From contig PLCB01000037.1 in the NCBI GenBank assembly GCA_003134695.1, positions 1-64,000 on the forward strand: a stretch of DNA of 64,000 nt, in the 5' to 3' direction. Within the stretch, counting starts at the first letter, position 1, and each line of letters begins with the position of its first letter. Made by a program: the position numbers and the translations under genes. Under the pieces are notes generated by a model. It was given only the letters and a program-made list of their open reading frames with translations. It was not told the DNA's origin and searched no databases. This DNA is from Candidatus Zemynaea palustris (GTDB lineage: Bacteria > Vulcanimicrobiota > Vulcanimicrobiia > Vulcanimicrobiales > Vulcanimicrobiaceae). Positions 1-64,000 of the stretch are shown here, in pieces.

Positions 1-112
1 TCGTCCCGGGCGCCTCGCCGACGCCGCGCTAAGCGGCGCCGCGCCACGAGAAGAAGCGCCGAGCATATCTGCTCGACGCCTCTGAGTTGGGCTTGGGTCC
101 GCTTCCGTTACG

Positions 113-1426
113 CTAGAAGTGGATTCCGAGGCCCGCGAACAGTCCGTTGTGGGTGTACCCTGACGGAGCGTTCGTTCCGGCTGTCGCGTGGTCTCCGAGG
201 AAGCCGCCTTCGAGGAAGATCGGCGTCGACGGAATCGCGAACGTGACTCCAGCCATGTAGCGCAGGAGGCGATACTGGAGGTTGAAGTGGTTCCCGGCCG
301 GATCTGTGAAGTTTCCTGAGACCGACGGATAGTAGATCGCACTTCCCTCGAGCCCTATGACGCTCTTGAGACTCGGTGCGAGTTCGAGCCCGCCGCCGAA
401 TCCGGTCTGTTGCGGATATCCGTAGTTGCCCCACTTCGAGAGATAACTTCCGACGATGTAGACCTTCGGAATACCGATGCCGATACCGAAACGACCGTCG
501 ACATCGGTGTCTCTCATCGCGAATGCGGCAACGTTGGTCTGTCCACCGCCACCGATGACGGTAACGCAACCTTGCGATCCCGCAGCAACGCCGGAGCAGC
601 TCCCCGCTATCGGCTGGTTGTGCGGATACTGCCACGTGCGGTATTCCGCTTCAGCCAAGATCGGAAGGCTTCCGAGTGATGTCGTGAATCCGCCGCGGAA
701 GGCGTACGAGCCGGTGCCTGAGTTGCCTGGGCTGAACTCGTTATAGACCTTCGGACTGAATATGTAGTCGCCCGCGACCCAGAACATCGTATTCGACGAC
801 ACGACCGGTGCCGGAGTTGGCGGCGGCGGTGGCGGTGGTGGCGGTGGTGGTGGCGGTGGTGGCGGCGGTGGCGGCGCCGTCGGAGGTGGCGGCGGCGGCG
901 GTGGCGGCGTCGGGGCAGGCGCTGGGATATAACGCACTACGACGAGACGCTTGTCGGGAACCCACTGAACGTAGGCGCCCATACCTTCGGAAATTACGCG
1001 CACCGGGACGACGATGACGCCGTGATACATTTCGGGAGGCACGTCCAACGGACGCGACTCACCGTTAATTACGACTTCGGGTCTACCGAGCGTCACCTGG
1101 ACGTTTGCCCCTGACTTGGAAACCGTAACCGTCTTCGTCGACGGATCGTAGCTGACCGTCGCGCCCATTTGCTCGAACATCGAGCGCAATGGAACGAAGA
1201 TCGTGCTTCCGCGGACGATTGCCGCAAGGACGCGATTTTGCTTTAGGGTATCGGGCTTCGCGTAGACGTGTTGGTCGTTGTACAGGATCGGAACTTCGCC
1301 CGACGGCGGAGAGCCGAAATTCGCAGGCTGCGCCAGCGCCTGTGTGCTGACGACAGATGCGAATGCGACCAGCCCGAACGAGACCGCCGCAAACGTGGCG
1401 ACGAGACGCGTAACGAGTCGTTTCAC
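113..1426 (-). CDS. Secreted stalk-domain protein fused to an outer-membrane beta-barrel by a polyproline linker
   Basis: I chose the GTG at 1426 because GGGAGG lies 6 bases upstream and the protein then opens with a clean signal peptide (KRLVTRLVATF, cleavage near ALAQ); an in-frame start 47 codons earlier adds only arginine-rich low-complexity sequence. About residues 45-167 resemble the copper-amine-oxidase N-terminal-like (stalk) fold, with paired FVPLRSMFEQMG and VVPVRVISEGMG repeats. About residues 168-207 are nearly pure proline. The remaining ~230 residues are glycine/aromatic-rich with alternating polarity and end in GLFAGLGIHF, whose terminal Phe is typical of outer-membrane barrels. 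It is probably a barrel anchor carrying a periplasmic or surface stalk domain. The order and motifs are seen directly; the barrel call is inference, and no enzymatic role is evident. Confidence 0.6.
   Translation of the reverse strand: MKRLVTRLVATFAAVSFGLVAFASVVSTQALAQPANFGSPPSGEVPILYNDQHVYAKPDTLKQNRVLAAIVRGSTIFVPLRSMFEQMGATVSYDPSTKTVTVSKSGANVQVTLGRPEVVINGESRPLDVPPEMYHGVIVVPVRVISEGMGAYVQWVPDKRLVVVRYIPAPAPTPPPPPPPPPTAPPPPPPPPPPPPPPPPPPPTPAPVVSSNTMFWVAGDYIFSPKVYNEFSPGNSGTGSYAFRGGFTTSLGSLPILAEAEYRTWQYPHNQPIAGSCSGVAAGSQGCVTVIGGGGQTNVAAFAMRDTDVDGRFGIGIGIPKVYIVGSYLSKWGNYGYPQQTGFGGGLELAPSLKSVIGLEGSAIYYPSVSGNFTDPAGNHFNLQYRLLRYMAGVTFAIPSTPIFLEGGFLGDHATAGTNAPSGYTHNGLFAGLGIHF
817..912. repeat. GGT/GGC low-complexity tract encoding the polyproline linker
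   Basis: Nearly uninterrupted GGC/GGT triplets on the plus strand are the complement of CCN proline codons of the minus-strand gene. One short non-repeat interruption (GCGCCGTCGG) splits the tract. It is prone to length change by slippage. Confidence 0.8.
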
Positions 1427-1609
1427 TAGTAACCTCCCTGGATTGCCTAAAATGGCTGCTTCGCAGGTGGCATACCCGTTCGGGACCAGGCGTAAACTTG
1501 AGGGCCGGCGGGATCGGGGCCGGCGTGAGCGGGCTCCGGTTGGCCCTGCGACCATTGTCGCACGCAACCCGGAAAAGCCCCCGAGCGGCCCCTGGGGCAG
1601 TAGCGGTCC

Positions 1610-2005
1610 CTAGGCTTGTTTGTCCTCGAGGTTCGCGAGGAATTTCGGACGGTCCATGATGTAGCGCTCGTGCGAACCCTCGGCAATCTTCTCGCGCTCG
1701 TCGAACGCGGTGACCGCGAAGTTGATGCGCCGGCCGTCGACGCCGATGACTTCGACTTCGGTGCGCACGATGAATCCTACCGGCGTCGGCGCCAAGTGCG
1801 TCAGTTCGATGTAGGCGCCGAGCGAAATCTGGTCGGGGGCGAGGGTCGGTGCAAGACACTCGACTGCGGCCTGTTCGATCAATTGCAACAGGATGGGCGT
1901 GGAGAGAACGTCGACCCCTTTGTTTCCGGACTTTTCGGCGGTCATCCATTCCTCGACGCGCGTCTGGCTCTGATAGGAACGACCGACGTCGACCTTGACG
2001 CCCAT
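1610..2005 (-). CDS. FlK-like hot-dog thioesterase
   Basis: A 131-residue protein starting MGVKVDVG; GGAG lies about 12 bases upstream of this ATG, and an upstream in-frame start would add an unlikely glycine/proline leader. The segment GVDVLSTPILLQLIEQAAVE matches the family of fluoroacetyl-CoA thioesterase FlK, where a Thr and a Glu in this region are active-site residues, and it is followed by a hot-dog core (TEVEVIGVDGRRINFAVTAFD). Members hydrolyse acyl-CoA thioesters; substrate cannot be read from sequence. It stands alone on the minus strand beside the stalk-barrel gene, with 183 bases between them in which I see no clear motif. Confidence 0.7.
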   Translation of the reverse strand: MGVKVDVGRSYQSQTRVEEWMTAEKSGNKGVDVLSTPILLQLIEQAAVECLAPTLAPDQISLGAYIELTHLAPTPVGFIVRTEVEVIGVDGRRINFAVTAFDEREKIAEGSHERYIMDRPKFLANLEDKQA

Positions 2006-2156
2006 GTCGCTTGATACTCCGACGGCGGGGACGGTCCCGCCTTGCGGCAACGGCCCCACCTTGCGGCAACGGTCCCGGCGAGTCGCGTGTTAGGGGTTTT
2101 GGCCGGGGCCGAATCAAACGGTCGCTTTCGCCGGTATCATGCCCGTGAGGTCTGGA

Positions 2157-3551
2157 GTGCAGAAGCATCATTTCAAGGTTTTCGTTTTTTCGTTGAGCGC
2201 GGTCGTCGCGCTCGGCGCGGCAGGCTGTTCCAAGGGCGGTCAGGCGCGCCAGGGGCCGCCGCCGCTCGCCGTCGACGTTGCGACGGCGAAGATCGGCGAC
2301 ATCGCGACCTTTATTTCGCTCGACGGGCAGATCGCGCCGTTGCAAGACTCGACGTTGAGCTCTCCTCAATCGGGGACCGTCTCGGCCGTCTTGGTGAACG
2401 AAGGCGACCGGGTCACCACGGGCCAGTTGCTGGCCCAGCTCGACGATTCTACGTATCGCGCGCAATTGGCCGCCAATCAGGCGACGGCGTCGCAGGCGTT
2501 GGCGAAACTGAAAAGCTCGTCGATCCAGGCGCCGATCTCGCAACAGCAATACAGCTCCTCAATGTCACAAGCGACGCAGGTTCTTCAGGCTGCGCAGAAT
2601 CGAATCTCAACCGACCAGGCCGCCCTCAAGAACGCAGAATTGAACTACAAGAGCAACGTTCAATTGGCGCAACAAGGCTACGTCTCGCAGACCGCGCTCG
2701 AGGCCTCGCGTTCGGCTTACGTCGCGGCGCAGCAAGAATTGAACAACGCCAAACAGTCGCTGCCGGCGGCGCAAGCGGCGGACCGCTCGGCGCACGAGAA
2801 CCTGAATCAAACGCAGGTCGATCAAGCGACGATCGACGCCAACCGCGCCGCTCTGCAGCAGGCGGAAGCCAACGTGCAGTTGCTCGAGACGCAGATTCGA
2901 CAGTGCGCGATCTACGCGCCGTTCAACGGCGTCGTCACGCAGCGTCTGTTGGACCCCGGCGCCTTCGCGGGCCCGAATCAACCGATTGCACGCGTCTCCG
3001 AACTCGACTCGGTCTACGTCAACGCCAACGTCCCAGACGAAGACCTCAACTACGTCCACGCCGGAACGCCGGTAACGTTCGGCAGCGCGAGCATCCCAGG
3101 CAAGTCATTCTCGGGCCGCATCATGGACGTCAACGCGATTCCGACCGCGGGGACGCTCTCGTATCGCGCGCGCGTGCGCCAAGCCAATCCGGGCGACGTC
3201 TTGCGCGGCGGGATGCTCGTCAGCGTCGTGATCCGCAGGGAATCTCACAGGAACGCGGTCGTCGTCCCGCGCACCGCGATCTTTCAGACCGACCAGGGCG
3301 CGAACGTGTACACGGTCGAGGACGGCAAGGCGAAATTACTGCCAGTCAAGGTCGGCCTGCAAACCGACACCTCCTCCGAGGTGCTTGGCGGATCGGTAAA
3401 ACCGGGTACACTCGTCATCACGACGCGACCCGACGCCCTGCAGAACGGCAGCGTGGTCGCGATCGGCGGCGCTCCGCCGGCGGCCGGACCGCCTGGTTCA
3501 GGGCCGAAGCCAACGCAATCCGGAGGTAAAGGCCGCAAGGCACAGCAGTGA
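2157..3551 (+). CDS. Periplasmic adaptor (membrane fusion) lipoprotein of an efflux pump, HlyD/AcrA type
   Basis: The GTG at 2157 has TGAGG 6 bases upstream and yields a classic lipoprotein signal (KVFVFSLSAVVALGAAGC); an ATG at 2139 in the same frame is the alternative. After the lipobox come a barrel-sandwich half (LDGQIAPLQDSTLSSPQSG), a long Gln/Ala-rich coiled coil (about residues 100-240), the second lipoyl half (ICAIYAPFNGVV-like region, here QCAIYAPFNGVVTQRLL), then beta-barrel and membrane-proximal domains, and a Lys/Gly-rich tail. Such adaptors bridge an inner-membrane pump to TolC. The TolC gene follows with overlapping stop and start, but no RND or ABC pump gene is adjacent, so the pump partner must lie elsewhere. 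Confidence 0.9.
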   Translation: MQKHHFKVFVFSLSAVVALGAAGCSKGGQARQGPPPLAVDVATAKIGDIATFISLDGQIAPLQDSTLSSPQSGTVSAVLVNEGDRVTTGQLLAQLDDSTYRAQLAANQATASQALAKLKSSSIQAPISQQQYSSSMSQATQVLQAAQNRISTDQAALKNAELNYKSNVQLAQQGYVSQTALEASRSAYVAAQQELNNAKQSLPAAQAADRSAHENLNQTQVDQATIDANRAALQQAEANVQLLETQIRQCAIYAPFNGVVTQRLLDPGAFAGPNQPIARVSELDSVYVNANVPDEDLNYVHAGTPVTFGSASIPGKSFSGRIMDVNAIPTAGTLSYRARVRQANPGDVLRGGMLVSVVIRRESHRNAVVVPRTAIFQTDQGANVYTVEDGKAKLLPVKVGLQTDTSSEVLGGSVKPGTLVITTRPDALQNGSVVAIGGAPPAAGPPGSGPKPTQSGGKGRKAQQ

Positions 3552-5086
3552 TGACAGCGCAGACCCGTCTCCACACGAGCTTGGGAGCGACCGTGCTCGC
3601 GGCCTTGCTTGCCGCGACCGCGTTCGGCGGCTCCCGCGTCTCAGCGGCCCCGGCGCCGAAGATCACGCCGAAGCCGACCGCGGCGCCGACGCCTATGGCG
3701 CAGCCCTCTCCGTTTCCGCAATACACCTTAGGGCCGGCGAGCGTCGGCCCTCCGGTGCCGTTCCCGGAATACGGGACGCCGATTCCGAGCGTTGGCGTCG
3801 GGCCGCCGCCCAGCGGGGCACCTCAGATCATCACCCTCCCCCAGGCGATCGCGGTCGCGTTTGCGCGCGCTCCGTCGCTCGCTGCCGCGCGAGCCGACGA
3901 GGGCGTCGCGCATGCGGCGAAGCGTTTGGCGCAGACTGGCTATTATCCGAATCTCTCGGCGTCGGCCTCAACCTCGCACCAGGATCGACAACCAGGTTCG
4001 ACGACGGTGATCGGGGGCGGCGGCGGCGGAACGTTCACGAGCCCGACCTCCACCACGTCGAACGGGCTGACCGTGACGCTGCGTCAGCTGATCTTCGACG
4101 GCGGGCGCGTCGCGGCGTCGATTCGCGCCGCGTCGTATAGCGAGACTGCTTCGGTCGACACCTATCGCCGCGATCTTCAGACCGTCGCGCTCAACGTGGC
4201 GCAGGCTTATTACAACCAGTTGCTAGCGCAGCGCACGCGGCAGGTCGCAGAGCAAACCGTCCGGCTCGACCTGGTGCAAGAGGATCTGGTACGCGCGCAG
4301 TTGGCGGCCGGCGTTGCAACCCGGGTCGATCTTTCGACGGCACAGCTTCCGACGGCGCAAGCGCGCGTCGCCGTGGTCAAAGCGCAGGCGCTCGAGTTGA
4401 CCGCGCAAGCGACCTTCGCCAACGCGATGGGGTTCGACGCGAACGTCGATATCCGCCCGTTCGACGACACGCCGGTCAGCGCGACCGGCGCGATTTCGAC
4501 GATCCCGGTTCTAAGCTACGATCAGGCGCTGACGCGAGCGTACCTCTTGCGGCCCGATCTCGCCTCTGCGGAACATTCGCTACGGGCTCAGCGCGAATCG
4601 CTGACCGCGACGCGCTTGAATCTGTTCCCGTCGCTCTCGGGGACCGCTTCGGGCGGGACCAACTCGACCGATACGACGGGCGGAACCTTCCGCAATTCCG
4701 CGACGATCGGTGCGACGCTGTCGATTCCGCTCTACGATCAAGGGATCACCGCGGCCAACGTGCTGCAGCAGAAGGCGAGCATCGATCGGCTGACGGCCGA
4801 TCTCGAAACGACGCGCGAGACCGTGCAATTGAACGTGAAGCAGGCGCTGGTCAATCTGGTGGCGGCGCGCGCGCAGCTCGACGAAGTGCAGGCCGAATAC
4901 GCGAAGGCACTCGACGTCTTGAACGCTACGCAGGCGCAATACCGCTTCGGGGTGACGACGCTTCCGTTGCTGCTCAACGCGCAGGTCGGTTTGACGACGG
5001 CGCTCAGCGATCAAGTGACCGCGGTCTACGCGCTCCGCCAAGCGGAGCAGACGTATTTGTACGCGATCGGAGCAAATACGCCGTAG
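3551..5086 (+). CDS. TolC-family outer membrane efflux channel
   Basis: The ATG at 3551 overlaps the stop of the adaptor gene (TGATG), indicating translational coupling; a GTG one codon earlier is also possible. The 511-residue product has a signal peptide, a Pro-rich segment (KITPKPTAAPTPMAQPSPFP) and the TolC duplicated helical hairpins: ITLPQAIAVAFARAPSLAAA opens the first repeat and YDQALTRAYLLRPDLASAE the second. Both repeats carry the long Ala/Gln-rich coiled coils of outer-membrane efflux proteins. It forms the outer-membrane exit duct for the adaptor encoded immediately upstream. Family assignment is firm; the exported substrate is unknown. Confidence 0.92.
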   Translation: MTAQTRLHTSLGATVLAALLAATAFGGSRVSAAPAPKITPKPTAAPTPMAQPSPFPQYTLGPASVGPPVPFPEYGTPIPSVGVGPPPSGAPQIITLPQAIAVAFARAPSLAAARADEGVAHAAKRLAQTGYYPNLSASASTSHQDRQPGSTTVIGGGGGGTFTSPTSTTSNGLTVTLRQLIFDGGRVAASIRAASYSETASVDTYRRDLQTVALNVAQAYYNQLLAQRTRQVAEQTVRLDLVQEDLVRAQLAAGVATRVDLSTAQLPTAQARVAVVKAQALELTAQATFANAMGFDANVDIRPFDDTPVSATGAISTIPVLSYDQALTRAYLLRPDLASAEHSLRAQRESLTATRLNLFPSLSGTASGGTNSTDTTGGTFRNSATIGATLSIPLYDQGITAANVLQQKASIDRLTADLETTRETVQLNVKQALVNLVAARAQLDEVQAEYAKALDVLNATQAQYRFGVTTLPLLLNAQVGLTTALSDQVTAVYALRQAEQTYLYAIGANTP

Positions 5087-5136
5087 GCGTGCCCGCTGCG
5101 GCGGGGAGGCTGCCGCGGCGTGGAAAAGGGGTGAGC

Positions 5137-6264
5137 ATGGACGTGCTCGACACGCCGGTCGGCGTCGACGATCCGGTCAACGCCGCGATTCTCAAGGTTT
5201 CTGAGGACCGGATCGCCGGTTTCCAGCGCGACCCGCTCGGCGCGGTCGCTGCGGCGTCGGGCGTCGATGTCGAAACGGTCATCGCGCGCATCGGCGCGAT
5301 GTTGCGGGCGGGGACGATCCGCCGCGTCCGTCAGACGTTGCTCGCGACGAATCTCGCGCACGGTGCGCTGGTCGCCTGGCAAATCGCGCCGGAGCGACTC
5401 GACGACGCGTTCGATTTTATGTTCGGCGCGGACCCGTTCTCAGGGCACGTCGTCATTCGCACCGCTGATCCGGCGACTCCCGGTTCGAACTATCGCTTGT
5501 GGACCACGCTGAAAGTTCCGCAGGGGTATTCGCTCGAGAAGCACGCCGAGTTCTTACGCAAGCGCGTCGGTGCCGATAAGTTCCGGTTGATGCCGGCGAA
5601 GCGTTTGTTCGTACTCGGCGTCGGACACATTCGCCGGCGCGGGCTCGAGCCCGGCGCGCGCGCCGAGGTGCTCGCCGAAACGCAGGACGCCCGCATCGTC
5701 GAATTGTCCGGCCTCGAGTGGAGGGTGCTCGATGCGCTGAAGCGCGAGTTCGCGCCGCAAGAACTGGGTCGAGATCTCTGGCGCGCGCGCGCGGAGGAAG
5801 CCGGCGTCGCGCTCGACGAGTTCTATCGCGTCGCCGAGTCGTTGCAGACCCGCGGCGTTATCGGGCGCTTCTCGACGTTCCTCGAACACGTCAAACCGAC
5901 TGCCGGAAATCAGCGCGTGACCCGCTACAACGCGCTCTTTCACTGGCGCGTTGCGCCTGGCCGCGAGCTCGATGCGGGGGCCGAGGTCGGGCGGCACTAC
6001 ATCATGACGCACGCCTATTGGCGCGAAGGCGGCCCCGAGTTTCGCAACGTCAACGTCATGGGCGTCGCGCACGGGCTCGACAAGGACGTCGTCCTTGAGC
6101 ACAAAGCCGCGATCGACCGGCATCTCGAAGAAGCCGGCATCCCCTTCGATTACACCAACGTCTTTTGGGGTGGGCGCAGCGAGATCAAGCCGTCGGAGAT
6201 CTCGCCGCTCGCGTTCGCGGAATTCTACCGCGCCAGAGAAATCGACCCCGAAACGATGCGATAG
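5137..6264 (+). CDS. Double Lrp/AsnC-domain protein, siroheme-decarboxylase-like (AhbA/AhbB type)
   Basis: The ATG at 5137 follows AAGGGGTGAGC; an upstream GTG gives a less natural N-terminus. The 375-residue product contains two tandem copies of a winged-helix plus RAM/AsnC-like unit: the first around GTIRRVRQTLLATNLAHGAL, the second around GVIGRFSTFLEHVKPTAGNQ, each followed by a HWRV/AWQI strand. This is the architecture of siroheme decarboxylases (AhbA/AhbB, NirDL), which convert siroheme to 12,18-didecarboxysiroheme for heme or heme d1, here fused in one chain. A true Lrp regulator is the alternative, but the DNA-binding helices look degenerate. The first substrate-binding-protein gene overlaps its stop codon by one base. 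No other heme genes are nearby, so the function is only moderately supported. Confidence 0.5.
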   Translation: MDVLDTPVGVDDPVNAAILKVSEDRIAGFQRDPLGAVAAASGVDVETVIARIGAMLRAGTIRRVRQTLLATNLAHGALVAWQIAPERLDDAFDFMFGADPFSGHVVIRTADPATPGSNYRLWTTLKVPQGYSLEKHAEFLRKRVGADKFRLMPAKRLFVLGVGHIRRRGLEPGARAEVLAETQDARIVELSGLEWRVLDALKREFAPQELGRDLWRARAEEAGVALDEFYRVAESLQTRGVIGRFSTFLEHVKPTAGNQRVTRYNALFHWRVAPGRELDAGAEVGRHYIMTHAYWREGGPEFRNVNVMGVAHGLDKDVVLEHKAAIDRHLEEAGIPFDYTNVFWGGRSEIKPSEISPLAFAEFYRAREIDPETMR

Positions 6265-7916
6265 TGCAGCGAAAAACCCCACGCGTCTTGCTCCTTCTGG
6301 TAACCGGGCTTCTCGCAGCGTGCACCAAAGTCGGGACGCAGACTGCCGGTGGAGCGGCCGGCAATCCGTGGACGCATCATGGGCGGCTCGTGTACTCGGA
6401 AGCCCAGGACGTGAAATCGCTCAACCCGATGCTCGCCACCAGCGCCGCCGCCCTCGACCTGTCGATGTTTCTCTTCTCCTATGCGGTGCGCTACGACGAG
6501 CGCTCGCGACCGCATCCCGATGCGCTGCGCGAATTGCCGACGGTCGAGAACGGCGACGTGAGCAAAGACGGTCTCACGCTGAAGTACAAGTTGCGGCCGA
6601 ACATCTATTTCCACGACGGCGTGCAGGTGACGTGCCGTGACCTCAAGTTCACCTGGCAAGCGGTGATGAATCCAGCCAATAACGACATCACGCAGGATGG
6701 CTACAGGGACATCAAGAGCATCGATTGCTCCGATCCGCTCGTCACCGTCGTCCACATGAAGAAAGTCTACGCGCCGTTTCTCCAACAATTGTGGGGCGTG
6801 AACGGCAACGCGCCGATCCTGCCCGCGCACCTCTTGGAGACCGTCAACGACTCGGCCGGTTCGTTCAATCGCGCGCCCTACCAGGCGGCGCCGATCGGGA
6901 GCGGGCCATTCACGTTCGTGCGCTGGGACCGGGGCTCGCAGGTCGTCCTGAAGGCTTTCGACCGGTATTTCCTCGGCAAGCCGAAACTCGACGAGGTGGT
7001 CTTCAAGATCTTCCCCGACGAGAACACGACGGTTAACGAGATCAAGACGCACGAGATCGACATGGCGATCCACGTCGGCACGAATCTCTGGCCCGAATTG
7101 CAGAACATCCCGGGGACCGTCGTGAGCTCGCCGCCGGTCTTCACCTTCGACCACATCGACTTCGATTTGAAGAAGCCGCTGTTCCAGGACGTTCGCGTGC
7201 GGCGGGCGCTCGCGATGGCGCTCGATCGCAAGACGATCCTCGCGAAGATTGCACACGGGCTCGGCGACCTCACCGACTCCGCGCTCTCGCCGCAAATCTC
7301 GTGGGCGTGGACGGCGGATACGGCGCATTACGACTACGATCTGCCCAAAGCGAACGCGCTGCTCGACGAGGCCGGTTGGAAGGTCGGTCCCGACGGCATT
7401 CGCATAAAAAACGGACAGCGGCTCGCCTTCACCTACTCGACGCAGACCGAGAGTTTCACCGGCAAAGCGGTCGAGTCGTTCGTCCAACAGGCGTGGCACG
7501 CGGTCGGCGCCGCGGTGTCGATCAAGAATTTCGGGACGGCGCAGTTCTTCGACAACACAAAGAGTGGTATTTTGCAGGGCGGCCACTACGACGTCGCCGG
7601 CTTTGCCTGGGGCGGTGCCGCCGACCCCGACGACAGCGCGATCTATTCGGCGCACAACATGGCGCCGCGCGCGCAGAACGCGCTCTTTTGGGACGACAAG
7701 ATCGCGACCGCAGCGATGGACGACGAACTCTTGACCGTCGATCACGCGAGACGCGCGCGCGACTTCAAGATCGAGCAGCAACGCTTCGCGAGCGAGGTGC
7801 CCTCGATCGTGCTCTACTATCGCCGCGAGCCTCAGATCTACAACAGCGACTTGAAAGGGTACACCGCGTCACCGGTGATCTCGCCGTTCTGGAACCCGCA
7901 CCAATATTCGATCTAG
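6264..7916 (+). CDS. Family-5 (peptide-type) ABC substrate-binding lipoprotein, copy 1 of 4
   Basis: The GTG at 6264 shares its G with the stop TAG of the upstream gene and gives QRKTPRVLLLLVTGLLAAC, a lipoprotein signal with the lipid-accepting Cys. The 550-residue body has SBP_bac_5 landmarks: VKSLNPML near the N-terminus, LKYKLRPNIYFHDGVQVTCR, the GSGPF segment, and DVRVRRALAMALDRKTIL followed by LLDEAGW. Proteins of this family deliver peptides or other solutes to an ABC permease. Three paralogues follow; no permease or ATPase gene is present in the window, so a shared distant transporter or a non-transport role is inferred. Confidence 0.9.
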   Translation: MQRKTPRVLLLLVTGLLAACTKVGTQTAGGAAGNPWTHHGRLVYSEAQDVKSLNPMLATSAAALDLSMFLFSYAVRYDERSRPHPDALRELPTVENGDVSKDGLTLKYKLRPNIYFHDGVQVTCRDLKFTWQAVMNPANNDITQDGYRDIKSIDCSDPLVTVVHMKKVYAPFLQQLWGVNGNAPILPAHLLETVNDSAGSFNRAPYQAAPIGSGPFTFVRWDRGSQVVLKAFDRYFLGKPKLDEVVFKIFPDENTTVNEIKTHEIDMAIHVGTNLWPELQNIPGTVVSSPPVFTFDHIDFDLKKPLFQDVRVRRALAMALDRKTILAKIAHGLGDLTDSALSPQISWAWTADTAHYDYDLPKANALLDEAGWKVGPDGIRIKNGQRLAFTYSTQTESFTGKAVESFVQQAWHAVGAAVSIKNFGTAQFFDNTKSGILQGGHYDVAGFAWGGAADPDDSAIYSAHNMAPRAQNALFWDDKIATAAMDDELLTVDHARRARDFKIEQQRFASEVPSIVLYYRREPQIYNSDLKGYTASPVISPFWNPHQYSI

Positions 7917-7944
7917 CCCAACCGTTCCGAAAGTGAGGACCCGC

Positions 7945-9576
7945 GTGAACCGTCTTGCCCACGCCGCCATGCTCGCGCTACTCGTCGCCTACGCCGTGAT
8001 GGGGATCGGCCCGGCGGCATCGGACGAGCAGCGCCAGAACTCGTTCACCAAGCCTCATTTTCTACGTTATGGGGATATCGGCGACGTCACGTCGCTTAAC
8101 CCGATGTTTGCGCAGCAATTGATCCTAAGCCGAATAGCGTCGCTGACGATGGCGTGGCTAGTCAAATATGACATCCACAATCAAGCGGTTCCCGAACTCG
8201 CAACGGTCGTACCGACTCTAAAGAACGGTGGCATCTCACCGGACGGCAAGACGATTACTTTTCACCTGCGCAAAGACGCAAAGTGGTCGGACGGCGTGCC
8301 GTTTAATGCCGACGATGTCGTATTCACGACGAAGGTTATCCTCGATCCGAAGACGTTGATTCTCAGTCGCGACGGCTGGGATCGTATCGCCAAAGTCGAG
8401 ACTCCGAACAAGTATACCGTCGTCTTTCATCTGAGCAAACCGTACTCGCCGTTCCTCCCGACGTTTTTCGGCAGCGCCGGCGCGAACCCGGCGATCGTGC
8501 CGAAGCACATTCTCGAAGGCAAAGACGTCAACACTGATCCTTATAACTCGAAGCCCATCGGAATCGGACCGTTCCGCATCGTCGAATGGCGCCGGGCCGA
8601 CCGCGTGATCATGGAAGCAAACCCCTATTATTTCCGCGGTTTGCCGAAGCTCAGGAGAATCGAATACCGGATCGTACCCAATCGCGACACGCTCCTTACG
8701 CAGTTGCAAACCGGCGACATCGACATGTGGGCGACGGCCGCCGCCGCCTACTATCAGCGCCTGCAAGGCGTAAAGGGATTCACGGTCACCAAACAGACCG
8801 GCTATGGCTTCGGCCACATCGACTTCAATTTGGACCGGCCGAAGCTACAGGACGTGCGCGTGCGCCGCGCCCTGACCCTCGCCATTGATCGCAAAGCCCT
8901 GTGGGAGAAGGTCAGCCACGGCATCGGCATCCTGCAGGACAACGTCGTTTCGCCCGCGAGCCCATTTTTCGACAAGACAGTCGGCATGTCGCCCTTCGAC
9001 ATGAAGAAGGCCAATGAATTGCTCGACGAGGCTGGCTGGAAGCGCGGCGCCGACGGAATTCGCGAGAAGAATGGTGAGCGGCTCGTGATCGACTTCGCGT
9101 CGAATTCAGGCAGTCCCGACACTGATACGCGGATCGAGTTGATTCGCGCCTGGTGGAAGGAGATCGGTGTCGAGCTCGATCGGAAGAACTACGATCCGGC
9201 GCTCTTGTTTGCGCCGCCGGAAAAGGGCGGGATCATCAATGCTGGAAAGTTCGATGTCGTAATTTTCGCCTGGTATTTATCGCCGGCCGGCGATCTATCG
9301 ACCATCTACGGCTGCGGCGAATTCTCGCCGCACGGCCAGAACAACATGCACTGGTGCAACAAGAAGGCGAACAACGCAATGGATGCCCTCAAGCTGACCT
9401 ACGACCAGCGGGCTCAGATTCAATATGACGGCATCGTCGAACATGCGATTGCAGCCGAGGTTCCGACGTACGTCACGTCGATCGTCGAAGACGTCTACGC
9501 GTATAACTCGGATCTCAAAAACTTCCACCCCAACTCGGTGACGGCGTTCGACGACTTCATGAACGTCGACATCTGA
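7945..9576 (+). CDS. Family-5 ABC substrate-binding protein, copy 2 of 4 (no lipobox)
   Basis: The GTG at 7945 is preceded by TGAGG at 6 bases; an in-frame GTG at 7933 would add four residues. The 543-residue product has a Sec-type signal (NRLAHAAMLALLVAYAVMG) but no lipobox Cys, unlike the other three copies, so it may be soluble in the periplasm. The body shares the array's landmarks: DVTSLNPMF, ITFHLRKDAKWSDGVPFNAD, IGIGPFRI and DVRVRRALTLAIDRKAL. The distinct N-terminus suggests a functional difference within the array. Confidence 0.88.
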   Translation: MNRLAHAAMLALLVAYAVMGIGPAASDEQRQNSFTKPHFLRYGDIGDVTSLNPMFAQQLILSRIASLTMAWLVKYDIHNQAVPELATVVPTLKNGGISPDGKTITFHLRKDAKWSDGVPFNADDVVFTTKVILDPKTLILSRDGWDRIAKVETPNKYTVVFHLSKPYSPFLPTFFGSAGANPAIVPKHILEGKDVNTDPYNSKPIGIGPFRIVEWRRADRVIMEANPYYFRGLPKLRRIEYRIVPNRDTLLTQLQTGDIDMWATAAAAYYQRLQGVKGFTVTKQTGYGFGHIDFNLDRPKLQDVRVRRALTLAIDRKALWEKVSHGIGILQDNVVSPASPFFDKTVGMSPFDMKKANELLDEAGWKRGADGIREKNGERLVIDFASNSGSPDTDTRIELIRAWWKEIGVELDRKNYDPALLFAPPEKGGIINAGKFDVVIFAWYLSPAGDLSTIYGCGEFSPHGQNNMHWCNKKANNAMDALKLTYDQRAQIQYDGIVEHAIAAEVPTYVTSIVEDVYAYNSDLKNFHPNSVTAFDDFMNVDI

Positions 9577-9580
9577 TCCG

Positions 9581-9787
9581 GTGAAAATCTGCGCCCTCGT
9601 TGACGCCCTGCGGACCCCGCCCGCACCGGGCAGTCTCGCCATCGCGCGCGGAAGCGGGCGATTCGAGGCGGCGGGCGAACGCCGCGAGTGTTCTGCCGGC
9701 GACGCGATTTACGTCCCGGCCCGCGCCGAACATCGGTTCGTCGACTTCAGCGAGGATTTTGCGACATGGGTATTCTTTTGGCCGTAG
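9581..9787 (+). CDS. Very short cupin-fold protein
   Basis: A 68-residue GTG-started frame containing one cupin half: GRFEAAGERRECSAGDAIYV and PARAEHRFVDFSEDFATWVF match the GD-x-V-P-x-x-x-x-H portion of small cupins. It lacks the N-terminal part of typical ~100-residue cupins, so it may be a minimal or truncated copy. Its last 22 bases overlap the start of the third substrate-binding protein, which suggests coupling. The single retained His (AEHRF) makes metal binding uncertain. Function unknown. Confidence 0.6.
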   Translation: MKICALVDALRTPPAPGSLAIARGSGRFEAAGERRECSAGDAIYVPARAEHRFVDFSEDFATWVFFWP

Positions 9788-11415
9788 CCCGCCGAGTTGT
9801 AGCGGGGGCGTTGCTTCTCTCGATCGCGGCGTGCACGCGCGTCGGCGGATCGGGGACCGGGGGCGCCGGGCGCCATCCGTACACCCAGCCGCACGTGTTG
9901 CGGTATGCGGCGGCTGAGGACATCGTCGGACTCAATCCGCTGATGTCGACGCAGGCCGTCGTGAGCTCGCTCAGTCAGATGACGATGGCCTGGCTCGTCC
10001 GCACCGACGCGAACAGCGAACCGACGATTCCGGAACTTGCGACGGAGATCCCGAGCAAGACGAACGGCGGGATCAGCCTGGACGGCAAGACGATCACCTG
10101 GCATCTGCGCAAGGGCGTTAAGTGGTCGGACGGCCAGCCGTTCGACGCCGACGACGTCGTCTTCTCGACCAACGCGGTGAACAATCCGGCGAACAACGTA
10201 GTGAGCCGCGACGGGTGGGAATTGATCGAGAAGATCGACGAACCCGACAAATATACCGTCGTCTATCACCTGAAGAAGCCGTATTCGTCGTTCCTCGAGA
10301 CGTTTTTCACGACCGCCGGCGCCAACCCGGCGATCATGCCGAAGCATCTCTTGGACAAGTATAAGAACCTCAACGACGTTCCGTACAACGCGTTGCCGGT
10401 GGGCATCGGGCCCTTCAAGTACGAGGCTTGGAGGCGCGGCGACTCGGTGACGCTCATCGCCGATCCGCTCTACTGGCGTGGGCAACCGAAGATCCAACGC
10501 GTTCTCTTCAAGATCATCCCCGACCGCAATACCGTCCTCGAGCAGATGAAAACGCACGAGCTGGATATGTGGACGCCGGTCGCGCCGCACTATGTCAACG
10601 ATCTGCGCAAGATCGCGGGCGTGAACATCCTGATGACGCCGAGCTTTTTCTACGATCATATCGACTTCAATCTGAGCCACCCGGCGATGCAGGATCCGGC
10701 CGTGCGTCAGGCTTTGCGCTACGCGACCGATCGGAAGGCGATCAACGACAAGGTTCGGTTCGGCCTCTACATCTTAGACGAGTCGGTCGTCGTGCCGGCC
10801 AGCTCGTATCACGAAGACCTACCGCTCGTCCCCTTCGACATCGCGAAGGCCAACAAGATTCTCGACGACGCCGGCTGGGTGCGCGGCGCCGACGGCATCC
10901 GGAGAAAGAACGGCCTCCGCCTGGCGCTCCAGTACGCGAGCTCGACCGGCTCGCCCGATACCGATACGCAGCTACTCATGATCGGCGGCTGGTGGAAACA
11001 ACTGGGCGTCGAGTTCACCGTCCATCGCTACCTCTCCGCGGTGTTGTTTGCGACGATACAAGGCGGCGGAATCGTCTACAGTGGGAAGTTCGATGCGATC
11101 AACTTTGGTTGGGGCGGCGATCCCAACCAGGACCTCACGAACCTCTTCAGCTGCAACCGTTTTCCGCCCAACGGCCAGAACGATCCTCGCTACTGCAATC
11201 GACAGGTGACGGCCGCGCTCGATCACGAGCAGTCGCACTACGGAAGGGCCGAGCGCGCCGGCGATCTCAAGTTGATCCAAGAGCAGATTTACAAGGACGT
11301 CCCGACGATCGTCCTCGACGCCCGCAAAGAGATCTACGCGTTCAACGACGATCTCAAGGGCTGGAAGCCGAACCCCGTCGCGCCCTTCGACTCGATCATG
11401 GACGCGGACATCTAG
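9766..11415 (+). CDS. Family-5 ABC substrate-binding lipoprotein, copy 3 of 4
   Basis: The ATG at 9766 is chosen because it alone gives a proper lipoprotein signal (GILLAVARRVVAGALLLSIAAC); earlier in-frame starts lie inside the cupin gene and encode Arg-rich sequence. The 549-residue product carries the same landmarks as its neighbours: IVGLNPLMSTQAV, ITWHLRKGVKWSDGQPFDAD, VGIGPFKYE and PAVRQALRYATDRKAI. It is closest in wording to copies 2 and 4, which supports local duplication. Ligand unknown. Confidence 0.9.
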   Translation: MGILLAVARRVVAGALLLSIAACTRVGGSGTGGAGRHPYTQPHVLRYAAAEDIVGLNPLMSTQAVVSSLSQMTMAWLVRTDANSEPTIPELATEIPSKTNGGISLDGKTITWHLRKGVKWSDGQPFDADDVVFSTNAVNNPANNVVSRDGWELIEKIDEPDKYTVVYHLKKPYSSFLETFFTTAGANPAIMPKHLLDKYKNLNDVPYNALPVGIGPFKYEAWRRGDSVTLIADPLYWRGQPKIQRVLFKIIPDRNTVLEQMKTHELDMWTPVAPHYVNDLRKIAGVNILMTPSFFYDHIDFNLSHPAMQDPAVRQALRYATDRKAINDKVRFGLYILDESVVVPASSYHEDLPLVPFDIAKANKILDDAGWVRGADGIRRKNGLRLALQYASSTGSPDTDTQLLMIGGWWKQLGVEFTVHRYLSAVLFATIQGGGIVYSGKFDAINFGWGGDPNQDLTNLFSCNRFPPNGQNDPRYCNRQVTAALDHEQSHYGRAERAGDLKLIQEQIYKDVPTIVLDARKEIYAFNDDLKGWKPNPVAPFDSIMDADI

Positions 11416-11421
11416 TCGGCG

Positions 11422-13074
11422 ATGCGCCAACTCTTTGCCGCAGCGCTTTCTTTGCTCGCGATGTTCGGCTCGCTGATGGGGTGCTCGCGCGTCGGATCGC
11501 ACGGCGCCGACGGAGGATTGCATCCGTGGACGACTCCGGGGACGTTGCGCTGGGCGGACGGCGAGGATCTCGACAACCTGAATCCGTTGCTCTCGACGCA
11601 GACGCTCGTGCACGATCTCTCGGCCTTCACGATGGGCTATTTCTTCGTCTTCGACGATCGAAATCGCGCGGTGCCGAGCCTTTGTCTTCGGGTTCCAACA
11701 CGCGAGAACGGCGGCATCTCGAAAGATGGGCGCTCGCTCACCTTCCACTTGCGGCACGGTGCCGTTTGGCACGACGGCGCGCCGTTCACGTCGGCCGACG
11801 TCGCGTTCACCGTCGCGACGATCCTCGATCCGAAGACGAACGTCCTGACACGGCGCGGCTGGGAAGAGATCGAGCGCGTCGAGACGCCTGACGCGCACAC
11901 CGTCGTCTTCCGGTTGCGCCGCCCGTACGCGCCGTTCTTGAACGTCTTTTTTACGCCGGTCGGCAATCCGGCAATTCTGCCGAAGCATCTGCTCGAACAC
12001 GTCGCCGACATCAACAAGGCGCCATACAACGCCCTGCCGGTCGGCTTGGGGCCGTTCAAGTACGTGCGCTGGGATCGCTCGAGCCAAGTCGTGATGGAAG
12101 CGTTCGACCGGTGGTGGGGCGGGAAGCCGAAGCTGCGGCGCGTGATCTTCAAGGTCATCCCCGACGCGAACACTGATTTGGCTCAACTCCGTTCTCACGA
12201 GCTCGACGCTTACGTTCGCGCACCGAATTATCAAGCACCGCAACTGCCTGGTATCAAAGACCTGAAGGTCATTGAGTACGACACGACCAGCTTTGGGCAC
12301 TTCGACTTCAACGTGACCTCCCCGCCGCTCGACGACGTGCGCGTGCGGCGCGCGCTGATCTACGGTGCCGATCTCGATACGATGTGGGACAAAGTCGATC
12401 ATCGGATCGGGCGGCGCGAGTGGACGCCGATCTCGCATCTCTCGTGGGCTTACGATCCGCATGCGCCGCGCTATCCATTCGATCTTAAGAAAGCCGCGGC
12501 GCTGCTCGATGAGGTGGGCTGGGTGATGGGCGTCGACGGCTTGCGTCACAAAGGCGATCTGACGCTGCAGCTCAAGTTTGTCGGGAACACCGGCAACATC
12601 GGACTCGACTCGCGCGTGCTGATCTTACAGAGCGCGTACAAAAAACTCGGCGTCGCGCTCGAGTATTTCCGCTATCCGACCAACGCGCTTTTCTCGGGGT
12701 ATGCCGCCGGCGGCATCATCGCGACGCGGAAGTACGACATGGCGGCCTATGCATGGGGGCTCGCGCCGGAGCCGGACTTACAGAATCAGTACTCGTGCGA
12801 CAAGATCTCGCCGAAGGGTCTCAACTATTTGGGTTATTGCAACCACGAGTTCGACGCCCTCGTCGAGGACTCGCTACGGAACTACGATCGCTCGCGCCGG
12901 ACCCGCGACCTGGTCGCGGCGCAGGAGATCCTCATGCGTGACGCGCCGTTCATGGTTATCTCGCAGCGGCGCGATCGAATCGCCGTCAACGACGACCTCC
13001 ACGGCCCCAAGCCCGGCCCCTCGATGATCTTTTGGAACGTCCAAGATTGGTCACTCGGGCCAGCGTTACGCTGA
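11422..13074 (+). CDS. Family-5 ABC substrate-binding lipoprotein, copy 4 of 4
   Basis: It starts at the ATG six bases after the stop of copy 3 and has a lipoprotein signal ending LAMFGSLMGC. The 550-residue body repeats the family pattern (DLDNLNPLLSTQTL, LTFHLRHGAVWHDGAPFTSA, VGLGPFKYVRWD, DVRVRRALIYGADLDTMW). The last codons overlap the 3' end of the convergent glycosyltransferase gene by 9 bases, leaving no room for a separate terminator. As for the other copies, no ABC permease is adjacent. Confidence 0.9.
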   Translation: MRQLFAAALSLLAMFGSLMGCSRVGSHGADGGLHPWTTPGTLRWADGEDLDNLNPLLSTQTLVHDLSAFTMGYFFVFDDRNRAVPSLCLRVPTRENGGISKDGRSLTFHLRHGAVWHDGAPFTSADVAFTVATILDPKTNVLTRRGWEEIERVETPDAHTVVFRLRRPYAPFLNVFFTPVGNPAILPKHLLEHVADINKAPYNALPVGLGPFKYVRWDRSSQVVMEAFDRWWGGKPKLRRVIFKVIPDANTDLAQLRSHELDAYVRAPNYQAPQLPGIKDLKVIEYDTTSFGHFDFNVTSPPLDDVRVRRALIYGADLDTMWDKVDHRIGRREWTPISHLSWAYDPHAPRYPFDLKKAAALLDEVGWVMGVDGLRHKGDLTLQLKFVGNTGNIGLDSRVLILQSAYKKLGVALEYFRYPTNALFSGYAAGGIIATRKYDMAAYAWGLAPEPDLQNQYSCDKISPKGLNYLGYCNHEFDALVEDSLRNYDRSRRTRDLVAAQEILMRDAPFMVISQRRDRIAVNDDLHGPKPGPSMIFWNVQDWSLGPALR

Positions 13075-14472
13075 GGCACGCGACTCGCTCCTGGTGCTGC
13101 TTACGATGAACCAAAGTAGCAAACAGCCGGCGAGTGAAAGGGCCCGCAGGATGCCCCACAACGGGTCGAGGCGGTCGATGCCGCTTGCGTGTTGCTCGGC
13201 GGCCCACGTCGTGGTGACCGAGGCTGCGTGGTCGACGTGGAAGTTGGCCGGGAGCGCGTCCGGCCAAATCGGTAGCGGATGTGCGGCGGCGATCCCTCCG
13301 AGATAGATAACGGCCGCGACGGCGAGCACGCCGATGACGAGCGTCGACCACGCTTGTCTGCGCGCGAGAATCAGGATCGCGAGCGCGGCAGCGGCGGTCA
13401 ACGCAATCGTTTGAGGGAGGCCGTCGGGACGTTGCGCGAGGCCGAGCCAGTCGACCGCGACGAGCAGCGTCCCGAGGATCGCAACGAGCCTAAGCACGCC
13501 GTCGCTTCGCCGAAGCGCAAAGACCGCCGGAAAGAACAGCAGCGTGAAATCATGCTCGTGCGCGAACGGCCACGCGAGCGGCAGTGCGGCGGACGCGATT
13601 GCGAAGCGTTTGAGCAGCTCGTGCCCGTGGACCGTCAGCTGAACGAAGAGCCACAGCAGAACGAGTGCCGTCAAACCGAGGCCGATACCGGCGGCGAGCT
13701 GCGGCGACGCCCCGAACGCACGTGCCACCGCGGCGGGCGTCGTCTGGATCACCAGAAATTGTTCGGAGCGGGCATGCTCGCCTAGCATCGCCAGATACCG
13801 AAGCAAACCGGCGCCGCCGCCCATCGCAAAAAACGAGCCAACAAGCGCCACGAACGCCGCGAGCGCAAGCGCGATCGTCGCACGCCGATCGCCGAAGCGG
13901 GCACCGAGCGCGATGGCGATATTCGGTTGCAGTGCCGCGACCAGCGCACCGGCGGCCGCCCCGAGCGCATTCCGCGCGCGCAACGACGCAAGCGCGACGA
14001 TCGTCCCCGCGCATGCGACGACCGCGGCCTGGCCGAGTGCGAGACCGCTCGTCAGCGGACCGAAGCCCGCCGCCAGCACCAAGACGGCGAGCCGATCGAG
14101 TCCGTCGATGCGCGATCCGGCAAGCCGCAAGCTCCCGAGGGTCAAGATGAGGAAGGCAATGCCGAGGACGCCGCCCCACACGAGCGCCGCTCGCGGATAA
14201 TCGAGGCGCGCCAACTGCGCCCAAAGCGGTAATCCGAAGGGCGGCCCGACGAACGGCAAGAGCTCTTCGCGATTCGCATTGACGCCCGGGACGAGTCGTT
14301 CGGCGCGCCAGATCTGACGCGAATACGGATCGTCGCCGGCGGACCAGGCGGAACCGGCCGCCCAGTACGACTCGAAATCGCGCATCGTCGGGCCGGGCGT
14401 CGACTGCGGACGGACGACAAAGAAGCCGACGGCGACCGCGAGCAGCGCGACGGCGAGCGCCGCTATTCTAAT
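13066..14472 (-). CDS. GT87-like (DUF2029) polytopic membrane glycosyltransferase, apparent ATT start
   Basis: The product is strongly hydrophobic with about ten predicted membrane segments and an early FESYWAAGSAWSAGDDPYSR segment, the acidic periplasmic motif region of GT87/DUF2029 polyprenyl-phosphate-sugar mannosyltransferases. The first ATG in frame (14385) begins after a missing first helix: the 29 codons upstream encode an uninterrupted hydrophobic stretch (AALAVALLAVAVGFFVVRP) but contain no ATG, GTG or TTG. The ATT at 14472 overlaps the TAG stop of the M50 gene (ATTAG), consistent with coupled initiation. With it the protein is 468 residues. Family assignment is moderate; the start is inference. 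Confidence 0.6.
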   Translation of the reverse strand: MRIAALAVALLAVAVGFFVVRPQSTPGPTMRDFESYWAAGSAWSAGDDPYSRQIWRAERLVPGVNANREELLPFVGPPFGLPLWAQLARLDYPRAALVWGGVLGIAFLILTLGSLRLAGSRIDGLDRLAVLVLAAGFGPLTSGLALGQAAVVACAGTIVALASLRARNALGAAAGALVAALQPNIAIALGARFGDRRATIALALAAFVALVGSFFAMGGGAGLLRYLAMLGEHARSEQFLVIQTTPAAVARAFGASPQLAAGIGLGLTALVLLWLFVQLTVHGHELLKRFAIASAALPLAWPFAHEHDFTLLFFPAVFALRRSDGVLRLVAILGTLLVAVDWLGLAQRPDGLPQTIALTAAAALAILILARRQAWSTLVIGVLAVAAVIYLGGIAAAHPLPIWPDALPANFHVDHAASVTTTWAAEQHASGIDRLDPLWGILRALSLAGCLLLWFIVSSTRSESRASA

Positions 14473-15319
14473 GCGGAACCGTGACCTGCGATGCGAGCAT
14501 CGCCGCGAACAAGAATCCGGCGAGGGAGAAATAGGCGAGCGCGACGCCGCCGCGCTGCACCGGCGCGAGATCGTGGTAGGCCGTGTCGATCCGGCCGCGC
14601 CAGGCCGCGATCGCTTGCGGGATACTGAAGACGACGAGTATGAGCATCAGCGGATTGAACCAGCGGAACGCGACCGCCGCGACGATCATCGCTACGAGTC
14701 CGAAGATCCAGATGCGCGGCGAAATCGCGCCAACGACGCGACCGCCATCGAGCGGCAAGACCGGAAACAGGTTGAACAGATTCAAGAAGAAGCCCGTGTA
14801 GGCGATCGCGATCCAGAATTGGTCGCCGCTCATCGCGCCGTAACCGTAGCAGGCAAGCGAAGCGAGCGTTCCCGTCAGCGGCCCGGCGAGCGCGATGTAC
14901 GACTCTTCGAGCTGCGACGCAGGCCGTCCGCGCATGTTGATCATCGCGCCCATCCCCGGAATGAAATACGGCAGCGAGGCCGGGACGCCATAGAAGCGCA
15001 TGAAGGCCGCATGGCCGAGTTCGTGAATCAGAATCAGAATGACGAAGACGAAGGCGAATTTCCAACCCCAGAAGAGCGCGTAGAACCAGATCGACGCGAA
15101 GAAACCAAGCGACGCGAGTAAGATCTTTGAGCTGAACAGAAACCCGATCCACTTGAAGCTTAACAGCAGAAACCACAACGACTTGAATTTCGCGAGGATG
15201 ATGCCGAGGCCGACGGCGCCGGCACCGAAACCCTTCCAGGTATTATTCGAACCGGGTCGCTGGGGCGGAAGGTACTCGCCTTCGAAGACCTGACGGGGAG
15301 GCGGCTGGAACTGCTGCAC
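14468..15319 (-). CDS. M50-family intramembrane zinc metalloprotease
   Basis: The GTG at 15319 gives a 283-residue protein; the open frame runs further upstream but only as the complement of the divergent kinase gene, so that extension is rejected. The sequence has the zinc-binding HELGHAAF in a membrane helix (about residue 100) and the second motif NLFPVLPLDGGRVVG with the third metal ligand Asp, both diagnostic of site-2/M50 proteases. Four to five hydrophobic segments surround them. Such proteases cleave membrane-embedded substrates, for example anti-sigma factors, but no candidate substrate gene is adjacent. The GT87-like gene follows with an overlapping stop. Confidence 0.88.
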   Translation of the reverse strand: MQQFQPPPRQVFEGEYLPPQRPGSNNTWKGFGAGAVGLGIILAKFKSLWFLLLSFKWIGFLFSSKILLASLGFFASIWFYALFWGWKFAFVFVILILIHELGHAAFMRFYGVPASLPYFIPGMGAMINMRGRPASQLEESYIALAGPLTGTLASLACYGYGAMSGDQFWIAIAYTGFFLNLFNLFPVLPLDGGRVVGAISPRIWIFGLVAMIVAAVAFRWFNPLMLILVVFSIPQAIAAWRGRIDTAYHDLAPVQRGGVALAYFSLAGFLFAAMLASQVTVPH

Positions 15320-15379
15320 GATTCGGAGTGTTCGCGGTCGGCGCGCGCGCTCCTGAGATGAGCGAGAAATGAGCGAAAA

Positions 15380-16330
15380 GTGACCGCGAGCGACGCGTTG
15401 CGCATCGCCGTGCATTTCGGCGTGGAGGGCGTCGCCGCGCACGAGTTGCCGGGCGGTTGGGTCAACGACAACTGGCGCGTCGAGGCCGGCGGCGGCGCGA
15501 GCTACGTCGTCCGGCGCTACGGCCGCATGCACGTCACCCGCCGCGCCGTGTTCTTCGAACACGCCGTGATGCGCCACGCCGCCGCGCGCGTCAGCGAAGT
15601 GCACGCACCGCTCGAGGACACGGAGGGCGAGTCGATTCTTCTGGACGACGGCGCGTTCGCCGCGACGTTTCCCTTCGTCGTCGGCAGGATCGGCGAGCGT
15701 GGCGCGGCGCCGCTTGCGGCCGCGACCCTGGCGCGTTTCCATCTGGCGCTGGCTGGTTTTCGGGCGGCGCGTCCGCGCGGGGCGCGGACGGTCGGGGCGC
15801 TCGCATGGTTGCGCGAGCGATTCTTGCAACTCGCGGCGCAACCGGCCTTTGCGCAGAAGTTGCCCTGGGATGAAGTCGCCGTCGCGATCGCGGGCGCGCT
15901 GACGCGCGTCCTGCCGCAGGCGGGGCGCTTGCCGCTCGCGACGGTGCACGGCGATCCGCATCCGGACAATTTCGTCGTCGACGGCGCCCGGATCGCCGGG
16001 CTGCTCGATTTCGACTTCGCCCACGAAACCGAGCGTGCGTTCGACGTCGGATCCGCGATGGACACGTTCGCGCGCGAAAACGAAGATGCGCCGCTCGACC
16101 TCGAATCGGCCATCGACCTTGCGCGCGCGTATCATGCCGCAGCGCCGCTCAGCCAGACCGAATACGATCTGCTGCCCGATTTCATGCTTCGCCGTAACGC
16201 CTTCCTCATTTGGTACGTGGTCAGCCGTCACGGCCGGCGGGCCTTCGGCGACATCGGCAACGCCGACCGCTACGCGCGCCGGGTGCTCGAGTTGGACAAA
16301 CTCGCCCGCGCGTGGAAGTCCCCTCTATGA
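15380..16330 (+). CDS. APH/choline-kinase-fold phosphotransferase
   Basis: A 316-residue GTG-started protein with the aminoglycoside-phosphotransferase-like fold: catalytic-loop motif ATVHGDPHPDNFVV (Brenner HxDxxxxN-type) and the metal-binding LLDFDFAHETERAFD about 20 residues later. Related enzymes include homoserine kinase II (ThrB type) and spectinomycin/choline kinases; substrate cannot be assigned here. It is divergent from the M50 gene with 60 bases between starts, and the NADH dehydrogenase gene overlaps its stop (ATGA), so the two form one operon. Confidence 0.82.
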   Translation: MTASDALRIAVHFGVEGVAAHELPGGWVNDNWRVEAGGGASYVVRRYGRMHVTRRAVFFEHAVMRHAAARVSEVHAPLEDTEGESILLDDGAFAATFPFVVGRIGERGAAPLAAATLARFHLALAGFRAARPRGARTVGALAWLRERFLQLAAQPAFAQKLPWDEVAVAIAGALTRVLPQAGRLPLATVHGDPHPDNFVVDGARIAGLLDFDFAHETERAFDVGSAMDTFARENEDAPLDLESAIDLARAYHAAAPLSQTEYDLLPDFMLRRNAFLIWYVVSRHGRRAFGDIGNADRYARRVLELDKLARAWKSPL

Positions 16331-17634
16331 CGAGGATTCTGATCCTTGGCGGTGGGTTCGGCGCGATGGCGGCGACGCGGAAACTCGAGCGCCTCCTGCG
16401 TCCCGGCGAGGCCGAGATCACGGTCGTGAGCTACGAGAACTTCACGGTCTTCACGCCGATGCTGCCCGAAGTTCCGTCTGGGAATCTCGAGCCGCGCCAC
16501 GTCGTCACGCCGATTCGAGCGCAACTGCGGCGCTCGCGTTTTGTTTTAGGCCGAGTCGTCGGCGTCGATTTCGCGACGCGGATCGTCGAGGTCGACCATG
16601 CGATCGACGGCTCTCGATACCGGCTCGGCTACGATCACGTCGTGTTCGCGCTCGGCTCGGTCACGTCGACGTTCAATCTCCCCGGCGTCGCCGAGCGGTC
16701 GTATCCGCTCAAAGGCCTCGAGGACGCCGAACGGATTCGCAATCACGCGCTCGCGTGCTTCGAACTCGCCGACGTCACGGAGGACGAGGAAAAACGGAGA
16801 CGCCTGCTCACGTTTGCGATCGTCGGCGGAGGATTCACCGGCGTCGAAGCGGCCGGCGAGTTCACTGATTTCTTTCGCAGCATCGCGCGCTTCTATCGGG
16901 CCGTCGATCGGCGCGAGATCTCGCTCGTACTCGTGGAAGCCGGTCCGCAGCTCTTGCCCGATCTGCCGCCGGCGATGGGCGAGTATAGCGTGCGCGCGCT
17001 CGAACGCCGCGGCGTGCGCGTGCTGCTGAACGCGCCGGTCGCGGCCGCCGACAAAGACGGGCTCTCGCTCAAGGACGGAACCCGCGTCGAGACCTCGACG
17101 CTCATTTGGAGTGCGGGCGTGAAACCGTCGCCGCTCGTCGCATCGCTCCCGATCGGGACTGGGCGCGGCGGCGCGATCGTGGTGCAGCGCGATCTCTCGG
17201 TCGCGGACTATCCCGGCGTGTGGGCGATCGGCGATTGCGCGCAGGTCCCGTCGCCCGCGGGAGGGTGGTATCCGCCGACGGCACAGCATGCGATTCGCGA
17301 AGGCCCGGTCGTCGCGCGCAACATCGTAAGTGCGTTGCGCGGTCTGCCGATGCAGCCGTTTCGCTACGAAGCGCTCGGGATGATGGCCTCGCTCGGCGGC
17401 CGGCGCGGCGTCGCCGGCTTGCGCGGCGGTTACGTGCTGACGGGATTCCTCGCGTGGCTTCTCTGGCGAACGTATTATCTGCTGCGCTTACCGGGACTCG
17501 ACCGGCAGGTGCGCGTCGCGCTTGACTGGACGCTCGGCCTGATTTTCCCGCGCGACATCTCCGAGTTGCGGCTCTACACCGAAAGCGACCGCGACGCAAC
17601 CGGCGCGGACCGCCGACCCGGGGCCGGGTTGTAA
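16327..17634 (+). CDS. ndh: Type II NADH dehydrogenase (NDH-2), FAD-dependent
   Basis: The ATG at 16327 overlaps the upstream TGA (ATGA). The 435-residue protein starts with the FAD-binding dinucleotide fold RILILGGGFGAMAATRKLER, has the NADH-binding fold AIVGGGFTGVEAAGEF near residue 165, and the C-terminal FAD contact WAIGDCAQVPSP followed by TAQHAIREGPVVARNI. Together these mark a non-proton-pumping NADH:quinone oxidoreductase attached to the inner face of the membrane; the C-terminal GFLAWLLWRTYYLLRL segment is the usual membrane-associating part. Assignment within the family (versus sulfide:quinone oxidoreductase) rests on the lack of the SQR catalytic cysteines. Confidence 0.88.
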   Translation: MTRILILGGGFGAMAATRKLERLLRPGEAEITVVSYENFTVFTPMLPEVPSGNLEPRHVVTPIRAQLRRSRFVLGRVVGVDFATRIVEVDHAIDGSRYRLGYDHVVFALGSVTSTFNLPGVAERSYPLKGLEDAERIRNHALACFELADVTEDEEKRRRLLTFAIVGGGFTGVEAAGEFTDFFRSIARFYRAVDRREISLVLVEAGPQLLPDLPPAMGEYSVRALERRGVRVLLNAPVAAADKDGLSLKDGTRVETSTLIWSAGVKPSPLVASLPIGTGRGGAIVVQRDLSVADYPGVWAIGDCAQVPSPAGGWYPPTAQHAIREGPVVARNIVSALRGLPMQPFRYEALGMMASLGGRRGVAGLRGGYVLTGFLAWLLWRTYYLLRLPGLDRQVRVALDWTLGLIFPRDISELRLYTESDRDATGADRRPGAGL

Positions 17635-17664
17635 CAGAATCGGGACGGGCGGCGTTATCTCCCC

Positions 17665-18090
17665 ATGAAGCGTACGTCCCTCCCCATGGCCGCTGCGGTC
17701 GTCGCTTCACTGCTGCTCGCGTCGCTGCAAGCCGCGCCGGCTGCACCCGCGCCGACGTCGCCGCCGCCGCAGATCGTGCGGCTGAATGCGACCTGGTTTT
17801 CGACCGACGGTCCGCCAGAGGCATACCGCCTCGGAATCTACGCGACCGGGGTCGACCGCAATGCCGTGATCGTCTTCGACCGCGACACGCTCGTGTCGAT
17901 CGAGAACGGCGCGACGATCGACAGCGGCGATGACAACATCACGCTGCCCGCGGATCAACGATTTCTGCGAATCACGGTGCCGGCGAAGTTTCGGACTCAG
18001 GCGGGGAAAGTCTCCGTCCAGGTCAGCCAAGACGGGAAGCTCTCGGCGCCGTTCTTTATCCACCTCGAGACGGCGTTTGCCGTACCTTGA
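17665..18090 (+). CDS. Secreted protein of unknown function, small beta domain
   Basis: A 141-residue protein with a clear signal peptide (KRTSLPMAAAVVASLLLASL, cleavage after AAPA) and one ~110-residue domain rich in beta-forming segments (IVRLNATWFS, NAVIVFDRDTLVSIEN, RFLRITVPAKFRTQAGKVSV). The last part resembles IPT/TIG-like immunoglobulin folds (VQVSQDGKLSAPFFIHLE), but I cannot name a family. It lies 30 bases after ndh on the same strand and may be cotranscribed. Function not assigned. Confidence 0.6.
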   Translation: MKRTSLPMAAAVVASLLLASLQAAPAAPAPTSPPPQIVRLNATWFSTDGPPEAYRLGIYATGVDRNAVIVFDRDTLVSIENGATIDSGDDNITLPADQRFLRITVPAKFRTQAGKVSVQVSQDGKLSAPFFIHLETAFAVP

Positions 18091-18107
18091 GGGCCGCCAC
18101 GATAAGA

Positions 18108-18125
18108 ACGCATCGGTCGATGCGT
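18108..18125. terminator. Stem-loop between convergent genes, possible bidirectional terminator
   Basis: Perfect 7-bp inverted repeat ACGCATC / GATGCGT with a GGTC loop, lying between the convergent 17665-18090 and pheA genes. Neither side has a strong T run, so intrinsic termination is uncertain. Confidence 0.4.
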
Positions 18126-18151
18126 CCTCGAAGAACTCGCAGCCTTAGCGC

Positions 18152-18943
18152 TTAGTACAGGCCGAGGACGCGTGCGTCGCCGTCGATGCGGCGTAGCGCC
18201 GAATCGAGTTGCGACGCGTCGACGTTTTCGACTTCGAGATAGAAGCGATAGGTGAACGGAGCGTCGAGCGATGGACGCGAGGCGAGCGTGCGCAAGTTGA
18301 GACCCGCGTCGGCAAATGCCGAGAGGGCGTCTCGCAAGGAGCCCGGCCGGTGCGGCAGGACGACTGCGACGCAGGCGCGCGTCGCGACACGCGGGGCTTG
18401 AGCGCCGCGCCGCACGAGGAAGAAGCGCGTGAAGTTGTCGGCGACGTCTTGAATCGCCGGGGCGAGCACCTGCGCACCGTAGCGTTCCGCCGCAAGCTCC
18501 GAAGCGATTGCCGCGACCGACGGATCTCCGAGCGCGACGATCTCGCGCACCGCCCCAGCGGTGTCGGCCACAACCGCGAGGTGCATCTTCGGATGCGCGG
18601 CGAGAAATTTGCGGCACTGCTCGAGCGCGACCGGATGCGAGCGCACTTCGCGAATTCCCTCGAGCGCCGTGCCGTCGAGTGCGATCAGATTCTGGACGAC
18701 GCGGTAGACGGCTTCGTCGACGACGCGCATCGACGGCTCGGCCCACAAGAGATCGTAGACGCGCGGCACCGCACCCGAGATCGAATTCTCGACCGGCAGC
18801 AACGCCGCGTCGGCCGCGCCCGTTAGCGCCGCGGCGAACGTTTCGTCGAAGGTGACGTACCCGCGCGTTTCCGCGTCGGGATGGAGCGAGCGAAGCGCGT
18901 CCTCGCTGAATGCGCCCGGTTCGCCTTGGTAGGCTACGATCAT
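18152..18943 (-). CDS. pheA: Prephenate dehydratase with ACT regulatory domain
   Basis: A 263-residue monofunctional enzyme converting prephenate to phenylpyruvate in phenylalanine biosynthesis. The N-terminal half has YQGEPGAFSEDAL, LLPVENSISGAV and, near residue 175, DNFTRFFLV, whose Thr-Arg-Phe is the conserved catalytic motif. The C-terminal ACT domain (HRPGSLRDALSAF, LASRPSLDAPFTYRF) binds phenylalanine for feedback inhibition in the family; PGSL and ASRP stand where GAL and ESRP are usual. Its ATG follows the stop of the M55 peptidase gene with no gap. Confidence 0.93.
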   Translation of the reverse strand: MIVAYQGEPGAFSEDALRSLHPDAETRGYVTFDETFAAALTGAADAALLPVENSISGAVPRVYDLLWAEPSMRVVDEAVYRVVQNLIALDGTALEGIREVRSHPVALEQCRKFLAAHPKMHLAVVADTAGAVREIVALGDPSVAAIASELAAERYGAQVLAPAIQDVADNFTRFFLVRRGAQAPRVATRACVAVVLPHRPGSLRDALSAFADAGLNLRTLASRPSLDAPFTYRFYLEVENVDASQLDSALRRIDGDARVLGLY

Positions 18944-19777
18944 CTAGACCGGCGCGTTGGCGGCGGCGCCGAGACGCATCGCGGCGACGAAGGCTTTGAA
19001 TACGATGGCGTAGTCGTCGTGCTCGAAGCGGACGCTGCGGCCTCCGATGCGATCGAAACCTGGAATCAACTCGGCGAAGTCGGCGTTCTGCGTCCCGGTG
19101 AAATCGATCTCGAGTACGACCGGCGGCTCGAAACGAAACGGCTGCATCTCGGCGCGCCGTTCGATCGCGCGCTTCGCGCCGGCCCGGAGACGCGCGCGCA
19201 CCTCGGCCGGCGAGAACGAATTGACCGCGTAGCGGCCGATCGAATCCTTGGTGACGACGCCTTCGATCCACGGCAATTGTGCCTGCGCGCCCGCAACCGT
19301 CGTGCGATCGCCGCTGATCAGCGCGACCGGGACGTCGTGCAGACCGAGCAGCGCTGCGTTCATCGTCGTTTCGCTGCAGCGGACGCCGTTGAGGCGGACA
19401 TTGTAGATCGTATCGGGGGAATACGTGTGGTCGAGCGTTCCGTCACCTTCGCCGATTCCGGCATGATAGCCGGTGAAGAAGGCGCATGAAAAACTCGAAT
19501 CGATCCCTTCGTTCATCGAGAACGGTTTACGATTGCCGTAGATCATGCGCACGTCGTCGGGCAACTCGTTCCACAAGATATTGCGCATTGCGGAGTGCGA
19601 ATCGTTGACCAGGATGCCCGTGACGCCGGCCCCGCGAGCGCCCTCGATGGCGGCCCGCACCTCGAGCGACATCAAGTGCCGGTAATACGGATACTCCGTC
19701 ATGTTTTTGGGATCGCACTGCGTCCAAGACGCGACGCCGGCCGTCCCCTCCATGTCGGCGGAGATGTAGAGCTTCAC
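18944..19777 (-). CDS. M55-family D-aminopeptidase (DppA-like)
   Basis: A 277-residue cytosolic metalloenzyme opening with KLYISADMEGTAGVASW, the conserved metal-binding start of M55 peptidases; it has the NDSHSAMRNILW motif near residue 60, FFTGYHAGIG, and HTYSPDTIYNVRLNG with further metal ligands. The family releases N-terminal D-amino acids, as in B. subtilis DppA of the dipeptide-uptake operon. That link is interesting beside the peptide-type binding proteins at 6-13 kb, though they are not in one operon. Its start overlaps the stop of the TPR gene by 4 bases. Confidence 0.88.
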   Translation of the reverse strand: MKLYISADMEGTAGVASWTQCDPKNMTEYPYYRHLMSLEVRAAIEGARGAGVTGILVNDSHSAMRNILWNELPDDVRMIYGNRKPFSMNEGIDSSFSCAFFTGYHAGIGEGDGTLDHTYSPDTIYNVRLNGVRCSETTMNAALLGLHDVPVALISGDRTTVAGAQAQLPWIEGVVTKDSIGRYAVNSFSPAEVRARLRAGAKRAIERRAEMQPFRFEPPVVLEIDFTGTQNADFAELIPGFDRIGGRSVRFEHDDYAIVFKAFVAAMRLGAAANAPV

Positions 19778-20190
19778 TTCGGTGCTTCGAGTCGCTGCAG
19801 CCCGGCGCGCGCCGGCTCGTAGCCCGGGTCGACCTTGAGCGCGCGCTGGTAATACGGCCGCGCTTGGTCAAACTTTCCGGCGGCGGCGTAAAGGTCGCCG
19901 AGACCGACCAGCGCGTCGCGGTCGCGCGGGTTGCGCGCGAGCCGCGTCTTAAGTTCGGTCAAGAGCCGCTGGATCGGCGCGGGCGGTGCGGCGGCGTTGG
20001 ACACGGCGGCGCTGCCGCCGCCGACGCCGTTCCCTCCCGTTACGCCGCTCTGCGCGCTGGGCAGGACCGCGCCCGAGCCGAGCCCCTTCTTCAGAAACGG
20101 GAAAACTACGGCGCCGACGACGAGCGCGGCGACGAGCATGATCGGAAGGTAGATACGCGGAGGAAGCCCGCGCGACGGTATCCGCTGCAC
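19774..20190 (-). CDS. Membrane-anchored TPR protein
   Basis: The GTG at 20190 gives 138 residues: a basic N-terminus, one membrane helix (IYLPIMLVAALVVGAVVFPF), a Gly/Ser/Ala-rich linker and a C-terminal pair of TPR-like helices (DRDALVGLGDLYAAAGKFDQ, ARPYYQRALKVDPGYEPARA). No clear ribosome site supports this start; an ATG at 20139 would remove the basic leader. It is probably an inner-membrane protein presenting a short TPR scaffold to the periplasm. The M55 gene overlaps its stop codon. Confidence 0.65.
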   Translation of the reverse strand: MQRIPSRGLPPRIYLPIMLVAALVVGAVVFPFLKKGLGSGAVLPSAQSGVTGGNGVGGGSAAVSNAAAPPAPIQRLLTELKTRLARNPRDRDALVGLGDLYAAAGKFDQARPYYQRALKVDPGYEPARAGLQRLEAPK

Positions 20191-20208
20191 CGGCAGGAAC
20201 GTTCTCGC

Positions 20209-21237
20209 GTGCGGAAGCAAAGCCTCGGGCCAGTGATCGCGCTCGCCGACGTGCTCTCGAGTCAGCGGCTCCCGATGAAAACGTGGGACGCCTGGGTTTC
20301 CGCGCGACTCGTCGAGCCGGCGGTTCGGCTCGACGACGGCCCTGCGCTCGACGGCGCGCAAGCGGTGCGCCTCATGCTGCTCGCCGCGGTGCGGAAGGAG
20401 ATTCGCGGACGCTGCACGCCGGAGACGCTCGCCTTCGCGCTGGCGCGCGCCGGGGATCGCACGGTTCCGGTCGAGTTGGTGAAGGCCGGGCTCATCGCGC
20501 GCTTGACCTCGCTGTTCGGATTGGCGCGGCGTTCGCTGCAAACGACGACCGGGATTACGCCGCGATTCGGAACCGTGAAGAGCGCCGACATCTTAGCTGC
20601 CGCCGAGCGTCTCGCCGACCGCGTCGCGGAGAATATCCCCTACGAACGGCGGGAGGCAGTTGCGGATGCGGTGCGCGCCGGCGCTTTCGCCGCGCTCAGC
20701 GCGATCTATCTCGGCGTCGACGTGCGCGCGCAGTCGCGCCGGTTTCGCGACGTCTTGCGAATGCTCGGTGCGCAGGCCGATCCATCGGCTCGTCTGCCGG
20801 CGCGCGCCTTCGTGCGCGGGATCTCACGCTTCGCCGACACCCTCGCCGACGCGCGCGATCTGCTGACGCTCGATCAGCGCACGAGTCCCATTTTTCGAAG
20901 GATCGAAAGTGTCCCGGCCGACGGGTTTTGGGCCCTGTTCGACATCTGGCCCGAACTCTCGTGGGCGATCGGGCGCACCTGGATGCGGGTCGCCGACGTG
21001 TTCGCGCTGCCGCAACTCTCCGAGGGAGAGCGCGAGACCTTCGATACGCTGCTGTTGACGAGTCTGGTGCTGTTCTGCGCCGACGAAAGCAGCGTCGATC
21101 AGGTGGAAATGTATCGCGCGCTCGTGCAGAGTGCCGGCGAAACCTTCGAGCGCGCGATCGACAAGGTCGTCAGCGTCGCCGAAATCGCCGTCGCCGTGCG
21201 GCGTCTCTTGCCCGAGCGCGACGCCGTTCCCGCGTAA
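20209..21237 (+). CDS. Unrecognised alpha-helical protein
   Basis: I do not recognise this ~340-residue protein. It is Arg/Ala/Leu-rich, predicted mostly alpha-helical, with no signal peptide or certain membrane segment. The C-terminal half has repeated acidic helices (LPQLSEGERETFDTLLLTSL, SAGETFERAIDKVVSVAEIA) and an aromatic patch (GFWALFDIWPELSWAIGRTW). Start is uncertain: the GTG at 20209 has AGGA 10 bases upstream and codon use stays GC3-rich from there; ATG 20275 is the alternative. It is divergent from the TPR gene and convergent with the TauE gene. Confidence 0.55.
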   Translation: MRKQSLGPVIALADVLSSQRLPMKTWDAWVSARLVEPAVRLDDGPALDGAQAVRLMLLAAVRKEIRGRCTPETLAFALARAGDRTVPVELVKAGLIARLTSLFGLARRSLQTTTGITPRFGTVKSADILAAAERLADRVAENIPYERREAVADAVRAGAFAALSAIYLGVDVRAQSRRFRDVLRMLGAQADPSARLPARAFVRGISRFADTLADARDLLTLDQRTSPIFRRIESVPADGFWALFDIWPELSWAIGRTWMRVADVFALPQLSEGERETFDTLLLTSLVLFCADESSVDQVEMYRALVQSAGETFERAIDKVVSVAEIAVAVRRLLPERDAVPA

Positions 21238-21240
21238 CGC

Positions 21241-22059
21241 TTAGAACGCGAAGAGGTGGCGTCCGACCAGCGCCGCCGCGGCCAAAAGAACCGAATACGC
21301 GATTATCAGCGTGAGCCGCGACGACGAGATGCGGCGCGCGATGCGGGGGCCGAGTTGTCCGCCGACGAGTCCGCCGGCGGCGAGCGGGAGCGCGTAGGGC
21401 CAATCGATGTTGCCTTCGAGCCAGTGCGCCGCGACGCCGACGGGCGTCGTGAGGAGCATCGCGACCATCGAGGTCGCGGTGACGACGTGCGGCGGCATTC
21501 CCAAGAGCGAGATGAAGAAGATCACGAAGATGATCCCGCCGCCTATTCCGAAAAAACTGGAGATGAAGCCGAGGCCGACCCCGCACAGGAGCGCGATCGG
21601 GACGCTCCAGCGATAACGAAAGACGTGACCTTGGCGGTCCTCGAGGACGCGCTCGTCCTCGACGGGCAACGCGATGCGCGGCGGCGACTCGCCCTTCGTG
21701 CGCCGCACGACGTCCGCGAAAAAGAGCACGAGTATTCCTGCGTAAAGGAAGTCGAAGTAGCGCGCGCTGACGTGACGCACGACGAGCGCCCCGAGGATGC
21801 TCGACGGGATGCCGGTGGAGGCGACGATCAGCGCGAGCTTGATGTCGGCGCGACGGTCACGAATGTAGGTGAGCGAACCGCTGACGCTGTTCGCGAAGGC
21901 GATGACCAGCGAAACGCCCGCGGTTAGGGGCGGCGGAAACCCAAATGCCAGTCGCAGCACCGGGATCGTGACGAAGGCTCCGCTCAAACCGACGATCGTT
22001 CCGAGTATTCCGGAGACGACGCCGATCGCGAGCAGGAGCGCGATCAGCTGGAGAGTCAG
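21241..22059 (-). CDS. TauE/SafE-family membrane transporter, apparent CTG start
   Basis: An eight-helix permease of the sulfite/sulfonate exporter superfamily: duplicated units beginning GVVSGILGTIVGLSGAFVTIP and GVGLGFISSFFGIGGGIIFV match the two half-repeats, and the middle loop is charged (RRTKGESPPR). The first TTG in frame (21987) would cut off half of the first repeat. The 24 codons before it encode the missing helix (LTLQLIALLLAIGVVSG), and a CTG at 22059 overlaps the TGA stop of efp (CTGA). With CTG the protein has 272 residues. Transported substrate unknown. The start is inference; the family is clear. Confidence 0.8.
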   Translation of the reverse strand: MTLQLIALLLAIGVVSGILGTIVGLSGAFVTIPVLRLAFGFPPPLTAGVSLVIAFANSVSGSLTYIRDRRADIKLALIVASTGIPSSILGALVVRHVSARYFDFLYAGILVLFFADVVRRTKGESPPRIALPVEDERVLEDRQGHVFRYRWSVPIALLCGVGLGFISSFFGIGGGIIFVIFFISLLGMPPHVVTATSMVAMLLTTPVGVAAHWLEGNIDWPYALPLAAGGLVGGQLGPRIARRISSSRLTLIIAYSVLLAAAALVGRHLFAF

Positions 22060-22616
22060 CTGACTCGGCCGATGTAGCGGCGATCGCGCGTGTCGATGCG
22101 GATCACGTCGCCCGGGTTGACGAAGAGCGGAACTTGCACGGTGGCGCCGGTTTCGAGCTTCGCCGGCTTGGTCGTGCCGGTGGCGGTGTCGCCCTTGAAG
22201 CCGGGATCGGTCTCTTCGACCCGTAACTCGACGTGCGCCGCAAGATCGATGCCGATCGGGACGCCGTCGTGAAACTGCACCTGAACTCGCATCCCATCTT
22301 TGAGAAAATCGGCGGGATCGCCGATCAGCTCGCGCTGCAAGGTGACGTTCTCAAACGTCTCGCTGTCCATGAAGTGATAGCCGTCGGCGTCATTGTAAAG
22401 CATCTGCATCTCGCGATTGTCTACGGTCGCGCGTTCCAGCTTTTCGCCTGCGCGAAACGTGCGCTCGACCGTCGCACCATTCTTCACGTTCTTGAGACGC
22501 GTGCGCACGAACGCCGAGCCTTTGCCGGGCTTAACGTGCAGGAATTCGATGACGGTCCAAAGCTGTCCGTCGATGACGATCGTGACGCCATTGCGAAAAT
22601 CGTTCGAGGAAATCAT
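22056..22616 (-). CDS. efp: Translation elongation factor P
   Basis: A full-length 186-residue EF-P with KOW-like N-terminal domain and two OB domains. The loop HVKPGKGSAFVR carries the Lys (residue 32) that is modified in many bacteria, and the C-terminus has ATVQVPLFVNPGDVIRIDTR. EF-P rescues ribosomes at polyproline stretches. That is relevant here because at least two proteins in this window (113-1426 and 61024-61596) contain long proline runs. An AAAGAG lies about 10 bases upstream of the ATG. Confidence 0.96.
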   Translation of the reverse strand: MISSNDFRNGVTIVIDGQLWTVIEFLHVKPGKGSAFVRTRLKNVKNGATVERTFRAGEKLERATVDNREMQMLYNDADGYHFMDSETFENVTLQRELIGDPADFLKDGMRVQVQFHDGVPIGIDLAAHVELRVEETDPGFKGDTATGTTKPAKLETGATVQVPLFVNPGDVIRIDTRDRRYIGRVS

Positions 22617-22629
22617 GTCGGGCCGCTCT

Positions 22630-23145
22630 TTAGGGCCGCGGTTGCGGAGTCCTCGGAAGTTTCCTATCTACCCAACGCGCTTGGCGCGCGGCGTTGGCGA
22701 GACCGGCCAGAACGGAGATGACGCCGATGGTCGCGACGAGCGAACCGAAGAGTCCCATGAGGTGGAACGGTGCCCAAATCGTCGCGTCGAGTCCGTAGAG
22801 TCGGTGCCGATAGTCATCGAGCGCCGCAGCGAGGAGGATGAACACGATGCCGAAGCCGGCGACGAACATCCCGCGTGCGCCGCGGAAGAGCCAGAGGAAG
22901 CTGACCGATCCATCGTCGCGGTTGCGGAAGATCGATTCGTACAGGATCGAGAGCAGCGCGGCGACGCCGGCGATCGCCACGCCTGCATAGAGCAGAATAT
23001 GCGGCGGGAAATACAGGCCGTAACCGGCCGTCAACAGTGCGAGGACCATGACGATCGCGCAGACCGCGCGGAACGCCGGCGGCGAGCCGGTGCGGGCGTC
23101 GCGTAGTTCGATGGCCGAAAGCGCCGCCGAAGCGAGCATCGTCAT
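22630..23145 (-). CDS. Polytopic membrane protein of unknown function
   Basis: A 171-residue protein with four to five predicted membrane helices (AVCAIVMVLALLTAGYGLYF, HILLYAGVAIAGVAALLSIL, MFVAGFGIVFILLAAAL, GLFGSLVATIGVISVLAGL). A Tyr/Asp/Trp-rich loop (YRHRLYGLDATIWAPFHLMG) precedes the last helix. Its ATG overlaps the stop of plsY (ATGA), so it is cotranscribed. I cannot assign a family. Confidence 0.6.
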   Translation of the reverse strand: MTMLASAALSAIELRDARTGSPPAFRAVCAIVMVLALLTAGYGLYFPPHILLYAGVAIAGVAALLSILYESIFRNRDDGSVSFLWLFRGARGMFVAGFGIVFILLAAALDDYRHRLYGLDATIWAPFHLMGLFGSLVATIGVISVLAGLANAARQARWVDRKLPRTPQPRP

Positions 23146-23843
23146 GCGCTCGCTTTTCCGAAGGTGATCTTGTTTTCGCGTCCCTCACGGAGCCGCACTA
23201 TGTTCTCGCGATGTTTCCAGACGATAAGCAGCGCGGCAAGCGCCGTGATAGCGCTCGCTAACGAATCATGCCATACGAGCCAAAGCATCAGCGGAGCGAG
23301 GGCCGAGGCAATCATCGAACCGAGTGACGCGTAGCGTGAAGGGGCGACGACTGCGAGCCAGACGATAACGAAGCCCAGCCCGGCTGCCCAAGACTGAGCG
23401 AAAAGCATGCCTAGAAACGTCGCAACGCCTTTGCCGCCTTTGAATTTTAGCCATGGAGAATAACAGTGACCGAGCACCGCGAGAAACCCGAGCAACGCCT
23501 GCGGCCAAGAGCCCTTGCCGTCCATCACGACGGCCACGTATACGCCAAAAAAAGTTCCCGCCGTACCCATGTACGTGAAATATGGCCAGATCAAGTCCGC
23601 TGCCGCTAGTCCTTTGACGGCATCAAGAACGAGAACGAGGATACCGCCGACTACTCCATACGAACGCAGAGCATTGGCAGCGCCAATGTTCCCGCTACCG
23701 GATTGGCGCAAATCGGTCTTGTAAAAGAGGCGGCCGACGATGACTCCAAACGGAATTGAGCCGACGAGAAATGCGATCGCCAAGTATGCGAGACTCGGAA
23801 CGACGTCCTGGTTCGGAAAGGAAAAACCGAAGTCACTATTCAT
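23142..23843 (-). CDS. plsY: Glycerol-3-phosphate acyltransferase PlsY
   Basis: The ATG at 23843 gives 233 residues and overlaps the end of der by 8 bases; longer readings are only antisense to other frames. Conserved cytoplasmic motifs are present: GSIPFGVIVGR followed by RQSGSGNIGAANALR (motif 1), GHCYSPWLKFKGGKGVATFL (motif 2) and the C-terminal VWKHRENIVRLREGRENK. PlsY transfers the acyl group of acyl-phosphate to glycerol-3-phosphate, the first step of phospholipid synthesis, with PlsX supplying the acyl-phosphate. Confidence 0.95.
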   Translation of the reverse strand: MNSDFGFSFPNQDVVPSLAYLAIAFLVGSIPFGVIVGRLFYKTDLRQSGSGNIGAANALRSYGVVGGILVLVLDAVKGLAAADLIWPYFTYMGTAGTFFGVYVAVVMDGKGSWPQALLGFLAVLGHCYSPWLKFKGGKGVATFLGMLFAQSWAAGLGFVIVWLAVVAPSRYASLGSMIASALAPLMLWLVWHDSLASAITALAALLIVWKHRENIVRLREGRENKITFGKASA

Positions 23844-25203
23844 CTCCGCTGTCCTCGCGGCGGGCGCGGAATTCGATCGTGAGCGGGACGCCTTCGAAGT
23901 CGAAATTCGTGCGCAGGGTTCGCTCCAAAAACCGCCGGTACGACATCGTGACGAGATCCGGGTCATTGCAATGCAGCAAAAAGCGCGGCGGGTGGACCTC
24001 GACTTGGGCGGCGTAGTAGATCCGTAGCGGCTTCCCGCCTTGGGACGGGGCCGGGTGGGCGTAAGCGGCGGAGCGGATGACGTCGTTCAGTTTCGGCGTC
24101 GGAACGCGGCGGTCGAGGTTGGTCGCAACCTTCATCACCAGCGGCATCAGGCTGCCGAGGCGGCGCTTGGTGAGCGCCGATAGGAACGTGATCGGCGCGA
24201 ACGCCGCGAACGGCACCTGCTCCTTGATCACTTCGATCAAATCCGCTTGCTGGAACTCGCCCAGCTCGCGCGCGAGGTCCCACTTATTGGCGGCGAGCAC
24301 GAGCCCCTTACGCTCTTCCAAGATGATCCCGGCCAAGCGGCGGTCTTGTTCGAGAATTCCCTCCATTGCGTCGATCACCAAGATCGCGATGTCGCACCGC
24401 GCGATCGCCGATAGTGCGCGCAACGACGAATAAAACTCGAGCGAGCCATGATGCGACTGCCGCCGCCACATGCCGGCGGTGTCGATCAATCGGATCCGAT
24501 GCTCGTGAAATTGAAAGAGCGTGTCGATCGCGTCGCGCGTCGTGCCGGGCGCGTCCGCGACGATCGTGCGTTCCTCGCCGAGTAGCGCGTTGACGAGCGA
24601 GCTCTTCCCGACGTTCGGCCGGCCGACGATCGCCAACGCCAATCCGGCTTGGTCGTCGACGATGCTGCTCTCCGGCGGGAGGCGTTCGACAATCGCGTCG
24701 AGCAGGTCGCCCGTCCCTTCGCCGTGCAACGCCGAGACGGCCAGCGGCTCGCCGAAGCCGAGTCGCGCGAACTCGCCGGGGATTTCAAGGCGAACGCGCT
24801 CCGACTCGGCTTTGTTCGCGACCAGCAGTACGGGGTGGCGCGTCCGCCGCATGATCGCGACGACGTCGTCGTCGAGCGGCGACAAACCCTCGGCCGCGTC
24901 GACGACGAAAACGATGACGTCGGCCTCGCGCGCGGCGATCTCCGCCTGCGCGCGCGTGTGCCGCGCGATGTCCGCATCGTCGTTGGGCGCGACGTCGATG
25001 CCGGCGGTGTCGACGAGGCTGAAAACGCGCCCGCGCCACTCGGCGACCGCATAGAGTCGGTCGCGCGTCACCCCGGGCGTATCGTCGACGATCGCGAGAC
25101 GGCGTCCAACCAGCCGGTTGAAGAGCGCGCTCTTCCCGACGTTGGGGCGTCCTACGATCGCAACGGTCGCCGGCCGCATCCGAAGCGGCGTTTCGAGGGC
25201 CAT
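23836..25203 (-). CDS. der: Ribosome-biogenesis GTPase Der (EngA)
   Basis: A 455-residue protein with two tandem GTPase domains and a KH-like C-terminus. Domain 1 has VAIVGRPNVGKSALFNRL and DTAGIDVAP, domain 2 has LAIVGRPNVGKSSLVNALLG and DTAGMWRRQSHHGSLEFYSS, and NKWD occurs near residue 305. Der acts in 50S subunit maturation. ATG 25203 (MALETPLRM) is used; ATG 25179 inside it is an alternative. It is divergent from the PEGA gene with 54 bases between starts, which must hold both promoters. Confidence 0.96.
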   Translation of the reverse strand: MALETPLRMRPATVAIVGRPNVGKSALFNRLVGRRLAIVDDTPGVTRDRLYAVAEWRGRVFSLVDTAGIDVAPNDDADIARHTRAQAEIAAREADVIVFVVDAAEGLSPLDDDVVAIMRRTRHPVLLVANKAESERVRLEIPGEFARLGFGEPLAVSALHGEGTGDLLDAIVERLPPESSIVDDQAGLALAIVGRPNVGKSSLVNALLGEERTIVADAPGTTRDAIDTLFQFHEHRIRLIDTAGMWRRQSHHGSLEFYSSLRALSAIARCDIAILVIDAMEGILEQDRRLAGIILEERKGLVLAANKWDLARELGEFQQADLIEVIKEQVPFAAFAPITFLSALTKRRLGSLMPLVMKVATNLDRRVPTPKLNDVIRSAAYAHPAPSQGGKPLRIYYAAQVEVHPPRFLLHCNDPDLVTMSYRRFLERTLRTNFDFEGVPLTIEFRARREDSGDE

Positions 25204-25257
25204 ACGGCTTCTTTCGGCGTCGGGGTTTTTTCGACCGTTCCGCGAAATAGCAGGAGA

Positions 25258-26025
25258 ATGGCGGCTCGCTTCGCGTTCGCGATGATGTTGAGTTGCGCGG
25301 CTGTACTGCTCGCGCCGGCGCCGTCGCGCGCCGAAGTCCCGGCAGGCGGCGTTTACATCACGACGCTGCCGGCCGGCGCCGACATTTGGATCGACGGAAC
25401 CTACGTGGGGCGCTCGCCGGTCTTCATCGATGCGCTGCCGCACGGACGGCATTCGGTAACGATCACGAAGACCGGGTGGCTTGTCCAAGAAGCCGAAATC
25501 GACGTCACTGCCGGCAAGATCGCACTCTCCAGCATCAAGCTCGAGCTCGGTCCGCGTGCGCTTGCCGGGAAAGCGAGCGGAATGCTCGCGCTGCGCGGCG
25601 TGCCCAACCACACGCACGTCGAGCTCGACGGATTAGCGTGGGGTGGCGACGCGCAGAAACCGATCGCACTCTCGGCCGGCACGCATCGCGTTACGCTCGC
25701 GATGCCGCGCGGCAAGACGACGCGCACGTTCAGCGTGTTTCCCGAGATGGTGACCCAGGTCGTCGTCCAGCAACTCCCGGCCGACGCCGCGCGCTCGTCC
25801 GTGGTCGCGCCGGTCGACGAATACCTGCCGGCCGGCTCGTATTCGATCGAAGGGAAGAAGATCGTCGTTCGCTACGGCGGCCACGTCGTCGTCGCGTACC
25901 TCGGCGAAACGAGCGTTCGCTTCGACGGCGCCGCGATTGCCTACGACGGTGCGCCTGAGACGATCGGCCGTAAACTCTATCTTCCGCTCGAACTGCTCGA
26001 AAAGCTTGTTTCCCCAAACCGCTAA
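25258..26025 (+). CDS. Secreted PEGA-domain protein with C-terminal stalk-like domain
   Basis: The ATG at 25258 has AGGAGA immediately upstream. The 255-residue product has a signal peptide (FAFAMMLSCAAVLLAPAPSRA), a PEGA domain (about 30-95: GVYITTLPAGADIWIDGTYV, GRSPVFIDALPHGRHSVTIT), a second, more diverged PEGA-like unit (GMLALRGVPNHTHVELDG to TRTFSVFP) and a C-terminal segment (YSIEGKKIVVRYGGHVVVAY, GRKLYLPLELLEKLV) that looks like half of a copper-amine-oxidase-N-like stalk domain. PEGA domains are surface-associated beta domains of unclear ligand. Located in the periplasm or at the surface. Confidence 0.7.
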   Translation: MAARFAFAMMLSCAAVLLAPAPSRAEVPAGGVYITTLPAGADIWIDGTYVGRSPVFIDALPHGRHSVTITKTGWLVQEAEIDVTAGKIALSSIKLELGPRALAGKASGMLALRGVPNHTHVELDGLAWGGDAQKPIALSAGTHRVTLAMPRGKTTRTFSVFPEMVTQVVVQQLPADAARSSVVAPVDEYLPAGSYSIEGKKIVVRYGGHVVVAYLGETSVRFDGAAIAYDGAPETIGRKLYLPLELLEKLVSPNR

Positions 26026-26106
26026 AGCGCTTTGGGGACCCCTTTAGTTTAAAAGCACTGCGCCGCTTCGCGGCTCCGCGCCCCCACACGCGAAGCGCGT
26101 GGGGCC
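26022..26106. repeat. Intergenic inverted-repeat cluster between the PEGA gene and miaB
   Basis: The 115-base spacer holds several dyads: CTAAAG...CTTTAG flanking GGGGACCCC (26022-26047) and CACGCG AAG CGCGTG flanked by CCCC/GGGG (about 26080-26104). There is no T run, so a canonical terminator is not supported. It may be a repeat-type element or a processing site. Confidence 0.4.
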
Positions 26107-26140
26107 CCAACCCACACGCGTCGAAGCCACGCCGGAAACG

Positions 26141-27550
26141 ATGGCCAGTATCTATATCGAAACCTTCGGCTGCCAGATGAACGAGGCCGATTCGCGGTAC
26201 ATCGCCGATCGCGCCGTCGCAGCCGGCTACGAGATCGCAAGCGACGCGACACGCGCGAGCGTCGTCGTGCTCAACACGTGCACGGTGCGCGACAACGCCG
26301 AACGCCGCGCCTACGGGCGGATGTCCCACTTCAAGGCCCTCAAGGTCGCCGACCCGTCCTTGAAGCTGGTCGTGTGCGGCTGCCTCGCCGAACAGGATCG
26401 CGACCGGATGCAGAAGACGGTGCCGTACCTCGACGCGGTCTTCGGGACGAGCGAGCTCGTCCGGCTGGGCGACGCACTGGCGCAGTGGCGTCCCGCGTTC
26501 GGGGATCCGACCGACGAAACGAGCGAACTGCGCGCGCTCGTGCAGCCCCTCGGCGGCGCCGCCGATTGCGTCAGCGACGCATATTCGCACCTGCGTTCGT
26601 TCGTCACCGTCCAACGTGGCTGCTCGTACTATTGCACGTTTTGCATCGTCCCGCACGTTCGCGGTCGCTTCGATCATCGTCCGATGGCGGAGATCCTCGG
26701 CGACGCGCGTCACGCGATCGCGGCCGGGACGCGCGAGTTGACGCTCGTCGGTCAGACCGTCAACGCTTACCGTGACCCGGCGAACGGCGCTGATTTCCCC
26801 GACTTACTGGAAGCGGTCGCTTCGCTTGAAGGGCTCGACCGGCTGACGTTCCTGACCTCGCATCCGAAAGACTTCACGCCGAAACTCGCGCGCACGCTCG
26901 GAACGCTGCCCTCGCTCAATCCACGCCTCCATCTTCCGGTCCAGTCGGGTTCGAATCCGATCCTGCGGCGGATGAACCGCAAGTACACGGTCGAAACTTA
27001 TGAAGCAAAGATTGCGCTCTTTCGCGAGCACTGTCCCGACTGGGTGCTGACCACCGATTTGATCGTCGCGTTCCCCGGCGAAAGCGAGGTCGATTTGGAA
27101 GCGACGCTTGCGCTCTGCGAACGAATGCGCTTCGCCCAGGCGTTCATGTTCGTCTACTCGCCACGACGCGGTACGCCCGCGGCCCACTGGGAGCAGATTT
27201 CGGCGGAGGTGGGCGGCGAGCGTTTGCGCCGGCTTGCCGACGTCGTCAACGCCGGGATGCGCGAGCTGCACCAAAGCAAAGTCGGAAGCGTCATGCGCGC
27301 CCTCGTGCAAGGACCGTCGCGCAAAGATCCCTCGAAACTCGCCGCCAAGACGACCGAGAACATGACGGTCGTGCTCCCGAATCCCGGCCTCGACGAAGCG
27401 GCGCTGATCGTACGGCCGTGGCTCGACGTTCGTATCGAGGGCGCGCACGTGTGGGGCTTGACCGGGACGCTGCGCGGCATCGCCGAGCGTTTCGACGCCG
27501 TCGCGGAGTCCGTCGCGGCGCCATCGCTCGATCTCATCGCGGCCAACTGA
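26141..27550 (+). CDS. miaB: tRNA-2-methylthio-N6-isopentenyladenosine-37 synthase MiaB
   Basis: A 469-residue radical-SAM methylthiotransferase. The N-terminal UPF0004 domain has FGCQMNEADS, LNTCTVRDNA and VVCGCLAEQD, whose three Cys bind the auxiliary Fe-S cluster. The radical-SAM motif QRGCSYYCTFCIVPHVRG follows, and the C-terminus is a TRAM domain (SKLAAKTTENMTVVL). MiaB methylthiolates i6A37 of tRNAs; the partner gene miaA lies at 35918, and mutS follows only 6 bases downstream. The start at 26141 follows the family N-terminus; earlier in-frame codons are non-conserved. Confidence 0.96.
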   Translation: MASIYIETFGCQMNEADSRYIADRAVAAGYEIASDATRASVVVLNTCTVRDNAERRAYGRMSHFKALKVADPSLKLVVCGCLAEQDRDRMQKTVPYLDAVFGTSELVRLGDALAQWRPAFGDPTDETSELRALVQPLGGAADCVSDAYSHLRSFVTVQRGCSYYCTFCIVPHVRGRFDHRPMAEILGDARHAIAAGTRELTLVGQTVNAYRDPANGADFPDLLEAVASLEGLDRLTFLTSHPKDFTPKLARTLGTLPSLNPRLHLPVQSGSNPILRRMNRKYTVETYEAKIALFREHCPDWVLTTDLIVAFPGESEVDLEATLALCERMRFAQAFMFVYSPRRGTPAAHWEQISAEVGGERLRRLADVVNAGMRELHQSKVGSVMRALVQGPSRKDPSKLAAKTTENMTVVLPNPGLDEAALIVRPWLDVRIEGAHVWGLTGTLRGIAERFDAVAESVAAPSLDLIAAN

Positions 27551-27556
27551 GCCGAC

Positions 27557-30034
27557 GTGAGCGAGACGACCAAGTTCTCGCCGTTACTCGAACAATATTT
27601 CGCGATGAAGTCGCGGTATTCGGACGCGATCCTCTTGTCGCGCGTCGGCGACTTCTACGAAGCCTACGGCGATGACGCCGAATTCGTCGCGCGCGCGTTG
27701 CAGATCGCGCTGACTTCGAAAGAGGCGGGCGGCGGCAAGCGCGTCGCGATGGCCGGCGTCCCGTATCACGCGCTCGACGGCTATCTGGCCAAACTCGTCG
27801 CCCAGCAATGCGTCGTGGCGCTGGCCGATCAACTCGAGCCGCCGGTCCCCAATCGTCTGGTTCGCCGCGACGTCACGCGTGTCGTCACGCCGGGGACGCT
27901 GATCGAAGAGCATCTGCTCGATCGCGCGAGCGACAACTACCTCGCGGCCGTGACCACGAGCGAGGACGCGGTCGGCATCGCGTATGCCGACGTCTCGACC
28001 GGCCGCGCCGCCGCGACCGCGTTCGGTGGCGATGGCGCGATCGACGATGCGCTGGCGGAGCTCGTTCGCTTGAGCCCCGTCGAGATCGTGGCCGACGTCC
28101 CCGAAGAATTACGTCAGGCCGTCGCCGAGCAGTTGCCGGGGGTGCGCGTCACGCCGCCGCCGGTCGCGGCCGTCGCGTCGCGCGATCGGTTTCAGATCAC
28201 CGGCTTCACGCTCGACGAGTCGCTCGCGATGCAGCGTTCGCTCGACGTGTTGGCGGCGTTCGTCAAGCGGGTCGGCCTCGAAAGCGAAGAGGGCATCGTC
28301 CGTGAGCCCGAGTTCTACCGGGCTCAAACGTTTCTCGCGCTCGACATCAGCACGCGCCGTCATCTCGATCTGATCAAAGCGAGCGGCGCCAACCCGAAAG
28401 CGACGCTGCTTGCGACGGTCGACCGCTGCCGGACGGCGATGGGTTCGCGGCTGCTCGCGCGCTGGATTCTCGCTCCGCTGGTCGAGCGGGCCGCGATCGA
28501 AGCTCGCGCGACCAGAGTCGGCGCGCTCGGCGCGGATTACGCCGCGCGCGCCACCCTGCAAGAGTTGCTGGCGGGCGCGTTCGACATCGAGCGCATCGCG
28601 CAGAAGGTTCGCTTCCGCCGCGTCTTACCGCGCGATCTCGGGTCGCTGCGCCGAACGCTCGCGCTGCTCGAGCCGCTACGCGCCGCGGTGCCGCCGGCGC
28701 TAGCGCCGTACCGCGAGCGAATCGGCTCGCACGCCGAACTGCTCGACGTCCTCGAAAAGACGCTCGTCGACGAGCCGCCCGCGACGCTCGCCGACGGCGG
28801 CGTGATCCGCCCCGACGCGTCGCCCGAGATCCACGATTGCATCTCGCAGCGTTCAGAGGCGCGCGAACGGATCGCCGCGCTCGAGGGACGCGAACGGATT
28901 CGTACCGGGATCAAGACGCTCAAAGTCAAGTACGCGAATCCGTTCGGCTACGCGATCGAGATCTCGAAATCGAATCTGGCCGCCGTGCCGGCGGATTACG
29001 TGCGCAAACAGACGCTCGCGGGCGGCGAGCGTTTCGTGACCCCCGAACTCAAGGAACTCGAAGTCGCGATCTCGAGCGCGCAAAGCCGGCAACTGCGCCT
29101 CGAAGAGGCGCTATACGCAAACCTGGTCGAGGCCGTCGCCGAACGCGTCGCGGCGTTGGTCGAGACGGCCGACGCCCTCGCCGAACTCGACGTCGCCTGC
29201 TCGCTGGCACAAGTCGCCGGAGAACGCGGCTACGTTCGGCCCACCTTCGCCGAGGGCAGCACGATCGACGTCGTCGACGGGCGCCACCCGGTCGTCGAGG
29301 CGCTCGGCGGTGAAGCCTTCGTCCCCAACGACCTGCGCCTCGCCGAAAGTTCGTCACGCTTTATTTTATTGACGGGCCCCAACATGGGCGGAAAGTCGAC
29401 CTACCTGCGGCAGGCGGCGCTACTCGTGATCCTCGCTCAGATCGGCGGCTTCGTCCCGGCCCGCTCGATGCGCCTCGGCGTCGTGGACCGCATCTTCACG
29501 CGCATCGGCGCCGGCGACGACCTCGCGTCGGGGCAGTCGACGTTCTACGTCGAGATGTCGGAGGCGTCGAACATCCTACGCCGCTGCACGCGCCGCAGTC
29601 TGCTGCTCATCGACGAGGTTGGGCGCGGAACCGGTACGATCGACGGACTTTCCATCGCGCAGGCGATCAGCGAATACTTGCTGGGGCTCGAGCGGCAAGC
29701 GCCGATGGTCTTGTTTGCGACGCACTTTCACGAACTGGTCGCGCTGGCCGAGCGTTGGCCGCTGGTCGCAAATTTTCACGTGACCGCCGTCGAGAACCTG
29801 ACGCGCTCGGGCGCGCCGGTGTTCTCGCATCGCGTGCTGCAAGGCAGCACCTCGCGCTCGTTCGGAATCGAAGTCGCGAAGATGGCGGGTTTGCCGCCGG
29901 GCGTCATCGAGCGGGCGAAGGAGATCGCGGCCGCACTCGGCGGCCGGCCCACGTTGGAAGAAGAGATTCCGCTCAAAGCGCGTCTCTCCGCGCCGGGCGG
30001 GCGCGAAGAGACGCAGATGAGCTTGGAACTTTAG
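27557..30034 (+). CDS. mutS: DNA mismatch recognition ATPase MutS
   Basis: An 825-residue GTG-started MutS1. The mismatch-reading motif is present (SRVGDFYEAYGDDAEFVARA, with the Phe-Tyr-Glu wedge), then connector, lever and clamp domains, and the ABC-type ATPase with Walker A LTGPNMGGKSTYLRQAA near residue 608, GDDLASGQSTFYVEM signature and LLIDEVGRGT Walker B. It follows miaB by 6 bases. Together with mutL at 34222 it supplies methyl-independent mismatch repair. Confidence 0.97.
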   Translation: MSETTKFSPLLEQYFAMKSRYSDAILLSRVGDFYEAYGDDAEFVARALQIALTSKEAGGGKRVAMAGVPYHALDGYLAKLVAQQCVVALADQLEPPVPNRLVRRDVTRVVTPGTLIEEHLLDRASDNYLAAVTTSEDAVGIAYADVSTGRAAATAFGGDGAIDDALAELVRLSPVEIVADVPEELRQAVAEQLPGVRVTPPPVAAVASRDRFQITGFTLDESLAMQRSLDVLAAFVKRVGLESEEGIVREPEFYRAQTFLALDISTRRHLDLIKASGANPKATLLATVDRCRTAMGSRLLARWILAPLVERAAIEARATRVGALGADYAARATLQELLAGAFDIERIAQKVRFRRVLPRDLGSLRRTLALLEPLRAAVPPALAPYRERIGSHAELLDVLEKTLVDEPPATLADGGVIRPDASPEIHDCISQRSEARERIAALEGRERIRTGIKTLKVKYANPFGYAIEISKSNLAAVPADYVRKQTLAGGERFVTPELKELEVAISSAQSRQLRLEEALYANLVEAVAERVAALVETADALAELDVACSLAQVAGERGYVRPTFAEGSTIDVVDGRHPVVEALGGEAFVPNDLRLAESSSRFILLTGPNMGGKSTYLRQAALLVILAQIGGFVPARSMRLGVVDRIFTRIGAGDDLASGQSTFYVEMSEASNILRRCTRRSLLLIDEVGRGTGTIDGLSIAQAISEYLLGLERQAPMVLFATHFHELVALAERWPLVANFHVTAVENLTRSGAPVFSHRVLQGSTSRSFGIEVAKMAGLPPGVIERAKEIAAALGGRPTLEEEIPLKARLSAPGGREETQMSLEL

Positions 30035-30045
30035 CGGAGCGCGCT

Positions 30046-30501
30046 CTACATCGCGCTCTTGAGCATCGTCATCGACGCGGGGCCGGTGCCGTGGACCTCG
30101 AGGACCGTTTCGCCCTTGGCCGCCGCGAAGTGCGGAACGTTGGCAGGGATCGCCGCGAACGAGCCGGCCGGCAGCGCCGTCAACTTCTTGTCGTCCCACT
30201 TCGTGCCCAAGCCGACGAGGCACGTGCCGGAGACGACCGTTACTTCCTCGAGCAGCCCGTGGGTGTGGGGACCGAATTTCCCTCCGTCGGGAATCTTCAG
30301 GCGGTACGCGTATTGCGCACCAGCCTTGCTCGGATCTCCGTAGAGCGTCGCGATGGAGACTCCTTTCATGGCGCCGGTGCCGGCCACCCATTTTAGCGTC
30401 GTTGGTGTAACGATCGTCGGCGCAGCGGGCGCTGCGGCGCGAACGCTTCCCGCGACCAGCGTCAGGGCGACGACCGAGAGAAGTGCAAACGTACGTTTCA
30501 T
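30046..30501 (-). CDS. Secreted cupin protein
   Basis: A 151-residue protein with signal peptide (KRTFALLSVVALTLVAGSVRA) and one complete cupin barrel: GKFGPHTHGLLEEVTVVSG carries the GxxxPxHxH...E metal-binding motif, followed by AGSFAAIPANVPHFAAAKG with the distal His. It is preceded by GAGGAAG. A periplasmic metal-binding or sensing cupin is likely; no substrate is indicated. It is convergent with mutS, with 11 bases between stops. Confidence 0.75.
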   Translation of the reverse strand: MKRTFALLSVVALTLVAGSVRAAAPAAPTIVTPTTLKWVAGTGAMKGVSIATLYGDPSKAGAQYAYRLKIPDGGKFGPHTHGLLEEVTVVSGTCLVGLGTKWDDKKLTALPAGSFAAIPANVPHFAAAKGETVLEVHGTGPASMTMLKSAM

Positions 30502-30525
30502 AACTTCCTCCGAAGAGAACTGGGC

Positions 30526-30551
30526 AAAAACGAGCCGGGTCTTGGGACCCG
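30526..30551 (-). terminator. Rho-independent terminator downstream of the PhzF-family gene
   Basis: On the minus strand a CGGGTC / GACCCG stem with a CCAA loop is followed by GCTCG and five T, 14 bases after the PhzF stop codon. It would separate the STAS-PhzF transcript from the secreted cupin gene. Confidence 0.55.
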
Positions 30552-30564
30552 CCCTTACCGCCTA

Positions 30565-31479
30565 TTAGGAGACGAGCCTTCTCACGCCTTGCGGCAAGCT
30601 GACGGTTGCGTCGATCACTTTTACCGCGGAGCCGCCGACCTCGACGGTTTTCAATTTGCCGTCTTTGATGCGTAGGATGCCGTGCAACCGACTACGGCGC
30701 TTGATCTTCGTGCCTTGTTCGCTCGTGAAGCGGGTGCCGTCGCGGTTTTCGATCAGGCCGTAGCGTGCGAGATACGCCCCGAGCGGGCCGGTCGCGCTTC
30801 CGGTGGCCGGATCTTCGCGAATCCCCGACATCGGCGCGAACATCCGCGCGTACGCGCCCTCGTTTGTCGGGGCGAAGAAGAAGACGCCGTTCGCACCAAA
30901 ACTCGGCGCGACGCGTTCGAGCGCGCGTGCGTCGAGGTCGGCGCGATCGACGGTCGCCTTGTCGCGGACCGCGACGAACAGGAACGGATTGCCGGCGCTG
31001 ACGACCTGCGCCGGATAATTTTCGCCGAGAAGATCTCGCGCGCTCAGTCCCAGCGCTTCGGCGCAACCCGCGGCGTCATAGGTCGCCTCGAAACGAATCG
31101 GCGGCGTCGTGAGCCAAGCGAGAAACGGGTCGCGCCGCTCGAGTCTGATCGGAATCGGGCCGACATTTTCCTCGAGGACGAATTCGGTTGAGCCATCGCG
31201 GATACGCCCAAGCGCCGTTAGCACATACGCGGTGCCGATCGTCGGGTGGCCGGCGAACGCCATCTCCGCCAGCGGCGTGAAGATGCGCACTTTCGCGGCG
31301 TGCTTCGGATCGGCGGCGGAGAACACGAACGACGACTCCGAGAGGTTCAATTCGCGCGCGAGCGTCTGCATCTCGTCGTCGCTCAGGCCATCCGCGTCGG
31401 GGAAAACCGCGAGCGGATTCCCTTCAAAGGCCGTCGCCGTGAAAACGTCGACGACCTGATAACGACACGTGCGCGTCAG
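30565..31479 (-). CDS. PhzF-family isomerase/epimerase-like protein, apparent CTG start
   Basis: A 304-residue member of the diaminopimelate-epimerase-fold PhzF family: RYQVVDVFTATAFEGNPLAV at the N-terminus, LNLSESSFVF with the catalytic-type Glu, MAFAGHPTIGTAYVL and EDPATGSATGPLGAYLA. The family norm is to start just before the first strand, yet that reading frame has no ATG, GTG or TTG there; the next canonical codon would remove conserved strands, and in-frame codons further upstream lie inside the STAS gene in a non-conserved frame. The CTG at 31479 overlaps the STAS stop (CTGA). Substrate unknown. Confidence 0.85.
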   Translation of the reverse strand: MTRTCRYQVVDVFTATAFEGNPLAVFPDADGLSDDEMQTLARELNLSESSFVFSAADPKHAAKVRIFTPLAEMAFAGHPTIGTAYVLTALGRIRDGSTEFVLEENVGPIPIRLERRDPFLAWLTTPPIRFEATYDAAGCAEALGLSARDLLGENYPAQVVSAGNPFLFVAVRDKATVDRADLDARALERVAPSFGANGVFFFAPTNEGAYARMFAPMSGIREDPATGSATGPLGAYLARYGLIENRDGTRFTSEQGTKIKRRSRLHGILRIKDGKLKTVEVGGSAVKVIDATVSLPQGVRRLVS

Positions 31480-31841
31480 GTGGCGTGTCGCGCGATCATG
31501 ATGTGGCGCGCTTTCGGAAGGGAGCCCGGCAGCTCGTCGAACGGGATGCGCGATGAGCTCAGGAGGCTGCGCACACGCCGGTCGCGGCGTGAGACCGATG
31601 CCGAGATCGGCCAGCCGGCGAGTCGCTTTTGCGCGATCGCGTGTGCCGCGCCGGCCAGGCCGGTCGCGTCGGTTCCGACGACTCGCTTGAAGTTGACCAG
31701 CACCTCGCATTCGCCTTGACAGGTCAGTGCGTCGAGCGTTTGAGCCAGGGCTTCGCCCAGCTCCGCGTCGAGGTCACCGATCAAGTCGATCGTGACCAAA
31801 CGTCGAACGGACAGCGTTGCGATAGGCGCGTGCTGAATCAT
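31476..31841 (-). CDS. STAS-domain protein (anti-sigma-factor antagonist-like)
   Basis: A 121-residue single-domain protein resembling SpoIIAA-type STAS proteins: VTIDLIGDLDAELGEALAQT forms the first strand and helix and VLVNFKRVVGTDATGLAGAA corresponds to the phosphorylation loop. The usual DSSG is TDATG here, so the phosphorylatable Ser would be Thr or lost. Such proteins bind anti-sigma kinases; none is encoded beside it. Coupled to the PhzF-family gene through overlapping stop/start, and divergent from the response regulator across 126 bases. Confidence 0.65.
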   Translation of the reverse strand: MIQHAPIATLSVRRLVTIDLIGDLDAELGEALAQTLDALTCQGECEVLVNFKRVVGTDATGLAGAAHAIAQKRLAGWPISASVSRRDRRVRSLLSSSRIPFDELPGSLPKARHIMIARHAT

Positions 31842-31967
31842 GCTCCGAGTATCGCCGCTTCGTCTGAAGAAGTCCTGAGAATCCGCTTAGAGTGGGCCAA
31901 GCAGTCTCAAATCCACATCAAATGCTCCCAGGGTCTCCACAGGAAGGCCGCGTAGGATCGAAAGGCG

Positions 31968-32648
31968 ATGACCCAAACAGCGCGTGTCCTCGTCGTCGAC
32001 GACGAGCGGCACATTCGAGAGTTGCTCGAGATTGGACTCGGCGACGAAGGTTACGAGGTACGATCGGCACCCGACGGCCAAGTTGGCTTGCAGATGGTGC
32101 GCGATTGGAACCCCGACGCGATCGTGCTCGACGTCATGCTGCCGAAGATCGACGGCATCGCGCTCTTGCCGATGTTCCGTAAGCTGACCGAGGCGCCGAT
32201 CCTGATGCTGAGCGCGAAGGGTGACGTCGGCGACAAGGTCGCCGGTCTCTCACGGGGCGCCGACGACTACGTGGCCAAGCCGTTCGAGATGGCCGAACTG
32301 CGCGCGCGGCTCGAGACCGCGCTGCGCCGTCCGCGGCTCGCCCAGCCGCAAGTCTTGCGTTACGCCGATCTGGAGGTCAACCTCGAGACGCGCACGGTCA
32401 CGCGAGCCGGAAAAGATATTTCGTTGTCGGCGCGCGAGTACGATCTGCTGGTCGCGCTCTTGCGCAATCCGCACCGCGTCTTCACGCGCGATCAGCTGCT
32501 CGACCAGGTTTGGGGTACCGAACGCTTCGTCGGTCCGGGCGCCGTCGAGACCTACATCTCGTATCTGCGCGCGAAGGTCGATCAGGGCTTTCCGTCGCGC
32601 CTGATCCAGACGCATCGGGGCGCCGGCTACTCTTTACGAGAGGCTTAA
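31968..32648 (+). CDS. OmpR-family response regulator
   Basis: A 226-residue regulator with receiver domain (acidic pair DD at 11-12, phospho-acceptor Asp55 in AIVLDVMLPK, LSAKGD Lys) and winged-helix DNA-binding domain (LSAREYDLLVALLRNPHRVF, YISYLRAKVDQG, IQTHRGAGYSLRE). AAAGGCG lies just before the ATG. The kinase gene starts on its stop codon (TAATG), defining a two-component pair. Targets cannot be inferred; the pair sits between the mutS and mutL blocks. Confidence 0.94.
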   Translation: MTQTARVLVVDDERHIRELLEIGLGDEGYEVRSAPDGQVGLQMVRDWNPDAIVLDVMLPKIDGIALLPMFRKLTEAPILMLSAKGDVGDKVAGLSRGADDYVAKPFEMAELRARLETALRRPRLAQPQVLRYADLEVNLETRTVTRAGKDISLSAREYDLLVALLRNPHRVFTRDQLLDQVWGTERFVGPGAVETYISYLRAKVDQGFPSRLIQTHRGAGYSLREA

Positions 32649-34159
32649 TGCTTCGCTCGCTGCGGACGCGTTTGGTCGCGGCGTATGTGTTCGCCGCGAT
32701 CGTGCTCGTCTTGCTCGCGACGTTCGGCATCACCGCGTTCGCGCTTTCGATGTTCGGCATCACCGTTCGCGAGTCGGTCGACAGCGCCGCGCGCACCGCG
32801 CCGGACGAAGTTCGGCTGGAACTCGCGCGCCATCATAACTCTCTCGACGAGGCGGCGCCCGACATCGTCCGCCACCTGGTGCGGCCGGGCTTACACGTCG
32901 CGGTCGTCGCGGTCGGCAAGGACGGCGTGCGGCGCTTGCTGGCGCGAGCCGAAGCCGACACTTCGGAAGGCCGTCCCGAGATCGTTACGGCACAGGGCTT
33001 GCCGCAGGCCGGCGGACGTACGGCGGTCTTTCGCGTCGACCGCCGAGTGCCGCGTCCCGGCAGCGCACCGGTCCGCCCGCCTGATATGCCGAGGGCGCCG
33101 GCATTTCCGCTGGGCATGAGCGGGTTTCTTCATCTCGCGCCTCAGCTCGTTCAGATCGACGGCGGCTTCGTCAGCGTCTACCCGTTGCCGGGGCAACTGG
33201 ATCGGTTCATCCGCTCGTTCTTGATCGCGATGCTTCCAATCGGCTTGGTCGTGGTCATCGCGGCCTGGCTCGCCGGCCGTTTCATCACCAATCAGGCGCT
33301 GCGCCCGTTGGTCGAGACGACGGCCTCGTTGAATCGCTTTGCGGCCGGTGACTTTACGCCGCGTGAAATCATTACGACCGATCGCAGCGAGATCGGCGAG
33401 TTGGTCACCGCGTACAACGGCGCGGCCGCGCAGGTTGCCTCCGCGTTCGAAGAGCGGCGGGCGGTCGAACGCGAGATGCGGCAGTTCGTCGCCGACGCCG
33501 GCCATGAGTTGCGGACGCCGTTGACCGTCGTCATAGGCTTCATCGACGTCTTGCGGCGGCGTTCGAGTGCCGATCCTGGTACGACGACGCGCATCTTCGA
33601 AATGATGCTCACCGAGAGCCGCCGCATGCGCGCGCTGATCGACAAGTTGATCTCGCTCGCGCGACTCGAGAATCCGTTGCGGCCGGAGGTTTCGCTGGTC
33701 GACGTCGGCGACGTCGCGGAACAAGTGGTCGCCGCGCTGCAAGCGCTGCAAAGCAAGCCGCGCATCGAAATCGCGGCCGAGCACGGCGTCATCGTGAACA
33801 CCGACGAGCACGAACTGCACGAAGCGATCTCGAACCTCATCGACAACGCGTTGAAGTACGCGCCGCTCTCACCGGTCGAAGTGCGCGTGCGCACCGAGAG
33901 CGGGCGCGCGGTGGTCGACGTCGCCGACCGCGGGCCGGGCCTCAGCGACGAGGAGCGGGCTCGCGTCTTCGATCGCTTCTATCGCGGCGAAAACCGCGGC
34001 GACGCGGAAGGCTCGGGCCTAGGGCTCGCGATCGTCAAGCGCGCGGTCGAGCGCGCCGGCGGCGAGGTCAGCGTCGATAGCCAACCCGGCCACGGCGCGC
34101 GCTTCACCATCCGCCTCCCGCTCACCAGCGCGGCGGACGAGACGCAAATCGCCGTCTGA
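32648..34159 (+). CDS. Membrane sensor histidine kinase
   Basis: A 503-residue kinase starting at the ATG that overlaps the regulator stop. An N-terminal helix (LVAAYVFAAIVLVLLATFGI), a ~165-residue periplasmic domain with a Pro-rich segment, a second helix (FLIAMLPIGLVVVIAAWLAG), HAMP, HisKA with His286 in DAGHELRTPLTVV, and HATPase_c motifs ISNLIDNALKYAP, VADRGPGLS and GSGLGLAIVKRAVE. It phosphorylates the regulator encoded just upstream. The signal sensed by the periplasmic domain is unknown. Confidence 0.94.
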   Translation: MLRSLRTRLVAAYVFAAIVLVLLATFGITAFALSMFGITVRESVDSAARTAPDEVRLELARHHNSLDEAAPDIVRHLVRPGLHVAVVAVGKDGVRRLLARAEADTSEGRPEIVTAQGLPQAGGRTAVFRVDRRVPRPGSAPVRPPDMPRAPAFPLGMSGFLHLAPQLVQIDGGFVSVYPLPGQLDRFIRSFLIAMLPIGLVVVIAAWLAGRFITNQALRPLVETTASLNRFAAGDFTPREIITTDRSEIGELVTAYNGAAAQVASAFEERRAVEREMRQFVADAGHELRTPLTVVIGFIDVLRRRSSADPGTTTRIFEMMLTESRRMRALIDKLISLARLENPLRPEVSLVDVGDVAEQVVAALQALQSKPRIEIAAEHGVIVNTDEHELHEAISNLIDNALKYAPLSPVEVRVRTESGRAVVDVADRGPGLSDEERARVFDRFYRGENRGDAEGSGLGLAIVKRAVERAGGEVSVDSQPGHGARFTIRLPLTSAADETQIAV

Positions 34160-34221
34160 GCGATCCGGCGCGGGGTGTCTCGGCGCGGAACGTCGCGCCG
34201 CCTCGCCGAAGCGCCACGCCA

Positions 34222-35913
34222 ATGATCCGGCTCTTGGACGAAACGACCGTCGGGCAGATCGCGGCGGGCGAAGTCGTCGATCGCCCGCTCTCGGTCGTCA
34301 AGGAATTGGTCGAGAACGCACTGGACTCAGGCGCCTCGCGTATCGCGGTCGCTCTGGCGCGCGGCGGCCTCGACGCGATCGAAGTCCTCGACGACGGCGC
34401 GGGCATCCCAAGTGGTGAGCTCGCTCTCGCGTTCGCGCGCCATGCAACCAGCAAACTCAACGGTGCCTCCGATCTCGGGCGTATCACGACACTTGGATTC
34501 CGCGGCGAAGGTTTGGCGAGCATCGCTGCGGTCGCGCGCGTGCGGCTCGCTTCGCGGGTCGCCGCCGACGACGTCGGTTTCACCGTCGACGCGTTCGACG
34601 GCACGGTGTCGCCGCCCGAACCGGTGGCGACCCCACCCGGGACGCGCGTCGCCGTTACGGATCTTTTCGCGAACGTGCCGGTGCGGCGCGAGTATTTGCG
34701 CTCGCCTGCGGCGGAGTTCGCGCGTGTCTCGATCTTTCTCGCGACGCTGACGCTCGGATATCCGCAGGTCGCGTTCTCGCTGGCCCACGATGGACGAACC
34801 ACCTGGATATTTCCGCGCGCAGACTCGCTCGAGCAACGGCTGGCGCAGGTTTTCGGGCTGGTGCCCGCGCGCGCGCTCATCCCGCTCGAAGGGGCCGGCG
34901 ACGCCAACTCGCCACTGTTCGTGCGTGGCTTCGTGAGCCGCCCTGGCCAAGACCGGCCCGATCGCCGCATGCAACACCTCTTCGTCAACGGCCGGCTCTT
35001 GCGCACGACGTTGCTGGCGGGGGCGTGGAGCGCGGGCTATTCGACGTACGCGCTCGTCGGCCGTCAGCCGTACGGCGTCTTGTTTCTCGACATCCCGCCC
35101 GATCAGGTCGACGCGAACGTTCATCCGACCAAGAGCGACGTGCGCTTGCGCTTCCCCGAGCGCGTGACCGAGGCCGTCAGGCGCGCGATCGCCGAGACGT
35201 TGGCGCGCGACGCGAACGAACGTCTGCGTTCGGCCGTCTCGTTCGCACCCGATGCTCCGTTGCGCATGGCCGGCGCGGCTCCCGGATCCGGCGGCGCGGC
35301 CGATGCCGCAGGCGCCGCGAGTTTTGAATTCGCCGGCGAACCGCCGCTCGGCGCGAGCGGCACGCGAGTCGTTGCGCAGCTGGACGACACGTACATTTTG
35401 GCGCTCGATCGCGACGCGCTGGTGCTGGTCGATCAGCATGCGGCGCACGAGCGTATCGCGTACGAGGCGATCGTGCAGCGCGCCCGCGAGCGTGCGCCGA
35501 GCGAACCGCTCTTGGTGCCGTATCTGGTCGAACTGGATGCGGCGCAGGTTCCGCGCTTCGAAGCCATTCGCGAGGCGATGGCCGAGGCCGGCTTCGTCGC
35601 CGAACCGTTCGGTGACAACGCGTATCGCGTCGTCGCGACGCCGGCCGGTTACGGTGCGCGGCGCTTCGATCTGCGCCCATTTCTGGCCGACGTCGGCGAC
35701 GAAATCCCCGGGCTCTCGCCGCACGAACGAATCTGGGCGACCCTCGCGTGTCACTCCGTCGTGCGCGCGGGTGACCGGCTCGAGCTCGCCGAGATGTCGG
35801 CGCTGATCGCGCGCCTCGAGCATTGCGCGAACCCGATGCATTGTCCGCACGGGCGGCCGACGGTCGTGCGGATCGGGGCCGCCGACGTCGCGCGCATGTT
35901 CAAACGGACCTAG
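34222..35913 (+). CDS. mutL: DNA mismatch repair protein MutL
   Basis: A 563-residue MutL with GHKL ATPase motifs: LDETTVGQIAAGEVVDRPLS, KELVENALDSGASRI, VLDDGAGIP, HATSKL and TLGFRGEGLASIAAV. The C-terminal dimerisation domain has LVDQHAAHERIAYE. I do not see the DQHAX2EX4E endonuclease signature complete with its downstream partners beyond this DQHAAHERIAYE core, which itself matches it, and CPHGRP near the C-terminus supports an endonuclease-type MutL. It works with MutS (27557). Confidence 0.96.
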   Translation: MIRLLDETTVGQIAAGEVVDRPLSVVKELVENALDSGASRIAVALARGGLDAIEVLDDGAGIPSGELALAFARHATSKLNGASDLGRITTLGFRGEGLASIAAVARVRLASRVAADDVGFTVDAFDGTVSPPEPVATPPGTRVAVTDLFANVPVRREYLRSPAAEFARVSIFLATLTLGYPQVAFSLAHDGRTTWIFPRADSLEQRLAQVFGLVPARALIPLEGAGDANSPLFVRGFVSRPGQDRPDRRMQHLFVNGRLLRTTLLAGAWSAGYSTYALVGRQPYGVLFLDIPPDQVDANVHPTKSDVRLRFPERVTEAVRRAIAETLARDANERLRSAVSFAPDAPLRMAGAAPGSGGAADAAGAASFEFAGEPPLGASGTRVVAQLDDTYILALDRDALVLVDQHAAHERIAYEAIVQRARERAPSEPLLVPYLVELDAAQVPRFEAIREAMAEAGFVAEPFGDNAYRVVATPAGYGARRFDLRPFLADVGDEIPGLSPHERIWATLACHSVVRAGDRLELAEMSALIARLEHCANPMHCPHGRPTVVRIGAADVARMFKRT

Positions 35914-35917
35914 TATA

Positions 35918-36808
35918 GTGCTCCTCGTCCTCGCCGGCCCGACCGCGAGCGGGAAGACGGAACTCGCACTCGAGTTGGCCGAGCGATACGGTGCCGAGAT
36001 CGTCAGCGCAGATTCGCGCCAGATCTATCGCGGAATGCCGATCGGCACCGCGGCGCCGTCGGCGGAGCAGCGCGCGCGCGTCCCGCATCATCTGGTCGAA
36101 TTCCTCGACCCGCACGAACGGTACAGCGCCGCGCGATTCACCGGCGACGCCTTGCGCGCGATCGCCCAGATCCACGCTCGCGGCCGACGCACGATCGTCG
36201 TCGGCGGGAGCGGATTCTACATCCGCGCGGTCTGCGGCGACGTCGCGCTATCGCCCGCGTACGATCCCGACCTTCGCGCGCGGCTCGCGCACGAGGCGCG
36301 GCTCCATCCGAGCGAGGTTTTGCACACGTGGCTGGCGGTCCGCGATCCGGTTCGGGCTCGAGCGGTCGCCCCGTCGGACCCGTATCGCGTCTTGCGGGCG
36401 CTCGAAATCGCGCTCTCTGGAGAACTCGCGACGTCGAGTGCCGAGTGCGCGCGCCCGTCGCTGCGCTCTCTCGGCATTCCGTTCGTGAAACTGGCGCTCG
36501 ACGTCGACGACGCAGTGCTCGACGCGCGCATCGCGGCGCGCGTCGACGCGATGCTCGCCGCCGGCTTGGTCGAGGAGGCGCAAGGCGTCGGTGCGTTCGC
36601 CGTCGCAGCCGACGCGGTCGGCTATCCGCAAGTGCTCGCATACCTGGCCGGGCACCTGACGGCCAAGGAGTTGCGCTTGCTCTTGGTACGCGCGACGCGC
36701 CGTTACGCGAAGCGGCAGCGTACGTGGTTTCGCGGTGAACCCGGGATGCAGTTCGCTTCGCGCGACGGCGTCGTGCGCAAGGCCAGGGAACTCTGGGGGA
36801 CGGCGTGA
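35918..36808 (+). CDS. miaA: tRNA dimethylallyltransferase MiaA
   Basis: A 296-residue GTG-started enzyme adding the isopentenyl group to A37 of tRNAs, the substrate for MiaB. P-loop LAGPTASGKTELALELAE, the catalytic Asp region EIVSADSRQIYRGMPIGTA, HHLVEFLDPHERYSAARF and VGGSGFYIRAV are present, with the C-terminal RYAKRQRTWFRGE. It starts 4 bases after mutL, and hfq overlaps its stop, giving a mutL-miaA-hfq-dapF operon. Confidence 0.96.
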   Translation: MLLVLAGPTASGKTELALELAERYGAEIVSADSRQIYRGMPIGTAAPSAEQRARVPHHLVEFLDPHERYSAARFTGDALRAIAQIHARGRRTIVVGGSGFYIRAVCGDVALSPAYDPDLRARLAHEARLHPSEVLHTWLAVRDPVRARAVAPSDPYRVLRALEIALSGELATSSAECARPSLRSLGIPFVKLALDVDDAVLDARIAARVDAMLAAGLVEEAQGVGAFAVAADAVGYPQVLAYLAGHLTAKELRLLLVRATRRYAKRQRTWFRGEPGMQFASRDGVVRKARELWGTA

Positions 36809-37101
36809 AGCCGCTTGACATGTCGCTGCGAGAGAACGTGCATCCATCGAGTCGTGCGACGACGTTACAGGATGCGTACCTCGCGGAGGTACGACGCCAA
36901 GCCGTGCCCGTGACCATCTATCTCGTCAACGGATTTCAACTGCGGGGAACGGTCAAGGGGTACGACGCGTTCACCATCGTCCTCGAATACGAACACCGAT
37001 TGCATCTGATTTATAAGCACGCCGTGTCGACGATCTCGCCGCAAGCTCCGCTCAACTCCTCGCTCGGCCTCGACTCCGAAGCCGAACCCGCCCGACCCTG
37101 A
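36805..37101 (+). CDS. hfq: RNA chaperone Hfq
   Basis: A 98-residue Sm-like protein; Sm1 motif QAVPVTIYLVNGFQLRGTVK and Sm2 motif YKHAVSTISP are clear. GTG 36805 overlaps the miaA stop (GTGA); ATG 36820 (MSLRENVH) is an alternative start. Between the two motifs FTIVLEYEHRLHLI differs from the proteobacterial sequence, which bears on the distal and rim RNA surfaces. The position after miaA is the classic one. Confidence 0.94.
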   Translation: MKPLDMSLRENVHPSSRATTLQDAYLAEVRRQAVPVTIYLVNGFQLRGTVKGYDAFTIVLEYEHRLHLIYKHAVSTISPQAPLNSSLGLDSEAEPARP

Positions 37102-37102
37102 G

Positions 37103-37924
37103 ATGAGCGCGACAGTCCGCGAGCTCCCCGTCAGCAAGATGCACGGGACGCACAACGATTTCGTCGTCGTCGACGAAGACGCGTCGCGAGGCCTGTCCTA
37201 CGCCGACTTGGCGCAACGTCTGTGCGATCGCGAGAAGAGCCTCGGCGCGGACGGGTTGCTCGTCGTCGGCCGGCCGCCGGCGGGAATTGATGCGTCCGCG
37301 ACGATGCGCATCTTCAATGCGGACGGCAGCGAAGCCGAGATGTGCGGCAACGGGATGCGCTGCGTCGCGCGCTATCTGGTCGAGCGCGGTGCGCCGAGCG
37401 CGTTCACGGTTGCGACCCTCGCCGGCCCGATCGGAGTCGAGGTCCTGTCGCGCGCGCCGGAGTATCGGGTGCGCGTTGAGGTCGGGACGCCGGACGTCGA
37501 AATCGGCGGAGCCGAGCGCACGCTGGAATCCGCCGGCGTCATCTGGAAATATCGCGCGGTCTCGCTCGGCAACCCGCACGTCGCGATCTTTGTCGACGAC
37601 GTCGCAGCGGTCGACGTCGAACGCGTCGGAGCCGCGCTCGCGACGCATCGCGATTTTCCGCATGGAACGAACGTTCATTTCGTCCAGATACTTGATCCGC
37701 ACCGCGTTCGGGTGCGTCACTACGAGCGCGGCGTCGGCGTCACACAATCGTGCGGTACCGGCTCGGTCGCCGCGGCGGCCGCGGCAATCGTCGCCGGCAG
37801 TGCCGAGTCGCCGGTGACGGTGGAAGTCCCCGGTGGAATGCTCGTCGTCGAGTGGCGCCTTGGCGCGCCGGCGACCTTGACCGGACCGGTCGAAAAGGTT
37901 TTCGAGCGCACGGTCGAGGCATGA
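37103..37924 (+). CDS. dapF: Diaminopimelate epimerase
   Basis: A 273-residue enzyme interconverting LL- and meso-diaminopimelate for lysine and peptidoglycan. The two catalytic cysteines lie in AEMCGNGMRCVARYL and TQSCGTGSVAAAAAA; KMHGTHNDFVVVDE opens the fold. ATG is one base after the hfq stop, and the radical SAM gene overlaps its stop (ATGA). Confidence 0.96.
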   Translation: MSATVRELPVSKMHGTHNDFVVVDEDASRGLSYADLAQRLCDREKSLGADGLLVVGRPPAGIDASATMRIFNADGSEAEMCGNGMRCVARYLVERGAPSAFTVATLAGPIGVEVLSRAPEYRVRVEVGTPDVEIGGAERTLESAGVIWKYRAVSLGNPHVAIFVDDVAAVDVERVGAALATHRDFPHGTNVHFVQILDPHRVRVRHYERGVGVTQSCGTGSVAAAAAAIVAGSAESPVTVEVPGGMLVVEWRLGAPATLTGPVEKVFERTVEA

Positions 37925-39147
37925 TCGCGGTGCGCGCCGGCTTGGCGTACAGCGACGCCGGCGGCCGGATCTACTTTGACGAATCGAGTGCGCCGCTCGC
38001 CGACGGCGGCGCCGTTCGTCCACCGCGCGGCGACGAACTGATTCCCGCGCCGCCCGGGACGGTACCGACGATGCTTCCCGGACGCATGCCGCTCGTCGAG
38101 ACGGCCGAAGGCAAGGCCGAGCGCCGCACCGCGCTCGCTGCGCTGTTGCCGGCCGGCTACACGCGCTTGCTCGTGCCGGCCTATCGCGAACGCGACGGCG
38201 CGCCGACCCTGCCGCTGTTCGGTTATACGTTTGCCTGCTCGATCGAGGACACGTTGCACGTCGCCGCCATAAAGACCGATGAAGGCGAAGACTGGTCCCC
38301 GCGCTATTTCGGCGCCGGCGAACTCGAACGACTGGTCGACGAACGCTGCCGGCGCGACCCCGACAATCGCGTGCTCGCCCAATTGCGCGTCTGCGCGCTC
38401 GACTACGGATGCTTCACCGCGCAAAACGTCTTCCGCGAGCGGGGCGAGGCCGCGCTGCCGGTATCGCCCAAGTGCAACGCACGCTGTCTCGGTTGCATCT
38501 CGGAACTCGACGCCGATGCGGGGATCCCGGCCCCGCAAACCCGCATCGATTTCGAAACGACCGCCGCCGAACTCGCGCGCATCGCCTGCGAGCACCTCGC
38601 CGGTGCGCCGGGCGGGATCGTCTCGTTCGGTCAGGGTTGCGAGGGCGAGCCACTACTTCGCACGCCGGCGCTCGCGTCGGCGATCGCGCAGATCCGCGCG
38701 GCGACGACCGACGGAACGATCAACCTCAACACCAACGGCAGTTTGCCGCGCTCGCTGCGGCGGCTCATCGACGCCGGACTCGACGCGGTGCGCGTCAGCT
38801 TGAACTCGTTTCGCCCGGAGGTGTACGCCAAGTACTACCGTCCGGCGGGATATAGGCTCGAGGACGTCTTGGAGAGCGTTCGGCTCGCGAGGGACGCGGG
38901 GCTGCGCGTCTCGCTGAATCTGCTCACCCATCCGGGGGTGACCGACGAGCGCGTCGAAATCGAAGCCGCCGAATCGTTCCTGCGCGACGTGCGCGTCGAC
39001 ATGGTGCAGACGCGGACGCTCAACATCGACCCCGCGCGCTATTTCGCCGCCGTCGGGCGGCCGGTCGAGCCGCTCGGAATGCGCGTGGCACTCGAACGCA
39101 TCCGCGCTTGCGGGACCGCCCTCGGCAACTTCACGCACACGCACTAG
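37921..39147 (+). CDS. Radical SAM protein of unknown reaction
   Basis: A 408-residue protein with a radical-SAM core in its middle: CNARCLGCISEL is the CxxxCxxC cluster motif (about residue 185), GIVSFGQGCEGEPLL and INLNTNGSLP form the next TIM-barrel strands, and VRVSLNSFRPEVYAKYYRP follows. The N-terminal ~180 residues are a separate, unrecognised domain. The start at 37921 overlaps dapF. The late position of the core is unusual. Reaction not assignable; a role linked to cell-wall or tRNA metabolism is only suggested by neighbours. Confidence 0.72.
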   Translation: MIAVRAGLAYSDAGGRIYFDESSAPLADGGAVRPPRGDELIPAPPGTVPTMLPGRMPLVETAEGKAERRTALAALLPAGYTRLLVPAYRERDGAPTLPLFGYTFACSIEDTLHVAAIKTDEGEDWSPRYFGAGELERLVDERCRRDPDNRVLAQLRVCALDYGCFTAQNVFRERGEAALPVSPKCNARCLGCISELDADAGIPAPQTRIDFETTAAELARIACEHLAGAPGGIVSFGQGCEGEPLLRTPALASAIAQIRAATTDGTINLNTNGSLPRSLRRLIDAGLDAVRVSLNSFRPEVYAKYYRPAGYRLEDVLESVRLARDAGLRVSLNLLTHPGVTDERVEIEAAESFLRDVRVDMVQTRTLNIDPARYFAAVGRPVEPLGMRVALERIRACGTALGNFTHTH

Positions 39148-39150
39148 CAC

Positions 39151-40041
39151 ATGAAAGGACGCTTTGTGATATCCGCAGCGGCCGTCGCGTTACTTCGATT
39201 GACGATCGTTTCGGCGTGCGCCGCGGTTGCGTGTCCGCTCGCGGCCGGCGCGCAGGCGAGCATTCCGACACCGGCTCCTTCGGCGTCGGCGGCTCCGACC
39301 GATCCGTGCTCGGGCGACACGCACCTGCTCGCAGTTCTCAATCGTCCGACGATCGGCTTCAGCGCGTGTGCTGAACCGCGTGGTCGGGTATTGGCGGAGG
39401 TCGGATACCAGAATCAGCTGCAAGGCGGTCCGCTTCCGACGGTGGCGACGCAGTACGCGCAACCATTCATCCGTTTCGGTGCCGGCGATCGCATCGAACT
39501 GGACCTGATCCCGCCGAACTACAACCTGACCCATCCGAGCGGCATGCCGCGCACCGTCGGTTTCAGCGACAGCGGCATCGGAGCGAAGTTCGAGATGCCG
39601 CCGTCAGCGCGAAGCATCTTCGCGATCGACACGTTGCTCACGTTTCCGAGCGGGAGCGGTGGGTTTTCGAATGGCGCCGCCGCCCTGACCGTCAACCTCG
39701 ACGCAGCGTATTCGCTGAGTCCCGTATTCGGCTTTGCAACGACTGCCGGGTTTTCTTCGACGGCTGGGTCGCTCCCGAGTGGATCGAACGCCCGGTACTT
39801 TACGTTCCTGCCGTCGGCCGTGGTGACGGCGCAATTTCCCGGTGCGGTGCAGCTCTACACTGAGGTGGCGCACACCAGCCACGTCGCGCCCGGCGCCGGA
39901 TCGCGCACGATTCTGAACGGCGGCGTGCAAAAGTTGCTGGGTCGGGGCGTCGAGGTGGACGTCGAATTGGGACAGACGCTCAACAATGCCGGCGCGCCTC
40001 GTTATCACTACTTTGGATTCGGTTTCGGTCTCGAGCGATAG
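39151..40041 (+). CDS. Secreted, probable outer-membrane beta-barrel protein
   Basis: A 296-residue protein with signal peptide and Pro/Ala/Ser-rich leader (ASIPTPAPSASAAPTDPC), then alternating beta strands typical of transporter-like barrels: GRVLAEVGYQNQLQG, IRFGAGDRIELDLIPPNYN, FSDSGIGAKFEMPPS, and a C-terminus YHYFGFGFGLER. Two Cys pairs near the mature N-terminus could form a disulfide. Starts 3 bases after the radical SAM gene. Barrel assignment is inference; function unknown. Confidence 0.6.
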   Translation: MKGRFVISAAAVALLRLTIVSACAAVACPLAAGAQASIPTPAPSASAAPTDPCSGDTHLLAVLNRPTIGFSACAEPRGRVLAEVGYQNQLQGGPLPTVATQYAQPFIRFGAGDRIELDLIPPNYNLTHPSGMPRTVGFSDSGIGAKFEMPPSARSIFAIDTLLTFPSGSGGFSNGAAALTVNLDAAYSLSPVFGFATTAGFSSTAGSLPSGSNARYFTFLPSAVVTAQFPGAVQLYTEVAHTSHVAPGAGSRTILNGGVQKLLGRGVEVDVELGQTLNNAGAPRYHYFGFGFGLER

Positions 40042-40084
40042 GTCGCGCCTTGCGAGTCCGCAGGAGCGGTCTCGAGGCGTGTGA

Positions 40085-40756
40085 ATGTACTACGGTTCCC
40101 TTAAGAAGATGTCAAGCCTTGTCATACGTCTCTGGTTCGGTGTCGCGGTCGCGTTCGTCGCCCTGGCGCTCGCGGACCCGCTGACCGAGTGGGCCTCGAA
40201 CGCAGGTCTCTTCGGGGCGGGCAATTTCAGCGATCACAGCAACGCAGACGTTTTCCCAGCCCTCTTTGTCGGGTTCGCGTTTTTCGCACTACACGTCGTC
40301 ATGCGAGCCCGGCACATCAGCCGGCATCATCAAGGCCGTCCGCAAGCTTGGCTGGGAGCGTGGGCCCGCGCGCTCGACGCAAGGACGCTGACGCGACTCT
40401 TGCCGGGCGTCTTTGCAGTACAAATCGGCGCTCTGTACTTGATGGAGACATCCGAACAACTCGTCGTTCTCGGTCACGGCGTCGGTGGGACGGTTTGGCT
40501 CGGCGCGCCGATTCTCGTCAGCCTGACGATCCACGCCGCTTTCTGCGCCATTTCGATGTTCGCCATCTCACGCGTTGTGCGGGCGTTCGCGAAGACGGCG
40601 CTACGGATCGCGCAGGTCGTCGCCGTGCTCGCCGCGCGTGGGCCGCGCGAGAGCGGCCTTGTGCTTCGTCGGCTCCGCTACTCCCCCGCGCCATTCGACT
40701 TTGCTCCGCTCGTGTGCCTTATCGGTGAACGAGCGCCTCCGTTCGCAATTACGTAG
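40085..40756 (+). CDS. Polytopic membrane protein of unknown function
   Basis: A 223-residue protein with about four membrane helices (LWFGVAVAFVALALADPL, VFPALFVGFAFFALHVVM, ILVSLTIHAAFCAISMFAIS and a central LLPGVFAVQIGALYLME). GAGG 7 bases upstream supports ATG 40085. A His-containing segment (RARHISRHHQGR) follows helix 2. I recognise no family. It precedes the LCP gene by 33 bases. Confidence 0.55.
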   Translation: MYYGSLKKMSSLVIRLWFGVAVAFVALALADPLTEWASNAGLFGAGNFSDHSNADVFPALFVGFAFFALHVVMRARHISRHHQGRPQAWLGAWARALDARTLTRLLPGVFAVQIGALYLMETSEQLVVLGHGVGGTVWLGAPILVSLTIHAAFCAISMFAISRVVRAFAKTALRIAQVVAVLAARGPRESGLVLRRLRYSPAPFDFAPLVCLIGERAPPFAIT

Positions 40757-40789
40757 AGTTCACTCTCTTCCACGAACGGAATCTCTCGC

Positions 40790-42054
40790 ATGTCTCGAAG
40801 CTTTCGTCTGCGGCGCGCAAGGTCGCGCCGCAGACGGATCGTCGTTCTCTCCAGCGCTTTTATCGCGGCTGCCCTCATCGGGGCTCTCGCGTGGATCGCC
40901 TTCGTGCCCGCCGGGCGGCAATTCATCGGGGCGGTCGCGACGCGCGTCGCGCTCGGCGATCGGCCGATCAACGTCCTCTTCATCGCCAACAACGCGCGCG
41001 GCGTCAAAGCGAACGATCCTTTGGGTCTGGGTTCGGCCGCCGGTCAGGCCGACGCGATCGTCCTGGTGCACTTCGATCCCGGGGAGCACGCGATCTATGC
41101 GATCACGATCCCCCGCGACACGTTGGTTGCCCAACCCGGATGGCACAACCCCATTCCGAAAATCAAGACGCTGTTCTTCATGGGCGATCAGGAGAAGCCG
41201 CCGCGGGGCCCGCAGCTCTTGTCGAAGGCCGTGGCAGACCTCACCGGCCTGCCCGTCGACGGGTACGTCGTGGCAAATTTCGCGTCGTTCAAAGCTGCCG
41301 TCGATCTGGTCGGCGGGTTGACGATCGACGTGAGGAAGCGGATCTACGATCCGCACGATGCCCACGCGGACTTCAAGCCAGGCGTCCAGCAGATGAACGG
41401 CGCGCAGGTCCTGGCCTTCGTCCGAGTTCGTCAGAATCACGCCGGAAACGACTATCGCATCGACGACTTTCAGCGGATGCAGGCCGAAGTGCAGGTTCTT
41501 GGGTTATTGCGCGATCGCGTGCTCGATCCGAAGAACGCCGCGACGCTCATGCCGCATTTCGTTTCGAGTCTGAAGGGCGACATCGCGACGAACTTCTCTC
41601 AAGACCAACTCGTCGTCTCGGCATCGCGTCGAGCGGCGCGCCGGTCTACCAAGTTCCGCTGGGAACGATCGCCGACGCGATGTCGCTGAGTTCGGCGAAG
41701 ATCCCCGGGGTGAACGCCGATGGAAGAATTTACGGCGCCACCTACGACGTGTTGGACCCGGACAAGATTCAAGCGCGCCTGGCGAAGTTCGGTTCGCACT
41801 CGTCCAGCACCGGCCTGGAGGCGTCGTCGCCGGCGACCATCCCGGTGAAGTTGTACGGGAGCACGCACATGGTGCTCCACTTGCAGCACCTGGGATTTCG
41901 ATTGGTCCGCCGCGCCGGCGGACCCACCGGAGCGAATAGCGTCACGTATCCCTCGAAACATCCGAGTTGGGGCTGGCAAATCGCCCGCGCGCTCGGGACA
42001 GGGAGCGTCGACGTCGAGCCGGGCGACGTCGACGCGGTCATCGCTCGCGAGTGA
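40790..42054 (+). pseudogene. LytR-CpsA-Psr family protein, frameshifted near 41617
   Basis: Frame 1 (40790-41617) encodes a basic N-terminus, one membrane helix (IVVLSSAFIAAALIGALAWI) and most of an LCP catalytic domain (AIYAITIPRDTLVAQPG, GGLTIDVRKRIYD, VLAFVRVRQNHAGNDYRIDD). After NFSQDQLVV the frame turns into Arg-rich nonsense and stops at 41689, while the -1 frame continues with LGIASSGAPVYQVPLGTIAD and a LytR_C-type C-terminal domain (IPVKLYGSTHMVLHLQHLGF) to 42054. Reading both gives ~421 residues, a normal family length. LCP enzymes attach glycopolymers to peptidoglycan. One missing base (GTCGTC[C]TCGGC) explains it; sequencing error and true mutation cannot be separated here. Confidence 0.8.
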
Positions 42055-42097
42055 GGCTGAAAAATGCGGCTTGAGCCACCTGTGGTAGGGCGAACCC

Positions 42098-42853
42098 ATG
42101 CATGACAGTGCGACGCTGCTGATCTCGGCCGTTCTGGCCGTCGGCGTGCTGCACACGCTCGTCCCCGATCACTGGGCTCCGCTCGCGGCGCTCGCGCGAC
42201 GTCACGGCTGGTCGCCGATGCGCACCGCGCTCGCCGCGGCGGGGGCCGGACTCGGCCACGTGAGTTCGACGTTGCTCTTGGGGGTCGCCGTATGGGCGAT
42301 CGGCGTCATCGCTGCGGCGCGCTTCGCCCATCTCGTCGACGTCTCTTCCGCGCTGGCGTTGATCGGATTCGGATTATGGTTCGCCGTCTCGGGCTGGCGC
42401 GAAGTTCACGGCCACGGCGCGCACGGGCGCGATCATTTCGGGCACGCACACCTGCATCGCCATACGGGCAGGTTGCAGCACGCGCACTGGCACGAACATC
42501 ACCCTGAGGACTGGCACGGCGGAGGCGGCGTTGCGGTGTTTCACGAGCACTCGCACTCGGCGAGCGGCCGGACCGCGCTCATGCTGATTCTCGGTTCGTC
42601 GCCGATGATCGAGGGGCTCCCGTTGTTTTTTGCGGCTTCGACCGCCGGTCCGGCGCTCATCGCGGTGATGGCTCTCGTCTTTGCGCTTGCGACGATCGCC
42701 ACGTACGTCGTCGTTACGACCATCGCGACCCTTGGATTGCAGCGGATCTCGTTCGGCCCGGTGGAGCGTTACGGGGAGGTGCTCAGCGGCGTTTTCGTGG
42801 CGCTCGTCGGACTCTACGCGTTGATATCGGCCGTCAACGCAGGCCTGCGCTGA
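42098..42853 (+). CDS. NicO/HupE-like metal transporter with His-rich loop
   Basis: A 251-residue membrane protein with six predicted helices. The first helix region contains HTLVPDHWAPLAALARR, matching the HxxxxDH signature of Ni/Co permeases, and the following helices have GLGHVSSTLLLGV and ILGSSPMIEGLPLFF. Between helices lies a cytoplasmic-type loop with about fifteen His in fifty residues (HGHGAHGRDHFGHAHLHRHT and after). Nickel or cobalt movement is likely; import versus export is undecided. Confidence 0.72.
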   Translation: MHDSATLLISAVLAVGVLHTLVPDHWAPLAALARRHGWSPMRTALAAAGAGLGHVSSTLLLGVAVWAIGVIAAARFAHLVDVSSALALIGFGLWFAVSGWREVHGHGAHGRDHFGHAHLHRHTGRLQHAHWHEHHPEDWHGGGGVAVFHEHSHSASGRTALMLILGSSPMIEGLPLFFAASTAGPALIAVMALVFALATIATYVVVTTIATLGLQRISFGPVERYGEVLSGVFVALVGLYALISAVNAGLR

Positions 42854-42874
42854 ACCTCGCGCAATAGCGGCGGC

Positions 42875-43546
42875 ATGGCCGCACACAAGTCGTCCAAAGC
42901 CTGGGGCGTTGCCTCGAAAAGCGAGCCCCGCTGGCCGGCGTCGCTTGCAGTATTGATCGCCGCGGCGCTCAACTTTGCCCTTCCGGCACGATATTCGATG
43001 GGACCGAGCTGGCTGGAAGGGGTGCTGGTGGTGGTGATCCTCATCCCGCTCATGGTCGCCGCGCCCCGCCGGGTTCCGGAAGAAGGGCGTTGGCAGCAGC
43101 TCCTCGCGGTCGTGCCGATCGCGATCGTCAACGTCTTCAACGTGGCTTCGCTCATCCTCTTGATCCGCGAACTGGTCACCGACTCGAAAAACGTCACCGG
43201 TTCGCACTTGCTCGTCTCCGCGCTCGCGATCTGGGTAACGAACGTCATCGTCTTCGCGCTGTGGTATTGGGAGTTGGACCGCGGGGGGCCCGACGATCGG
43301 ATGCGCGAGTCGCACGCCGCGCCGGATTTGCTCTTTCCGCAGATGATCACGCCCGATTGCAGCCACCCCGACTGGACGCCTGGCTTTCTTGACTACCTCT
43401 ACGTCGCGTTCACCAACTCGACCGCGTTCAGCCCGACGGATACGTTTCCGCTGACGCCCTGGGCCAAAACGCTCTTCACGGTTCAGGCCGTGGTTTCGCT
43501 GGTCGCGATCGCGATCGTCGCTTCGCGCGCCGTGAACATCCTCTAA
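42875..43546 (+). CDS. DUF1345-like integral membrane protein
   Basis: A 223-residue protein with five predicted helices. The C-terminal signature LYVAFTNSTAFSPTDTFPLT, then FTVQAVVSLVAIAIVASRAV, matches the conserved end of DUF1345-type proteins, in which the Asn-Ser-Thr-Ala-Phe-Ser-Pro-Thr segment resembles a channel pore loop. Function uncharacterised. It precedes the potassium operon. Confidence 0.7.
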   Translation: MAAHKSSKAWGVASKSEPRWPASLAVLIAAALNFALPARYSMGPSWLEGVLVVVILIPLMVAAPRRVPEEGRWQQLLAVVPIAIVNVFNVASLILLIRELVTDSKNVTGSHLLVSALAIWVTNVIVFALWYWELDRGGPDDRMRESHAAPDLLFPQMITPDCSHPDWTPGFLDYLYVAFTNSTAFSPTDTFPLTPWAKTLFTVQAVVSLVAIAIVASRAVNIL

Positions 43547-43609
43547 CCGCTAGCGCCTGGCGACCAAAGTCCATCCGTTCGGACGCTCCCACCGACTCCG
43601 CTCCTCTGG

Positions 43610-43622
43610 TATGCTGCCGACG
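43610..43622 (+). promoter_or_regulatory. Candidate extended -10 element for the kdp operon
   Basis: TGGTATGCT matches an extended -10 (TGnTATnnT) 7 bases before the ATG of the first micro-ORF, which would make the transcript nearly leaderless. No convincing -35 is seen. Confidence 0.3.
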
Positions 43623-43712
43623 ATGCTTTGGCTTGAGATCGGCGTCGTTTTGATGGGCGTTGGGGGCTTCTGGCTGCTCGACGCCTACACGCGCGCTTTG
43701 GAACGGTTGTAG
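43623..43712 (+). CDS. 29-residue single-helix membrane micro-protein ahead of kdpF
   Basis: The open frame encodes MLWLEIGVVLMGVGGFWLLD then AYTRALERL and ends one base before the kdpF ATG. It has one membrane helix and a charged C-terminal tail (TRALERL). Its placement and tail suggest a small Kdp-associated subunit. I recall similar short frames ahead of kdpF in other high-GC bacteria but cannot verify that here. Codon use is GC3-rich like its neighbours, but at this length coding status is only moderately supported. Confidence 0.5.
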   Translation: MLWLEIGVVLMGVGGFWLLDAYTRALERL

Positions 43713-43713
43713 T

Positions 43714-43800
43714 ATGGCCGACGACATCCTCGGCATCGTCCTGACCGTGCTCGGCATGATCTACCTTGTCTACGCGATGTTGCGCCCGGAGAAGTTTTAG
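43714..43800 (+). CDS. kdpF: Potassium-transporting ATPase subunit KdpF
   Basis: A 28-residue single-helix protein (DDILGIVLTVLGMIYLVYAM, tail LRPEKF); the YLVYAMLRPEKF end matches the KdpF pattern. It stabilises the KdpABC complex in the membrane. kdpA follows 3 bases after its stop. Confidence 0.85.
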   Translation: MADDILGIVLTVLGMIYLVYAMLRPEKF

Positions 43801-43803
43801 ACG

Positions 43804-45504
43804 TTGAATACGTACGGTTGGGTTCAGGCCGCAGTCTTCTTCGGGCTCGTCGCTCTGCTGGCGAAGCCGGTCGGCTTGTACATGTCTGGGGTCTTCCAAG
43901 GCGAGCGGACCTTCCTTGCGCCGGTTTTCGGGCCGATCGAGCGCGGCTTCTATCGCCTCTGCCGGATCGATCCCGACGTCGAGATGAGCTGGGTCGAGTA
44001 CGTCATGGCGGTCCTCGCCTTCGGCGTGGTCGGCTTGATCTATCTCTACGTGCTCTTGCGCACTCAGGCGTGGTTGCCGTTCAATCCGCAGCATTTCCCG
44101 AACCTGAGCGCCGACAACGCCTGGAACGCCTCCGTCAGCTTCTTGACCAACACGAACTGGCAGTTCTACTCGGGCGAGAGCACGATGAGCTATTTCACGC
44201 AGATGGCGGGGCTCGCGTGGCATAACTTCGTTTCGGCTGCAACCGGGATCGCCGTCGCGATCGCGGTCGTTCGCGGCATCGCGCGCACCGACAAGAAAAC
44301 GCTCGGTAACTTCTGGGTCGATCTCACGCGTGCGACACTCTATGTTCTCGTGCCGATCAGCCTCGTCGGCGCGCTAGTTCTGGTCTGGCAGGGCGTTCCG
44401 CAGAACTTCCACGCCTACCACGACGTTGCGTCGCTTGAAGGCTTCAAACAGTCGATCACGGGCGGACCGATGGCCTCGCAAGAGATCATCAAGGAGCTCG
44501 GAACGAACGGCGGCGGTTTCGTCAACGCCAACTCGGCCTCGCCCAACGAGAACCCGACGCCGCTGAGTAATCTCATCGAAATGCTCGCGATCTTTCTCAT
44601 CGGCGCGGGCTTGACGTACACGTACGGGCGGATGGTGCGCGACCAGCGTCAAGGCTGGGCGCTGTTCGCGGCGATGAGCGTCCTCTTCGTCGGGGGATTC
44701 GCCGCGTCGTACGCCGCCGAAGCCGCCGGGAATCCGCTCGTCCACCAACTCGCCGTCGCGGGCGGCAACCTCGAGGGGAAGGAGCAGCGCTTCGGCGTCG
44801 CGGCATCGGCGCTGTTCGCGACGGTCACGACCGACACGTCGTGCGGAGCCGTGAACGCGATGCACGACTCGTTCATGCCGCTCGGCGGACTCGTCCCGCT
44901 GGCGAACATGCAACTCGGCGAGATCGTCTTCGGCGGCGTCGGAACGGGCCTCTACGGGATGATCGTCTTCGTCGTGCTGACGGTCTTCATCGCGGGCCTG
45001 ATGGTCGGGCGCACCCCCGAGTATCTCGGGAAGAAGATCGAGCGGCGCGAGATGCAGCTCGCGATTCTGGCGGCGCTCGTGCTTCCGGTGCTCGCGCTGA
45101 TCCCGTCTGCGGTTTCGGTGCTGTTGAAAGCCGGCACGGCGACGCTCGGCAACAACGGCGCGCACGGGTTCTCGGAGATCCTCTACATGTTTGCCTCGAC
45201 GACCGAGAACAACGGGAGTGCGTTCGCGGGCATCGGCGGTAACCTCTACTTGAACCTGGTCACCGGCGCCGTGATGCTCCTCGGTCGCTACGGCTTCCTC
45301 ATCCCGATCATGGCGCTCGCCGGCTCGCTCGCCGGGAAGAAGAGCGTCCCGGAGACGCTCGGAACCTTCAAGACGCACTCGCCGATCTTCGTGTTCCTCT
45401 TGCTCGGCGTGATCGTGATCGTCGGACTCTTGACGTTCGTCCCCGCCGACGCGCTGGGCCCGATCGTCGAGCAACTCCAACTCCAACAGGGCAAGGTGTT
45501 CTGA
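43804..45504 (+). CDS. kdpA: Potassium-transporting ATPase subunit KdpA (copy 1)
   Basis: A 566-residue channel-like subunit started by TTG with GGAGAAG upstream. Four pore-loop filters are visible: [30 protein letters not shown] (about residue 232), [15 protein letters not shown] (about 345) and [11 protein letters not shown]. KdpA binds and selects K+ and passes it to KdpB through the intersubunit tunnel. The filters have consensus form, so this copy should be the functional partner of kdpB and kdpC encoded next. Confidence 0.97.
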
Positions 45505-47558
45505 TGATTTCGCAGCGCCGTATCGAGCGCCGTCCGCAGTCGCGCTCACTCCTCGACACCGCGATTCTGTGGCGCGCGACGCTTGACTCGTTCGTGAAGC
45601 TCGACCCGCGCGTCCAGATGCGCAATCCCGTCATGTTCGTCGTCGAAGTCGGCGCCGCGGCAGTCACCGGCTTTTTCTTCCGTGACATCTTCACGCCGGG
45701 CCACGGCAGTGCCGGTTTCGACTTCGCGATCGCGGCGTGGTTGTGGTTTACCGTCGTATTCGCGAACTTCGCCGAAGCGATGGCGGAAGGCCGCGGAAAA
45801 GCGCAAGCGGAGTTCATGCGGCGCACGAAGACGGAGACGACCGCGCGCCGCGTCGTCGACGGGAAAGAGGAGGTCGTCAGCGCCGCCGCGCTGCGCCGCG
45901 GCGACGTCGTGCGCGTCAACGCCGGCGAGCTGGTTCCGGGCGACGGTGACGTGATCGAAGGTGCCGCAAGCGTCGACGAATCGGCGATTACGGGGGAGTC
46001 CGCCCCGGTCATCCGCGCGGCGGGCGGCGATCGCAGCGCCGTCACCGGTGGAACCCGTGTGCTTTCGGATAGCATCTTGATTCGCATCACCTCGAATCCC
46101 GGCGAGACGTTCCTCGACCGGATGATCGCGCTCGTCGAAGGTGCGCAACGGCAAAAGACGCCGAACGAGATCGCGCTCGCGATCCTGCTGGCAGGCTTGA
46201 CCATCATCTTCGTCATCGCGGTCGCGACGCTCGCACCGTTTTCGATTTACGCCGGCGCTCATCAGAGCGTGACGGTGCTGATCGCGCTCTTGGTCTGCCT
46301 GATTCCAACCACGATCGGCGGTTTGCTCTCGGCGATCGGGATCGCCGGGATGGACCGCGTCATGCAACGCAACGTCCTCGCCGCGAGCGGTCGCGCGGTC
46401 GAAGCCGCCGGCGACGTCGACACGCTTTTGCTCGACAAGACCGGGACGATTACCCTCGGGAACCGGCAGGCCAGCGAGTTCGTCGCGGCGCCGGGCGTCA
46501 CCGTCGAAGAGTTATCGCTGGCGGCCTACCTCTCGTCGTTGCCCGACGAGACGCCGGAGGGCCAGTCGATCGTCACTCTGGCGCAGACCTCGATTTCCGG
46601 CGAGGTCGCGATTCCAGCCGGTTCGACGTTCGTACCGTTCAGCGCATACACGCGGATGAGCGGACTCGATCTCGCCGGCGGCGGTGCGATTCGGAAAGGC
46701 GCGCCGGATGCGGTGCGCGCCTGGGTGCGCGAGCGTGGGGGCGAGGACTCAGGCGAGCTCTCGAAGGACGTGGAACGTATCGCGCGTTCCGGCGGAACGC
46801 CGCTCTTGCTGGCGCGCGACGGCCGGGTGCTCGCCGCGATCCATCTCAAAGACATCCTCAAGCCCAACACCAAGGAGCGGTTCGACAGGCTGCGCGCGAT
46901 GGGGATTCGGACGGTGATGATCACCGGCGACAACCCGCTCACGGCCAACGCGATCGCGCGTGAAGCGGGGGTCGACGACTTTCTCGCCGAGGCGACGCCG
47001 GAGACGAAGATGGCGCTCATCAAGCGCGAGCAAGTCTCGGGACGTCTTGTCGCGATGACCGGCGACGGCACCAACGACGCGCCCGCCTTGGCCCAAGCCG
47101 ACGTCGGCGTTGCGATGAACTCCGGGACGCAGGCGGCCAAAGAGGCCGCCAACATGATCGATCTCGACTCCGATCCGACTAAATTGATCGAGATCGTCGA
47201 GATCGGCAAGCAGCTCTTGATGACTCGCGGAGCGCTCACGACGTTTTCGATCGCCAACGACGTCGCGAAGTATTTCGCAATCCTGCCGGCGATGTTCGTG
47301 ATCGCCTATCCGGCGATGGACGTCCTCAACGTCATGCGGCTCAACCCGCACAGCGCGATCCTCTCGGCCGTGATCTTCAACGCGCTCATCATCGTCGCCC
47401 TGATCCCGCTCGCTCTCAAGGGCGTCGCCTACCGGCCGCGCGGTGCCGACGCCGTCTTGCGCGACAACGTGCTGGTCTACGGCGTCGGCGGAATCATCCT
47501 TCCGTTCATCGGAATCAAAATGATCGATATGTTGCTTGCGGCCTTCCACCTGACATGA
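45504..47558 (+). CDS. kdpB: Potassium-transporting P-type ATPase subunit KdpB
   Basis: A 684-residue P-type ATPase. Phosphorylated Asp in [12 protein letters not shown] (about residue 311), actuator motif [15 protein letters not shown]-site region [11 protein letters not shown] and hinge [20 protein letters not shown]. It powers K+ uptake with KdpA and KdpC. Its start overlaps the kdpA stop (TGATG), and kdpC overlaps its end. Confidence 0.97.
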
Positions 47559-48127
47559 AGAAACATCTCGTTACGGCCGCGCTCTTTACCGTTTTCTCGG
47601 TCATCGCACTCGGGATCGTGTACCCGCTGGTGATGACCGGGATCTCGATGCTCGTCTTCCCCGCGCAGGCCAACGGCTCGCTGGTCACGGCCAACGGCAA
47701 GGTCGTCGGTTCGCGGATTATCGGCCAACAGTGGACCAAACCGCAGTACTTCCACGGGCGCTTGTCGGCTGCGGGAAAAGGTTACGATCCGACCTCGACC
47801 GGCGGCACGAATCTGGCGCCGACCTCGAAGAAACTGATCGACGCGACCAAAGCGGCGGTCGTCGCGCTGAAGAAGGAAAACCCCGATGCGAGGGGACCGG
47901 TTCCGATGGATCTCGTCACCTCGAGCGCGAGCGGCATCGATCCCGACATCAGCGTCGAGGCTGCGTATTATCAAGTTCCACGCATCGCCAAGGCGCGCGG
48001 CCTCTCATCGGCGGCGGTCTATACCCTCGTCGACCATCACGTGCAGGGGCGCACCCTCGGGTTTCTGGGCGAACCCCGCGTCAACGTCTTGGAACTCAAC
48101 CTGAGCCTCGACGCCGCCCGAAGTTAG
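47555..48127 (+). CDS. kdpC: Potassium-transporting ATPase subunit KdpC
   Basis: A 190-residue protein with one N-terminal helix ([20 protein letters not shown]) and periplasmic domain containing [40 protein letters not shown] and [13 protein letters not shown], all conserved in KdpC. It stabilises the complex. ATG overlaps the kdpB stop by 4 bases. Confidence 0.96.
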
Positions 48128-48153
48128 AGAAGCTGGGAACTGGCTAGGCGGCG

Positions 48154-49845
48154 ATGCCGGCGCTGAGTTGGATCAATCTTCTCGCCGTCCTCGGCGTCCT
48201 GTTGCTCCTGACCAAACCGCTCGGCGGATACATCGAGCGCGTCTTCGGCGGGCAGCGAACATTGTTGTCGCCGCTGCTCGAACCCGTCGAGCGCGTCGTC
48301 TACCGCTTGTGCCGCGTGTCGTCGGCCGAGATGTCGTGGAGCGGCTACGCGCTCGGGGCCCTTGCTGTCGGTGCGGCGTCGGTGAGCGCGCTCTACGTCA
48401 TTTTGCGGGTCCAGCAGTGGCTTCCGCTCAACCCACAGCATTTCACGAATTTGGCGCCGGACGTCGCATTCAATACCGCCATCAGCTTTGCGACGACGAC
48501 GAATTGGCAGGTTTATAGCGGCGAAAACGCCCTGAGTTATCTCTCCCAGATGGCCGGGATCGTGCCGCAGATGTTTGTGGCGAGCGCCGTCGGCTTGGCT
48601 CTAGGGATCGCCTTCATCCGAGCGCTGGCTCGCAGCGAATCAGGAACCCTCGGAAACTTCTGGGTCGATCTCATCCGCGGCATGCTCTACCTGATGCTGC
48701 CGCTCTCCGTCATCGGCACGCTGCTCTACGCCTCCCAAGGCGTTCCGCAAAACTTTCACGCCTACGCCGACGTGCTCAATGCGGAGGGGTTCAAGCAGGC
48801 CATAACGGGCGGTCCGATGGCCTCGGAGACGATCATCGAATTGCTCGGCGGCAACGGCGGCGGCTTCGTCGGCGCTAATGCGGCGTCGCCCAACGAGAAT
48901 CCGACCGCGCTCTGCAACTTCCTCGAGCTCCTGACGATGTTGCTGATTCCGGCCGCTTTGACCAACACGTTCGGCCGGATGGTCAAGGACGTGCGCCAAG
49001 GCTGGCTCCTGTTCGCGGCGATGGCGGTGCTGCTCGTCGGCGGCGCAGTCGTCGGACAGATCGCCGAATCGCACGGAAACCCCGCGATCGCCGCGCTCGG
49101 CGTGCACGGCCCCAATTGGGAGGGGAAGGAGGCCCGGTTCGGCCCTGACTCTGCCGGACTCTCGGTTGCGGTCGCGACCGCCACGGGAAACGGCGCCGCG
49201 AACGCAACGTATGATTCGCTCATGCCGCTTGCGGACTTGGTCGCGCTCGCCAACATGCAAACCTCGGAAGTCATCTTCGGCGGCGTCGGGAGCGGATTGT
49301 ACGGTATGCTGATCTACGCGATCCTGACCGTCTTCATCGCCGGACTGATGGTGGGCCGAACGCCCGAGTATCTCGGGAAGAAGATCGCGCGCCGCGAGGT
49401 GCAGTTTGCGATGCTCGCGGTCTTGGCGTTCGCGCTTGCGGTTCTCGTCCCGGCGGCGATCGCATCGGTCTCGCGCGATGGCCGGGCCGTCCTCGGTAAC
49501 GGCGGACCTCATGGGTTCAGCGAGATCGTCTACGCTTTCACCTCGACGGCGGCGAACAACGGAAGCGCGATGGCCGGGCTCGGCTCGAACCTCTTCTACA
49601 ATCTCATGACCGCCGGAGCGATGTTCGTCGGGCGGTTCGCCGTCGCGATCGCGACGATGGCGCTCGCCGGTTCCCTCGCCGCGCAATCAAAGAGCGTGCG
49701 TCTGTCGCGGGGCACCTTCCGGACCGACACGGTCATGTTCGGCGCCTTGCTGCTCGGCGTCGTCGTCATCGTCGGCGCGCTGACGTTCCTCCCCGCCGAT
49801 TTACTCGGCCCGATCGTCGAGCAAGCGATAAACGCACGTCACTGA
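48154..49845 (+). CDS. Second, divergent KdpA paralogue
   Basis: A 563-residue KdpA homologue 26 bases after kdpC, in addition to the copy at 43804. Architecture and helices are retained, but pore loops differ: TTTNWQVYSGE, GGNGGGFVGANAASPNENP, ATGNGAANATYDSL in place of [14 protein letters not shown], and TAANNGSAMAG. The change of the third loop and of GTN to GGN may alter ion selectivity or affinity. It may be an alternative KdpA for the same KdpB and KdpC or a regulatory form. Identity as a KdpA homologue is certain; role is inference. Confidence 0.93.
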   Translation: MPALSWINLLAVLGVLLLLTKPLGGYIERVFGGQRTLLSPLLEPVERVVYRLCRVSSAEMSWSGYALGALAVGAASVSALYVILRVQQWLPLNPQHFTNLAPDVAFNTAISFATTTNWQVYSGENALSYLSQMAGIVPQMFVASAVGLALGIAFIRALARSESGTLGNFWVDLIRGMLYLMLPLSVIGTLLYASQGVPQNFHAYADVLNAEGFKQAITGGPMASETIIELLGGNGGGFVGANAASPNENPTALCNFLELLTMLLIPAALTNTFGRMVKDVRQGWLLFAAMAVLLVGGAVVGQIAESHGNPAIAALGVHGPNWEGKEARFGPDSAGLSVAVATATGNGAANATYDSLMPLADLVALANMQTSEVIFGGVGSGLYGMLIYAILTVFIAGLMVGRTPEYLGKKIARREVQFAMLAVLAFALAVLVPAAIASVSRDGRAVLGNGGPHGFSEIVYAFTSTAANNGSAMAGLGSNLFYNLMTAGAMFVGRFAVAIATMALAGSLAAQSKSVRLSRGTFRTDTVMFGALLLGVVVIVGALTFLPADLLGPIVEQAINARH

Positions 49846-51965
49846 TCCGTCGCGGCCAGGATCAGCAGCTGCTTCGCGCCGGCGTCGAGAAGGCGCCGGC
49901 CGAAAGGTACGCCGCGCGGCCACAGCGGCTTGTGCCGCGCGCCCTCGACCGCGATCGTCGTCGCCCCCTCTTCCTTCGCGGCCGCGACGAGGGCGACGGC
50001 GGGATCTTTTCCGCTGACGACGCGCCACCGGCCACGGACGCGGCGGGTCGCGTCCTCGAGCGCCGTCGTGACGCGCGAAGGCGAAGTGCCGCCGCCCCCG
50101 GCGTGAACGACCGTGAAGTCGATCCCGAGTCGCTGCGTCAAACGAGCACAGCGTTCGATGAGATCGATCTCGCGTTCGCGTGCTTTGACGCCGAGCGCGA
50201 GGCGCGCAAACGGCGACGGCCCGCGCTCGCCGCGAGCGTGCACGACCTCGCGCAGCGCCAGTTCCCGCAGCGCCGAGAGATTCTCGGTCTTGAAGAAGTT
50301 GGCGAGGGCGGCGTCGATCTTTTCTTGCCGGTAGATCTTGCCGGCGCGCAGGCGCTCGCGCAGCGTCTCGGGCGTCGTATCGATCAAGATGACCTCGTCG
50401 GCGATTTCGAGGATGTCGTCGGGGATCGTTTCGCGGACACGCTGGCCCGTCAGACGGTAGACCGCGTCGCCGAGACCTTCGAGGTGTTGGACGTTGAGCG
50501 TGGTCATCACCGAAATCCCCGCGCGCAGCACCTGTAAGACGTCGTCGAAGCGCTTGGCGTGCTCGTCACCGAGGGCATTGGTGTGCGCCAGTTCGTCGAT
50601 CAAGGCCACCTTCGGATGCCGTTTTAACAGCGCGTCAAGATCGAGTTCGCTGGCCTGCACGCCCTCCGATCCGATGATGCGGCGCGGCAAGACCTCGAGC
50701 TCGCCGATCTTCGCTTCAGTATCCGCCCGGCCGTGGGTCTCGATCAGGGCGCCGACGACATCGACGCCTTCCTCGCGAAGTTGATGCGCGCGCTCGAGCA
50801 TCGCGTAGGTCTTTCCGCTTCCCGCGGCCGCGCCCAAGTAGATCGTCAACTTGCCGTAGCCGATGCGCATTCGATCGGCGGACGTCTGCGCGTAGCGCGA
50901 GAAACTCATCGAACGGTCCGGTGCGTCGACAAGGGCCGTGGGATCGACGATGAAGACGTCGCGCTCGGCCGGTGAGGTCGCGACGCGTTGCGCGAGCGGC
51001 CCGAGCGGGATCGAGACGAGGCTTGCGCGCAATTCGCCGAAACGCGGTCGATTGGCATCGAAGGTCGCGATCGGAACGACGTGCGCGTCGACGTCGCGCG
51101 CCAAGGTCGCGAGCGCATCGAGGTCCCGTTCGCCGACCAGCGCGACGTCGAGCGCGAGATCGAGCGCTTCGGCGAACGAAGCCGATTTGCGCAAGAACGT
51201 GCCGAGGTCGCCGTTTCCGGTCGCGAGAGCGATCAGCGTCGAAGCTTTGCGCGCCACGACCGCCGGCTCGGTGAGATCGTCGATCGTTCGCAGCATCATC
51301 TCGCGCAAGAAGCGCAAGGTTTGCGGGCGGAAGACGCCGCCGCGTGCCGCAGCCACGTCGGCCGGTGCGACGATCGCTCCGGCGGTGAGGCGGGATTCGA
51401 ATTGTTCGGGCGCGAGATCAATCGCCACGACCTGATCGGCGACGCGCAGGAACGACATTGGGACGATTTCGCGGATCCGGTGGCCGATCAAGCGTTCCGC
51501 CGCCGCCGCCACGGCCTCGACGTGCTGGATGTTGAGGGCGCCGGCGACGCCGATACCGGCGTCACGTAAGGCGAGTGCATCCTCCCAACGCTTGGCGTGT
51601 TTGCTGCCCGGAAGATTCGTGTGTGCGAGCTCGTCGAGGACGACGAATTGCGGCCGCATCGTCAGCGTCGCGTCGTAATCAAATTCTTCGAAGACCGAAC
51701 TTTCGATTTTGACTCTTCGTGGGGGGACGCGAGGCAGTTGAGCGGCCAGACGATCGAGGTCGGGTCTTCCCTTCGTCTCGATCCAGCCGAGGACGACGCG
51801 CGTCCCCTCGCGCTGCAGGGCGAGCGCATCCTCGAGAAGCCGCCGCGTCTTGCCCGCGCCCGGCGCGACGGCGAGATAGACCGTCAAGCGCGGCGCGAGG
51901 CCGAGATCCTTGAGCAGTGCTTCGGCGGAGCTCTCTCCAAAACGTTCGTTCACCGGCGCGTTCAT
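49839..51965 (-). CDS. KdpD-type sensor with two fused input modules and no kinase
   Basis: A 708-residue cytoplasmic protein made of two KdpD N-terminal modules in tandem. Module 1: Walker A VAPGAGKTRRLLEDA (33-41), VVLDELAHTNLPGSKHAKRW (109 on), ALNIQHVEAV (143 on), then a USP-like domain (~245-345). Module 2: AAAGSGKTYAMLERA (379-386), ALIDELAHTNALGDEHAKRF (454 on), TLNVQHLEGL (489 on), then a second USP-like domain (~585-708). There are no membrane helices, GAF, HisKA or ATPase domains, which normal KdpD has. It is convergent with kdpA2, overlapping by 7 bases, and divergent from a separate kinase gene. In the family these modules sense K+, ionic strength or c-di-AMP. Confidence 0.92.
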   Translation of the reverse strand: MNAPVNERFGESSAEALLKDLGLAPRLTVYLAVAPGAGKTRRLLEDALALQREGTRVVLGWIETKGRPDLDRLAAQLPRVPPRRVKIESSVFEEFDYDATLTMRPQFVVLDELAHTNLPGSKHAKRWEDALALRDAGIGVAGALNIQHVEAVAAAAERLIGHRIREIVPMSFLRVADQVVAIDLAPEQFESRLTAGAIVAPADVAAARGGVFRPQTLRFLREMMLRTIDDLTEPAVVARKASTLIALATGNGDLGTFLRKSASFAEALDLALDVALVGERDLDALATLARDVDAHVVPIATFDANRPRFGELRASLVSIPLGPLAQRVATSPAERDVFIVDPTALVDAPDRSMSFSRYAQTSADRMRIGYGKLTIYLGAAAGSGKTYAMLERAHQLREEGVDVVGALIETHGRADTEAKIGELEVLPRRIIGSEGVQASELDLDALLKRHPKVALIDELAHTNALGDEHAKRFDDVLQVLRAGISVMTTLNVQHLEGLGDAVYRLTGQRVRETIPDDILEIADEVILIDTTPETLRERLRAGKIYRQEKIDAALANFFKTENLSALRELALREVVHARGERGPSPFARLALGVKAREREIDLIERCARLTQRLGIDFTVVHAGGGGTSPSRVTTALEDATRRVRGRWRVVSGKDPAVALVAAAKEEGATTIAVEGARHKPLWPRGVPFGRRLLDAGAKQLLILAATDQ

Positions 51966-51970
51966 TCTAG

Positions 51971-52012
51971 GGCGCGGGACGTTGCCCCGCGCCGGCCTTT
52001 TAAGGGCGCGGG
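51971..52012 (+). promoter_or_regulatory. Two mutually exclusive GC stem-loops, attenuator-like leader of the kinase gene
   Basis: CCCGCGCC (51986-51993) can pair with the identical segment GGCGCGGG upstream (51971-51978, 7-base loop) or downstream (52005-52012, 11-base loop). The downstream form is followed by TCCCCCTTTT, like an intrinsic terminator; the upstream form would prevent it. It lies 32 bases before the kinase start codon. Confidence 0.45.
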
Positions 52013-52043
52013 TCCCCCTTTTCGTAACACCGAAGTCCTAGGC

Positions 52044-53612
52044 GTGTCCCCGCGTTGGATCCGTCCGGCTTGCATCGTGCTGCTGGTTGCGGCATGGGTC
52101 CTGGACGTGATTACGCCGCAGCTCCTGATCGTCGCAATCTTGCTGAACGGCCCGATTGCGCTGAGCAGTCTCGCGAGCGACTCGCGTTTCACCCGCATTT
52201 TGGTCGTGCTCGCGGTGGCGGCCGACGCCAGCGGCGGCTACATCAACGGTTTGGCCGAGCACCATTGGGACACGATCGCGCTCTGGAATCGGGCGTTGGT
52301 CGCGCTTTCGTTATTCTTGGTTGGGAGTCTCAGCATCACCGCGCAGCAAGCGGCTCGGCGCGCCGGTGAGTCGGCGGCGAGGGAAGCGCGCGTGTCGCGC
52401 GAGCGCGACCTGCGGCGCGCCGTCGAGGCCATTCGCGCGTCGATCAACTCCGAGTTGATCGCGCGAGCGGCGGCACGTGGAGCACTCGACGCGCTGCACG
52501 CCGATCGAGCGCTCATCTATGTCTTCGACGAAAGCCGCGAGGTCTTCACTACCTACGACGCCGCCGGCGACGATCTGCGCGTCACGCCGGCCCGACCTCC
52601 CTCGCCGGTCCTTTCGCTTCTCGAACGCATCGCGGAGAGCCGTACCCTCGTTCGCCTCAGCGCGGCGGACACCGTTGCTCGGTTCGCGCTGGATGCGCTG
52701 GGGACGCCGCACGCGATCGGCGTCGCCCTGGCCGAGCACGACCAGCTCTTCGGCGTTCTCATTCTGTTACGGAGAGACGCGCCGTTTGAGGAAAATTTTG
52801 AAGAGGGCCTACAATATTACGCCGACCAAACGGGCATCGCTATGGCTCAGGCTTCACTGTTCGGGCAGCTGGCCGATCGCAACGAGGCGCTGGCCTTGGC
52901 AAATGCCGCGCTACGCGAGCAAAGCGACGTCATCCGTGACCTCGTCTACGCGCTTTCACATGATCTGCGAACGCCGCTCGCAGCCACGAGCCTTACGCTC
53001 CGTCAGGCTCTCGAGGGCGCCTACGGCGCGCTGCCGCAGGCGTATCGCGAGATTCTCGAACGGACGATTCGCTCGAACGACGAGCTGCAACGGCTTGCCG
53101 AGACGCTCTTGCTCGTCTCGCGGTACGAATCCGGCGACCCCTCGCCGCGCCGCGACGTCGTCGACGTAACGGCGCTGGCGCGATCGGTCGTCGACGAACT
53201 CGCGCCGCTTTGGCAGGAGAAGCGGCTGGCCGTACGCGTCGAAACGGTGGAGGCGGTCGACGTCGCAGGCGACGAGTCCGAACTGCGACGCGCACTCGTC
53301 AACCTGGTCGCCAACGCGGTGAAGTTCACGCCGGCCGGCGGCACGATCGGCGTTCGAGTCGCCGCGAACGAGCGCGCCTCCATCGTCGTCGAAGATAGCG
53401 GTTACGGTGTCGGCGAGGCCGAGCGCGCGACGCTCTTCCAACGAAGTCACGGCGATCCGCGGGTCGGCTCGAGTTCGGGGCTGGGCCTTTACCTGGTACG
53501 GCGGATCGCCGAAGGTCACGGCGGCCGTGTAGCCTACGCGCCACGACCGGGCGGCGGCAGCGCCTTCGCCATGGAACTCCCGCTCGTAGCCGAAGTCCCC
53601 GCGTCGAGATGA
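52044..53612 (+). CDS. Membrane GAF histidine kinase, probable transmitter half of a split KdpD
   Basis: A 522-residue kinase from the GTG at 52044; the longer open frame upstream is antisense to the sensor gene. The first ~95 residues hold three to four helices (ACIVLLVAAWVLDVITPQLL, ALVALSLFLVGSLSITA), then a coiled linker, a GAF domain (~130-270; AHGALDAL-type start, LALDALGTPHAIGVALAEHD region), HisKA with His306 in YALSHDLRTPLAATS, and HATPase_c with LVNLVANAVKFTP and GSSSGLGLYLVRRIAEGHGG. That order equals the C-terminal half of KdpD. ATGA coupling to the next gene makes a two-component pair. Confidence 0.88.
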   Translation: MSPRWIRPACIVLLVAAWVLDVITPQLLIVAILLNGPIALSSLASDSRFTRILVVLAVAADASGGYINGLAEHHWDTIALWNRALVALSLFLVGSLSITAQQAARRAGESAAREARVSRERDLRRAVEAIRASINSELIARAAARGALDALHADRALIYVFDESREVFTTYDAAGDDLRVTPARPPSPVLSLLERIAESRTLVRLSAADTVARFALDALGTPHAIGVALAEHDQLFGVLILLRRDAPFEENFEEGLQYYADQTGIAMAQASLFGQLADRNEALALANAALREQSDVIRDLVYALSHDLRTPLAATSLTLRQALEGAYGALPQAYREILERTIRSNDELQRLAETLLLVSRYESGDPSPRRDVVDVTALARSVVDELAPLWQEKRLAVRVETVEAVDVAGDESELRRALVNLVANAVKFTPAGGTIGVRVAANERASIVVEDSGYGVGEAERATLFQRSHGDPRVGSSSGLGLYLVRRIAEGHGGRVAYAPRPGGGSAFAMELPLVAEVPASR

Positions 53613-54247
53613 GCGAGCCACGAACCGTCGTCCTAATCGAAGATCATAGCCTGACGCGGGCCGGCCTGCGGACCGCGCTCGAGGCGAGTGGTGAACTGCG
53701 CATCGTGGCGGAGGCCGAAGACGGACCGAGCGGTCTGGACGCCATCGTCGCTCGAAAGCCCGACGTCGCCGTCGTCGACATCGGCTTGCCGGGGATCGAC
53801 GGCATCGAGGTGACGCGGCGCGCACGCCTCGTGGCGCCCGGGACCCGCGTCGTGATCCTGACGGTCCACGATCTCGAGACCGAAGTGCTGGCGGCACTTT
53901 CCGCCGGCGCCGACGCCTATTGTTTGAAGACTTCGCCGCCGGAGCGAATCGTCGCGGCGGTGATGACCGCGGCCGACGGCGGGGCGTATTTCGATCCCGG
54001 GATCGCGCGCGTCGTCATGCGCAATCTTGGCGCGCCGAACGCGCCGGCCTCTTCGTCACCGTTGACGCCGCGCGAGACGGAGATCTTGCGCATGATCGCC
54101 GAGGGCCACGGCAACACCGAAATCGCTAAGACGCTCTATCTCGGACTCGGTACGGTGAAGGGGCACATTCGCGACATCCTCGAGAAACTGGCCGCCGTCG
54201 ACCGAACGCAAGCAGCAGTCGTCGCGCTCAGGCGAGGTTTGATCTAG
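53609..54247 (+). CDS. NarL/FixJ-family response regulator
   Basis: A 212-residue regulator: receiver domain with ED at 11-12, phospho-Asp57 in VAVVDIGLPGIDG and the LKTSPPERI Lys, then a LuxR-type helix-turn-helix (LTPRETEILRMIAEGHGNTE, YLGLGTVKGHIRDILEKL). It overlaps the kinase stop (ATGA). A KdpE partner would be OmpR-type, so if this pair controls kdp it is a replacement. Convergent with the GNAT gene, overlapping by 4 bases. Confidence 0.94.
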   Translation: MSEPRTVVLIEDHSLTRAGLRTALEASGELRIVAEAEDGPSGLDAIVARKPDVAVVDIGLPGIDGIEVTRRARLVAPGTRVVILTVHDLETEVLAALSAGADAYCLKTSPPERIVAAVMTAADGGAYFDPGIARVVMRNLGAPNAPASSSPLTPRETEILRMIAEGHGNTEIAKTLYLGLGTVKGHIRDILEKLAAVDRTQAAVVALRRGLI

Positions 54248-54726
54248 AGGAAGCGGTGCATCACGAGGGCGTCGACCTCGCCGAGTGTCGCATGGCGAAA
54301 CGCCTTTGGTAGGCGGCCGACGGTCTCGAAGCCATGGCGTTGCCAGAGGCGTACGGCCGCTTCGTTCGTGCCGACGACGAAATTGAATTGCATCGCACGA
54401 AAACCCGCCGCACGCGCCGCGACGAGCGAATGCTCGCACATCGCTCCGGCGATGCCGCGGCCGCGAAAGGCGGGATCGACGAGGTAGCCGGCGTTGCCGA
54501 CATGATCGCCGAGACCCATTTGGTTCGGGTGGAGCATGTACGTTCCGGCGATCTGCCCCTCGACGACCGCCACGAAAACGTGCGATCTCGGCGGAAACCA
54601 ATACGCGCGAAATTCGTCGTCGCCGGCGCCCGGTGCCGGCGTCAACGTGTCGCCGCCGGCAACTGCGAGTTCGAAGATGGCGCGTATCCGAGGAACGTCC
54701 TCGGCAGCCGCCGAGCGAATCTCGAT
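54244..54726 (-). CDS. GNAT-family N-acetyltransferase, apparent ATC start
   Basis: A GNAT fold with acetyl-CoA loop VDPAFRGRGIAGAMCEHSLV and C-terminal NFVVGTNEAAVRLWQRHGFE. The first canonical codon in frame (TTG 54645) drops the family's first strand and helix. The 27 codons before it encode exactly that element (EIRSAAAEDVPRIRAIFELA, then VAGGDTLTP). An ATC at 54726 begins this reading and shares an A with the upstream TAA stop (TAATC). With ATC the protein is 160 residues, usual for the family. Substrate unknown. Confidence 0.82.
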   Translation of the reverse strand: MEIRSAAAEDVPRIRAIFELAVAGGDTLTPAPGAGDDEFRAYWFPPRSHVFVAVVEGQIAGTYMLHPNQMGLGDHVGNAGYLVDPAFRGRGIAGAMCEHSLVAARAAGFRAMQFNFVVGTNEAAVRLWQRHGFETVGRLPKAFRHATLGEVDALVMHRFL

Positions 54727-55400
54727 TACTTCGATCCAACCAGAGCACGACGAACTTCGTCGCGCGAATCTTTGTGCACCATCACGATGATCTGGTCGCC
54801 GGCCTTGACCTGCGTGTCCCCGCTAGGGATCACGAGTTCGTCACCCTTGCGATCGACGGCGACGACGACGCTCGAACGCGGCAGCCCGATGTCGACGATG
54901 CGTTTGCCATCGGAGGGCGCGCCCGGCCCGATCGAAAGCTTCACCAGCTCGAGCGCGCCGTCGCGCATCTTCGTTAGGACCGAGTAGTCGCGCGTCTGGA
55001 CGTGCTCGTTGATCGCATCGAGGAGGATCTCGGTCGACGAGATCGTCTCGATCGGGTGCTCCGGGTCGATCGACTCGAAGATGAGACGATTCTTCGGGTT
55101 GTTGACACGCGCGATGCAGCGTGCCTTCGACTGGCGTTTGGCGATCAGGCAAACGACCAGGTTGTCTTCATCGTCGCCGGTATCGGCGACAACGACATCG
55201 GCTCGGCTCAGGCCCGCAGCGTCGAGGACCACCGGGTCGCAACCGTCACCGACGACGGCGACGTCGCTTTCCACCATCGTTGCGAGCACCTGCGCCTTGC
55301 GCGCCACCTTCTCGACGACGATGACTTCTTGTTTCTGGGCGAGCAGAGCGCGCGCGAGATACGTCCCGACCTTCCCGCCGCCAACGATCAGAATGAACAC
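54726..55400 (-). CDS. TrkA/KtrA-like potassium channel regulator, copy 1
   Basis: A 224-residue GTG-started protein with Rossmann RCK_N domain (FILIVGGGKVGTYLARALLA, ADVVVADTGDDEDNLVVCLI) and C-terminal RCK_C domain (GLPRSSVVVAVDRKGDELVI, GDQIIVMVHKDSRDEV). It forms gating rings binding NAD(H) or ATP for Trk/Ktr K+ uptake. The paralogue at 55402 precedes it, one base apart; such pairs (CeoB/CeoC type) occur in several phyla. No TrkH/KtrB gene is present in the window. Confidence 0.93.
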   Translation of the reverse strand: MFILIVGGGKVGTYLARALLAQKQEVIVVEKVARKAQVLATMVESDVAVVGDGCDPVVLDAAGLSRADVVVADTGDDEDNLVVCLIAKRQSKARCIARVNNPKNRLIFESIDPEHPIETISSTEILLDAINEHVQTRDYSVLTKMRDGALELVKLSIGPGAPSDGKRIVDIGLPRSSVVVAVDRKGDELVIPSGDTQVKAGDQIIVMVHKDSRDEVRRALVGSK

Positions 55401-55401
55401 G

Positions 55402-56079
55402 TTACGAGATGATTTCTACCGGCGCTTTCGCCGAGGTCGCGAATCGTTTGGAAAATTGTTCGAGCGCCTCCGGAGCGACGATCGCCCTGATTTCGTCGCC
55501 CTCCTGGAGGACGACGTCGTTTCCGGGGATCACCACGCGGCCGCCACGGCGCAGAGCCGCTATCTTGACGCGAGCATCCTGCTCGAGTTCGGCGACGCGC
55601 GTCCCCGCAACGTCTTTCGGGACGATGATCGATAGGGCCGAAATACCGCCATAGTCAAAAGACGGCGTCGATTCAAACGGCATGTTCAGCAGTCTGTCGC
55701 GGATAACTTTCGCGCCCATCGTGGTCGGACAGACCGTTTCGATGCCGAGCTCGCGGTACAGCTGCCCGCGCGGTGGATCGTAGATGCGCGCGACGATTTT
55801 CTTGATGCCGAACATGCGCTGCGCGATGAGCGCGGCCATCACGTTCCGGTTGTCGCCGTCGGTGACGGCGACGAAGCCGTCGGCATCGGCTGCGCCGGCA
55901 CGTTTGAGGACGTCGTAGTCGATGCCGGTGCCGACCTCGACCCGTCCGGGAAAGCGTACGCCTAAACGCTTGAAGGCGGCGGGGTTTTCGTCGATGACGA
56001 CGACGTCGTGGCCTTCCGCGGCCAGAAGTTTTGCAAGTTGCGATCCGACGCGTCCGCAGCCGACGATAACGTATTTCAT
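55402..56079 (-). CDS. TrkA/KtrA-like potassium channel regulator, copy 2
   Basis: A 225-residue RCK protein: KYVIVGCGRVGSQLAKLLAA (GxGxxG), VVVIDENPAAFKRLG with the ribose-binding acidic residue, ADGFVAVTDGDNRNVMAALI, and C-terminal domain VAELEQDARVKIAALRRGGR. It likely forms a hetero-oligomeric gating ring with the neighbouring copy. First gene of the minus-strand trkA-trkA-GNAT operon, 77 bases from the tRNA gene. Confidence 0.93.
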   Translation of the reverse strand: MKYVIVGCGRVGSQLAKLLAAEGHDVVVIDENPAAFKRLGVRFPGRVEVGTGIDYDVLKRAGAADADGFVAVTDGDNRNVMAALIAQRMFGIKKIVARIYDPPRGQLYRELGIETVCPTTMGAKVIRDRLLNMPFESTPSFDYGGISALSIIVPKDVAGTRVAELEQDARVKIAALRRGGRVVIPGNDVVLQEGDEIRAIVAPEALEQFSKRFATSAKAPVEIIS

Positions 56080-56156
56080 AAGGGCGATGGGGATGCTTCG
56101 AGCGGGAGAGGGTTCCGTCCCACCCTACAGAACCGGCGAGGTCTCAGCAGCAGTTT

Positions 56157-56234
<78 letters not shown>

Positions 56235-56237
56235 GGT

Positions 56238-57122
56238 CTAGACTTTTAGTTCAACTTTTTCGAGCGCGCCTTTGGTCGGAACGACGTGATGGTCAAGGCG
56301 CAGCTCCTCAGGCGATAGGCCGAACGCGAGCCCCAAGAGCTGCGGGAGGTGGAAGATCGGGACGTCGATCGGCTTCTTAAGGACGCGCGCCGCATCGGGT
56401 TGCTGGCCGTCGAGGTTGAGATGGCAGAGCGGGCACGGTGTGACCAAGAGGTCGGCGCCTTTGTCCTTCGCCTCCATGATGTGGTTGCCGGCCATGGCGA
56501 GCGACTTGTCGCGATTGAAGGTGAGCATCGGGAAGCCGCAGCACTTGGTCGCGCCCGAATATTCGACCGCCTCCGCGCCCAGCAATCCGATCAGTTGCTC
56601 CAAGTACGTCTTGCGTTCGGGGCGTTCGACGAGACCGAGATATTCGGCCGGGCGCAAGATGTAGCAGCCGTAGAACGGCGCGATCTTCAAGCCGGTGAGC
56701 TTGCGCTTGATCGCGGCCTTGATCCGGTCGATTCCGATGTCTTCGAAGAGCATCCAGAGCAGGTGCTTGACCTCGGTCGTCCCGCCGTACCGGAAACCCT
56801 GATCGCCGATCGTAGCGTTGACCTTGTCGAGCCGGGCGCTGTCGCGTTTGAGGTGGTGATTGTGGTTTGAGAGCACGCCTTGACAGGTGCTGCAGATCGT
56901 CATCAAGTGGGCGCCCTTGCTCTCGGCCATCGCGAGCGTCAAGCCGTTGAGTGCATCGGCCAGCTCCGGATTCTGTTCGGAGATGACGCCGGCACCGGTG
57001 CACGGCGCTTCGGTCAGTTCCTCCAATTGGAGGCCAAGCGGCTCCGCGATCGCGTTCACCGCGACGTAGAGCTCGGGACAGGCGCCTTTCGAGACGCAGC
57101 CGGGATAAAACGCGACTCTCAC
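56238..57122 (-). CDS. HdrB-like CCG-domain subunit of a non-classical succinate dehydrogenase (SdhE type)
   Basis: A 294-residue protein with two CCG (cysteine-rich) domains: VAFYPGCVSKGACPELY and TICSTCQGVLSNHNHHLK in the first, PFYGCYILRPAEYLG, KCCGFPMLTFNRDKSLAMAG and TPCPLCHLNLDGQ in the second, as in heterodisulfide reductase HdrB. In archaeal and some bacterial type-E complex II this subunit replaces the cytochrome b anchor and carries electrons onward. Its GTG overlaps the SdhB stop (TAGTG), giving an sdhA-sdhB-hdrB-like operon. Confidence 0.88.
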   Translation of the reverse strand: MRVAFYPGCVSKGACPELYVAVNAIAEPLGLQLEELTEAPCTGAGVISEQNPELADALNGLTLAMAESKGAHLMTICSTCQGVLSNHNHHLKRDSARLDKVNATIGDQGFRYGGTTEVKHLLWMLFEDIGIDRIKAAIKRKLTGLKIAPFYGCYILRPAEYLGLVERPERKTYLEQLIGLLGAEAVEYSGATKCCGFPMLTFNRDKSLAMAGNHIMEAKDKGADLLVTPCPLCHLNLDGQQPDAARVLKKPIDVPIFHLPQLLGLAFGLSPEELRLDHHVVPTKGALEKVELKV

Positions 57123-58132
57123 TATTTGAATCTCCCTCCAACGCGCGCAAAGATGTTCTTGATCCGCTGCACCCCCGGAATCGACTTATGGATCAGCGGC
57201 GGTAATTTCCCGGCCCGAATCATATTGAATGCGCTCGGCAGGGTTTTCAATTGGTCCAAGATGTTGAAGAAGCCGACCGATCTGGGGAGCAAGGTCAGCT
57301 CGTTAAGCCGGCCGCTGTGCTTGACCGAATCGGCGAACGCGTCGGCGTGGCGCGTCCCCGCGTTATTGGTGAATCCTGCGTCCACGGCCAGTCTGCGCAG
57401 TTTGAGGATCTGCTCAAGCGGAGCGACGCCCTTGGGGCACTGCGTCACGCACTCGTAACAGTGCGTGCAGTCCCAGATGCCGCCCGGGCCGCTGTAGGCC
57501 CCAAGCCGTTCCTTCGTCTCCGCGTCGCGCGGATCGCCGGCGTAGCGATAGGCTTGGGCCAGCGCCTGCGGTCCCAGAAAGTCCGGGTTGACGGCGAAGG
57601 ATTCGCAATCCATCAAGCATGCGCCGCAGCTGATGCACGAGACTTCTTGGATCAACTCTTCCATCGCCGCGTTAGGGACACGATACTCTTCCATCGGCGG
57701 CGGCTCGGGCTGCTTCGCTTCGAGCCAAGGCTTGACCGCGTGGTGCTTCTCCCAAAACGGCGTCATGTCGGCGACCAGATCGCGGATCACCGGCATCGAC
57801 GGCGGCGCCTCGACCCGTGTCTTGCCGTCTTTGGTGAACGTCGTGAGTTTACTTTTGCAGGCCAGGTGCGCGTGACCGTTGACCCACATCGCGCACGAGC
57901 CGCAAATCGCGCTGCGACATGCGCAGCGAACCGCGAGCGACTCGTCTTGGTACTCGCGGATCGCGATCAACGCGTCGAGGACGACGGCGTGCGCCGGCAG
58001 ATCGACCGTGTACGTCTGGTAGCGGCGCGGCGACGCCTTATCCCACGGCGGAGGATACGGCTTGCCGGCGACGGCGCGCTCGTCGTAGTTGCCTTCGGGA
58101 TTGTAGCGTCCGACTTCGATCGTAAACTGCAT
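57122..58132 (-). CDS. sdhB: Succinate dehydrogenase/fumarate reductase iron-sulfur subunit with an extra cluster Cys
   Basis: A 336-residue SdhB. The [2Fe-2S] ligands are in VRCACRSAICGSCAMWVNG plus HLAC; the first [4Fe-4S] set is CISCGACLMDCES. The third set reads DCTHCYECVTQCPKGV: an additional Cys occupies the place of Ile/Val in the usual CxxxxxC...CP motif that holds [3Fe-4S]. This predicts a second [4Fe-4S] cluster, as reported for the type-E SdhB of Sulfolobus. The C-terminus is ~90 residues longer than in the classic subunit. Sits 18 bases after sdhA. Confidence 0.94.
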   Translation of the reverse strand: MQFTIEVGRYNPEGNYDERAVAGKPYPPPWDKASPRRYQTYTVDLPAHAVVLDALIAIREYQDESLAVRCACRSAICGSCAMWVNGHAHLACKSKLTTFTKDGKTRVEAPPSMPVIRDLVADMTPFWEKHHAVKPWLEAKQPEPPPMEEYRVPNAAMEELIQEVSCISCGACLMDCESFAVNPDFLGPQALAQAYRYAGDPRDAETKERLGAYSGPGGIWDCTHCYECVTQCPKGVAPLEQILKLRRLAVDAGFTNNAGTRHADAFADSVKHSGRLNELTLLPRSVGFFNILDQLKTLPSAFNMIRAGKLPPLIHKSIPGVQRIKNIFARVGGRFK

Positions 58133-58150
58133 TCTAGCGTAGCGTTCCCA

Positions 58151-59830
58151 TCAGTAGCTGCGTGCCTCCGGCTTCCACTGCGTGATCGTTACCGGAGCGT
58201 ACGAGAGTTCGGGTTCCTTGCCGGTTCGATAGGTAATCAAGATGTGTTTGAGCCACTCCGCGTCGTTGCGCTCCGGATAGTCCGTGCGCGATTGAGCGCC
58301 GCGGCTTTCCTTTCGTTCGAGCGCGCTGCGCACGATCGCATCGGCGCAGTCGAGCATGAAACCGACCTCGAGCGCGAAGGTGAGCGCCTGATTGAAGATG
58401 CGGCTCTTGTCGCCCACCGCGATCTTTTCGTAGCGCGCCTTCAGCCCGGAGAGTCGCTTCAGTGCTTCCGTCAAACCGGCTTCGTTGCGATAGACGCCGC
58501 AGTGCTTGTCCATCATCGTCGCGAGTTCGAGGCGTAAGCGCGCGTGTGTCTCGCCGGTGTACGGCCGCGCCAGCAACTCTTGCATGCGCGCTTGTTCGGC
58601 GTGCAAGACGTTCTCGCCGCCGCGCGACCCCGCGACGCCCTTGACGTAGGCCGCTGAAGCCTTCCCCGAGCGGCGGCCGAAGACGATCGTGTCGAGCAAG
58701 GAGTTTGCGCCGAGCCGGTTTCCGCCGTGGACGCTGACGCAAGCTACCTCGCCGGCGGCGTAGAGGCCCTGAAGGCGTGTGGCGCCGGTCGCGTCGGTCT
58801 TTACCCCGCCCATCTGATAGTGCATCCCGGGACGCACCGGAATGGGATCCTTGATCATGTCGAGGCCGACATAGTCGAGCGCCATCTCGTGAATCTGCGG
58901 CAATTTCTTCAGGATCACATCCGCGCCGAGGTGGCGACAGTCGAGCAGCACGTTCCCGTCGATCCCTCGGCCCTCGGCGATCTCGGTCACTTCGGAGCGC
59001 GAGCAGACGTCGCGCGCGGCGAGCTCCATCTTGTTGGGCGCGTAGCGCTTCATGAAGCGCTCGCCCTCGGAATTGAGGAGGTACGCGCCTTCACCGCGCG
59101 CCGCCTCCGACATCAAGAACCCGCTGCCGGCGAGCGTCGTCGGATGGTACTGCACCATCTCCATGTCCATCAGCGGCGCGCCGGCGCGATAGGCCAGCGC
59201 GTAGCCGTCGCCGGTGCATATGAGCGCGTTGGTGCTGGGCTCGAAGACGCGGCCCAGTCCGCCCGCCGCATCGATCACCGCTTTCGCGCGCACGAGATGC
59301 AATTCGCCCGTGATCATCTCGAGCGCGACGAGTCCGCGGCACGCGCCGTTCTCGACGTAGAGCGTCGTCGCGAACCACTCTTCGTACACTTTGACGCCGG
59401 CTTTGAGAATTTGGTCGTACAGCGTGACCAGCAGCGCCTGCCCGGTAATGTCGCCGACGAAATACGTTCGCGCTTGCGAAGCGCCCCCGAAGGCGCGCGT
59501 TCCGAGTTTGCCGTCCTCGTTGCGGTAGAAGATGACGCCCATGTGCTCGAACTCGACGATATCGGCTGGGGCTTCGCGGCACATGACTTCAACCGCGTCC
59601 TGATCCGCAAGATAGTCGCTGCCTTTGATCGTGTCGAACGCGTGCGACTCCCACGAGTCGCCCTCGCCGAGTGCGGCGTTGATGCCGCCCTGCGCGGCGC
59701 TCGAATGGCTGCGAATGGGATGGACTTTCGTGACGATGGCGACGTCGGCACCCTCACGCGCCGCTTCGAGGGCGGCGCGCATTCCGGCCAGACCCGCTCC
59801 CAGGACGAGCACGTCGTGATCGATCGTCAC
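58151..59830 (-). CDS. sdhA: Succinate dehydrogenase/fumarate reductase flavoprotein subunit
   Basis: A 559-residue flavoprotein: FAD-binding VLVLGAGLAGMRAALEAA-like start, IRSHSSAAQGGINAALGEGD with the His expected to bind FAD covalently, QYHPTTLAGSGFLMSEAARG with active-site His-Pro-Thr, and HGGNRLGANSLLDTIVFGRR. It oxidises succinate (or reduces fumarate) and passes electrons to SdhB. First gene of the operon; no cytochrome b subunit is encoded anywhere in the window. Confidence 0.95.
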   Translation of the reverse strand: MTIDHDVLVLGAGLAGMRAALEAAREGADVAIVTKVHPIRSHSSAAQGGINAALGEGDSWESHAFDTIKGSDYLADQDAVEVMCREAPADIVEFEHMGVIFYRNEDGKLGTRAFGGASQARTYFVGDITGQALLVTLYDQILKAGVKVYEEWFATTLYVENGACRGLVALEMITGELHLVRAKAVIDAAGGLGRVFEPSTNALICTGDGYALAYRAGAPLMDMEMVQYHPTTLAGSGFLMSEAARGEGAYLLNSEGERFMKRYAPNKMELAARDVCSRSEVTEIAEGRGIDGNVLLDCRHLGADVILKKLPQIHEMALDYVGLDMIKDPIPVRPGMHYQMGGVKTDATGATRLQGLYAAGEVACVSVHGGNRLGANSLLDTIVFGRRSGKASAAYVKGVAGSRGGENVLHAEQARMQELLARPYTGETHARLRLELATMMDKHCGVYRNEAGLTEALKRLSGLKARYEKIAVGDKSRIFNQALTFALEVGFMLDCADAIVRSALERKESRGAQSRTDYPERNDAEWLKHILITYRTGKEPELSYAPVTITQWKPEARSY

Positions 59831-59889
59831 TTATTTTTTCGCTCCTTGCACCCGTTCCAAACGCGGCGCCGCGGCACTGTCAGCCTCCG

Positions 59890-59945
59890 TTACAGGCACT
59901 AGTGTAAATAAAAGACTCTCGCGAGTCCTGCGGAAATGTCGCAGG
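59890..59945 (+). promoter_or_regulatory. Dyad and two stem-loops in the sdhA/Clp-N divergent spacer
   Basis: TTACA...TGTAA (59890-59907) is an operator-like dyad. GACTC TCGC GAGTC (59914-59927) and CCTGCG...CGCAGG (59927-59945) form consecutive stem-loops ending 6 bases before the Clp-N GTG, where they could hide the ribosome site. Function is inference. Confidence 0.4.
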
Positions 59946-59951
59946 GCAGAC

Positions 59952-60353
59952 GTGTTTACCCGTTTCAGCCCGGCAGCCAATCGCATTCTTCGGCTCGCCG
60001 AACAAGAGTGCCGGAACCTCAACCACTACTATGTCGGCGCCGAGCATTTGCTCCTGGCGCTGTGCGACGAGCCGGACCAGGCGACGGCGGCGTACCTGGC
60101 CGAGCATAGCCTGAACAAAGACCGGCTGCGCGCGGCGCTGCGGCGTTCGCTCGGGACGGGCGAGGACCGGATGTGGGATGGGATCTTGGTCACGCCGCGG
60201 GTCCGGGCGATCGTCGAGCGCGCCGAAAACGCCGCCGGAGCCGGGAATGCAGTCGAGCCGGTCGACCTCTTGCGGGCGATCGTCGCCGAGCGTCTGAGCA
60301 CGGCCGCCGAGATTCTGGCGCAATCCGAAGGGAACGTCCGCCGGGCCGGGTAG
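59952..60353 (+). CDS. Stand-alone Clp N-terminal domain protein
   Basis: A 133-residue GTG-started protein consisting only of the double Clp-N repeat: FTRFSPAANRILRLAEQECR, NLNHYYVGAEHLLLALCDEP and VTPRVRAIVERAENAAGAGN, PVDLLRAIVAERLSTAAEIL. No AAA+ module follows. It resembles ClpC N-domains and may act as an adaptor or decoy that binds substrates or adaptors of a Clp ATPase. Leader contains inverted repeats. Confidence 0.88.
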   Translation: MFTRFSPAANRILRLAEQECRNLNHYYVGAEHLLLALCDEPDQATAAYLAEHSLNKDRLRAALRRSLGTGEDRMWDGILVTPRVRAIVERAENAAGAGNAVEPVDLLRAIVAERLSTAAEILAQSEGNVRRAG

Positions 60354-60379
60354 CACCCCCGGCTAGCGGAGGACCTTTC

Positions 60380-60997
60380 CTGGAGCATCTGGCGCAGTTC
60401 TTCCTCAACCTGGTCGACAGATTCGGCTACCCCGGGCTTTTTGTCGTGATGGTGCTCGGGAATCTCGGTTTCCCGGTCGGCACCGAGATCGTCGTCCCGG
60501 CCGCCGGCGCGCTGGCCGCGACCGGGCATCTCTCGAGTTGGTGGCTAGCGGCGACGATTGCGACGGTAGGCGAACTCGTCGGCGGCATGATCCTGTACAC
60601 GATCGGCTACTACGGCGGGCGGCCGTTCGTCGCGCGTTGGGGGAAGTATCTCAAACTCGACGAGCACAAGCTCGATCGGTTCCACGAATTTTACGAGCGG
60701 TACGGAAACGTCGTCGTCCTGATCTGCCGTTTCGTTCCGTTCGTCCGCGGCGTCTCGGCGCTGCCGGCCGGCGTCTCGCGCATGCCGAAGCGATTCTTCT
60801 TGCTCTACACGGCGCTTGGCTCGGCGGCGTTCTGCTTCGGACTCGCCTGGCTCGGCAACGCCTTCGCCCGCCATATCGACGAGATCACGCCGCAGATCCA
60901 CCGCTACTCGACCGCCTTCCTGATCGTATCGGGCGCGGCGATCTGCGTCTTTGTCGCATACCGGCTTCTCAGGCGGCCGCGCGGCGAAGCCGCGTGA
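60380..60997 (+). CDS. DedA-family membrane protein, CTG start with strong ribosome site
   Basis: A 205-residue DedA/VTT protein: RFGYPGLFVVMVLGNLGFPV, GELVGGMILYTIGYYGGRPF, RFHEFYERYGNVVVLICRFV and PFVRGVSALPAGVSRMPKRF are the conserved segments. In this frame the CTG at 60380 is preceded by GGAGG at 7 bases and gives EHLAQFFLNLVDRFG, the usual DedA N-terminus; the first ATG/GTG (GTG in VVMVLG) would delete the first conserved block. DedA proteins act in membrane lipid (undecaprenyl-phosphate or phospholipid) flipping. Confidence 0.9.
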   Translation: MEHLAQFFLNLVDRFGYPGLFVVMVLGNLGFPVGTEIVVPAAGALAATGHLSSWWLAATIATVGELVGGMILYTIGYYGGRPFVARWGKYLKLDEHKLDRFHEFYERYGNVVVLICRFVPFVRGVSALPAGVSRMPKRFFLLYTALGSAAFCFGLAWLGNAFARHIDEITPQIHRYSTAFLIVSGAAICVFVAYRLLRRPRGEAA

Positions 60998-61023
60998 GCC
61001 GAAAATGGGTTACAATAGATGCC

Positions 61024-61596
61024 ATGAAGTCGCTCGCCGTGCTGCTTGTTTTGGTGCTTGGTCTGGGGGCTCAGGCGGCCGCGCAGGTGACCCTGCCGCC
61101 GTCGCTGCCCCTGCCGCCCCCGTTGCCTCCGCCGCCGCCGGTCAATGTGACGGCGCAGGCGCTCCACGACGCTTACACCGCGGTCGTGCGCTCGAAGTCT
61201 TTGCAAGCGAACTTCTTGTATGCCGAGGCGCTGGCGCGCTATCGCGCCGGCGATCGCACGAGCGCAACCTACGATGCCGCGCTCGCAGCTGGGATGGCGA
61301 ACGCCGTGCTCGGACGCACCTACATCGCGCCGATCGGTGCGGCGCCGCCGCCGGACTTTCTCCTCCAGGCGAAAACCATTCCGTTGCCGGCCGTCCTTCC
61401 GACGGAAGTCTTGCGCGCTCGCAATGAAATCGAACGCGTGCAGCAATTGACCGGCGATCCCCTCAGCGCCGCGACGGCGCGCTATCGTGCCGCGCTCGAT
61501 CGCTACTTCGCCGGCGACGTCGCCGGCGCGAAGTCCGAAGCAGACGCCGCCTACGCGTCGGCAGTGGCGGCAGCGAAAAACTCGCGCCAGCACTGA
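61024..61596 (+). CDS. Secreted proline-rich protein of unknown function
   Basis: A 190-residue protein with signal peptide (KSLAVLLVLVLGLGAQAAAQ), a Pro-rich stretch (LPPSLPLPPPLPPPPPVNVT) and an Ala-rich helical domain with two segments of similar pattern (FLYAEALARYRAGDRTSATY, ARYRAALDRYFAGDVAGAKS). It looks like a TPR-like helical periplasmic protein. It starts 26 bases after the DedA gene and 2 bases before uvrC. Function unknown; the proline run is a likely EF-P target. Confidence 0.6.
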   Translation: MKSLAVLLVLVLGLGAQAAAQVTLPPSLPLPPPLPPPPPVNVTAQALHDAYTAVVRSKSLQANFLYAEALARYRAGDRTSATYDAALAAGMANAVLGRTYIAPIGAAPPPDFLLQAKTIPLPAVLPTEVLRARNEIERVQQLTGDPLSAATARYRAALDRYFAGDVAGAKSEADAAYASAVAAAKNSRQH

Positions 61597-61598
61597 GG

Positions 61599-63632
61599 AT
61601 GCCGCCGACGGGCGCGCCCGAGCGCACGCGCCGCAACCTGGAACAGACGCTCGGCCAAGTGCCGGACGCCCCCGGCGTCTATCTGATGCTGGGCGAGAAC
61701 GAGCGAATTCTGTACATCGGAAAAGCGATCTCGCTGCGCAATCGGGTCCGTTCGTACTTTCAAGACTCAGCGTTCCTCGCGCCGCGTACGGAGAAGATGG
61801 TCGAACGCGTCGTCGACGTGCGCTGGATCGTCGTGAACAACGAGATCGAGTCGCTCATCCTCGAGGCGAACTTGATCAAACGGCACCAGCCGCCGTTCAA
61901 CGTCCGCCTGCGCGACGACAAGCGCTATCCGTACCTCAAGGTATCGAACGAGCCGTTTCCGCGCGTGATGTTCACGCGGGTCGTGCGCGACGACGGCGCC
62001 CGTTACTTCGGCCCGTACACCAATGCTCACGGCTTGCGCGAACTGATCAACCTCGTGCGAGTCGTCTTTCCGCTGCGCACCTGTCGCGAACCGATCGACG
62101 GAAAACGGAAGCGGCCGTGCCTGCAGTATCACATCAAACGCTGCCTCGCGCCGTGCGTCGGCTATCAGAGCGAACCGGAATACGACGAACTCGTCGACGA
62201 GGTCGTGCTGTTTCTCGAAGGCCGGCAAGACCGGCTGCTCGAGCGGCTCAATGCGGAGATGACGGACGCGGCCCGTCGCTTGAACTACGAGGCCGCCGCG
62301 CATTTGCGCGATCGCATCGTGGCGGTGCGCCGCGTCACCGAAGGCCAGAAGGTCGTCTGGCGTTCGCGCATCGACATGGATTTGATCGCCGCGGCGAAAA
62401 CGCAAGGTCAAGCCTGCATGCAAGTCTTCATGGTACGCGGCGGGAAGTTGATCGGTCAGGAGCATTTCATGCTCGACGGTGTCGCCGATCAACCAGATGA
62501 CGTCCTCTTCGGCGAGTTCTTCAAGCAGTTCTACACGGCGCGCGCCGCGCAAACCAACATCGGCGTGACCGACGGTTTTTCGCCGCTGGCGCTGCGCGAG
62601 GCGCGCGATAACGAGGTGCCGATCGCGCTCAAGGCACGCGCGCGCAAGCCGGTGTCGGCCGCGACGATCCCCAAGGAAATCTTGGTGGAGACGTTGCCGG
62701 CGGAACTCGGTGTGATCGAGGCGTGGCTCGGCGAACTCAAGGACCAGCGCGTCCGCGTCCTGCTCGCGCAACGCGGGCCGCGCGCCGAGTACATGCGGCT
62801 CGTACGAGAAAACGCCGAGCAGAACCTCAAGGCGTTCCTCGCGCACCAAGAGCTGCAGGAGACGATTTCGGCGCGCTCGCTGACCGAGCTCGCGGCGGCG
62901 CTCGACCTTCCCGAGCCGCCGCATCGCATCGAGTGCTACGACATCTCCAACATCCAAGGCACCAACCCCGTCGCGTCGATGGTCGTCTTCGTGGAGGGCC
63001 GCGCAAAGAAGAGCGACTACCGGCGCTTCAAGATTCGATACGACCAGGGCGCCAACGACTTCGCGATGATGCAGGAGACGCTGCGCCGGCGCTTGCGTTA
63101 CTTGCGCGCCGACACCAACGCGCCGGGCGAAGAAGATCCGGCGAGCATTCGCGAGGAAGAAACGCTGGAAGCGCAACTGCGGCGGAAGGAGAAGTTTCAC
63201 CATCGTCCCGATCTCTTACTCATCGACGGCGGCAAAGGCCAGCTCAACGCGGTCGTCGAGGTGCTCGAAGAACTCGAGCTGTGGGGCATCCCCGTCGCCG
63301 GGCTTGCCAAGGAACACGAGTGGCTGTACGTTCCAGGTCAGTCCGAGCCGATCGTCCTGCCGCCAGGCTCGCCGGGATTGCACCTCGTCATGCGCGTGCG
63401 CGACGAAGCGCACCGCTTCGCCGTCGAATTTCATCGCAAGCGGCGCGGAAAAGCGATGACGCGCTCGGCGCTCGACGCGCTTTCGGGCGTCGGTCCGGTG
63501 CGGCGCAAGCGCTTGCTGAACGCGTTCGGTTCGCTGGCCGCGATCAAGCGCGCCGGCGTCGACGAGATCGCCGCGGTGAAGGGGATGACGGCTGCGCTCG
63601 CCGCGGCGCTGAAGGTTGCCCTGGAGGCGTAG
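61599..63632 (+). CDS. uvrC: Excinuclease ABC subunit C
   Basis: A 677-residue nucleotide-excision-repair nuclease. GIY-YIG domain (APGVYLMLGENERILYIGKA), Cys-containing LQYHIKRCLAPCVG, UVR domain (ARRLNYEAAAHLRDRIVAVR), RNase-H-like 5' incision domain (RIECYDISNIQGTNPVASMV, LLIDGGKGQLNAVVEVLEEL) and C-terminal helix-hairpin-helix repeats (LDALSGVGPVRRKRLLNAFG). It cuts on both sides of lesions with UvrB. Confidence 0.97.
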   Translation: MPPTGAPERTRRNLEQTLGQVPDAPGVYLMLGENERILYIGKAISLRNRVRSYFQDSAFLAPRTEKMVERVVDVRWIVVNNEIESLILEANLIKRHQPPFNVRLRDDKRYPYLKVSNEPFPRVMFTRVVRDDGARYFGPYTNAHGLRELINLVRVVFPLRTCREPIDGKRKRPCLQYHIKRCLAPCVGYQSEPEYDELVDEVVLFLEGRQDRLLERLNAEMTDAARRLNYEAAAHLRDRIVAVRRVTEGQKVVWRSRIDMDLIAAAKTQGQACMQVFMVRGGKLIGQEHFMLDGVADQPDDVLFGEFFKQFYTARAAQTNIGVTDGFSPLALREARDNEVPIALKARARKPVSAATIPKEILVETLPAELGVIEAWLGELKDQRVRVLLAQRGPRAEYMRLVRENAEQNLKAFLAHQELQETISARSLTELAAALDLPEPPHRIECYDISNIQGTNPVASMVVFVEGRAKKSDYRRFKIRYDQGANDFAMMQETLRRRLRYLRADTNAPGEEDPASIREEETLEAQLRRKEKFHHRPDLLLIDGGKGQLNAVVEVLEELELWGIPVAGLAKEHEWLYVPGQSEPIVLPPGSPGLHLVMRVRDEAHRFAVEFHRKRRGKAMTRSALDALSGVGPVRRKRLLNAFGSLAAIKRAGVDEIAAVKGMTAALAAALKVALEA

Positions 63633-63714
63633 GTAACTGACTTCCTGGGGCCGGTCACGGGAGTTCTCGGCAGCGCGGCTTCTTCAGAGGCTCCCTAGAT
63701 CGCGCCACGTCTGA

Positions 63715-63729
63715 AAAAGGAGGCCAGCC
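63715..63729 (+). promoter_or_regulatory. Perfect Shine-Dalgarno deciding an ATT start
   Basis: AAAAAGGAGG followed by CCAGCC places the ATT at 63730 exactly 6 bases after a full anti-SD complement. No ATG, GTG or TTG lies within normal spacing. Confidence 0.7.
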
Positions 63730-64000
63730 ATTCACTTTCTGATACGGCTCGTCGTCAATATTGCGGCGATGTTCTTCGTCGTTCTCGTGTTCCCGGGTCC
63801 CGCGCACGTGCACGTACACGATCCCGTCTGGACGCCGATCATCGCGGCGATCGTGCTCGGGATCATCAACGCGATCTTACGGCCGATCCTCATCATCTTG
63901 ACGTTGCCCGTCGAGATACTGACGCTCGGACTCTTCACGCTGGTGATCAATGCGATCACGTTCTGGGTCGTGACGCTGATCCGCCCGATCGGGCTGACGG
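63730..64000 (+). CDS. Phage-holin-family-IV-like membrane protein, ATT start, cut by the window edge
   Basis: The frame runs open to the window end and encodes HFLIRLVVNIAAMFFVVLVF, a His-rich loop (GPAHVHVHDPVW), then TPIIAAIVLGIINAILRPIL, LTLPVEILTLGLFTLVINAI and TFWVVTLIRPIGLT. The four-helix pattern and the LRP-x-x-x-x-x-TLP-x-x-x-x-TLGLF core match PF04020 (mycobacterial 4TMS phage holin family), which is widespread in chromosomes and not evidence for a prophage. ATT start is backed by a perfect ribosome site; ATG 63769 has none. The C-terminus is missing. Confidence 0.75.
   Translation, partial: MHFLIRLVVNIAAMFFVVLVFPGPAHVHVHDPVWTPIIAAIVLGIINAILRPILIILTLPVEILTLGLFTLVINAITFWVVTLIRPIGLT

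What the first reader, a model, noticed from the sequence alone, without database searches (positions are those of the whole stretch)
14385..63732. Window-wide use of near-cognate start codons (ATT, CTG, ATC) in six genes
Six recognisable genes (GT87-like, TauE/SafE, PhzF, GNAT, DedA, holin-family-IV) lack ATG, GTG or TTG where their family N-terminus requires a start. In each, the missing element is encoded in frame from an ATT, CTG or ATC. Two have near-ideal Shine-Dalgarno sequences; four overlap the stop of the gene upstream. About one gene in ten here would be affected, far above the norm. IF3 normally rejects exactly these codons, so relaxed IF3 discrimination or coupled re-initiation in this lineage is an attractive explanation.
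Basis: partly seen in the sequence, partly recalled or inferred. Interest (0 to 1): 0.85.

Follow-up and report, generated by a model that had tools for sequence, protein, structure and literature searches.

The report
Near-cognate start codons in Vulcanimicrobiota genes
In this little-studied bacterial lineage, some conserved genes (at least about 2 in 100 in the sampled genome) appear to begin at start codons that bacteria normally reject (CTG, ATT, ATC, ATA), at exactly the positions where related species use ordinary ones, so standard gene finders will miss or truncate them.

Summary
All six genes exist. Each lacks ATG/GTG/TTG where its family starts and has an in-frame near-cognate codon there: GT87 ATT 14472, TauE CTG 22059, PhzF CTG 31479, GNAT ATC 54726, DedA CTG 60380, holin-IV ATT 63730. 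Protein conservation begins abruptly at that codon in all six. The best cases recur in independent assemblies: the holin is ATT in the congener (MAG UBA5184) and ATC in another genus, each behind AAGGAGG; DedA is CTG in five genomes and TauE CTG in about nine of 30, where relatives use ATG/GTG/TTG. Sequencing error is therefore unlikely for these. GNAT is the weakest case.

Prevalence was overstated. In about 1 Mb of this genome 17 of 856 scored genes need such a start (2.0%, a lower bound): 6 of 57 in the window, 11 of 799 elsewhere. A GC-matched Cupriavidus control gave 0 genuine cases in 363. Published annotation puts CUG at 0.024% of bacterial starts.

Relaxed IF3 is not supported. IF3 and the initiator-tRNA anticodon arm look normal, and infC itself starts at ATA in 30 of 30 family loci, as expected if IF3 still discriminates. 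Strong SDs and stop overlaps are not significantly commoner than at canonical starts. No protein N-terminus has been measured.

The parts
13066..14472 (-). GT87-like membrane protein; near-cognate start ATT 14472-14470 overlapping the TAG (14470-14468) of the upstream site-2-protease-like gene; first canonical codon ATG 14385 would remove TM1
   Evidence: Pfam PF09594; congener G098 has ATG at the same column; conservation starts here. ATA 14466 is an alternative.
21241..22059 (-). TauE/SafE transporter; start CTG 22059-22057 (CTGA overlap with the efp stop TGA 22058-22056); next canonical codon is TTG 21987
   Evidence: Pfam PF01925; CTGA conserved in G027; CTG in G089 and G094 and others where congeners have GTG/ATG
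30565..31479 (-). PhzF-family isomerase; start CTG 31479-31477 (CTGA overlap with the STAS-gene stop TGA 31478-31476)
   Evidence: Pfam PF02567 and TIGR00654; relatives start within about 3 codons, G027 also CTG
54244..54726 (-). GNAT acetyltransferase; start ATC 54726-54724 (TAATC, 1-nt overlap with the TrkA-gene stop TAA 54728-54726); ATC 54735 is an alternative
   Evidence: Pfam PF00583; only 3 orthologues: TTG and ACG at this column, no canonical in G027. Weakest case.
60380..60997 (+). DedA/UptA-like membrane protein; start CTG 60380-60382
   Evidence: Pfam VTT; NF052604 position 1 = this CTG; CTG in G000, G098, G027, G029 and G086, ATG/GTG/TTG at the same codon in most others
60368..60372 (+). 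GGAGG Shine-Dalgarno element 7 nt upstream of the DedA CTG
   Evidence: sequence; similar SDs before CTG in G098, G029, G027 and G086
63730..64000 (+). Phage_holin_4_2 family membrane protein (runs past the window end); start ATT 63730-63732
   Evidence: Pfam PF04020; ATT in congener G098, ATC one codon earlier in G004, ATG/GTG in the others
63717..63723 (+). AAGGAGG Shine-Dalgarno element 6 nt upstream of the holin ATT; in-frame TGA at 63712 excludes any upstream start
   Evidence: sequence; conserved in G098 and G004

Best explanation
These are genuine near-cognate translation starts (first-position CTG; third-position ATT/ATC/ATA). They arose by substitution of ordinary start codons at fixed positions and are most likely decoded as fMet by a normal initiator tRNA, in a Vulcanimicrobiota lineage that tolerates such starts in at least about 2% of genes. 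In several genes a strong SD (DedA, holin) or a ribosome finishing the upstream gene (TauE, PhzF, GNAT, GT87) probably keeps the ribosome at the codon. IF3 discrimination looks intact, so expression from these genes is expected to be low and IF3-sensitive. Shown: position, conservation, frequency against a control. Inferred: initiation with fMet, low expression, the role of SD or coupling.
For: The codon aligns with ATG/GTG/TTG of orthologues and is shared by independent assemblies. Conservation begins at the codon in all six genes. NCBIfam position 1 falls on the DedA CTG and, outside the window, on NrdR CTG and infC ATA. Eleven further genes elsewhere in the genome, among them murI, lspA, ksgA, photolyase, nrdR and infC. 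17/856 vs 0/363 in a GC-matched control, p = 0.005. The finished genome G087 has CTG at the fmt start where this genome has ATG. Excluding this genome, 7 of 20 loci without a canonical codon have a near-cognate exactly at the column (p = 0.0005 against codon background), not corrected for phylogeny.
Against: No N-terminal proteomics or ribosome profiling exists for this lineage as far as I found. GNAT, PhzF and GT87 have more than one possible start codon. The relatives sharing a codon are partly one clade, so independent origins are fewer than the counts suggest. The control is one replicon. The 17 include infC, which starts at a near-cognate codon in many bacteria.
Confidence: 0.82

Rival explanations
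1. Relaxed start-codon discrimination by an altered IF3 (or initiator tRNA or 30S P site) in this lineage admits near-cognate codons generally.
For: Both first-position (CTG) and third-position (ATT/ATC/ATA) near-cognates occur, across several genera. R129 is Met and R168 is Lys in IF3.
Against: IF3 is otherwise canonical; Met129 is also the Thermus state. infC keeps ATA with an SD-like motif in 30/30 loci read, which fits intact IF3 autoregulation. Initiator-tRNA arm GGGCTCATAACCC intact in 82 of 99 genomes including this one; 790 loop normal. 98% of scored genes were not shown to require such a start.
Confidence: 0.15
2. Translational coupling: near-cognate starts persist because terminating ribosomes from the upstream gene re-initiate there, not because of free initiation.
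For: Four of six overlap the upstream stop; CTGA junctions recur at efp-tauE in several genera and at uvrC (G098), fmt (G087) and glyoxalase.
Against: Stop overlap at near-cognate starts (9/23) is not significantly commoner than at canonical starts of the same families (30/110; SD-or-overlap p = 0.24). DedA, holin, nrdR, murI and lspA have no overlap.
Confidence: 0.4
3. Assembly or sequencing errors removed ordinary start codons.
For: The window does contain one probable 1-nt deletion, in the LytR-CpsA-Psr gene at about 41613.
Against: Same near-cognate codons in independent assemblies; CTG starts in a finished genome; SDs conserved in place.
Confidence: 0.04
4. The proteins start at downstream canonical codons and the conserved N-terminal segment is not translated.
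For: Downstream ATG/GTG/TTG codons exist 14-36 codons away.
Against: The skipped segment is conserved as protein, includes TM1 in the membrane proteins, and is translated from canonical codons in relatives.
Confidence: 0.06

Closest known systems
E. coli infC and pcnB (AUU starts)
   Same: Genuine near-cognate starts; infC is repressed by IF3. PMC9410913 calls infC one of only two E. coli genes, with pcnB, to start at AUU. infC in this family starts at ATA.
   Different: Two genes in E. coli; here at least 17 of 856 sampled genes, many of them CTG, in ordinary enzymes and transporters.
Deinococcus deserti non-canonical initiation codons (Baudet et al. 2010; title seen in the reference list of PMC3564903, paper not held)
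   Same: A bacterium reported to use non-canonical initiation codons, found by N-terminal proteomics (detail from own knowledge).
   Different: Different phylum, proteomic evidence; here comparative-genomic evidence across many genera.
Mycobacterial leadered AUU initiation (PMC4633059)
   Same: ATT can initiate with an SD, as in the holin gene.
   Different: CTG was not an effective start in mycobacteria; here CTG is the commonest near-cognate in the window.

Membership tests
Genuine near-cognate bacterial start codon | Codon one base from AUG at the conserved N-terminus, no AUG/GUG/UUG available there | tested here: met
   All six window genes; NCBIfam position 1 for DedA, and for NrdR and infC outside the window
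Genuine near-cognate bacterial start codon | Orthologues use a start codon at the same column | tested here: met
   holin, DedA, TauE, PhzF, GT87; GNAT only partly
Genuine near-cognate bacterial start codon | Protein N-terminus begins with (f)Met at that codon | not testable with these tools
   needs proteomics
infC-type IF3-autoregulated near-cognate start | infC starts with AUU/AUC/AUA behind an SD | tested here: met
   ATA in 30/30 family loci read (one of them a codon earlier), SD-like motif upstream
Lineage with relaxed IF3 discrimination | Lesion in IF3 C-domain, initiator-tRNA arm or 30S P site | tested here: not met
   IF3 near-canonical, tRNA arm intact, 790 loop normal; 16S 3' part not available
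Termination-coupled re-initiation | Start overlaps upstream stop, more often than at canonical starts | tested here: inconclusive
   4 of 6 overlap, but no significant excess over canonical starts

The most novel reading that the evidence does not exclude
Vulcanimicrobiota of this family have a broadened start-codon set (AUG, GUG, UUG plus CUG, AUU, AUC, AUA) as a stable trait reaching several per cent of genes, through a change in initiation fidelity outside the parts checked here (IF1, IF2, ribosomal proteins, rRNA modification).
Probability: 0.25. Interest if true: 0.75.

Novelty: new variant of a known kind. Interest (0 to 1): 0.6.

Why it matters
Published work puts CUG at 0.024% of bacterial starts and 0.86% of AUG efficiency (PMC11497404), and finds 2 AUG-to-CUG switches among 61,358 ancestral AUG starts (PMC5622118). 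Those figures rest on annotation that seldom calls such starts. A lineage with at least 2% makes the question of what keeps near-cognate starts out of bacteria testable by comparing genera that do and do not use them at the same gene. In practice, gene callers limited to ATG/GTG/TTG will truncate or miss genes such as lspA, murI, ksgA, nrdR and dedA in this phylum.

Tried and rejected
SD-anchored scan over all 64 codons: no clear near-cognate enrichment; low power, since only 44 of 210 ATG genes have an SD. NTGA junction counts: CTGA without an alternative start in 4/68 (this genome), 3/25 (G087) and 3/14 (G062), against 0/11 in the control; suggestive only. Codon-usage gene finding in G087 was unreliable (219 of 590 flagged), so no prevalence is given for it. 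The compensation hypothesis (near-cognate only with SD or overlap) was tested and not supported. The S2P-like gene at 14468 looked like a seventh case but has GTG 15319. ribD was dropped because of an upstream GTG. The reverse test, 195 pairs where this genome is canonical, gave 2-3 near-cognate orthologues (kdpC in G075, radical SAM in G062, possibly accC in G087).

Full report
What was checked. The window is contig C22:1-64000 of a 2.70 Mb, 61-contig, 96.7% complete genome. The congener in the collection, G098, has a contig of the same length and match as MAG UBA5184, titled UBP12. A second named relative is titled Candidatus Eremiobacterota, now Vulcanimicrobiota. The finding gave no per-gene coordinates, so the six genes were located by translation and Pfam. 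Their start codons were verified base by base.

None of the six has ATG/GTG/TTG at the family N-terminus. In every one, protein conservation with relatives begins abruptly at the near-cognate codon. For DedA the NCBIfam model places residue 1 exactly on the CTG. A gene finder that ignores start codons put coding onset within 2 codons of the proposed codon for TauE, DedA and holin, 3-6 codons downstream for GT87 and PhzF, and 15 codons downstream for GNAT.

Orthologues. The six genes were searched in 99 genomes of the same family, with up to 30 loci read per gene. Holin: ATT in this genome and the congener, both behind AAGGAGG-CCAGCC; ATC behind AAAGGAGG in another genus; ATG or GTG elsewhere. 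DedA: CTG in five genomes (G000, G098, G027, G029, G086), ATG/GTG/TTG at the same codon in most others; the G098 copy also has a GTG four codons later. TauE: CTG in about nine of 30 loci, often overlapping the stop of efp, while congeners use GTG or ATG. PhzF: CTG here and in G027, ATG in the congener near the same place. GT87: ATT here, ATG in the congener. GNAT has only three orthologues and is the weakest case. Shared near-cognate codons in independent assemblies make sequencing error unlikely for the first three. The finished genome G087 has CTG at the fmt start where this genome has ATG.

How common. In 1.03 Mb of this genome, 98 of 856 scored genes had no canonical codon near the coding onset. 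The flagged genes outside the window were run through Pfam. Nine have a complete N-terminal domain and no ATG/GTG/TTG between the in-frame stop (or 60 codons upstream) and the domain: murI, a class-V aminotransferase, a photolyase, lspA, a second GNAT, a glyoxalase, an MFS transporter, an IclR regulator and ksgA. Adding nrdR and infC, whose NCBIfam position 1 falls on CTG and ATA, and the six window genes gives 17 of 856, or 2.0%. This is a lower bound: only about 42% of genes would be detectable by this flag. The same procedure on 500 kb of the Cupriavidus metallidurans megaplasmid (GC 64%) gave 27 flagged of 363 genes and no genuine case, only an integrase fragment. The difference is significant with the window (p = 0.005) and weaker without it (11/799 vs 0/363, p = 0.02). 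Seven flagged control genes were not run through Pfam.

Mechanism. The lineage's IF3 is a normal two-domain protein; the 30S-binding arginines of its C-domain align with solved IF3s, except Met129 (also Met in the Thermus protein) and Lys168 (residue roles from own knowledge). infC itself starts at ATA in 30 of 30 family loci read (one of them a codon earlier) behind SD-like motifs. That is the arrangement expected if IF3 still represses near-cognate initiation, including its own. The initiator-tRNA anticodon arm is intact in 82 of 99 genomes and in this one. The 790 loop is normal; the 3' part of the 16S, with the anti-SD, is missing from the assembly. Relaxed IF3 is therefore not supported, though a change in other factors is not excluded. 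Strong SDs (DedA, holin) and stop overlaps (TauE, PhzF, GNAT, GT87) are frequent, but not significantly more so than at canonical starts of the same families, so compensation or coupling remains plausible rather than shown.

Against what is known. Near-cognate starts are known in single genes (infC and pcnB in E. coli, PMC9410913), in mycobacterial reporters (ATT but not CTG, PMC4633059) and in Deinococcus deserti (title only, via PMC3564903). Annotated CUG starts are 0.024% of bacterial starts (PMC11497404), and AUG-to-CUG switches are very rare (PMC5622118). I found no paper on start codons in this phylum. What appears new is the frequency and the family-wide, position-by-position exchange between canonical and near-cognate codons. 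No protein N-terminus has been measured, so initiation at these codons remains an inference from conservation.

Noticed in passing
window 40757-42054 (+): The LytR-CpsA-Psr gene is split by a single-base deletion at about 41613 relative to the congener G098: a pseudogene or an assembly indel.
   Followed up: yes
L001 (G000:C28, minus strand, ATA at L001:2001) and L263-L292: infC starts at ATA in 30 of 30 family loci read (one of them a codon earlier), with an SD-like motif upstream: a conserved AUA counterpart of E. coli's AUU infC start.
   Followed up: yes
window 22056-22059 and loci L132-L161: The efp-tauE junction is a hot spot: CTG start in about nine of 30 loci from several genera.
   Followed up: partly
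G000 sampled stretches: Only 44 of 210 ATG-start genes have a recognisable Shine-Dalgarno sequence, suggesting much leaderless or SD-independent initiation.
   Followed up: no
window 56157-56234 (+): tRNA-Pro(cgg), the only tRNA found in the window.
   Followed up: no

Follow-up and report, generated by a model that had tools for sequence, protein, structure and literature searches.

Kdp is described as a P-type pump with a borrowed K+ channel filter that is extremely selective for K+, and the locus studied here holds a second copy of its channel subunit. The window, by which we mean the whole stretch of 64,000 nucleotides that was analyzed (contig PLCB01000037.1 of Candidatus Zemynaea palustris), comes from an assembly of 2.7 Mb in 61 contigs that is 96.66% complete; the named close matches of its phylum are Candidatus Eremiobacterota, which the taxonomy places under Vulcanimicrobiota. 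As claimed in the original prediction, the window carries a complete kdpF-kdpA1-kdpB-kdpC set on the forward strand (43714-48127), each gene scoring above its family cut-off: kdpF (43714..43800, 28 amino acids; TIGR02115, 36.6 bits against a cut-off of 26.85), a canonical kdpA with a TTG start, here called kdpA1 (43804..45504; TIGR00680, 752.5 bits; loops 1, 2, and 4 reading TNTNW, TNGGG, and NNGSA), kdpB (45504..47558; TIGR01497, 1016.6 bits), which is the sole kdpB of the assembly above the family cut-off, and kdpC (47555..48127; NF001454, 230.8 bits, and TIGR00681, 211.4 bits). Starting 26 bases 3′ of the kdpC stop codon on the same strand is kdpA2 (48154..49845), a second kdpA whose product has an altered selectivity filter. 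Convergent with kdpA2, and overlapping it by 7 bases, is a minus-strand gene for a KdpD-like protein without a kinase domain (49839..51965; KdpD sensor domain PF02702 matched in two stretches, 492.8 bits; NF038185, 467.4 bits, below the cut-off of 550). On the plus strand follow a GAF/HisKA/HATPase sensor kinase (51597..53612, with its true start probably 3′ of the first GTG) and a NarL-type response regulator (53609..54247), with two TrkA-like genes (54726-56079) 3′ of both. The replacement of KdpDE by a kinase-less KdpD-like gene, a separate GAF histidine kinase, and a NarL-type regulator is a common arrangement in relatives.

The kdpA2 frame is open from an ATG start through 563 codons for amino acids, with no internal stop. 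Its product matches KdpA over its full length (PF03814, 685.8 bits against a cut-off of 22.6; TIGR00680, 632.4 bits against 387.7), and an NCBIfam scan at an E value of 0.001 returned kdpA only; this match above the curated cut-off, together with the predicted fold, places it in the KdpA family. The assembly holds two KdpA matches, kdpA1 and kdpA2, which are 56% identical. An AlphaFold2 model of KdpA2, built from window proteins and translations from related loci, reached a mean pLDDT of 79.1 and a pTM of 0.85, with poorly modeled filter loops (some positions below 50) for which we claim no geometry. Its nearest solved chains are all E. coli KdpA (Z 48.7, 47.6, and 46.5; best 7nnp_A, over 552 residues at 2.3 Å), and the PDB sequence match to E. 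coli KdpA has an E value of 3.6e-142. Compared with KdpA of the E. coli KdpFABC complex (PDB 6hra, 5mrw, and 7nnp), KdpA2 shares full-length homology, fold, vestibule and KdpB-contact residues, and four pore loops; it differs in five residues at or adjoining the filter, in being a second copy, and in lacking a kdpF, kdpB, and kdpC of its own. KtrB, TrkH, and HKT come next after KdpA in fold similarity, with Z scores from 24.8 to 15.7; they have the fold of the pore part in common with KdpA2 (Z about 16-25) at 11-16% identity over about 330-386 residues. None of these three is known to dock a P-type ATPase.

The original prediction located the change in the third selectivity loop, and the loops it quoted are present as given (GGNGGGFVGAN for loop 2, ATGNGAANATYDS for loop 3), but the alteration is wider and extends to loop 1, which had been missed and reads TTTNW for TNTNW. 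With residues numbered as in E. coli KdpA (MG1655 record), the window copy carries N112T in loop 1 (its own residues 114-119, TTTNWQ for canonical TNTNWQ; 48493..48510), T230G in loop 2 (residues 233-238, GNGGGF for TNGGGF; 48850..48867), and S343G, C344N, and H351Y in loop 3 (residues 345-355, GNGAANATYDS; 49186..49218), all on the plus strand. Loop 4 is unchanged (residues 468-472, NNGSA; 49555..49569, plus strand), glycines 232 and 345 are kept, and so are Q116, E370, R400, and R493. By equivalence with KcsA, we take positions 112, 230, 343, and 466 to form the innermost ring of the filter (T75 level), and three of these four putative ring positions are altered in KdpA2. PMC12629597 describes the innermost site, S4, as held from below by two side-chain oxygens, and we infer that these belong to T230 and S343. 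The same paper is the source for the roles of Q116, E370, R493, and V496, and PMC6255902 places R400, F386, L389, L422, V538, and L541 at the KdpB interface; Q116, E370, R493, and R400 between them cover the vestibule, the tunnel entrance, and the KdpB anchor. By its profile match and fold KdpA2 is a KdpA family member, but it lacks the canonical filter signature (TNTNW / TNGGG / SxG) and so ought not to be classed with the ordinary subunits of KdpFABC.

In an alignment of 172 canonical KdpAs, 17 columns of the filter reach 95% conservation or more, N112, T230, and S343 among them, and only 4 of the 172 rows lose any of these filter invariants. Throughout the KdpA2 clade, N112T, S140A, and T230G/V were each found in 19 of 19 rows and H351Y in 18 of 18; S343 was changed in 14 of 18 rows (glycine in 11, threonine in 3, serine in 4), while N114 was aspartate in 15 of 19 and is kept in the window copy. 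G232 and Q116 were retained in 19/19 rows, E370 and R400 in 18/18, R493 in 17/17, and L541 in 15/17. Overall, 138 canonical columns were at least 95% conserved, and for 99 of them 90% or more of the KdpA2 rows had the canonical residue. In a second count, made with the 172 canonical rows, 132 columns qualified, 17 in the filter and 115 elsewhere, and those lost in more than half of KdpA2 rows made up 4/17 of the filter (112, 114, 230, and 343) versus 6/115 elsewhere (24, 69, 140, 281, 339, and 510), giving a Fisher p of 0.025; complete losses only gave 2/17 versus 2/115 (p 0.08), and the window copy alone 3/17 versus 12/115 (p 0.30, not significant), with all of these p values describing the concentration of changes only, rows within one clade being kin. 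Dropped before counting were KdpA pieces of up to 300 amino acids (up to 450 in the 172-row count), same-gene duplicates, L191 (which contains N), and L046 (a duplicate of the E. coli row). Since near-fixed positions are hit and the same positions are altered across a related clade, the filter change goes beyond chance. Outside the filter, the cytosolic stretch near KdpB differs in most KdpA2 copies, with asparagine at position 513 in 16/17 and mostly aspartate at 523; position 513 is valine in most canonical KdpAs and in the window copy. The other contact and tunnel residues described in PMC6255902 and PMC12629597 are kept in KdpA2 or vary as they do in ordinary KdpA.

We searched 149 genomes of the phylum with a profile built from five altered copies and found KdpA in 98, for 97 of which (all except G067) the KdpA sequences were inspected. 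The altered type, defined by TTT[DN]W, [GV]NGGG, and Y[DE]S, occurs in 21/149 genomes, all of them in the window's family (21/99) and spread over 12 genera (G000, G003, G015, G016, G019, G029, G069, G070, G072, G074, G080, G082, G085, G086, G103, G104, G113, G119, G120, G124, and G128). These counts include the copy in G019, truncated at a contig end and typed by loop 1 alone, and leave out a short N-terminal KdpA piece of uncertain type in G078. KdpA2 was not found in the other 78/99 genomes of the family, some of which are incomplete assemblies, and a genus mate of the window's genome, G001 (74% complete), yielded no KdpA match. All 10 of the KdpA2 genomes that are at least 90% complete also hold a canonical kdpA and a kdpB, whole or in part. 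A minority of copies look damaged: that of G103 is split over two frames, and in that of locus L035 a stretch of about 14 residues behind loop 4 is missing. Internal stops were absent from the clade's listed matches. Chance, an assembly artefact, or a pseudogene as the source of kdpA2 is ruled out by its open frame and by a clade in 21 genomes.

A phylogeny of both copies placed the KdpA2 rows in one clade, sister to the ordinary KdpAs of the phylum. In an 82-row tree, all KdpA2 rows fell on one side of a branch with an SH-aLRT support of 99, and the split held in a tree built without the four pore regions (73 rows, 17 of them KdpA2), where supports were 94 for KdpA2, 97 for ordinary Eremiobacterota KdpA, and 99 for all others. 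Both trees are quick reconstructions, and a long branch of 0.79 changes per column leads to the window copy. From the position of the clade, the duplication came before ordinary KdpA spread through the window's family and another family of the class. We reject horizontal import of KdpA2 from elsewhere, since the clade stays sister to the KdpAs of its own phylum whether or not the pore columns are included. Close KdpA2 pairs gave dN/dS values of 0.068-0.105 (five pairs), similar to those of ordinary KdpA pairs (0.055-0.204, ten pairs). KdpA2 is under purifying selection; as one clade in 21 of 149 genomes it is neither isolated to this assembly nor decaying in relatives, either of which had been named at the outset as counting against it. 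Together, these findings establish KdpA2 as an ancient within-phylum duplicate of KdpA, held by purifying selection in one family, in which the pump-facing residues are kept and the filter set is changed.

The position of the gene had been given as following kdpC, which is true of the window and, among the 21 KdpA2 genomes, of the window only; in the others the gene stands mostly beside the operon and sometimes away from it, and across the family it has frequently been lost. Many relatives share the block mutL-miaA-dapF-radical SAM protein-CPA1 antiporter-(ammonium transporter)-(kdpA2)-outer-membrane protein(s)-kdpFABC-KdpD-like-kinase-regulator, in which mutL was assigned from reading its translation. 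A kdp gene lies within a few kb of kdpA2 on the same stretch in 15/21 genomes, frequently with kdpA2 and kdpA1 in divergent orientation. The contig breaks off on the kdp-facing side of kdpA2 in G072, G074, and G085, the stretch in G015 is short, and in G016 (L033) and G029 (L034) the gene is detached, the sequence inspected around it holding no kdp gene. No KdpA2 in these loci is followed by its own kdpB or stands in the canonical order kdpF-kdpA-kdpB-kdpC. A KdpF-like ORF was seen in 0/13 regions upstream of KdpA2 versus 12/13 canonical regions in a hand-picked set, and KdpA2 would therefore need borrowed partners. Adjoining KdpA2 we found a CPA1 antiporter in 12/21 genomes and AmtB in 5/21. 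Both kinds of gene are found next to kdp loci without KdpA2 as well (for example L208, L222, L226, and L227), which rules them out as dedicated partners and marks them as features of the locus that say nothing of the substrate of KdpA2; Amt by itself gives no support for a role of KdpA2 with NH4+. Several Eremiobacterota have an AmtB-type ammonium transporter gene inside their kdp locus (L162 8672-9919, L173 1166-2413, L181 1485-2732, and L167 from 7874); it stands directly behind kdpA2 on the same strand in four genomes, and is present in kdp loci without KdpA2 in L043, L208, and L222.

Extra KdpA copies also occur outside the phylum, in the Bryobacterales of the Acidobacteriota (L143 and L148, with L275-L277 from the same order) and in one order of Bacteroidota (L145 8001-9728, L273 8242-9963, and L274 11771-13471), with the signatures TxTSW, SDGG or SDGA, and mostly SDG. 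The Bacteroidota copies carry a TGTSW / ASDGG filter. Like KdpA2, the copies of both groups have no kdpB following, have an altered filter, and keep E370, R400, and R493, and those of L143 and L148 also stand right behind kdpC as in the window; unlike KdpA2, they carry N114S, T230S, N231D, and mostly aspartate at the position of C344, and they occupy separate places in the tree. A 45-row tree grouped the Bacteroidota copies with the ordinary KdpAs of that order (support 99) and the Acidobacteriota copies within a mainly Acidobacteriota group (90); neither joined KdpA2, and on this tree we reject a common origin. All three clades show changes at positions 114 and 230, with 114 altered in the majority of KdpA2 rows, and the filter share of lost invariants was 5/17 for the Acidobacteriota copies (p 0.013) and 4/17 for the Bacteroidota copies (p 0.084). 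A kdpB above cut-off was found in 8/9 of the outside genomes with extra copies; in G272 (L273), an assembly of 2.2 Mb that is perhaps incomplete, the search found just one KdpA, the altered copy, and no kdpB above cut-off. When 297 Acidobacteriota genomes were scanned, the SDGG type appeared among the best 25 loci in the query genome only, so such copies are rare in that phylum. An alphaproteobacterial extra KdpA (L085, at 1318 on the minus strand) reads TTTTW and lies about 6.6 kb from a kdpA-kdpB pair. This copy sits on a long branch with unsure placement and has N112T and S140A in common with the Eremiobacterota clade. In L250 (592-2343), an ordinary kdpB-linked KdpA carries N114D (TNTDW), a change the window copy lacks, and so at least this change occurs in a kdpB-linked setting.

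The explanation we favor, with confidence about evenly balanced, is that KdpA2 serves as an alternative channel subunit of the Kdp pump that replaces KdpA1 on the single KdpB/KdpC and alters ion affinity or selectivity. KdpA2 would swap for KdpA1 on the sole KdpB/KdpC (and KdpF) to give two pump isoforms differing in filter, and the retention of the residues that the pump needs next to KdpB favors this predicted swap into KdpBC. T230 and S343, which may supply the side-chain oxygens near the inner mouth of the filter, have given way to other residues (glycine in both cases in the window), so that weaker binding would be expected at the inner K+ site. We would expect a pump of lower affinity with a looser choice among K+, Rb+, and NH4+, and not a Na+ pump. 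Gene order and the known control of Kdp suggest that in the window kdpA2 is co-transcribed at the tail of kdpFABC and thus made under K+ limitation; in most relatives, where it lies beside the operon, it presumably has its own control. Several features of sequence and gene order favor a shared KdpB engine, namely the co-occurrence with kdpB, the proximity to kdp genes, the kept interface, the kdpB-linked N114D of L250, and the separately arisen copies in two other phyla. Against it stand the lack of an own kdpB, the detached copies of G016 and G029, the 513/523 stretch, the kdpB-less G272, the p of 0.30 for the window copy alone, and the absence from 78/99 family genomes; the co-occurrence with kdpB may also reflect only common ancestry of the locus.

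A precedent for the functional side is the E. coli KdpA filter mutant G232D, which admits Rb+ and NH4+ according to PMC12629597; by analogy with this mutant, Rb+ or NH4+ may perhaps pass KdpA2. Like G232D and related laboratory mutants, KdpA2 presents a changed filter in an otherwise normal KdpA; unlike G232D, its changes are natural, ancient, and conserved, and they fall at other positions, with G232 itself kept.

A rival reading, which we consider unlikely, is that KdpA2 acts independently of KdpB, either as a channel or as an uptake protein like Trk, Ktr, and HKT, and is perhaps gated by another partner. The absence of its own kdpB, kdpC, and kdpF, the detached copies in G016 and G029, and the altered KdpA without kdpB in G272 would fit such a protein, as would the resemblance of its model to KtrB, TrkH, and HKT next after KdpA and the presence in the locus of TrkA-like proteins, the CPA1 antiporter, and in some genomes the ammonium transporter. 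However, the antiporter and Amt genes are not its particular partners, as they also occur at kdp loci without it, and every KdpA2 row that spans the side tunnel and KdpB-contact residues E370, R493, and R400 retains them. Moreover, KdpA in the solved pump is sealed beneath its intramembrane loop, according to PMC6255902, and on a coarse look we noted no change in KdpA2 that would open it.

Less probable still is that KdpA2 dampens the pump, either as a partner that conducts poorly or not at all and titrates KdpB/KdpC, or by serving as an assembly aid or a sensor. The kept interface would allow it to occupy KdpB, side-chain loss at the inner filter could cut conduction, and the window copy is last in the operon and faces the kinase-less KdpD-like gene. 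On the other hand, all four loops are present with G232, G345, and the loop 4 motif kept, and close pairs are under strong purifying selection, whereas a mere titrating partner needs no kept filter; for the related suggestion in the original prediction that KdpA2 acts as a dominant regulator, we found nothing specifically in its favor. The least convincing alternative, an ageing duplicate with little present function that is heading for loss, would fit the absence from 78/99 family genomes, the damaged copies of G103 and L035, and the long branch of the window copy, but we regard it as improbable given the low dN/dS of the five close pairs, the lack of stops inside the listed clade matches, and the change of identical sites across an ancient clade.

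Natural filter variants that have been conserved for so long are ready-made experiments on the filter changes that evolution tolerates. They can test whether selectivity is seated in the filter of KdpA or at the site of KdpB, and they could show a P-type ATPase running with exchangeable selectivity subunits. We tentatively suggest, though with a good deal less than even confidence, that Kdp is modular, with a channel gene duplicated independently in at least three phyla and filters rebuilt at overlapping, normally fixed positions to give interchangeable cartridges for one KdpB engine, which might handle NH4+ or Rb+-like ions, or else K+ at a different affinity. A search of mostly open-access literature listed no description of a second kdpA of this kind.

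Finally, the surroundings of the locus yielded several minor observations. An Rfam scan of window positions 36000-60000 and 11 loci returned tRNAs only, which rules out a riboswitch common to kdp and kdpA2 in these stretches, while the promoter scan gave 1 site versus 0.7 expected and the terminator scan 9 versus 5.9 expected, and these sites were set aside. A family of secreted-looking proteins of about 280-300 amino acids stands beside kdp in many relatives (window 39151-40041; L157 1014-1853; L164 4075-4959); the members in the window and L157 had no Pfam match, and it is possible that the family is an outer-membrane protein. Another frequent neighbor of kdp is a BBP2-type porin (L158 2218-3594). 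Immediately 5′ of kdpF, the window has a hydrophobic ORF of 29 amino acids (43623..43712, plus strand) with no NCBIfam match, and small hydrophobic ORFs 5′ of kdpA1 are also present in L036, L039, L041-L044, L162, L163, L203, and L210 and in the alphaproteobacterial L081, L086, and L096. Such an ORF of about 27-31 amino acids recurs beside kdpF in kdp operons, often ends in CE[KR][LVI] or CDR[LI], and may encode a further small Kdp subunit.

What the first reader, a model, noticed from the sequence alone, without database searches (positions are those of the whole stretch)
49839..51965. Kinase-less sensor made of two tandem KdpD input modules
Two complete KdpD-N plus USP units, each with intact Walker A and DELAHTN motifs, are fused in one soluble protein with no transmembrane or kinase part. 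An internal duplication of the K+/c-di-AMP input is to my knowledge not a standard KdpD architecture.
Basis: partly seen in the sequence, partly recalled or inferred. Interest (0 to 1): 0.7.

Follow-up and report, generated by a model that had tools for sequence, protein, structure and literature searches.

The report
Tandem two-module KdpD potassium-pump kinase
This gene encodes a soluble protein made of two fused copies of the KdpD front-end domain next to a potassium-pump operon; it is real and conserved, is probably a dedicated serine kinase that shuts off the pump, and the fused arrangement is undescribed in the papers searched but turns out to be common in Paenibacillus relatives.

Summary
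ORF 49839-51965(-) encodes 708 aa with two PF02702 (KdpD-N) domains, intact Walker A and DELAHTN in both, no TM and no histidine-kinase part. The halves are 41% identical, so this is not an assembly artefact. The tandem occurs in essentially every Kdp-positive genome of the window's class within Candidatus Eremiobacterota.

The reading changes. E. coli KdpD-N is an experimentally shown atypical serine kinase (ASK) that inhibits KdpB at Ser162 (PMC11018627). The likeliest role here is a stand-alone pump-silencing kinase, not a 'kinase-less sensor'. The C-module keeps the full active-site signature in 58/58 kdp-type copies. The N-module has a conserved altered one (His63->Lys 58/58; aromatic 39->Arg/His). 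C-module invariants break in 5 of 8 copies that lack a Kdp partner, and in 0 of 58 others.

The architecture is not unique. Full-length single-frame tandems occur in about 215 of 300 Paenibacillales genomes, plus Bacillus methanolicus, Ca. Cyanaurora and Dormibacterota, mostly with one canonical and one eroded module. No held paper describes it. Verdict: new variant of a known kind (short KdpD/Usp ASK), apparently a kinase plus pseudokinase fusion. Function is inferred, not shown.

The parts
49839..51965 (-). tandem KdpD protein (708 aa)
   Evidence: ORF; two PF02702
51282..51890 (-). N-module KdpD domain (diverged active-site signature: Arg at position 39, ETKGR)
   Evidence: PF02702 212.6 bits; residue table
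51846..51860 (-). N-module Walker A, GAGKT (residues 36-40)
   Evidence: sequence; invariant in A1
51615..51635 (-). N-module Walker B DELAHTN (residues 111-117)
   Evidence: sequence
50946..51239 (-). N-module USP-like domain, shortened (residues 243-340)
   Evidence: AF2 secondary structure; no Pfam Usp match
50241..50855 (-). C-module KdpD domain (canonical)
   Evidence: PF02702 286.6 bits; 2r8r alignment E 1.5e-58
50808..50822 (-). C-module Walker A, GSGKT (residues 382-386)
   Evidence: sequence
50577..50597 (-). C-module Walker B DELAHTN (residues 457-463)
   Evidence: sequence
49857..50204 (-). C-module USP-like domain (residues 588-703)
   Evidence: AF2 model; Foldseek hits to USPs incl. 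7ji4, query range not reported by the tool
43714..43800 (+). kdpF (28 aa, MADDILGIVLTVLGMIYLVYAMLRPEKF)
43804..45504 (+). kdpA
   Evidence: PF03814 790.8 bits
45504..47558 (+). kdpB; carries TGES, the presumed substrate serine (Ser162 in E. coli)
47555..48127 (+). kdpC
   Evidence: PF02669
48154..49845 (+). second kdpA (KdpA2) with altered selectivity-filter loops; 3' end overlaps the tandem gene's end
   Evidence: PF03814 686 bits; filter alignment
52044..53612 (+). membrane GAF histidine kinase, divergent from the tandem gene (78 bp between start codons)
   Evidence: conserved neighbour
53609..54247 (+). LuxR/NarL-type response regulator (not OmpR-type KdpE)
   Evidence: PF00072 + PF00196

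Best explanation
The protein is a stand-alone, soluble, two-module version of the KdpD atypical serine kinase (ASK). It most likely phosphorylates KdpB on the TGES serine to switch off the KdpFABC pump when K+ is sufficient, while transcription of kdp is left to the separate divergent GAF histidine kinase and LuxR-type regulator. The C-terminal module is the catalytic one. The N-terminal module, an old duplicate, still binds nucleotide but has been re-specialised into a regulatory or partner subunit, so the chain is a built-in asymmetric dimer (kinase + pseudokinase-like module), with the USP domains as the presumed ligand-sensing part. SHOWN here: the architecture, linkage to kdp, conservation of every ASK residue in the C-module, the systematic substitutions in the N-module, conservation of the KdpB target, and recurrence in other lineages. 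INFERRED: kinase activity, its target, the asymmetry of function, nucleotide binding by the N-module, and the ligand.
For: (1) E. coli KdpD-N alone phosphorylates KdpB S162, needing Walker A, D109, E110 and W39/R190, and short KdpD/Usp from D. geothermalis does the same under c-di-AMP (PMC11018627). (2) C-module: K37, T38, H63, R65, D109, E110, H113, N115, N143, Q145, H146, R190 are all conserved in 58/58 kdp-type class members. (3) KdpB TGES serine is present in all 59 KdpBs whose motif could be read, including relatives of all lineages sampled; the window's KdpB has it too. (4) Tandem and KdpA co-occur: among class genomes >=90% complete, 54 have both, 0 have KdpA without the tandem, 5 the tandem alone, 13 neither (Fisher 1e-10). 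(5) Natural experiment: C-module invariants are broken in 5 of 8 copies lacking a Kdp partner (five different genera) versus 0 of 58 others (Fisher 6e-6). (6) In Firmicutes, where a tandem (or an adjacent pair of short kdpDs) sits beside a full-length histidine-kinase KdpD, that KdpD lost Glu110 in 4 of 4 cases (L071 D, L072 R, L077 N, L134 G), while all 65 other single KdpD domains compared keep it; the only other exception is the N-module fragment of a frame-broken tandem in L130. This fits one surviving catalytic ASK per system. (7) Asymmetry recurs: Eremio N-module H63->K 58/58 and aromatic39->R/H 54 of 57; Paenibacillales N-module E110->G/D 13/13 and QH->YE 13/13; Dormibacterota C-module loses the Walker A Lys and E110 in 2/2. 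(8) A diadenylate cyclase gene is present in the genome.
Against: No activity, binding or phosphorylation data exist for any tandem protein. In Eremiobacterota the N-module still keeps D109/E110 in 58/58 and Walker A wherever readable, so it may not be catalytically dead. Three copies without a detectable Kdp partner (G042, G087, G102) keep an intact C-module, two of them in a trkA operon, which hints at another role. The Firmicutes c-di-AMP motif is not met in either USP (non-diagnostic). NCBIfam calls the parent group 'non-kinase potassium sensor'. pTM is 0.51, so the relative placement of the modules is unknown.
Confidence: 0.62

Rival explanations
1. Both modules are active serine kinases; the fusion only fixes a dimer or doubles avidity for two pump complexes (or for pumps with KdpA versus KdpA2).
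For: In the window both modules have intact Walker A and DE; Eremio N-modules keep K37, T38, D109, E110 and R190 throughout.
Against: The adenine-stacking aromatic is replaced by Arg/His in nearly all N-modules and THGR's His by Lys in all of them; in E. coli the W39A/R190A double mutant almost abolishes activity. In Paenibacillales and Dormibacterota the non-canonical module lacks E110 outright. Most relatives with the tandem have a single KdpA, so the two modules do not track two KdpAs.
Confidence: 0.15
2. It is a non-catalytic sensor/scaffold that binds K+-related ligands (c-di-AMP, ATP) and modulates the neighbouring GAF histidine kinase, i.e. the first reader's reading.
For: Divergent gene pair with the histidine kinase is conserved across the class; in E. 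coli the Usp domain of KdpD is a scaffold for signalling (PMC2714519 abstract); NCBIfam label 'non-kinase potassium sensor'.
Against: Strict conservation of ASK catalytic residues in the C-module and their erosion when Kdp is absent; in Paenibacillales the tandem sits at the end of kdpABC, often with no adjacent histidine kinase.
Confidence: 0.15
3. It regulates another K+ system, such as the TrkA-dependent one encoded beside it, in addition to or instead of Kdp.
For: In G087, G102, G001 and G035 (second copy) the gene directly follows trkA2-trkA1, with no Kdp in the first three genomes; two of these are intact.
Against: The trk-linked arrangement looks like what remains after loss of kdp and HK/RR from the usual cluster (inference); no TrkH/KtrB in any of 12 genomes tested; most copies without a Kdp partner have damaged signatures.
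Confidence: 0.06
4. Assembly or annotation artefact (collapsed or duplicated contig).
For: None found.
Against: Halves 41% identical at protein level; the same fusion in about 90 genomes of the class and in isolate genomes of Paenibacillaceae.
Confidence: 0.005

Closest known systems
Short KdpD/Usp atypical serine kinase (e.g. Deinococcus geothermalis KdpD, PMC11018627)
   Same: PF02702 + USP, soluble, no TM/HK, encoded with kdpFABC, split from the histidine kinase, organism has a diadenylate cyclase
   Different: Two modules in one chain; N-module signature altered; c-di-AMP response untested; gene convergent to kdp here rather than downstream in the operon; response regulator is LuxR-type
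Full-length KdpD (E. coli)
   Same: Each half resembles residues ~20-380 of KdpD
   Different: No TM, GAF, DHp or CA domains; duplicated
NCBIfam NF038185 'KdpD-like non-kinase potassium sensor'
   Same: Best NCBIfam match, two stretches
   Different: Window protein scores 467 against the 550 cut-off; model is one module long (373); Paenibacillus and Cyanaurora tandems exceed it (716, 791)
Tandem KdpD-USP-KdpD-USP proteins of Paenibacillales, Ca. Cyanaurora, Dormibacterota (found here)
   Same: Same domain order, single ORF, next to kdpABC wherever kdp context was visible, usually one canonical and one eroded module
   Different: Which residues, and in Dormibacterota which module, are eroded differ; origins probably more than one

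Membership tests
KdpD atypical serine kinase (ASK) domain | PF02702 domain | tested here: met
   two matches, 212.6 and 286.6 bits
KdpD atypical serine kinase (ASK) domain | Walker A Lys/Thr and Walker B D109/E110 | tested here: met
   both modules in the window; class-wide N and C
KdpD atypical serine kinase (ASK) domain | adenine pair: aromatic at 39 plus R190 | tested here: inconclusive
   C-module Tyr + Arg: met; N-module Arg + Arg: not met
KdpD atypical serine kinase (ASK) domain | phosphorylates KdpB TGES serine | not testable with these tools
   target serine present in adjacent KdpB; activity needs an assay
Short KdpD/Usp ASK | no TM, DHp or CA domain | tested here: met
Short KdpD/Usp ASK | USP domain after KdpD-N | tested here: inconclusive
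   C-module USP-like by AF2, with USP folds among the Foldseek hits; N-module shortened; no Pfam Usp match
Short KdpD/Usp ASK | single KdpD-N module | tested here: not met
   two modules; hence 'variant', not plain member
Short KdpD/Usp ASK | encoded with kdpABC | tested here: met
Short KdpD/Usp ASK | c-di-AMP-stimulated | not testable with these tools
   DAC gene present; Firmicutes motif absent but non-diagnostic
NCBIfam NF038185 KdpD_non_kinase | score >= 550 | tested here: not met
   467.4 bits
Canonical KdpD/KdpE two-component system | HK domain on the KdpD chain and OmpR-type KdpE | tested here: not met
   separate GAF HK and LuxR-type RR

The most novel reading that the evidence does not exclude
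Bacteria have repeatedly built a kinase-pseudokinase fusion out of the KdpD serine-kinase domain: one module phosphorylates the K+ pump and the other, having lost or changed its active site, acts as an allosteric nucleotide or second-messenger-sensing partner. This would be a bacterial counterpart of eukaryotic kinase/pseudokinase pairs, arising more than once and with either half degenerating.
Probability: 0.45. Interest if true: 0.65.

Novelty: new variant of a known kind. Interest (0 to 1): 0.52.

Why it matters
The serine-kinase role of KdpD-N was only established in 2024, and its regulation is open. Tandem proteins that keep one active site and erode the other are natural separation-of-function mutants: they suggest the ASK works as a dimer, show which residues catalysis needs, and point to Paenibacillus as culturable material. 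The loss of Glu110 from neighbouring full-length KdpDs, and the erosion of the C-module where Kdp is gone, give independent evolutionary support that KdpB is the substrate.

Tried and rejected
Assembly duplication: rejected (41% protein identity, about 90 genomes). Two modules matching two KdpA genes in the window: rejected as the driver, because KdpA2 is found in only a minority of the class while the tandem is nearly universal with Kdp. One origin of all tandems: not resolved. The tree joins Eremiobacterota and Cyanaurora halves (85/91) but AU tests do not reject Eremio+Cyanaurora+Paenibacillales (p 0.11 for canonical halves, 0.43 for diverged halves); adding Dormibacterota canonical halves is marginally rejected (p 0.046). 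Firmicutes c-di-AMP motif as a test of ligand: absent from all the single KdpDs too, so useless. Rfam scan for a riboswitch in the window: only a tRNA. Module placement could not be judged (pTM 0.51).

Full report
OBSERVATION. The ORF at 49839-51965 on the minus strand (ATG, 708 aa) carries two PF02702 KdpD domains, the only two in the 2.70 Mb, 97% complete genome. Both have Walker A (GAGKT, GSGKT) and DELAHTN. No TM segment and no histidine-kinase domain were found. The halves share 41% identity over 221 residues with only short patchy DNA similarity. An AF2 model (mean pLDDT 80.8, pTM 0.51) shows KdpD fold, short USP-like domain, flexible linker, KdpD fold, fuller USP-like domain. Foldseek finds the KdpD-N crystal structure 2r8r (TM 0.94 on target) and many USPs including 7ji4, the KdpD-USP/c-di-AMP structure. 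Pfam does not recognise either USP.

SETTING. The cluster is kdpF-kdpA-kdpB-kdpC-kdpA2 on plus; the tandem gene is convergent, overlapping the end of kdpA2. A GAF histidine kinase with N-terminal hydrophobic segments and a LuxR-type response regulator are divergent from the tandem gene, then a trkA pair. In relatives the order kdpABC / tandem / HK / RR is strongly conserved. One relative's contig (G045:C19, 57118 bases) matches in length a record titled Candidatus Eremiobacterota (L068), which identifies the phylum by inference.

DISTRIBUTION. Within the phylum (149 genomes held) the tandem is confined to the window's class; other classes have ordinary KdpD. In class genomes at least 90% complete, 54 have tandem and KdpA, none has KdpA without the tandem, 5 have the tandem alone and 13 neither (tallied by hand). 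A genome-collection scan and ORF-level check found the same architecture in single ORFs of 700-850 aa in Paenibacillus, Saccharibacillus, Bacillus methanolicus PB1, Ca. Cyanaurora vandensis and two Dormibacterota MAGs. In Paenibacillales, 242 of 300 genomes match the tandem profile and about 215 reach E=0, the listed rows spanning essentially the whole 773-position model in one frame. In cyanobacteria it is rare (4 of 146); in the Chloroflexota/Dormibacterota sample 1 of 81. Wherever the kdp context is visible in those loci the tandem is next to kdpABC. Adjacent but unfused pairs of short kdpD genes also exist (L134; G490), plausible precursors.

ASYMMETRY. In E. coli numbering, the C-module of kdp-type class members keeps K37, T38, H63, R65, D109, E110, H113, N115, N143, Q145, H146 and R190 in 58/58. 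The N-module keeps K37, T38, D109, E110 and R190 but has Lys at 63 in 58/58, Arg/His/Tyr (46/8/3) at 39, and mostly Ala or Gln at 145. Paenibacillales N-modules have E110->G/D in 13/13 and QH->YE in 13/13. Dormibacterota are mirror-imaged: the N-module is canonical and the C-module lost Lys37 and Glu110. Cyanaurora has both nearly canonical. Eremio N and C modules each form clades (100, 99), with the Cyanaurora N and C modules next to them respectively (85, 91), which suggests a shared duplication; the number of origins overall is unresolved.

MECHANISM. PMC11018627 shows that KdpD-N alone transfers phosphate from ATP to KdpB S162, needs Walker A, D109 and E110, and loses almost all activity in the W39A/R190A double mutant. 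It also shows that a short KdpD/Usp protein does so under c-di-AMP control, and that such proteins go with separate histidine kinases. The window has all of these elements: separate HK, KdpB with TGES, a diadenylate cyclase. Two natural experiments support KdpB as the target. First, where the genome lacks KdpA, or the copy is a second trk-linked one, C-module invariants are damaged in 5 of 8 copies from five genera, against 0 of 58. Second, full-length KdpDs that coexist with a tandem or pair of short KdpDs have lost Glu110 in 4 of 4, against retention in all 65 other single domains; one further non-Glu case is a fragment of a broken tandem. Both comparisons were framed after seeing the alignments, so the p-values are descriptive. 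I therefore favour a dedicated pump-silencing ASK with a catalytic C-module and a regulatory N-module. Activity, target and ligand are inferences.

LITERATURE. Searches of the held library found no description of tandem KdpD proteins; absence there is not proof of absence elsewhere, and the supplementary tables of PMC11018627 could not be opened. NCBIfam's NF038185 already names the group without noting the duplication.

VERDICT. Observation confirmed; interpretation partly supported; a new variant of a known kind, widespread rather than unique, with a testable kinase/pseudokinase hypothesis.

Noticed in passing
48154-49845 (+): A second KdpA (KdpA2) with altered K+-filter loops (NTNW->TTNW, GTNGGG->GGNGGG, SCGAVN->GNGAAN). 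At least 14 other genomes of the class have a similar divergent KdpA2, in several cases near or divergent from kdpABC; possibly a different ion selectivity or a regulatory subunit.
   Followed up: partly
L042, L053, L144, L145 (and L034, L035, L049, L056): Tandem copies without a kdp partner; in L042, L053, L144 and L145 the gene follows trkA2-trkA1 directly. Some have damaged active sites and some intact ones, so a Trk-related role or decay after Kdp loss is open.
   Followed up: partly
window genome G000: No TrkH/KtrB and no Kup in the genome, although a trkA pair sits at 54726-56079; Kdp may be the main recognisable K+ importer.
   Followed up: partly
L071:553-3246, L072:1544-4498, L077:12323-15028, L134:12075-14849: Full-length histidine-kinase KdpDs next to tandem or paired short KdpDs have lost the essential Walker-B Glu110 in their ASK domain.
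   Followed up: partly
L134:9938-12183; G490:C65:1216-3553: Adjacent unfused pairs of short kdpD genes, plausible precursors of the fusion.
   Followed up: no
42875-43546 (+): 223-aa multi-TM membrane protein just upstream of kdpF, identity not checked.
   Followed up: no
53609-54247 (+): kdp-linked response regulator is LuxR/NarL-type rather than OmpR-type KdpE, conserved across the class with the GAF histidine kinase.
   Followed up: partly
G229, G251, G317, G319, G367, G440 (Paenibacillales): Six full-length tandem genes carry one in-frame stop each: pseudogenes or sequencing errors.
   Followed up: no
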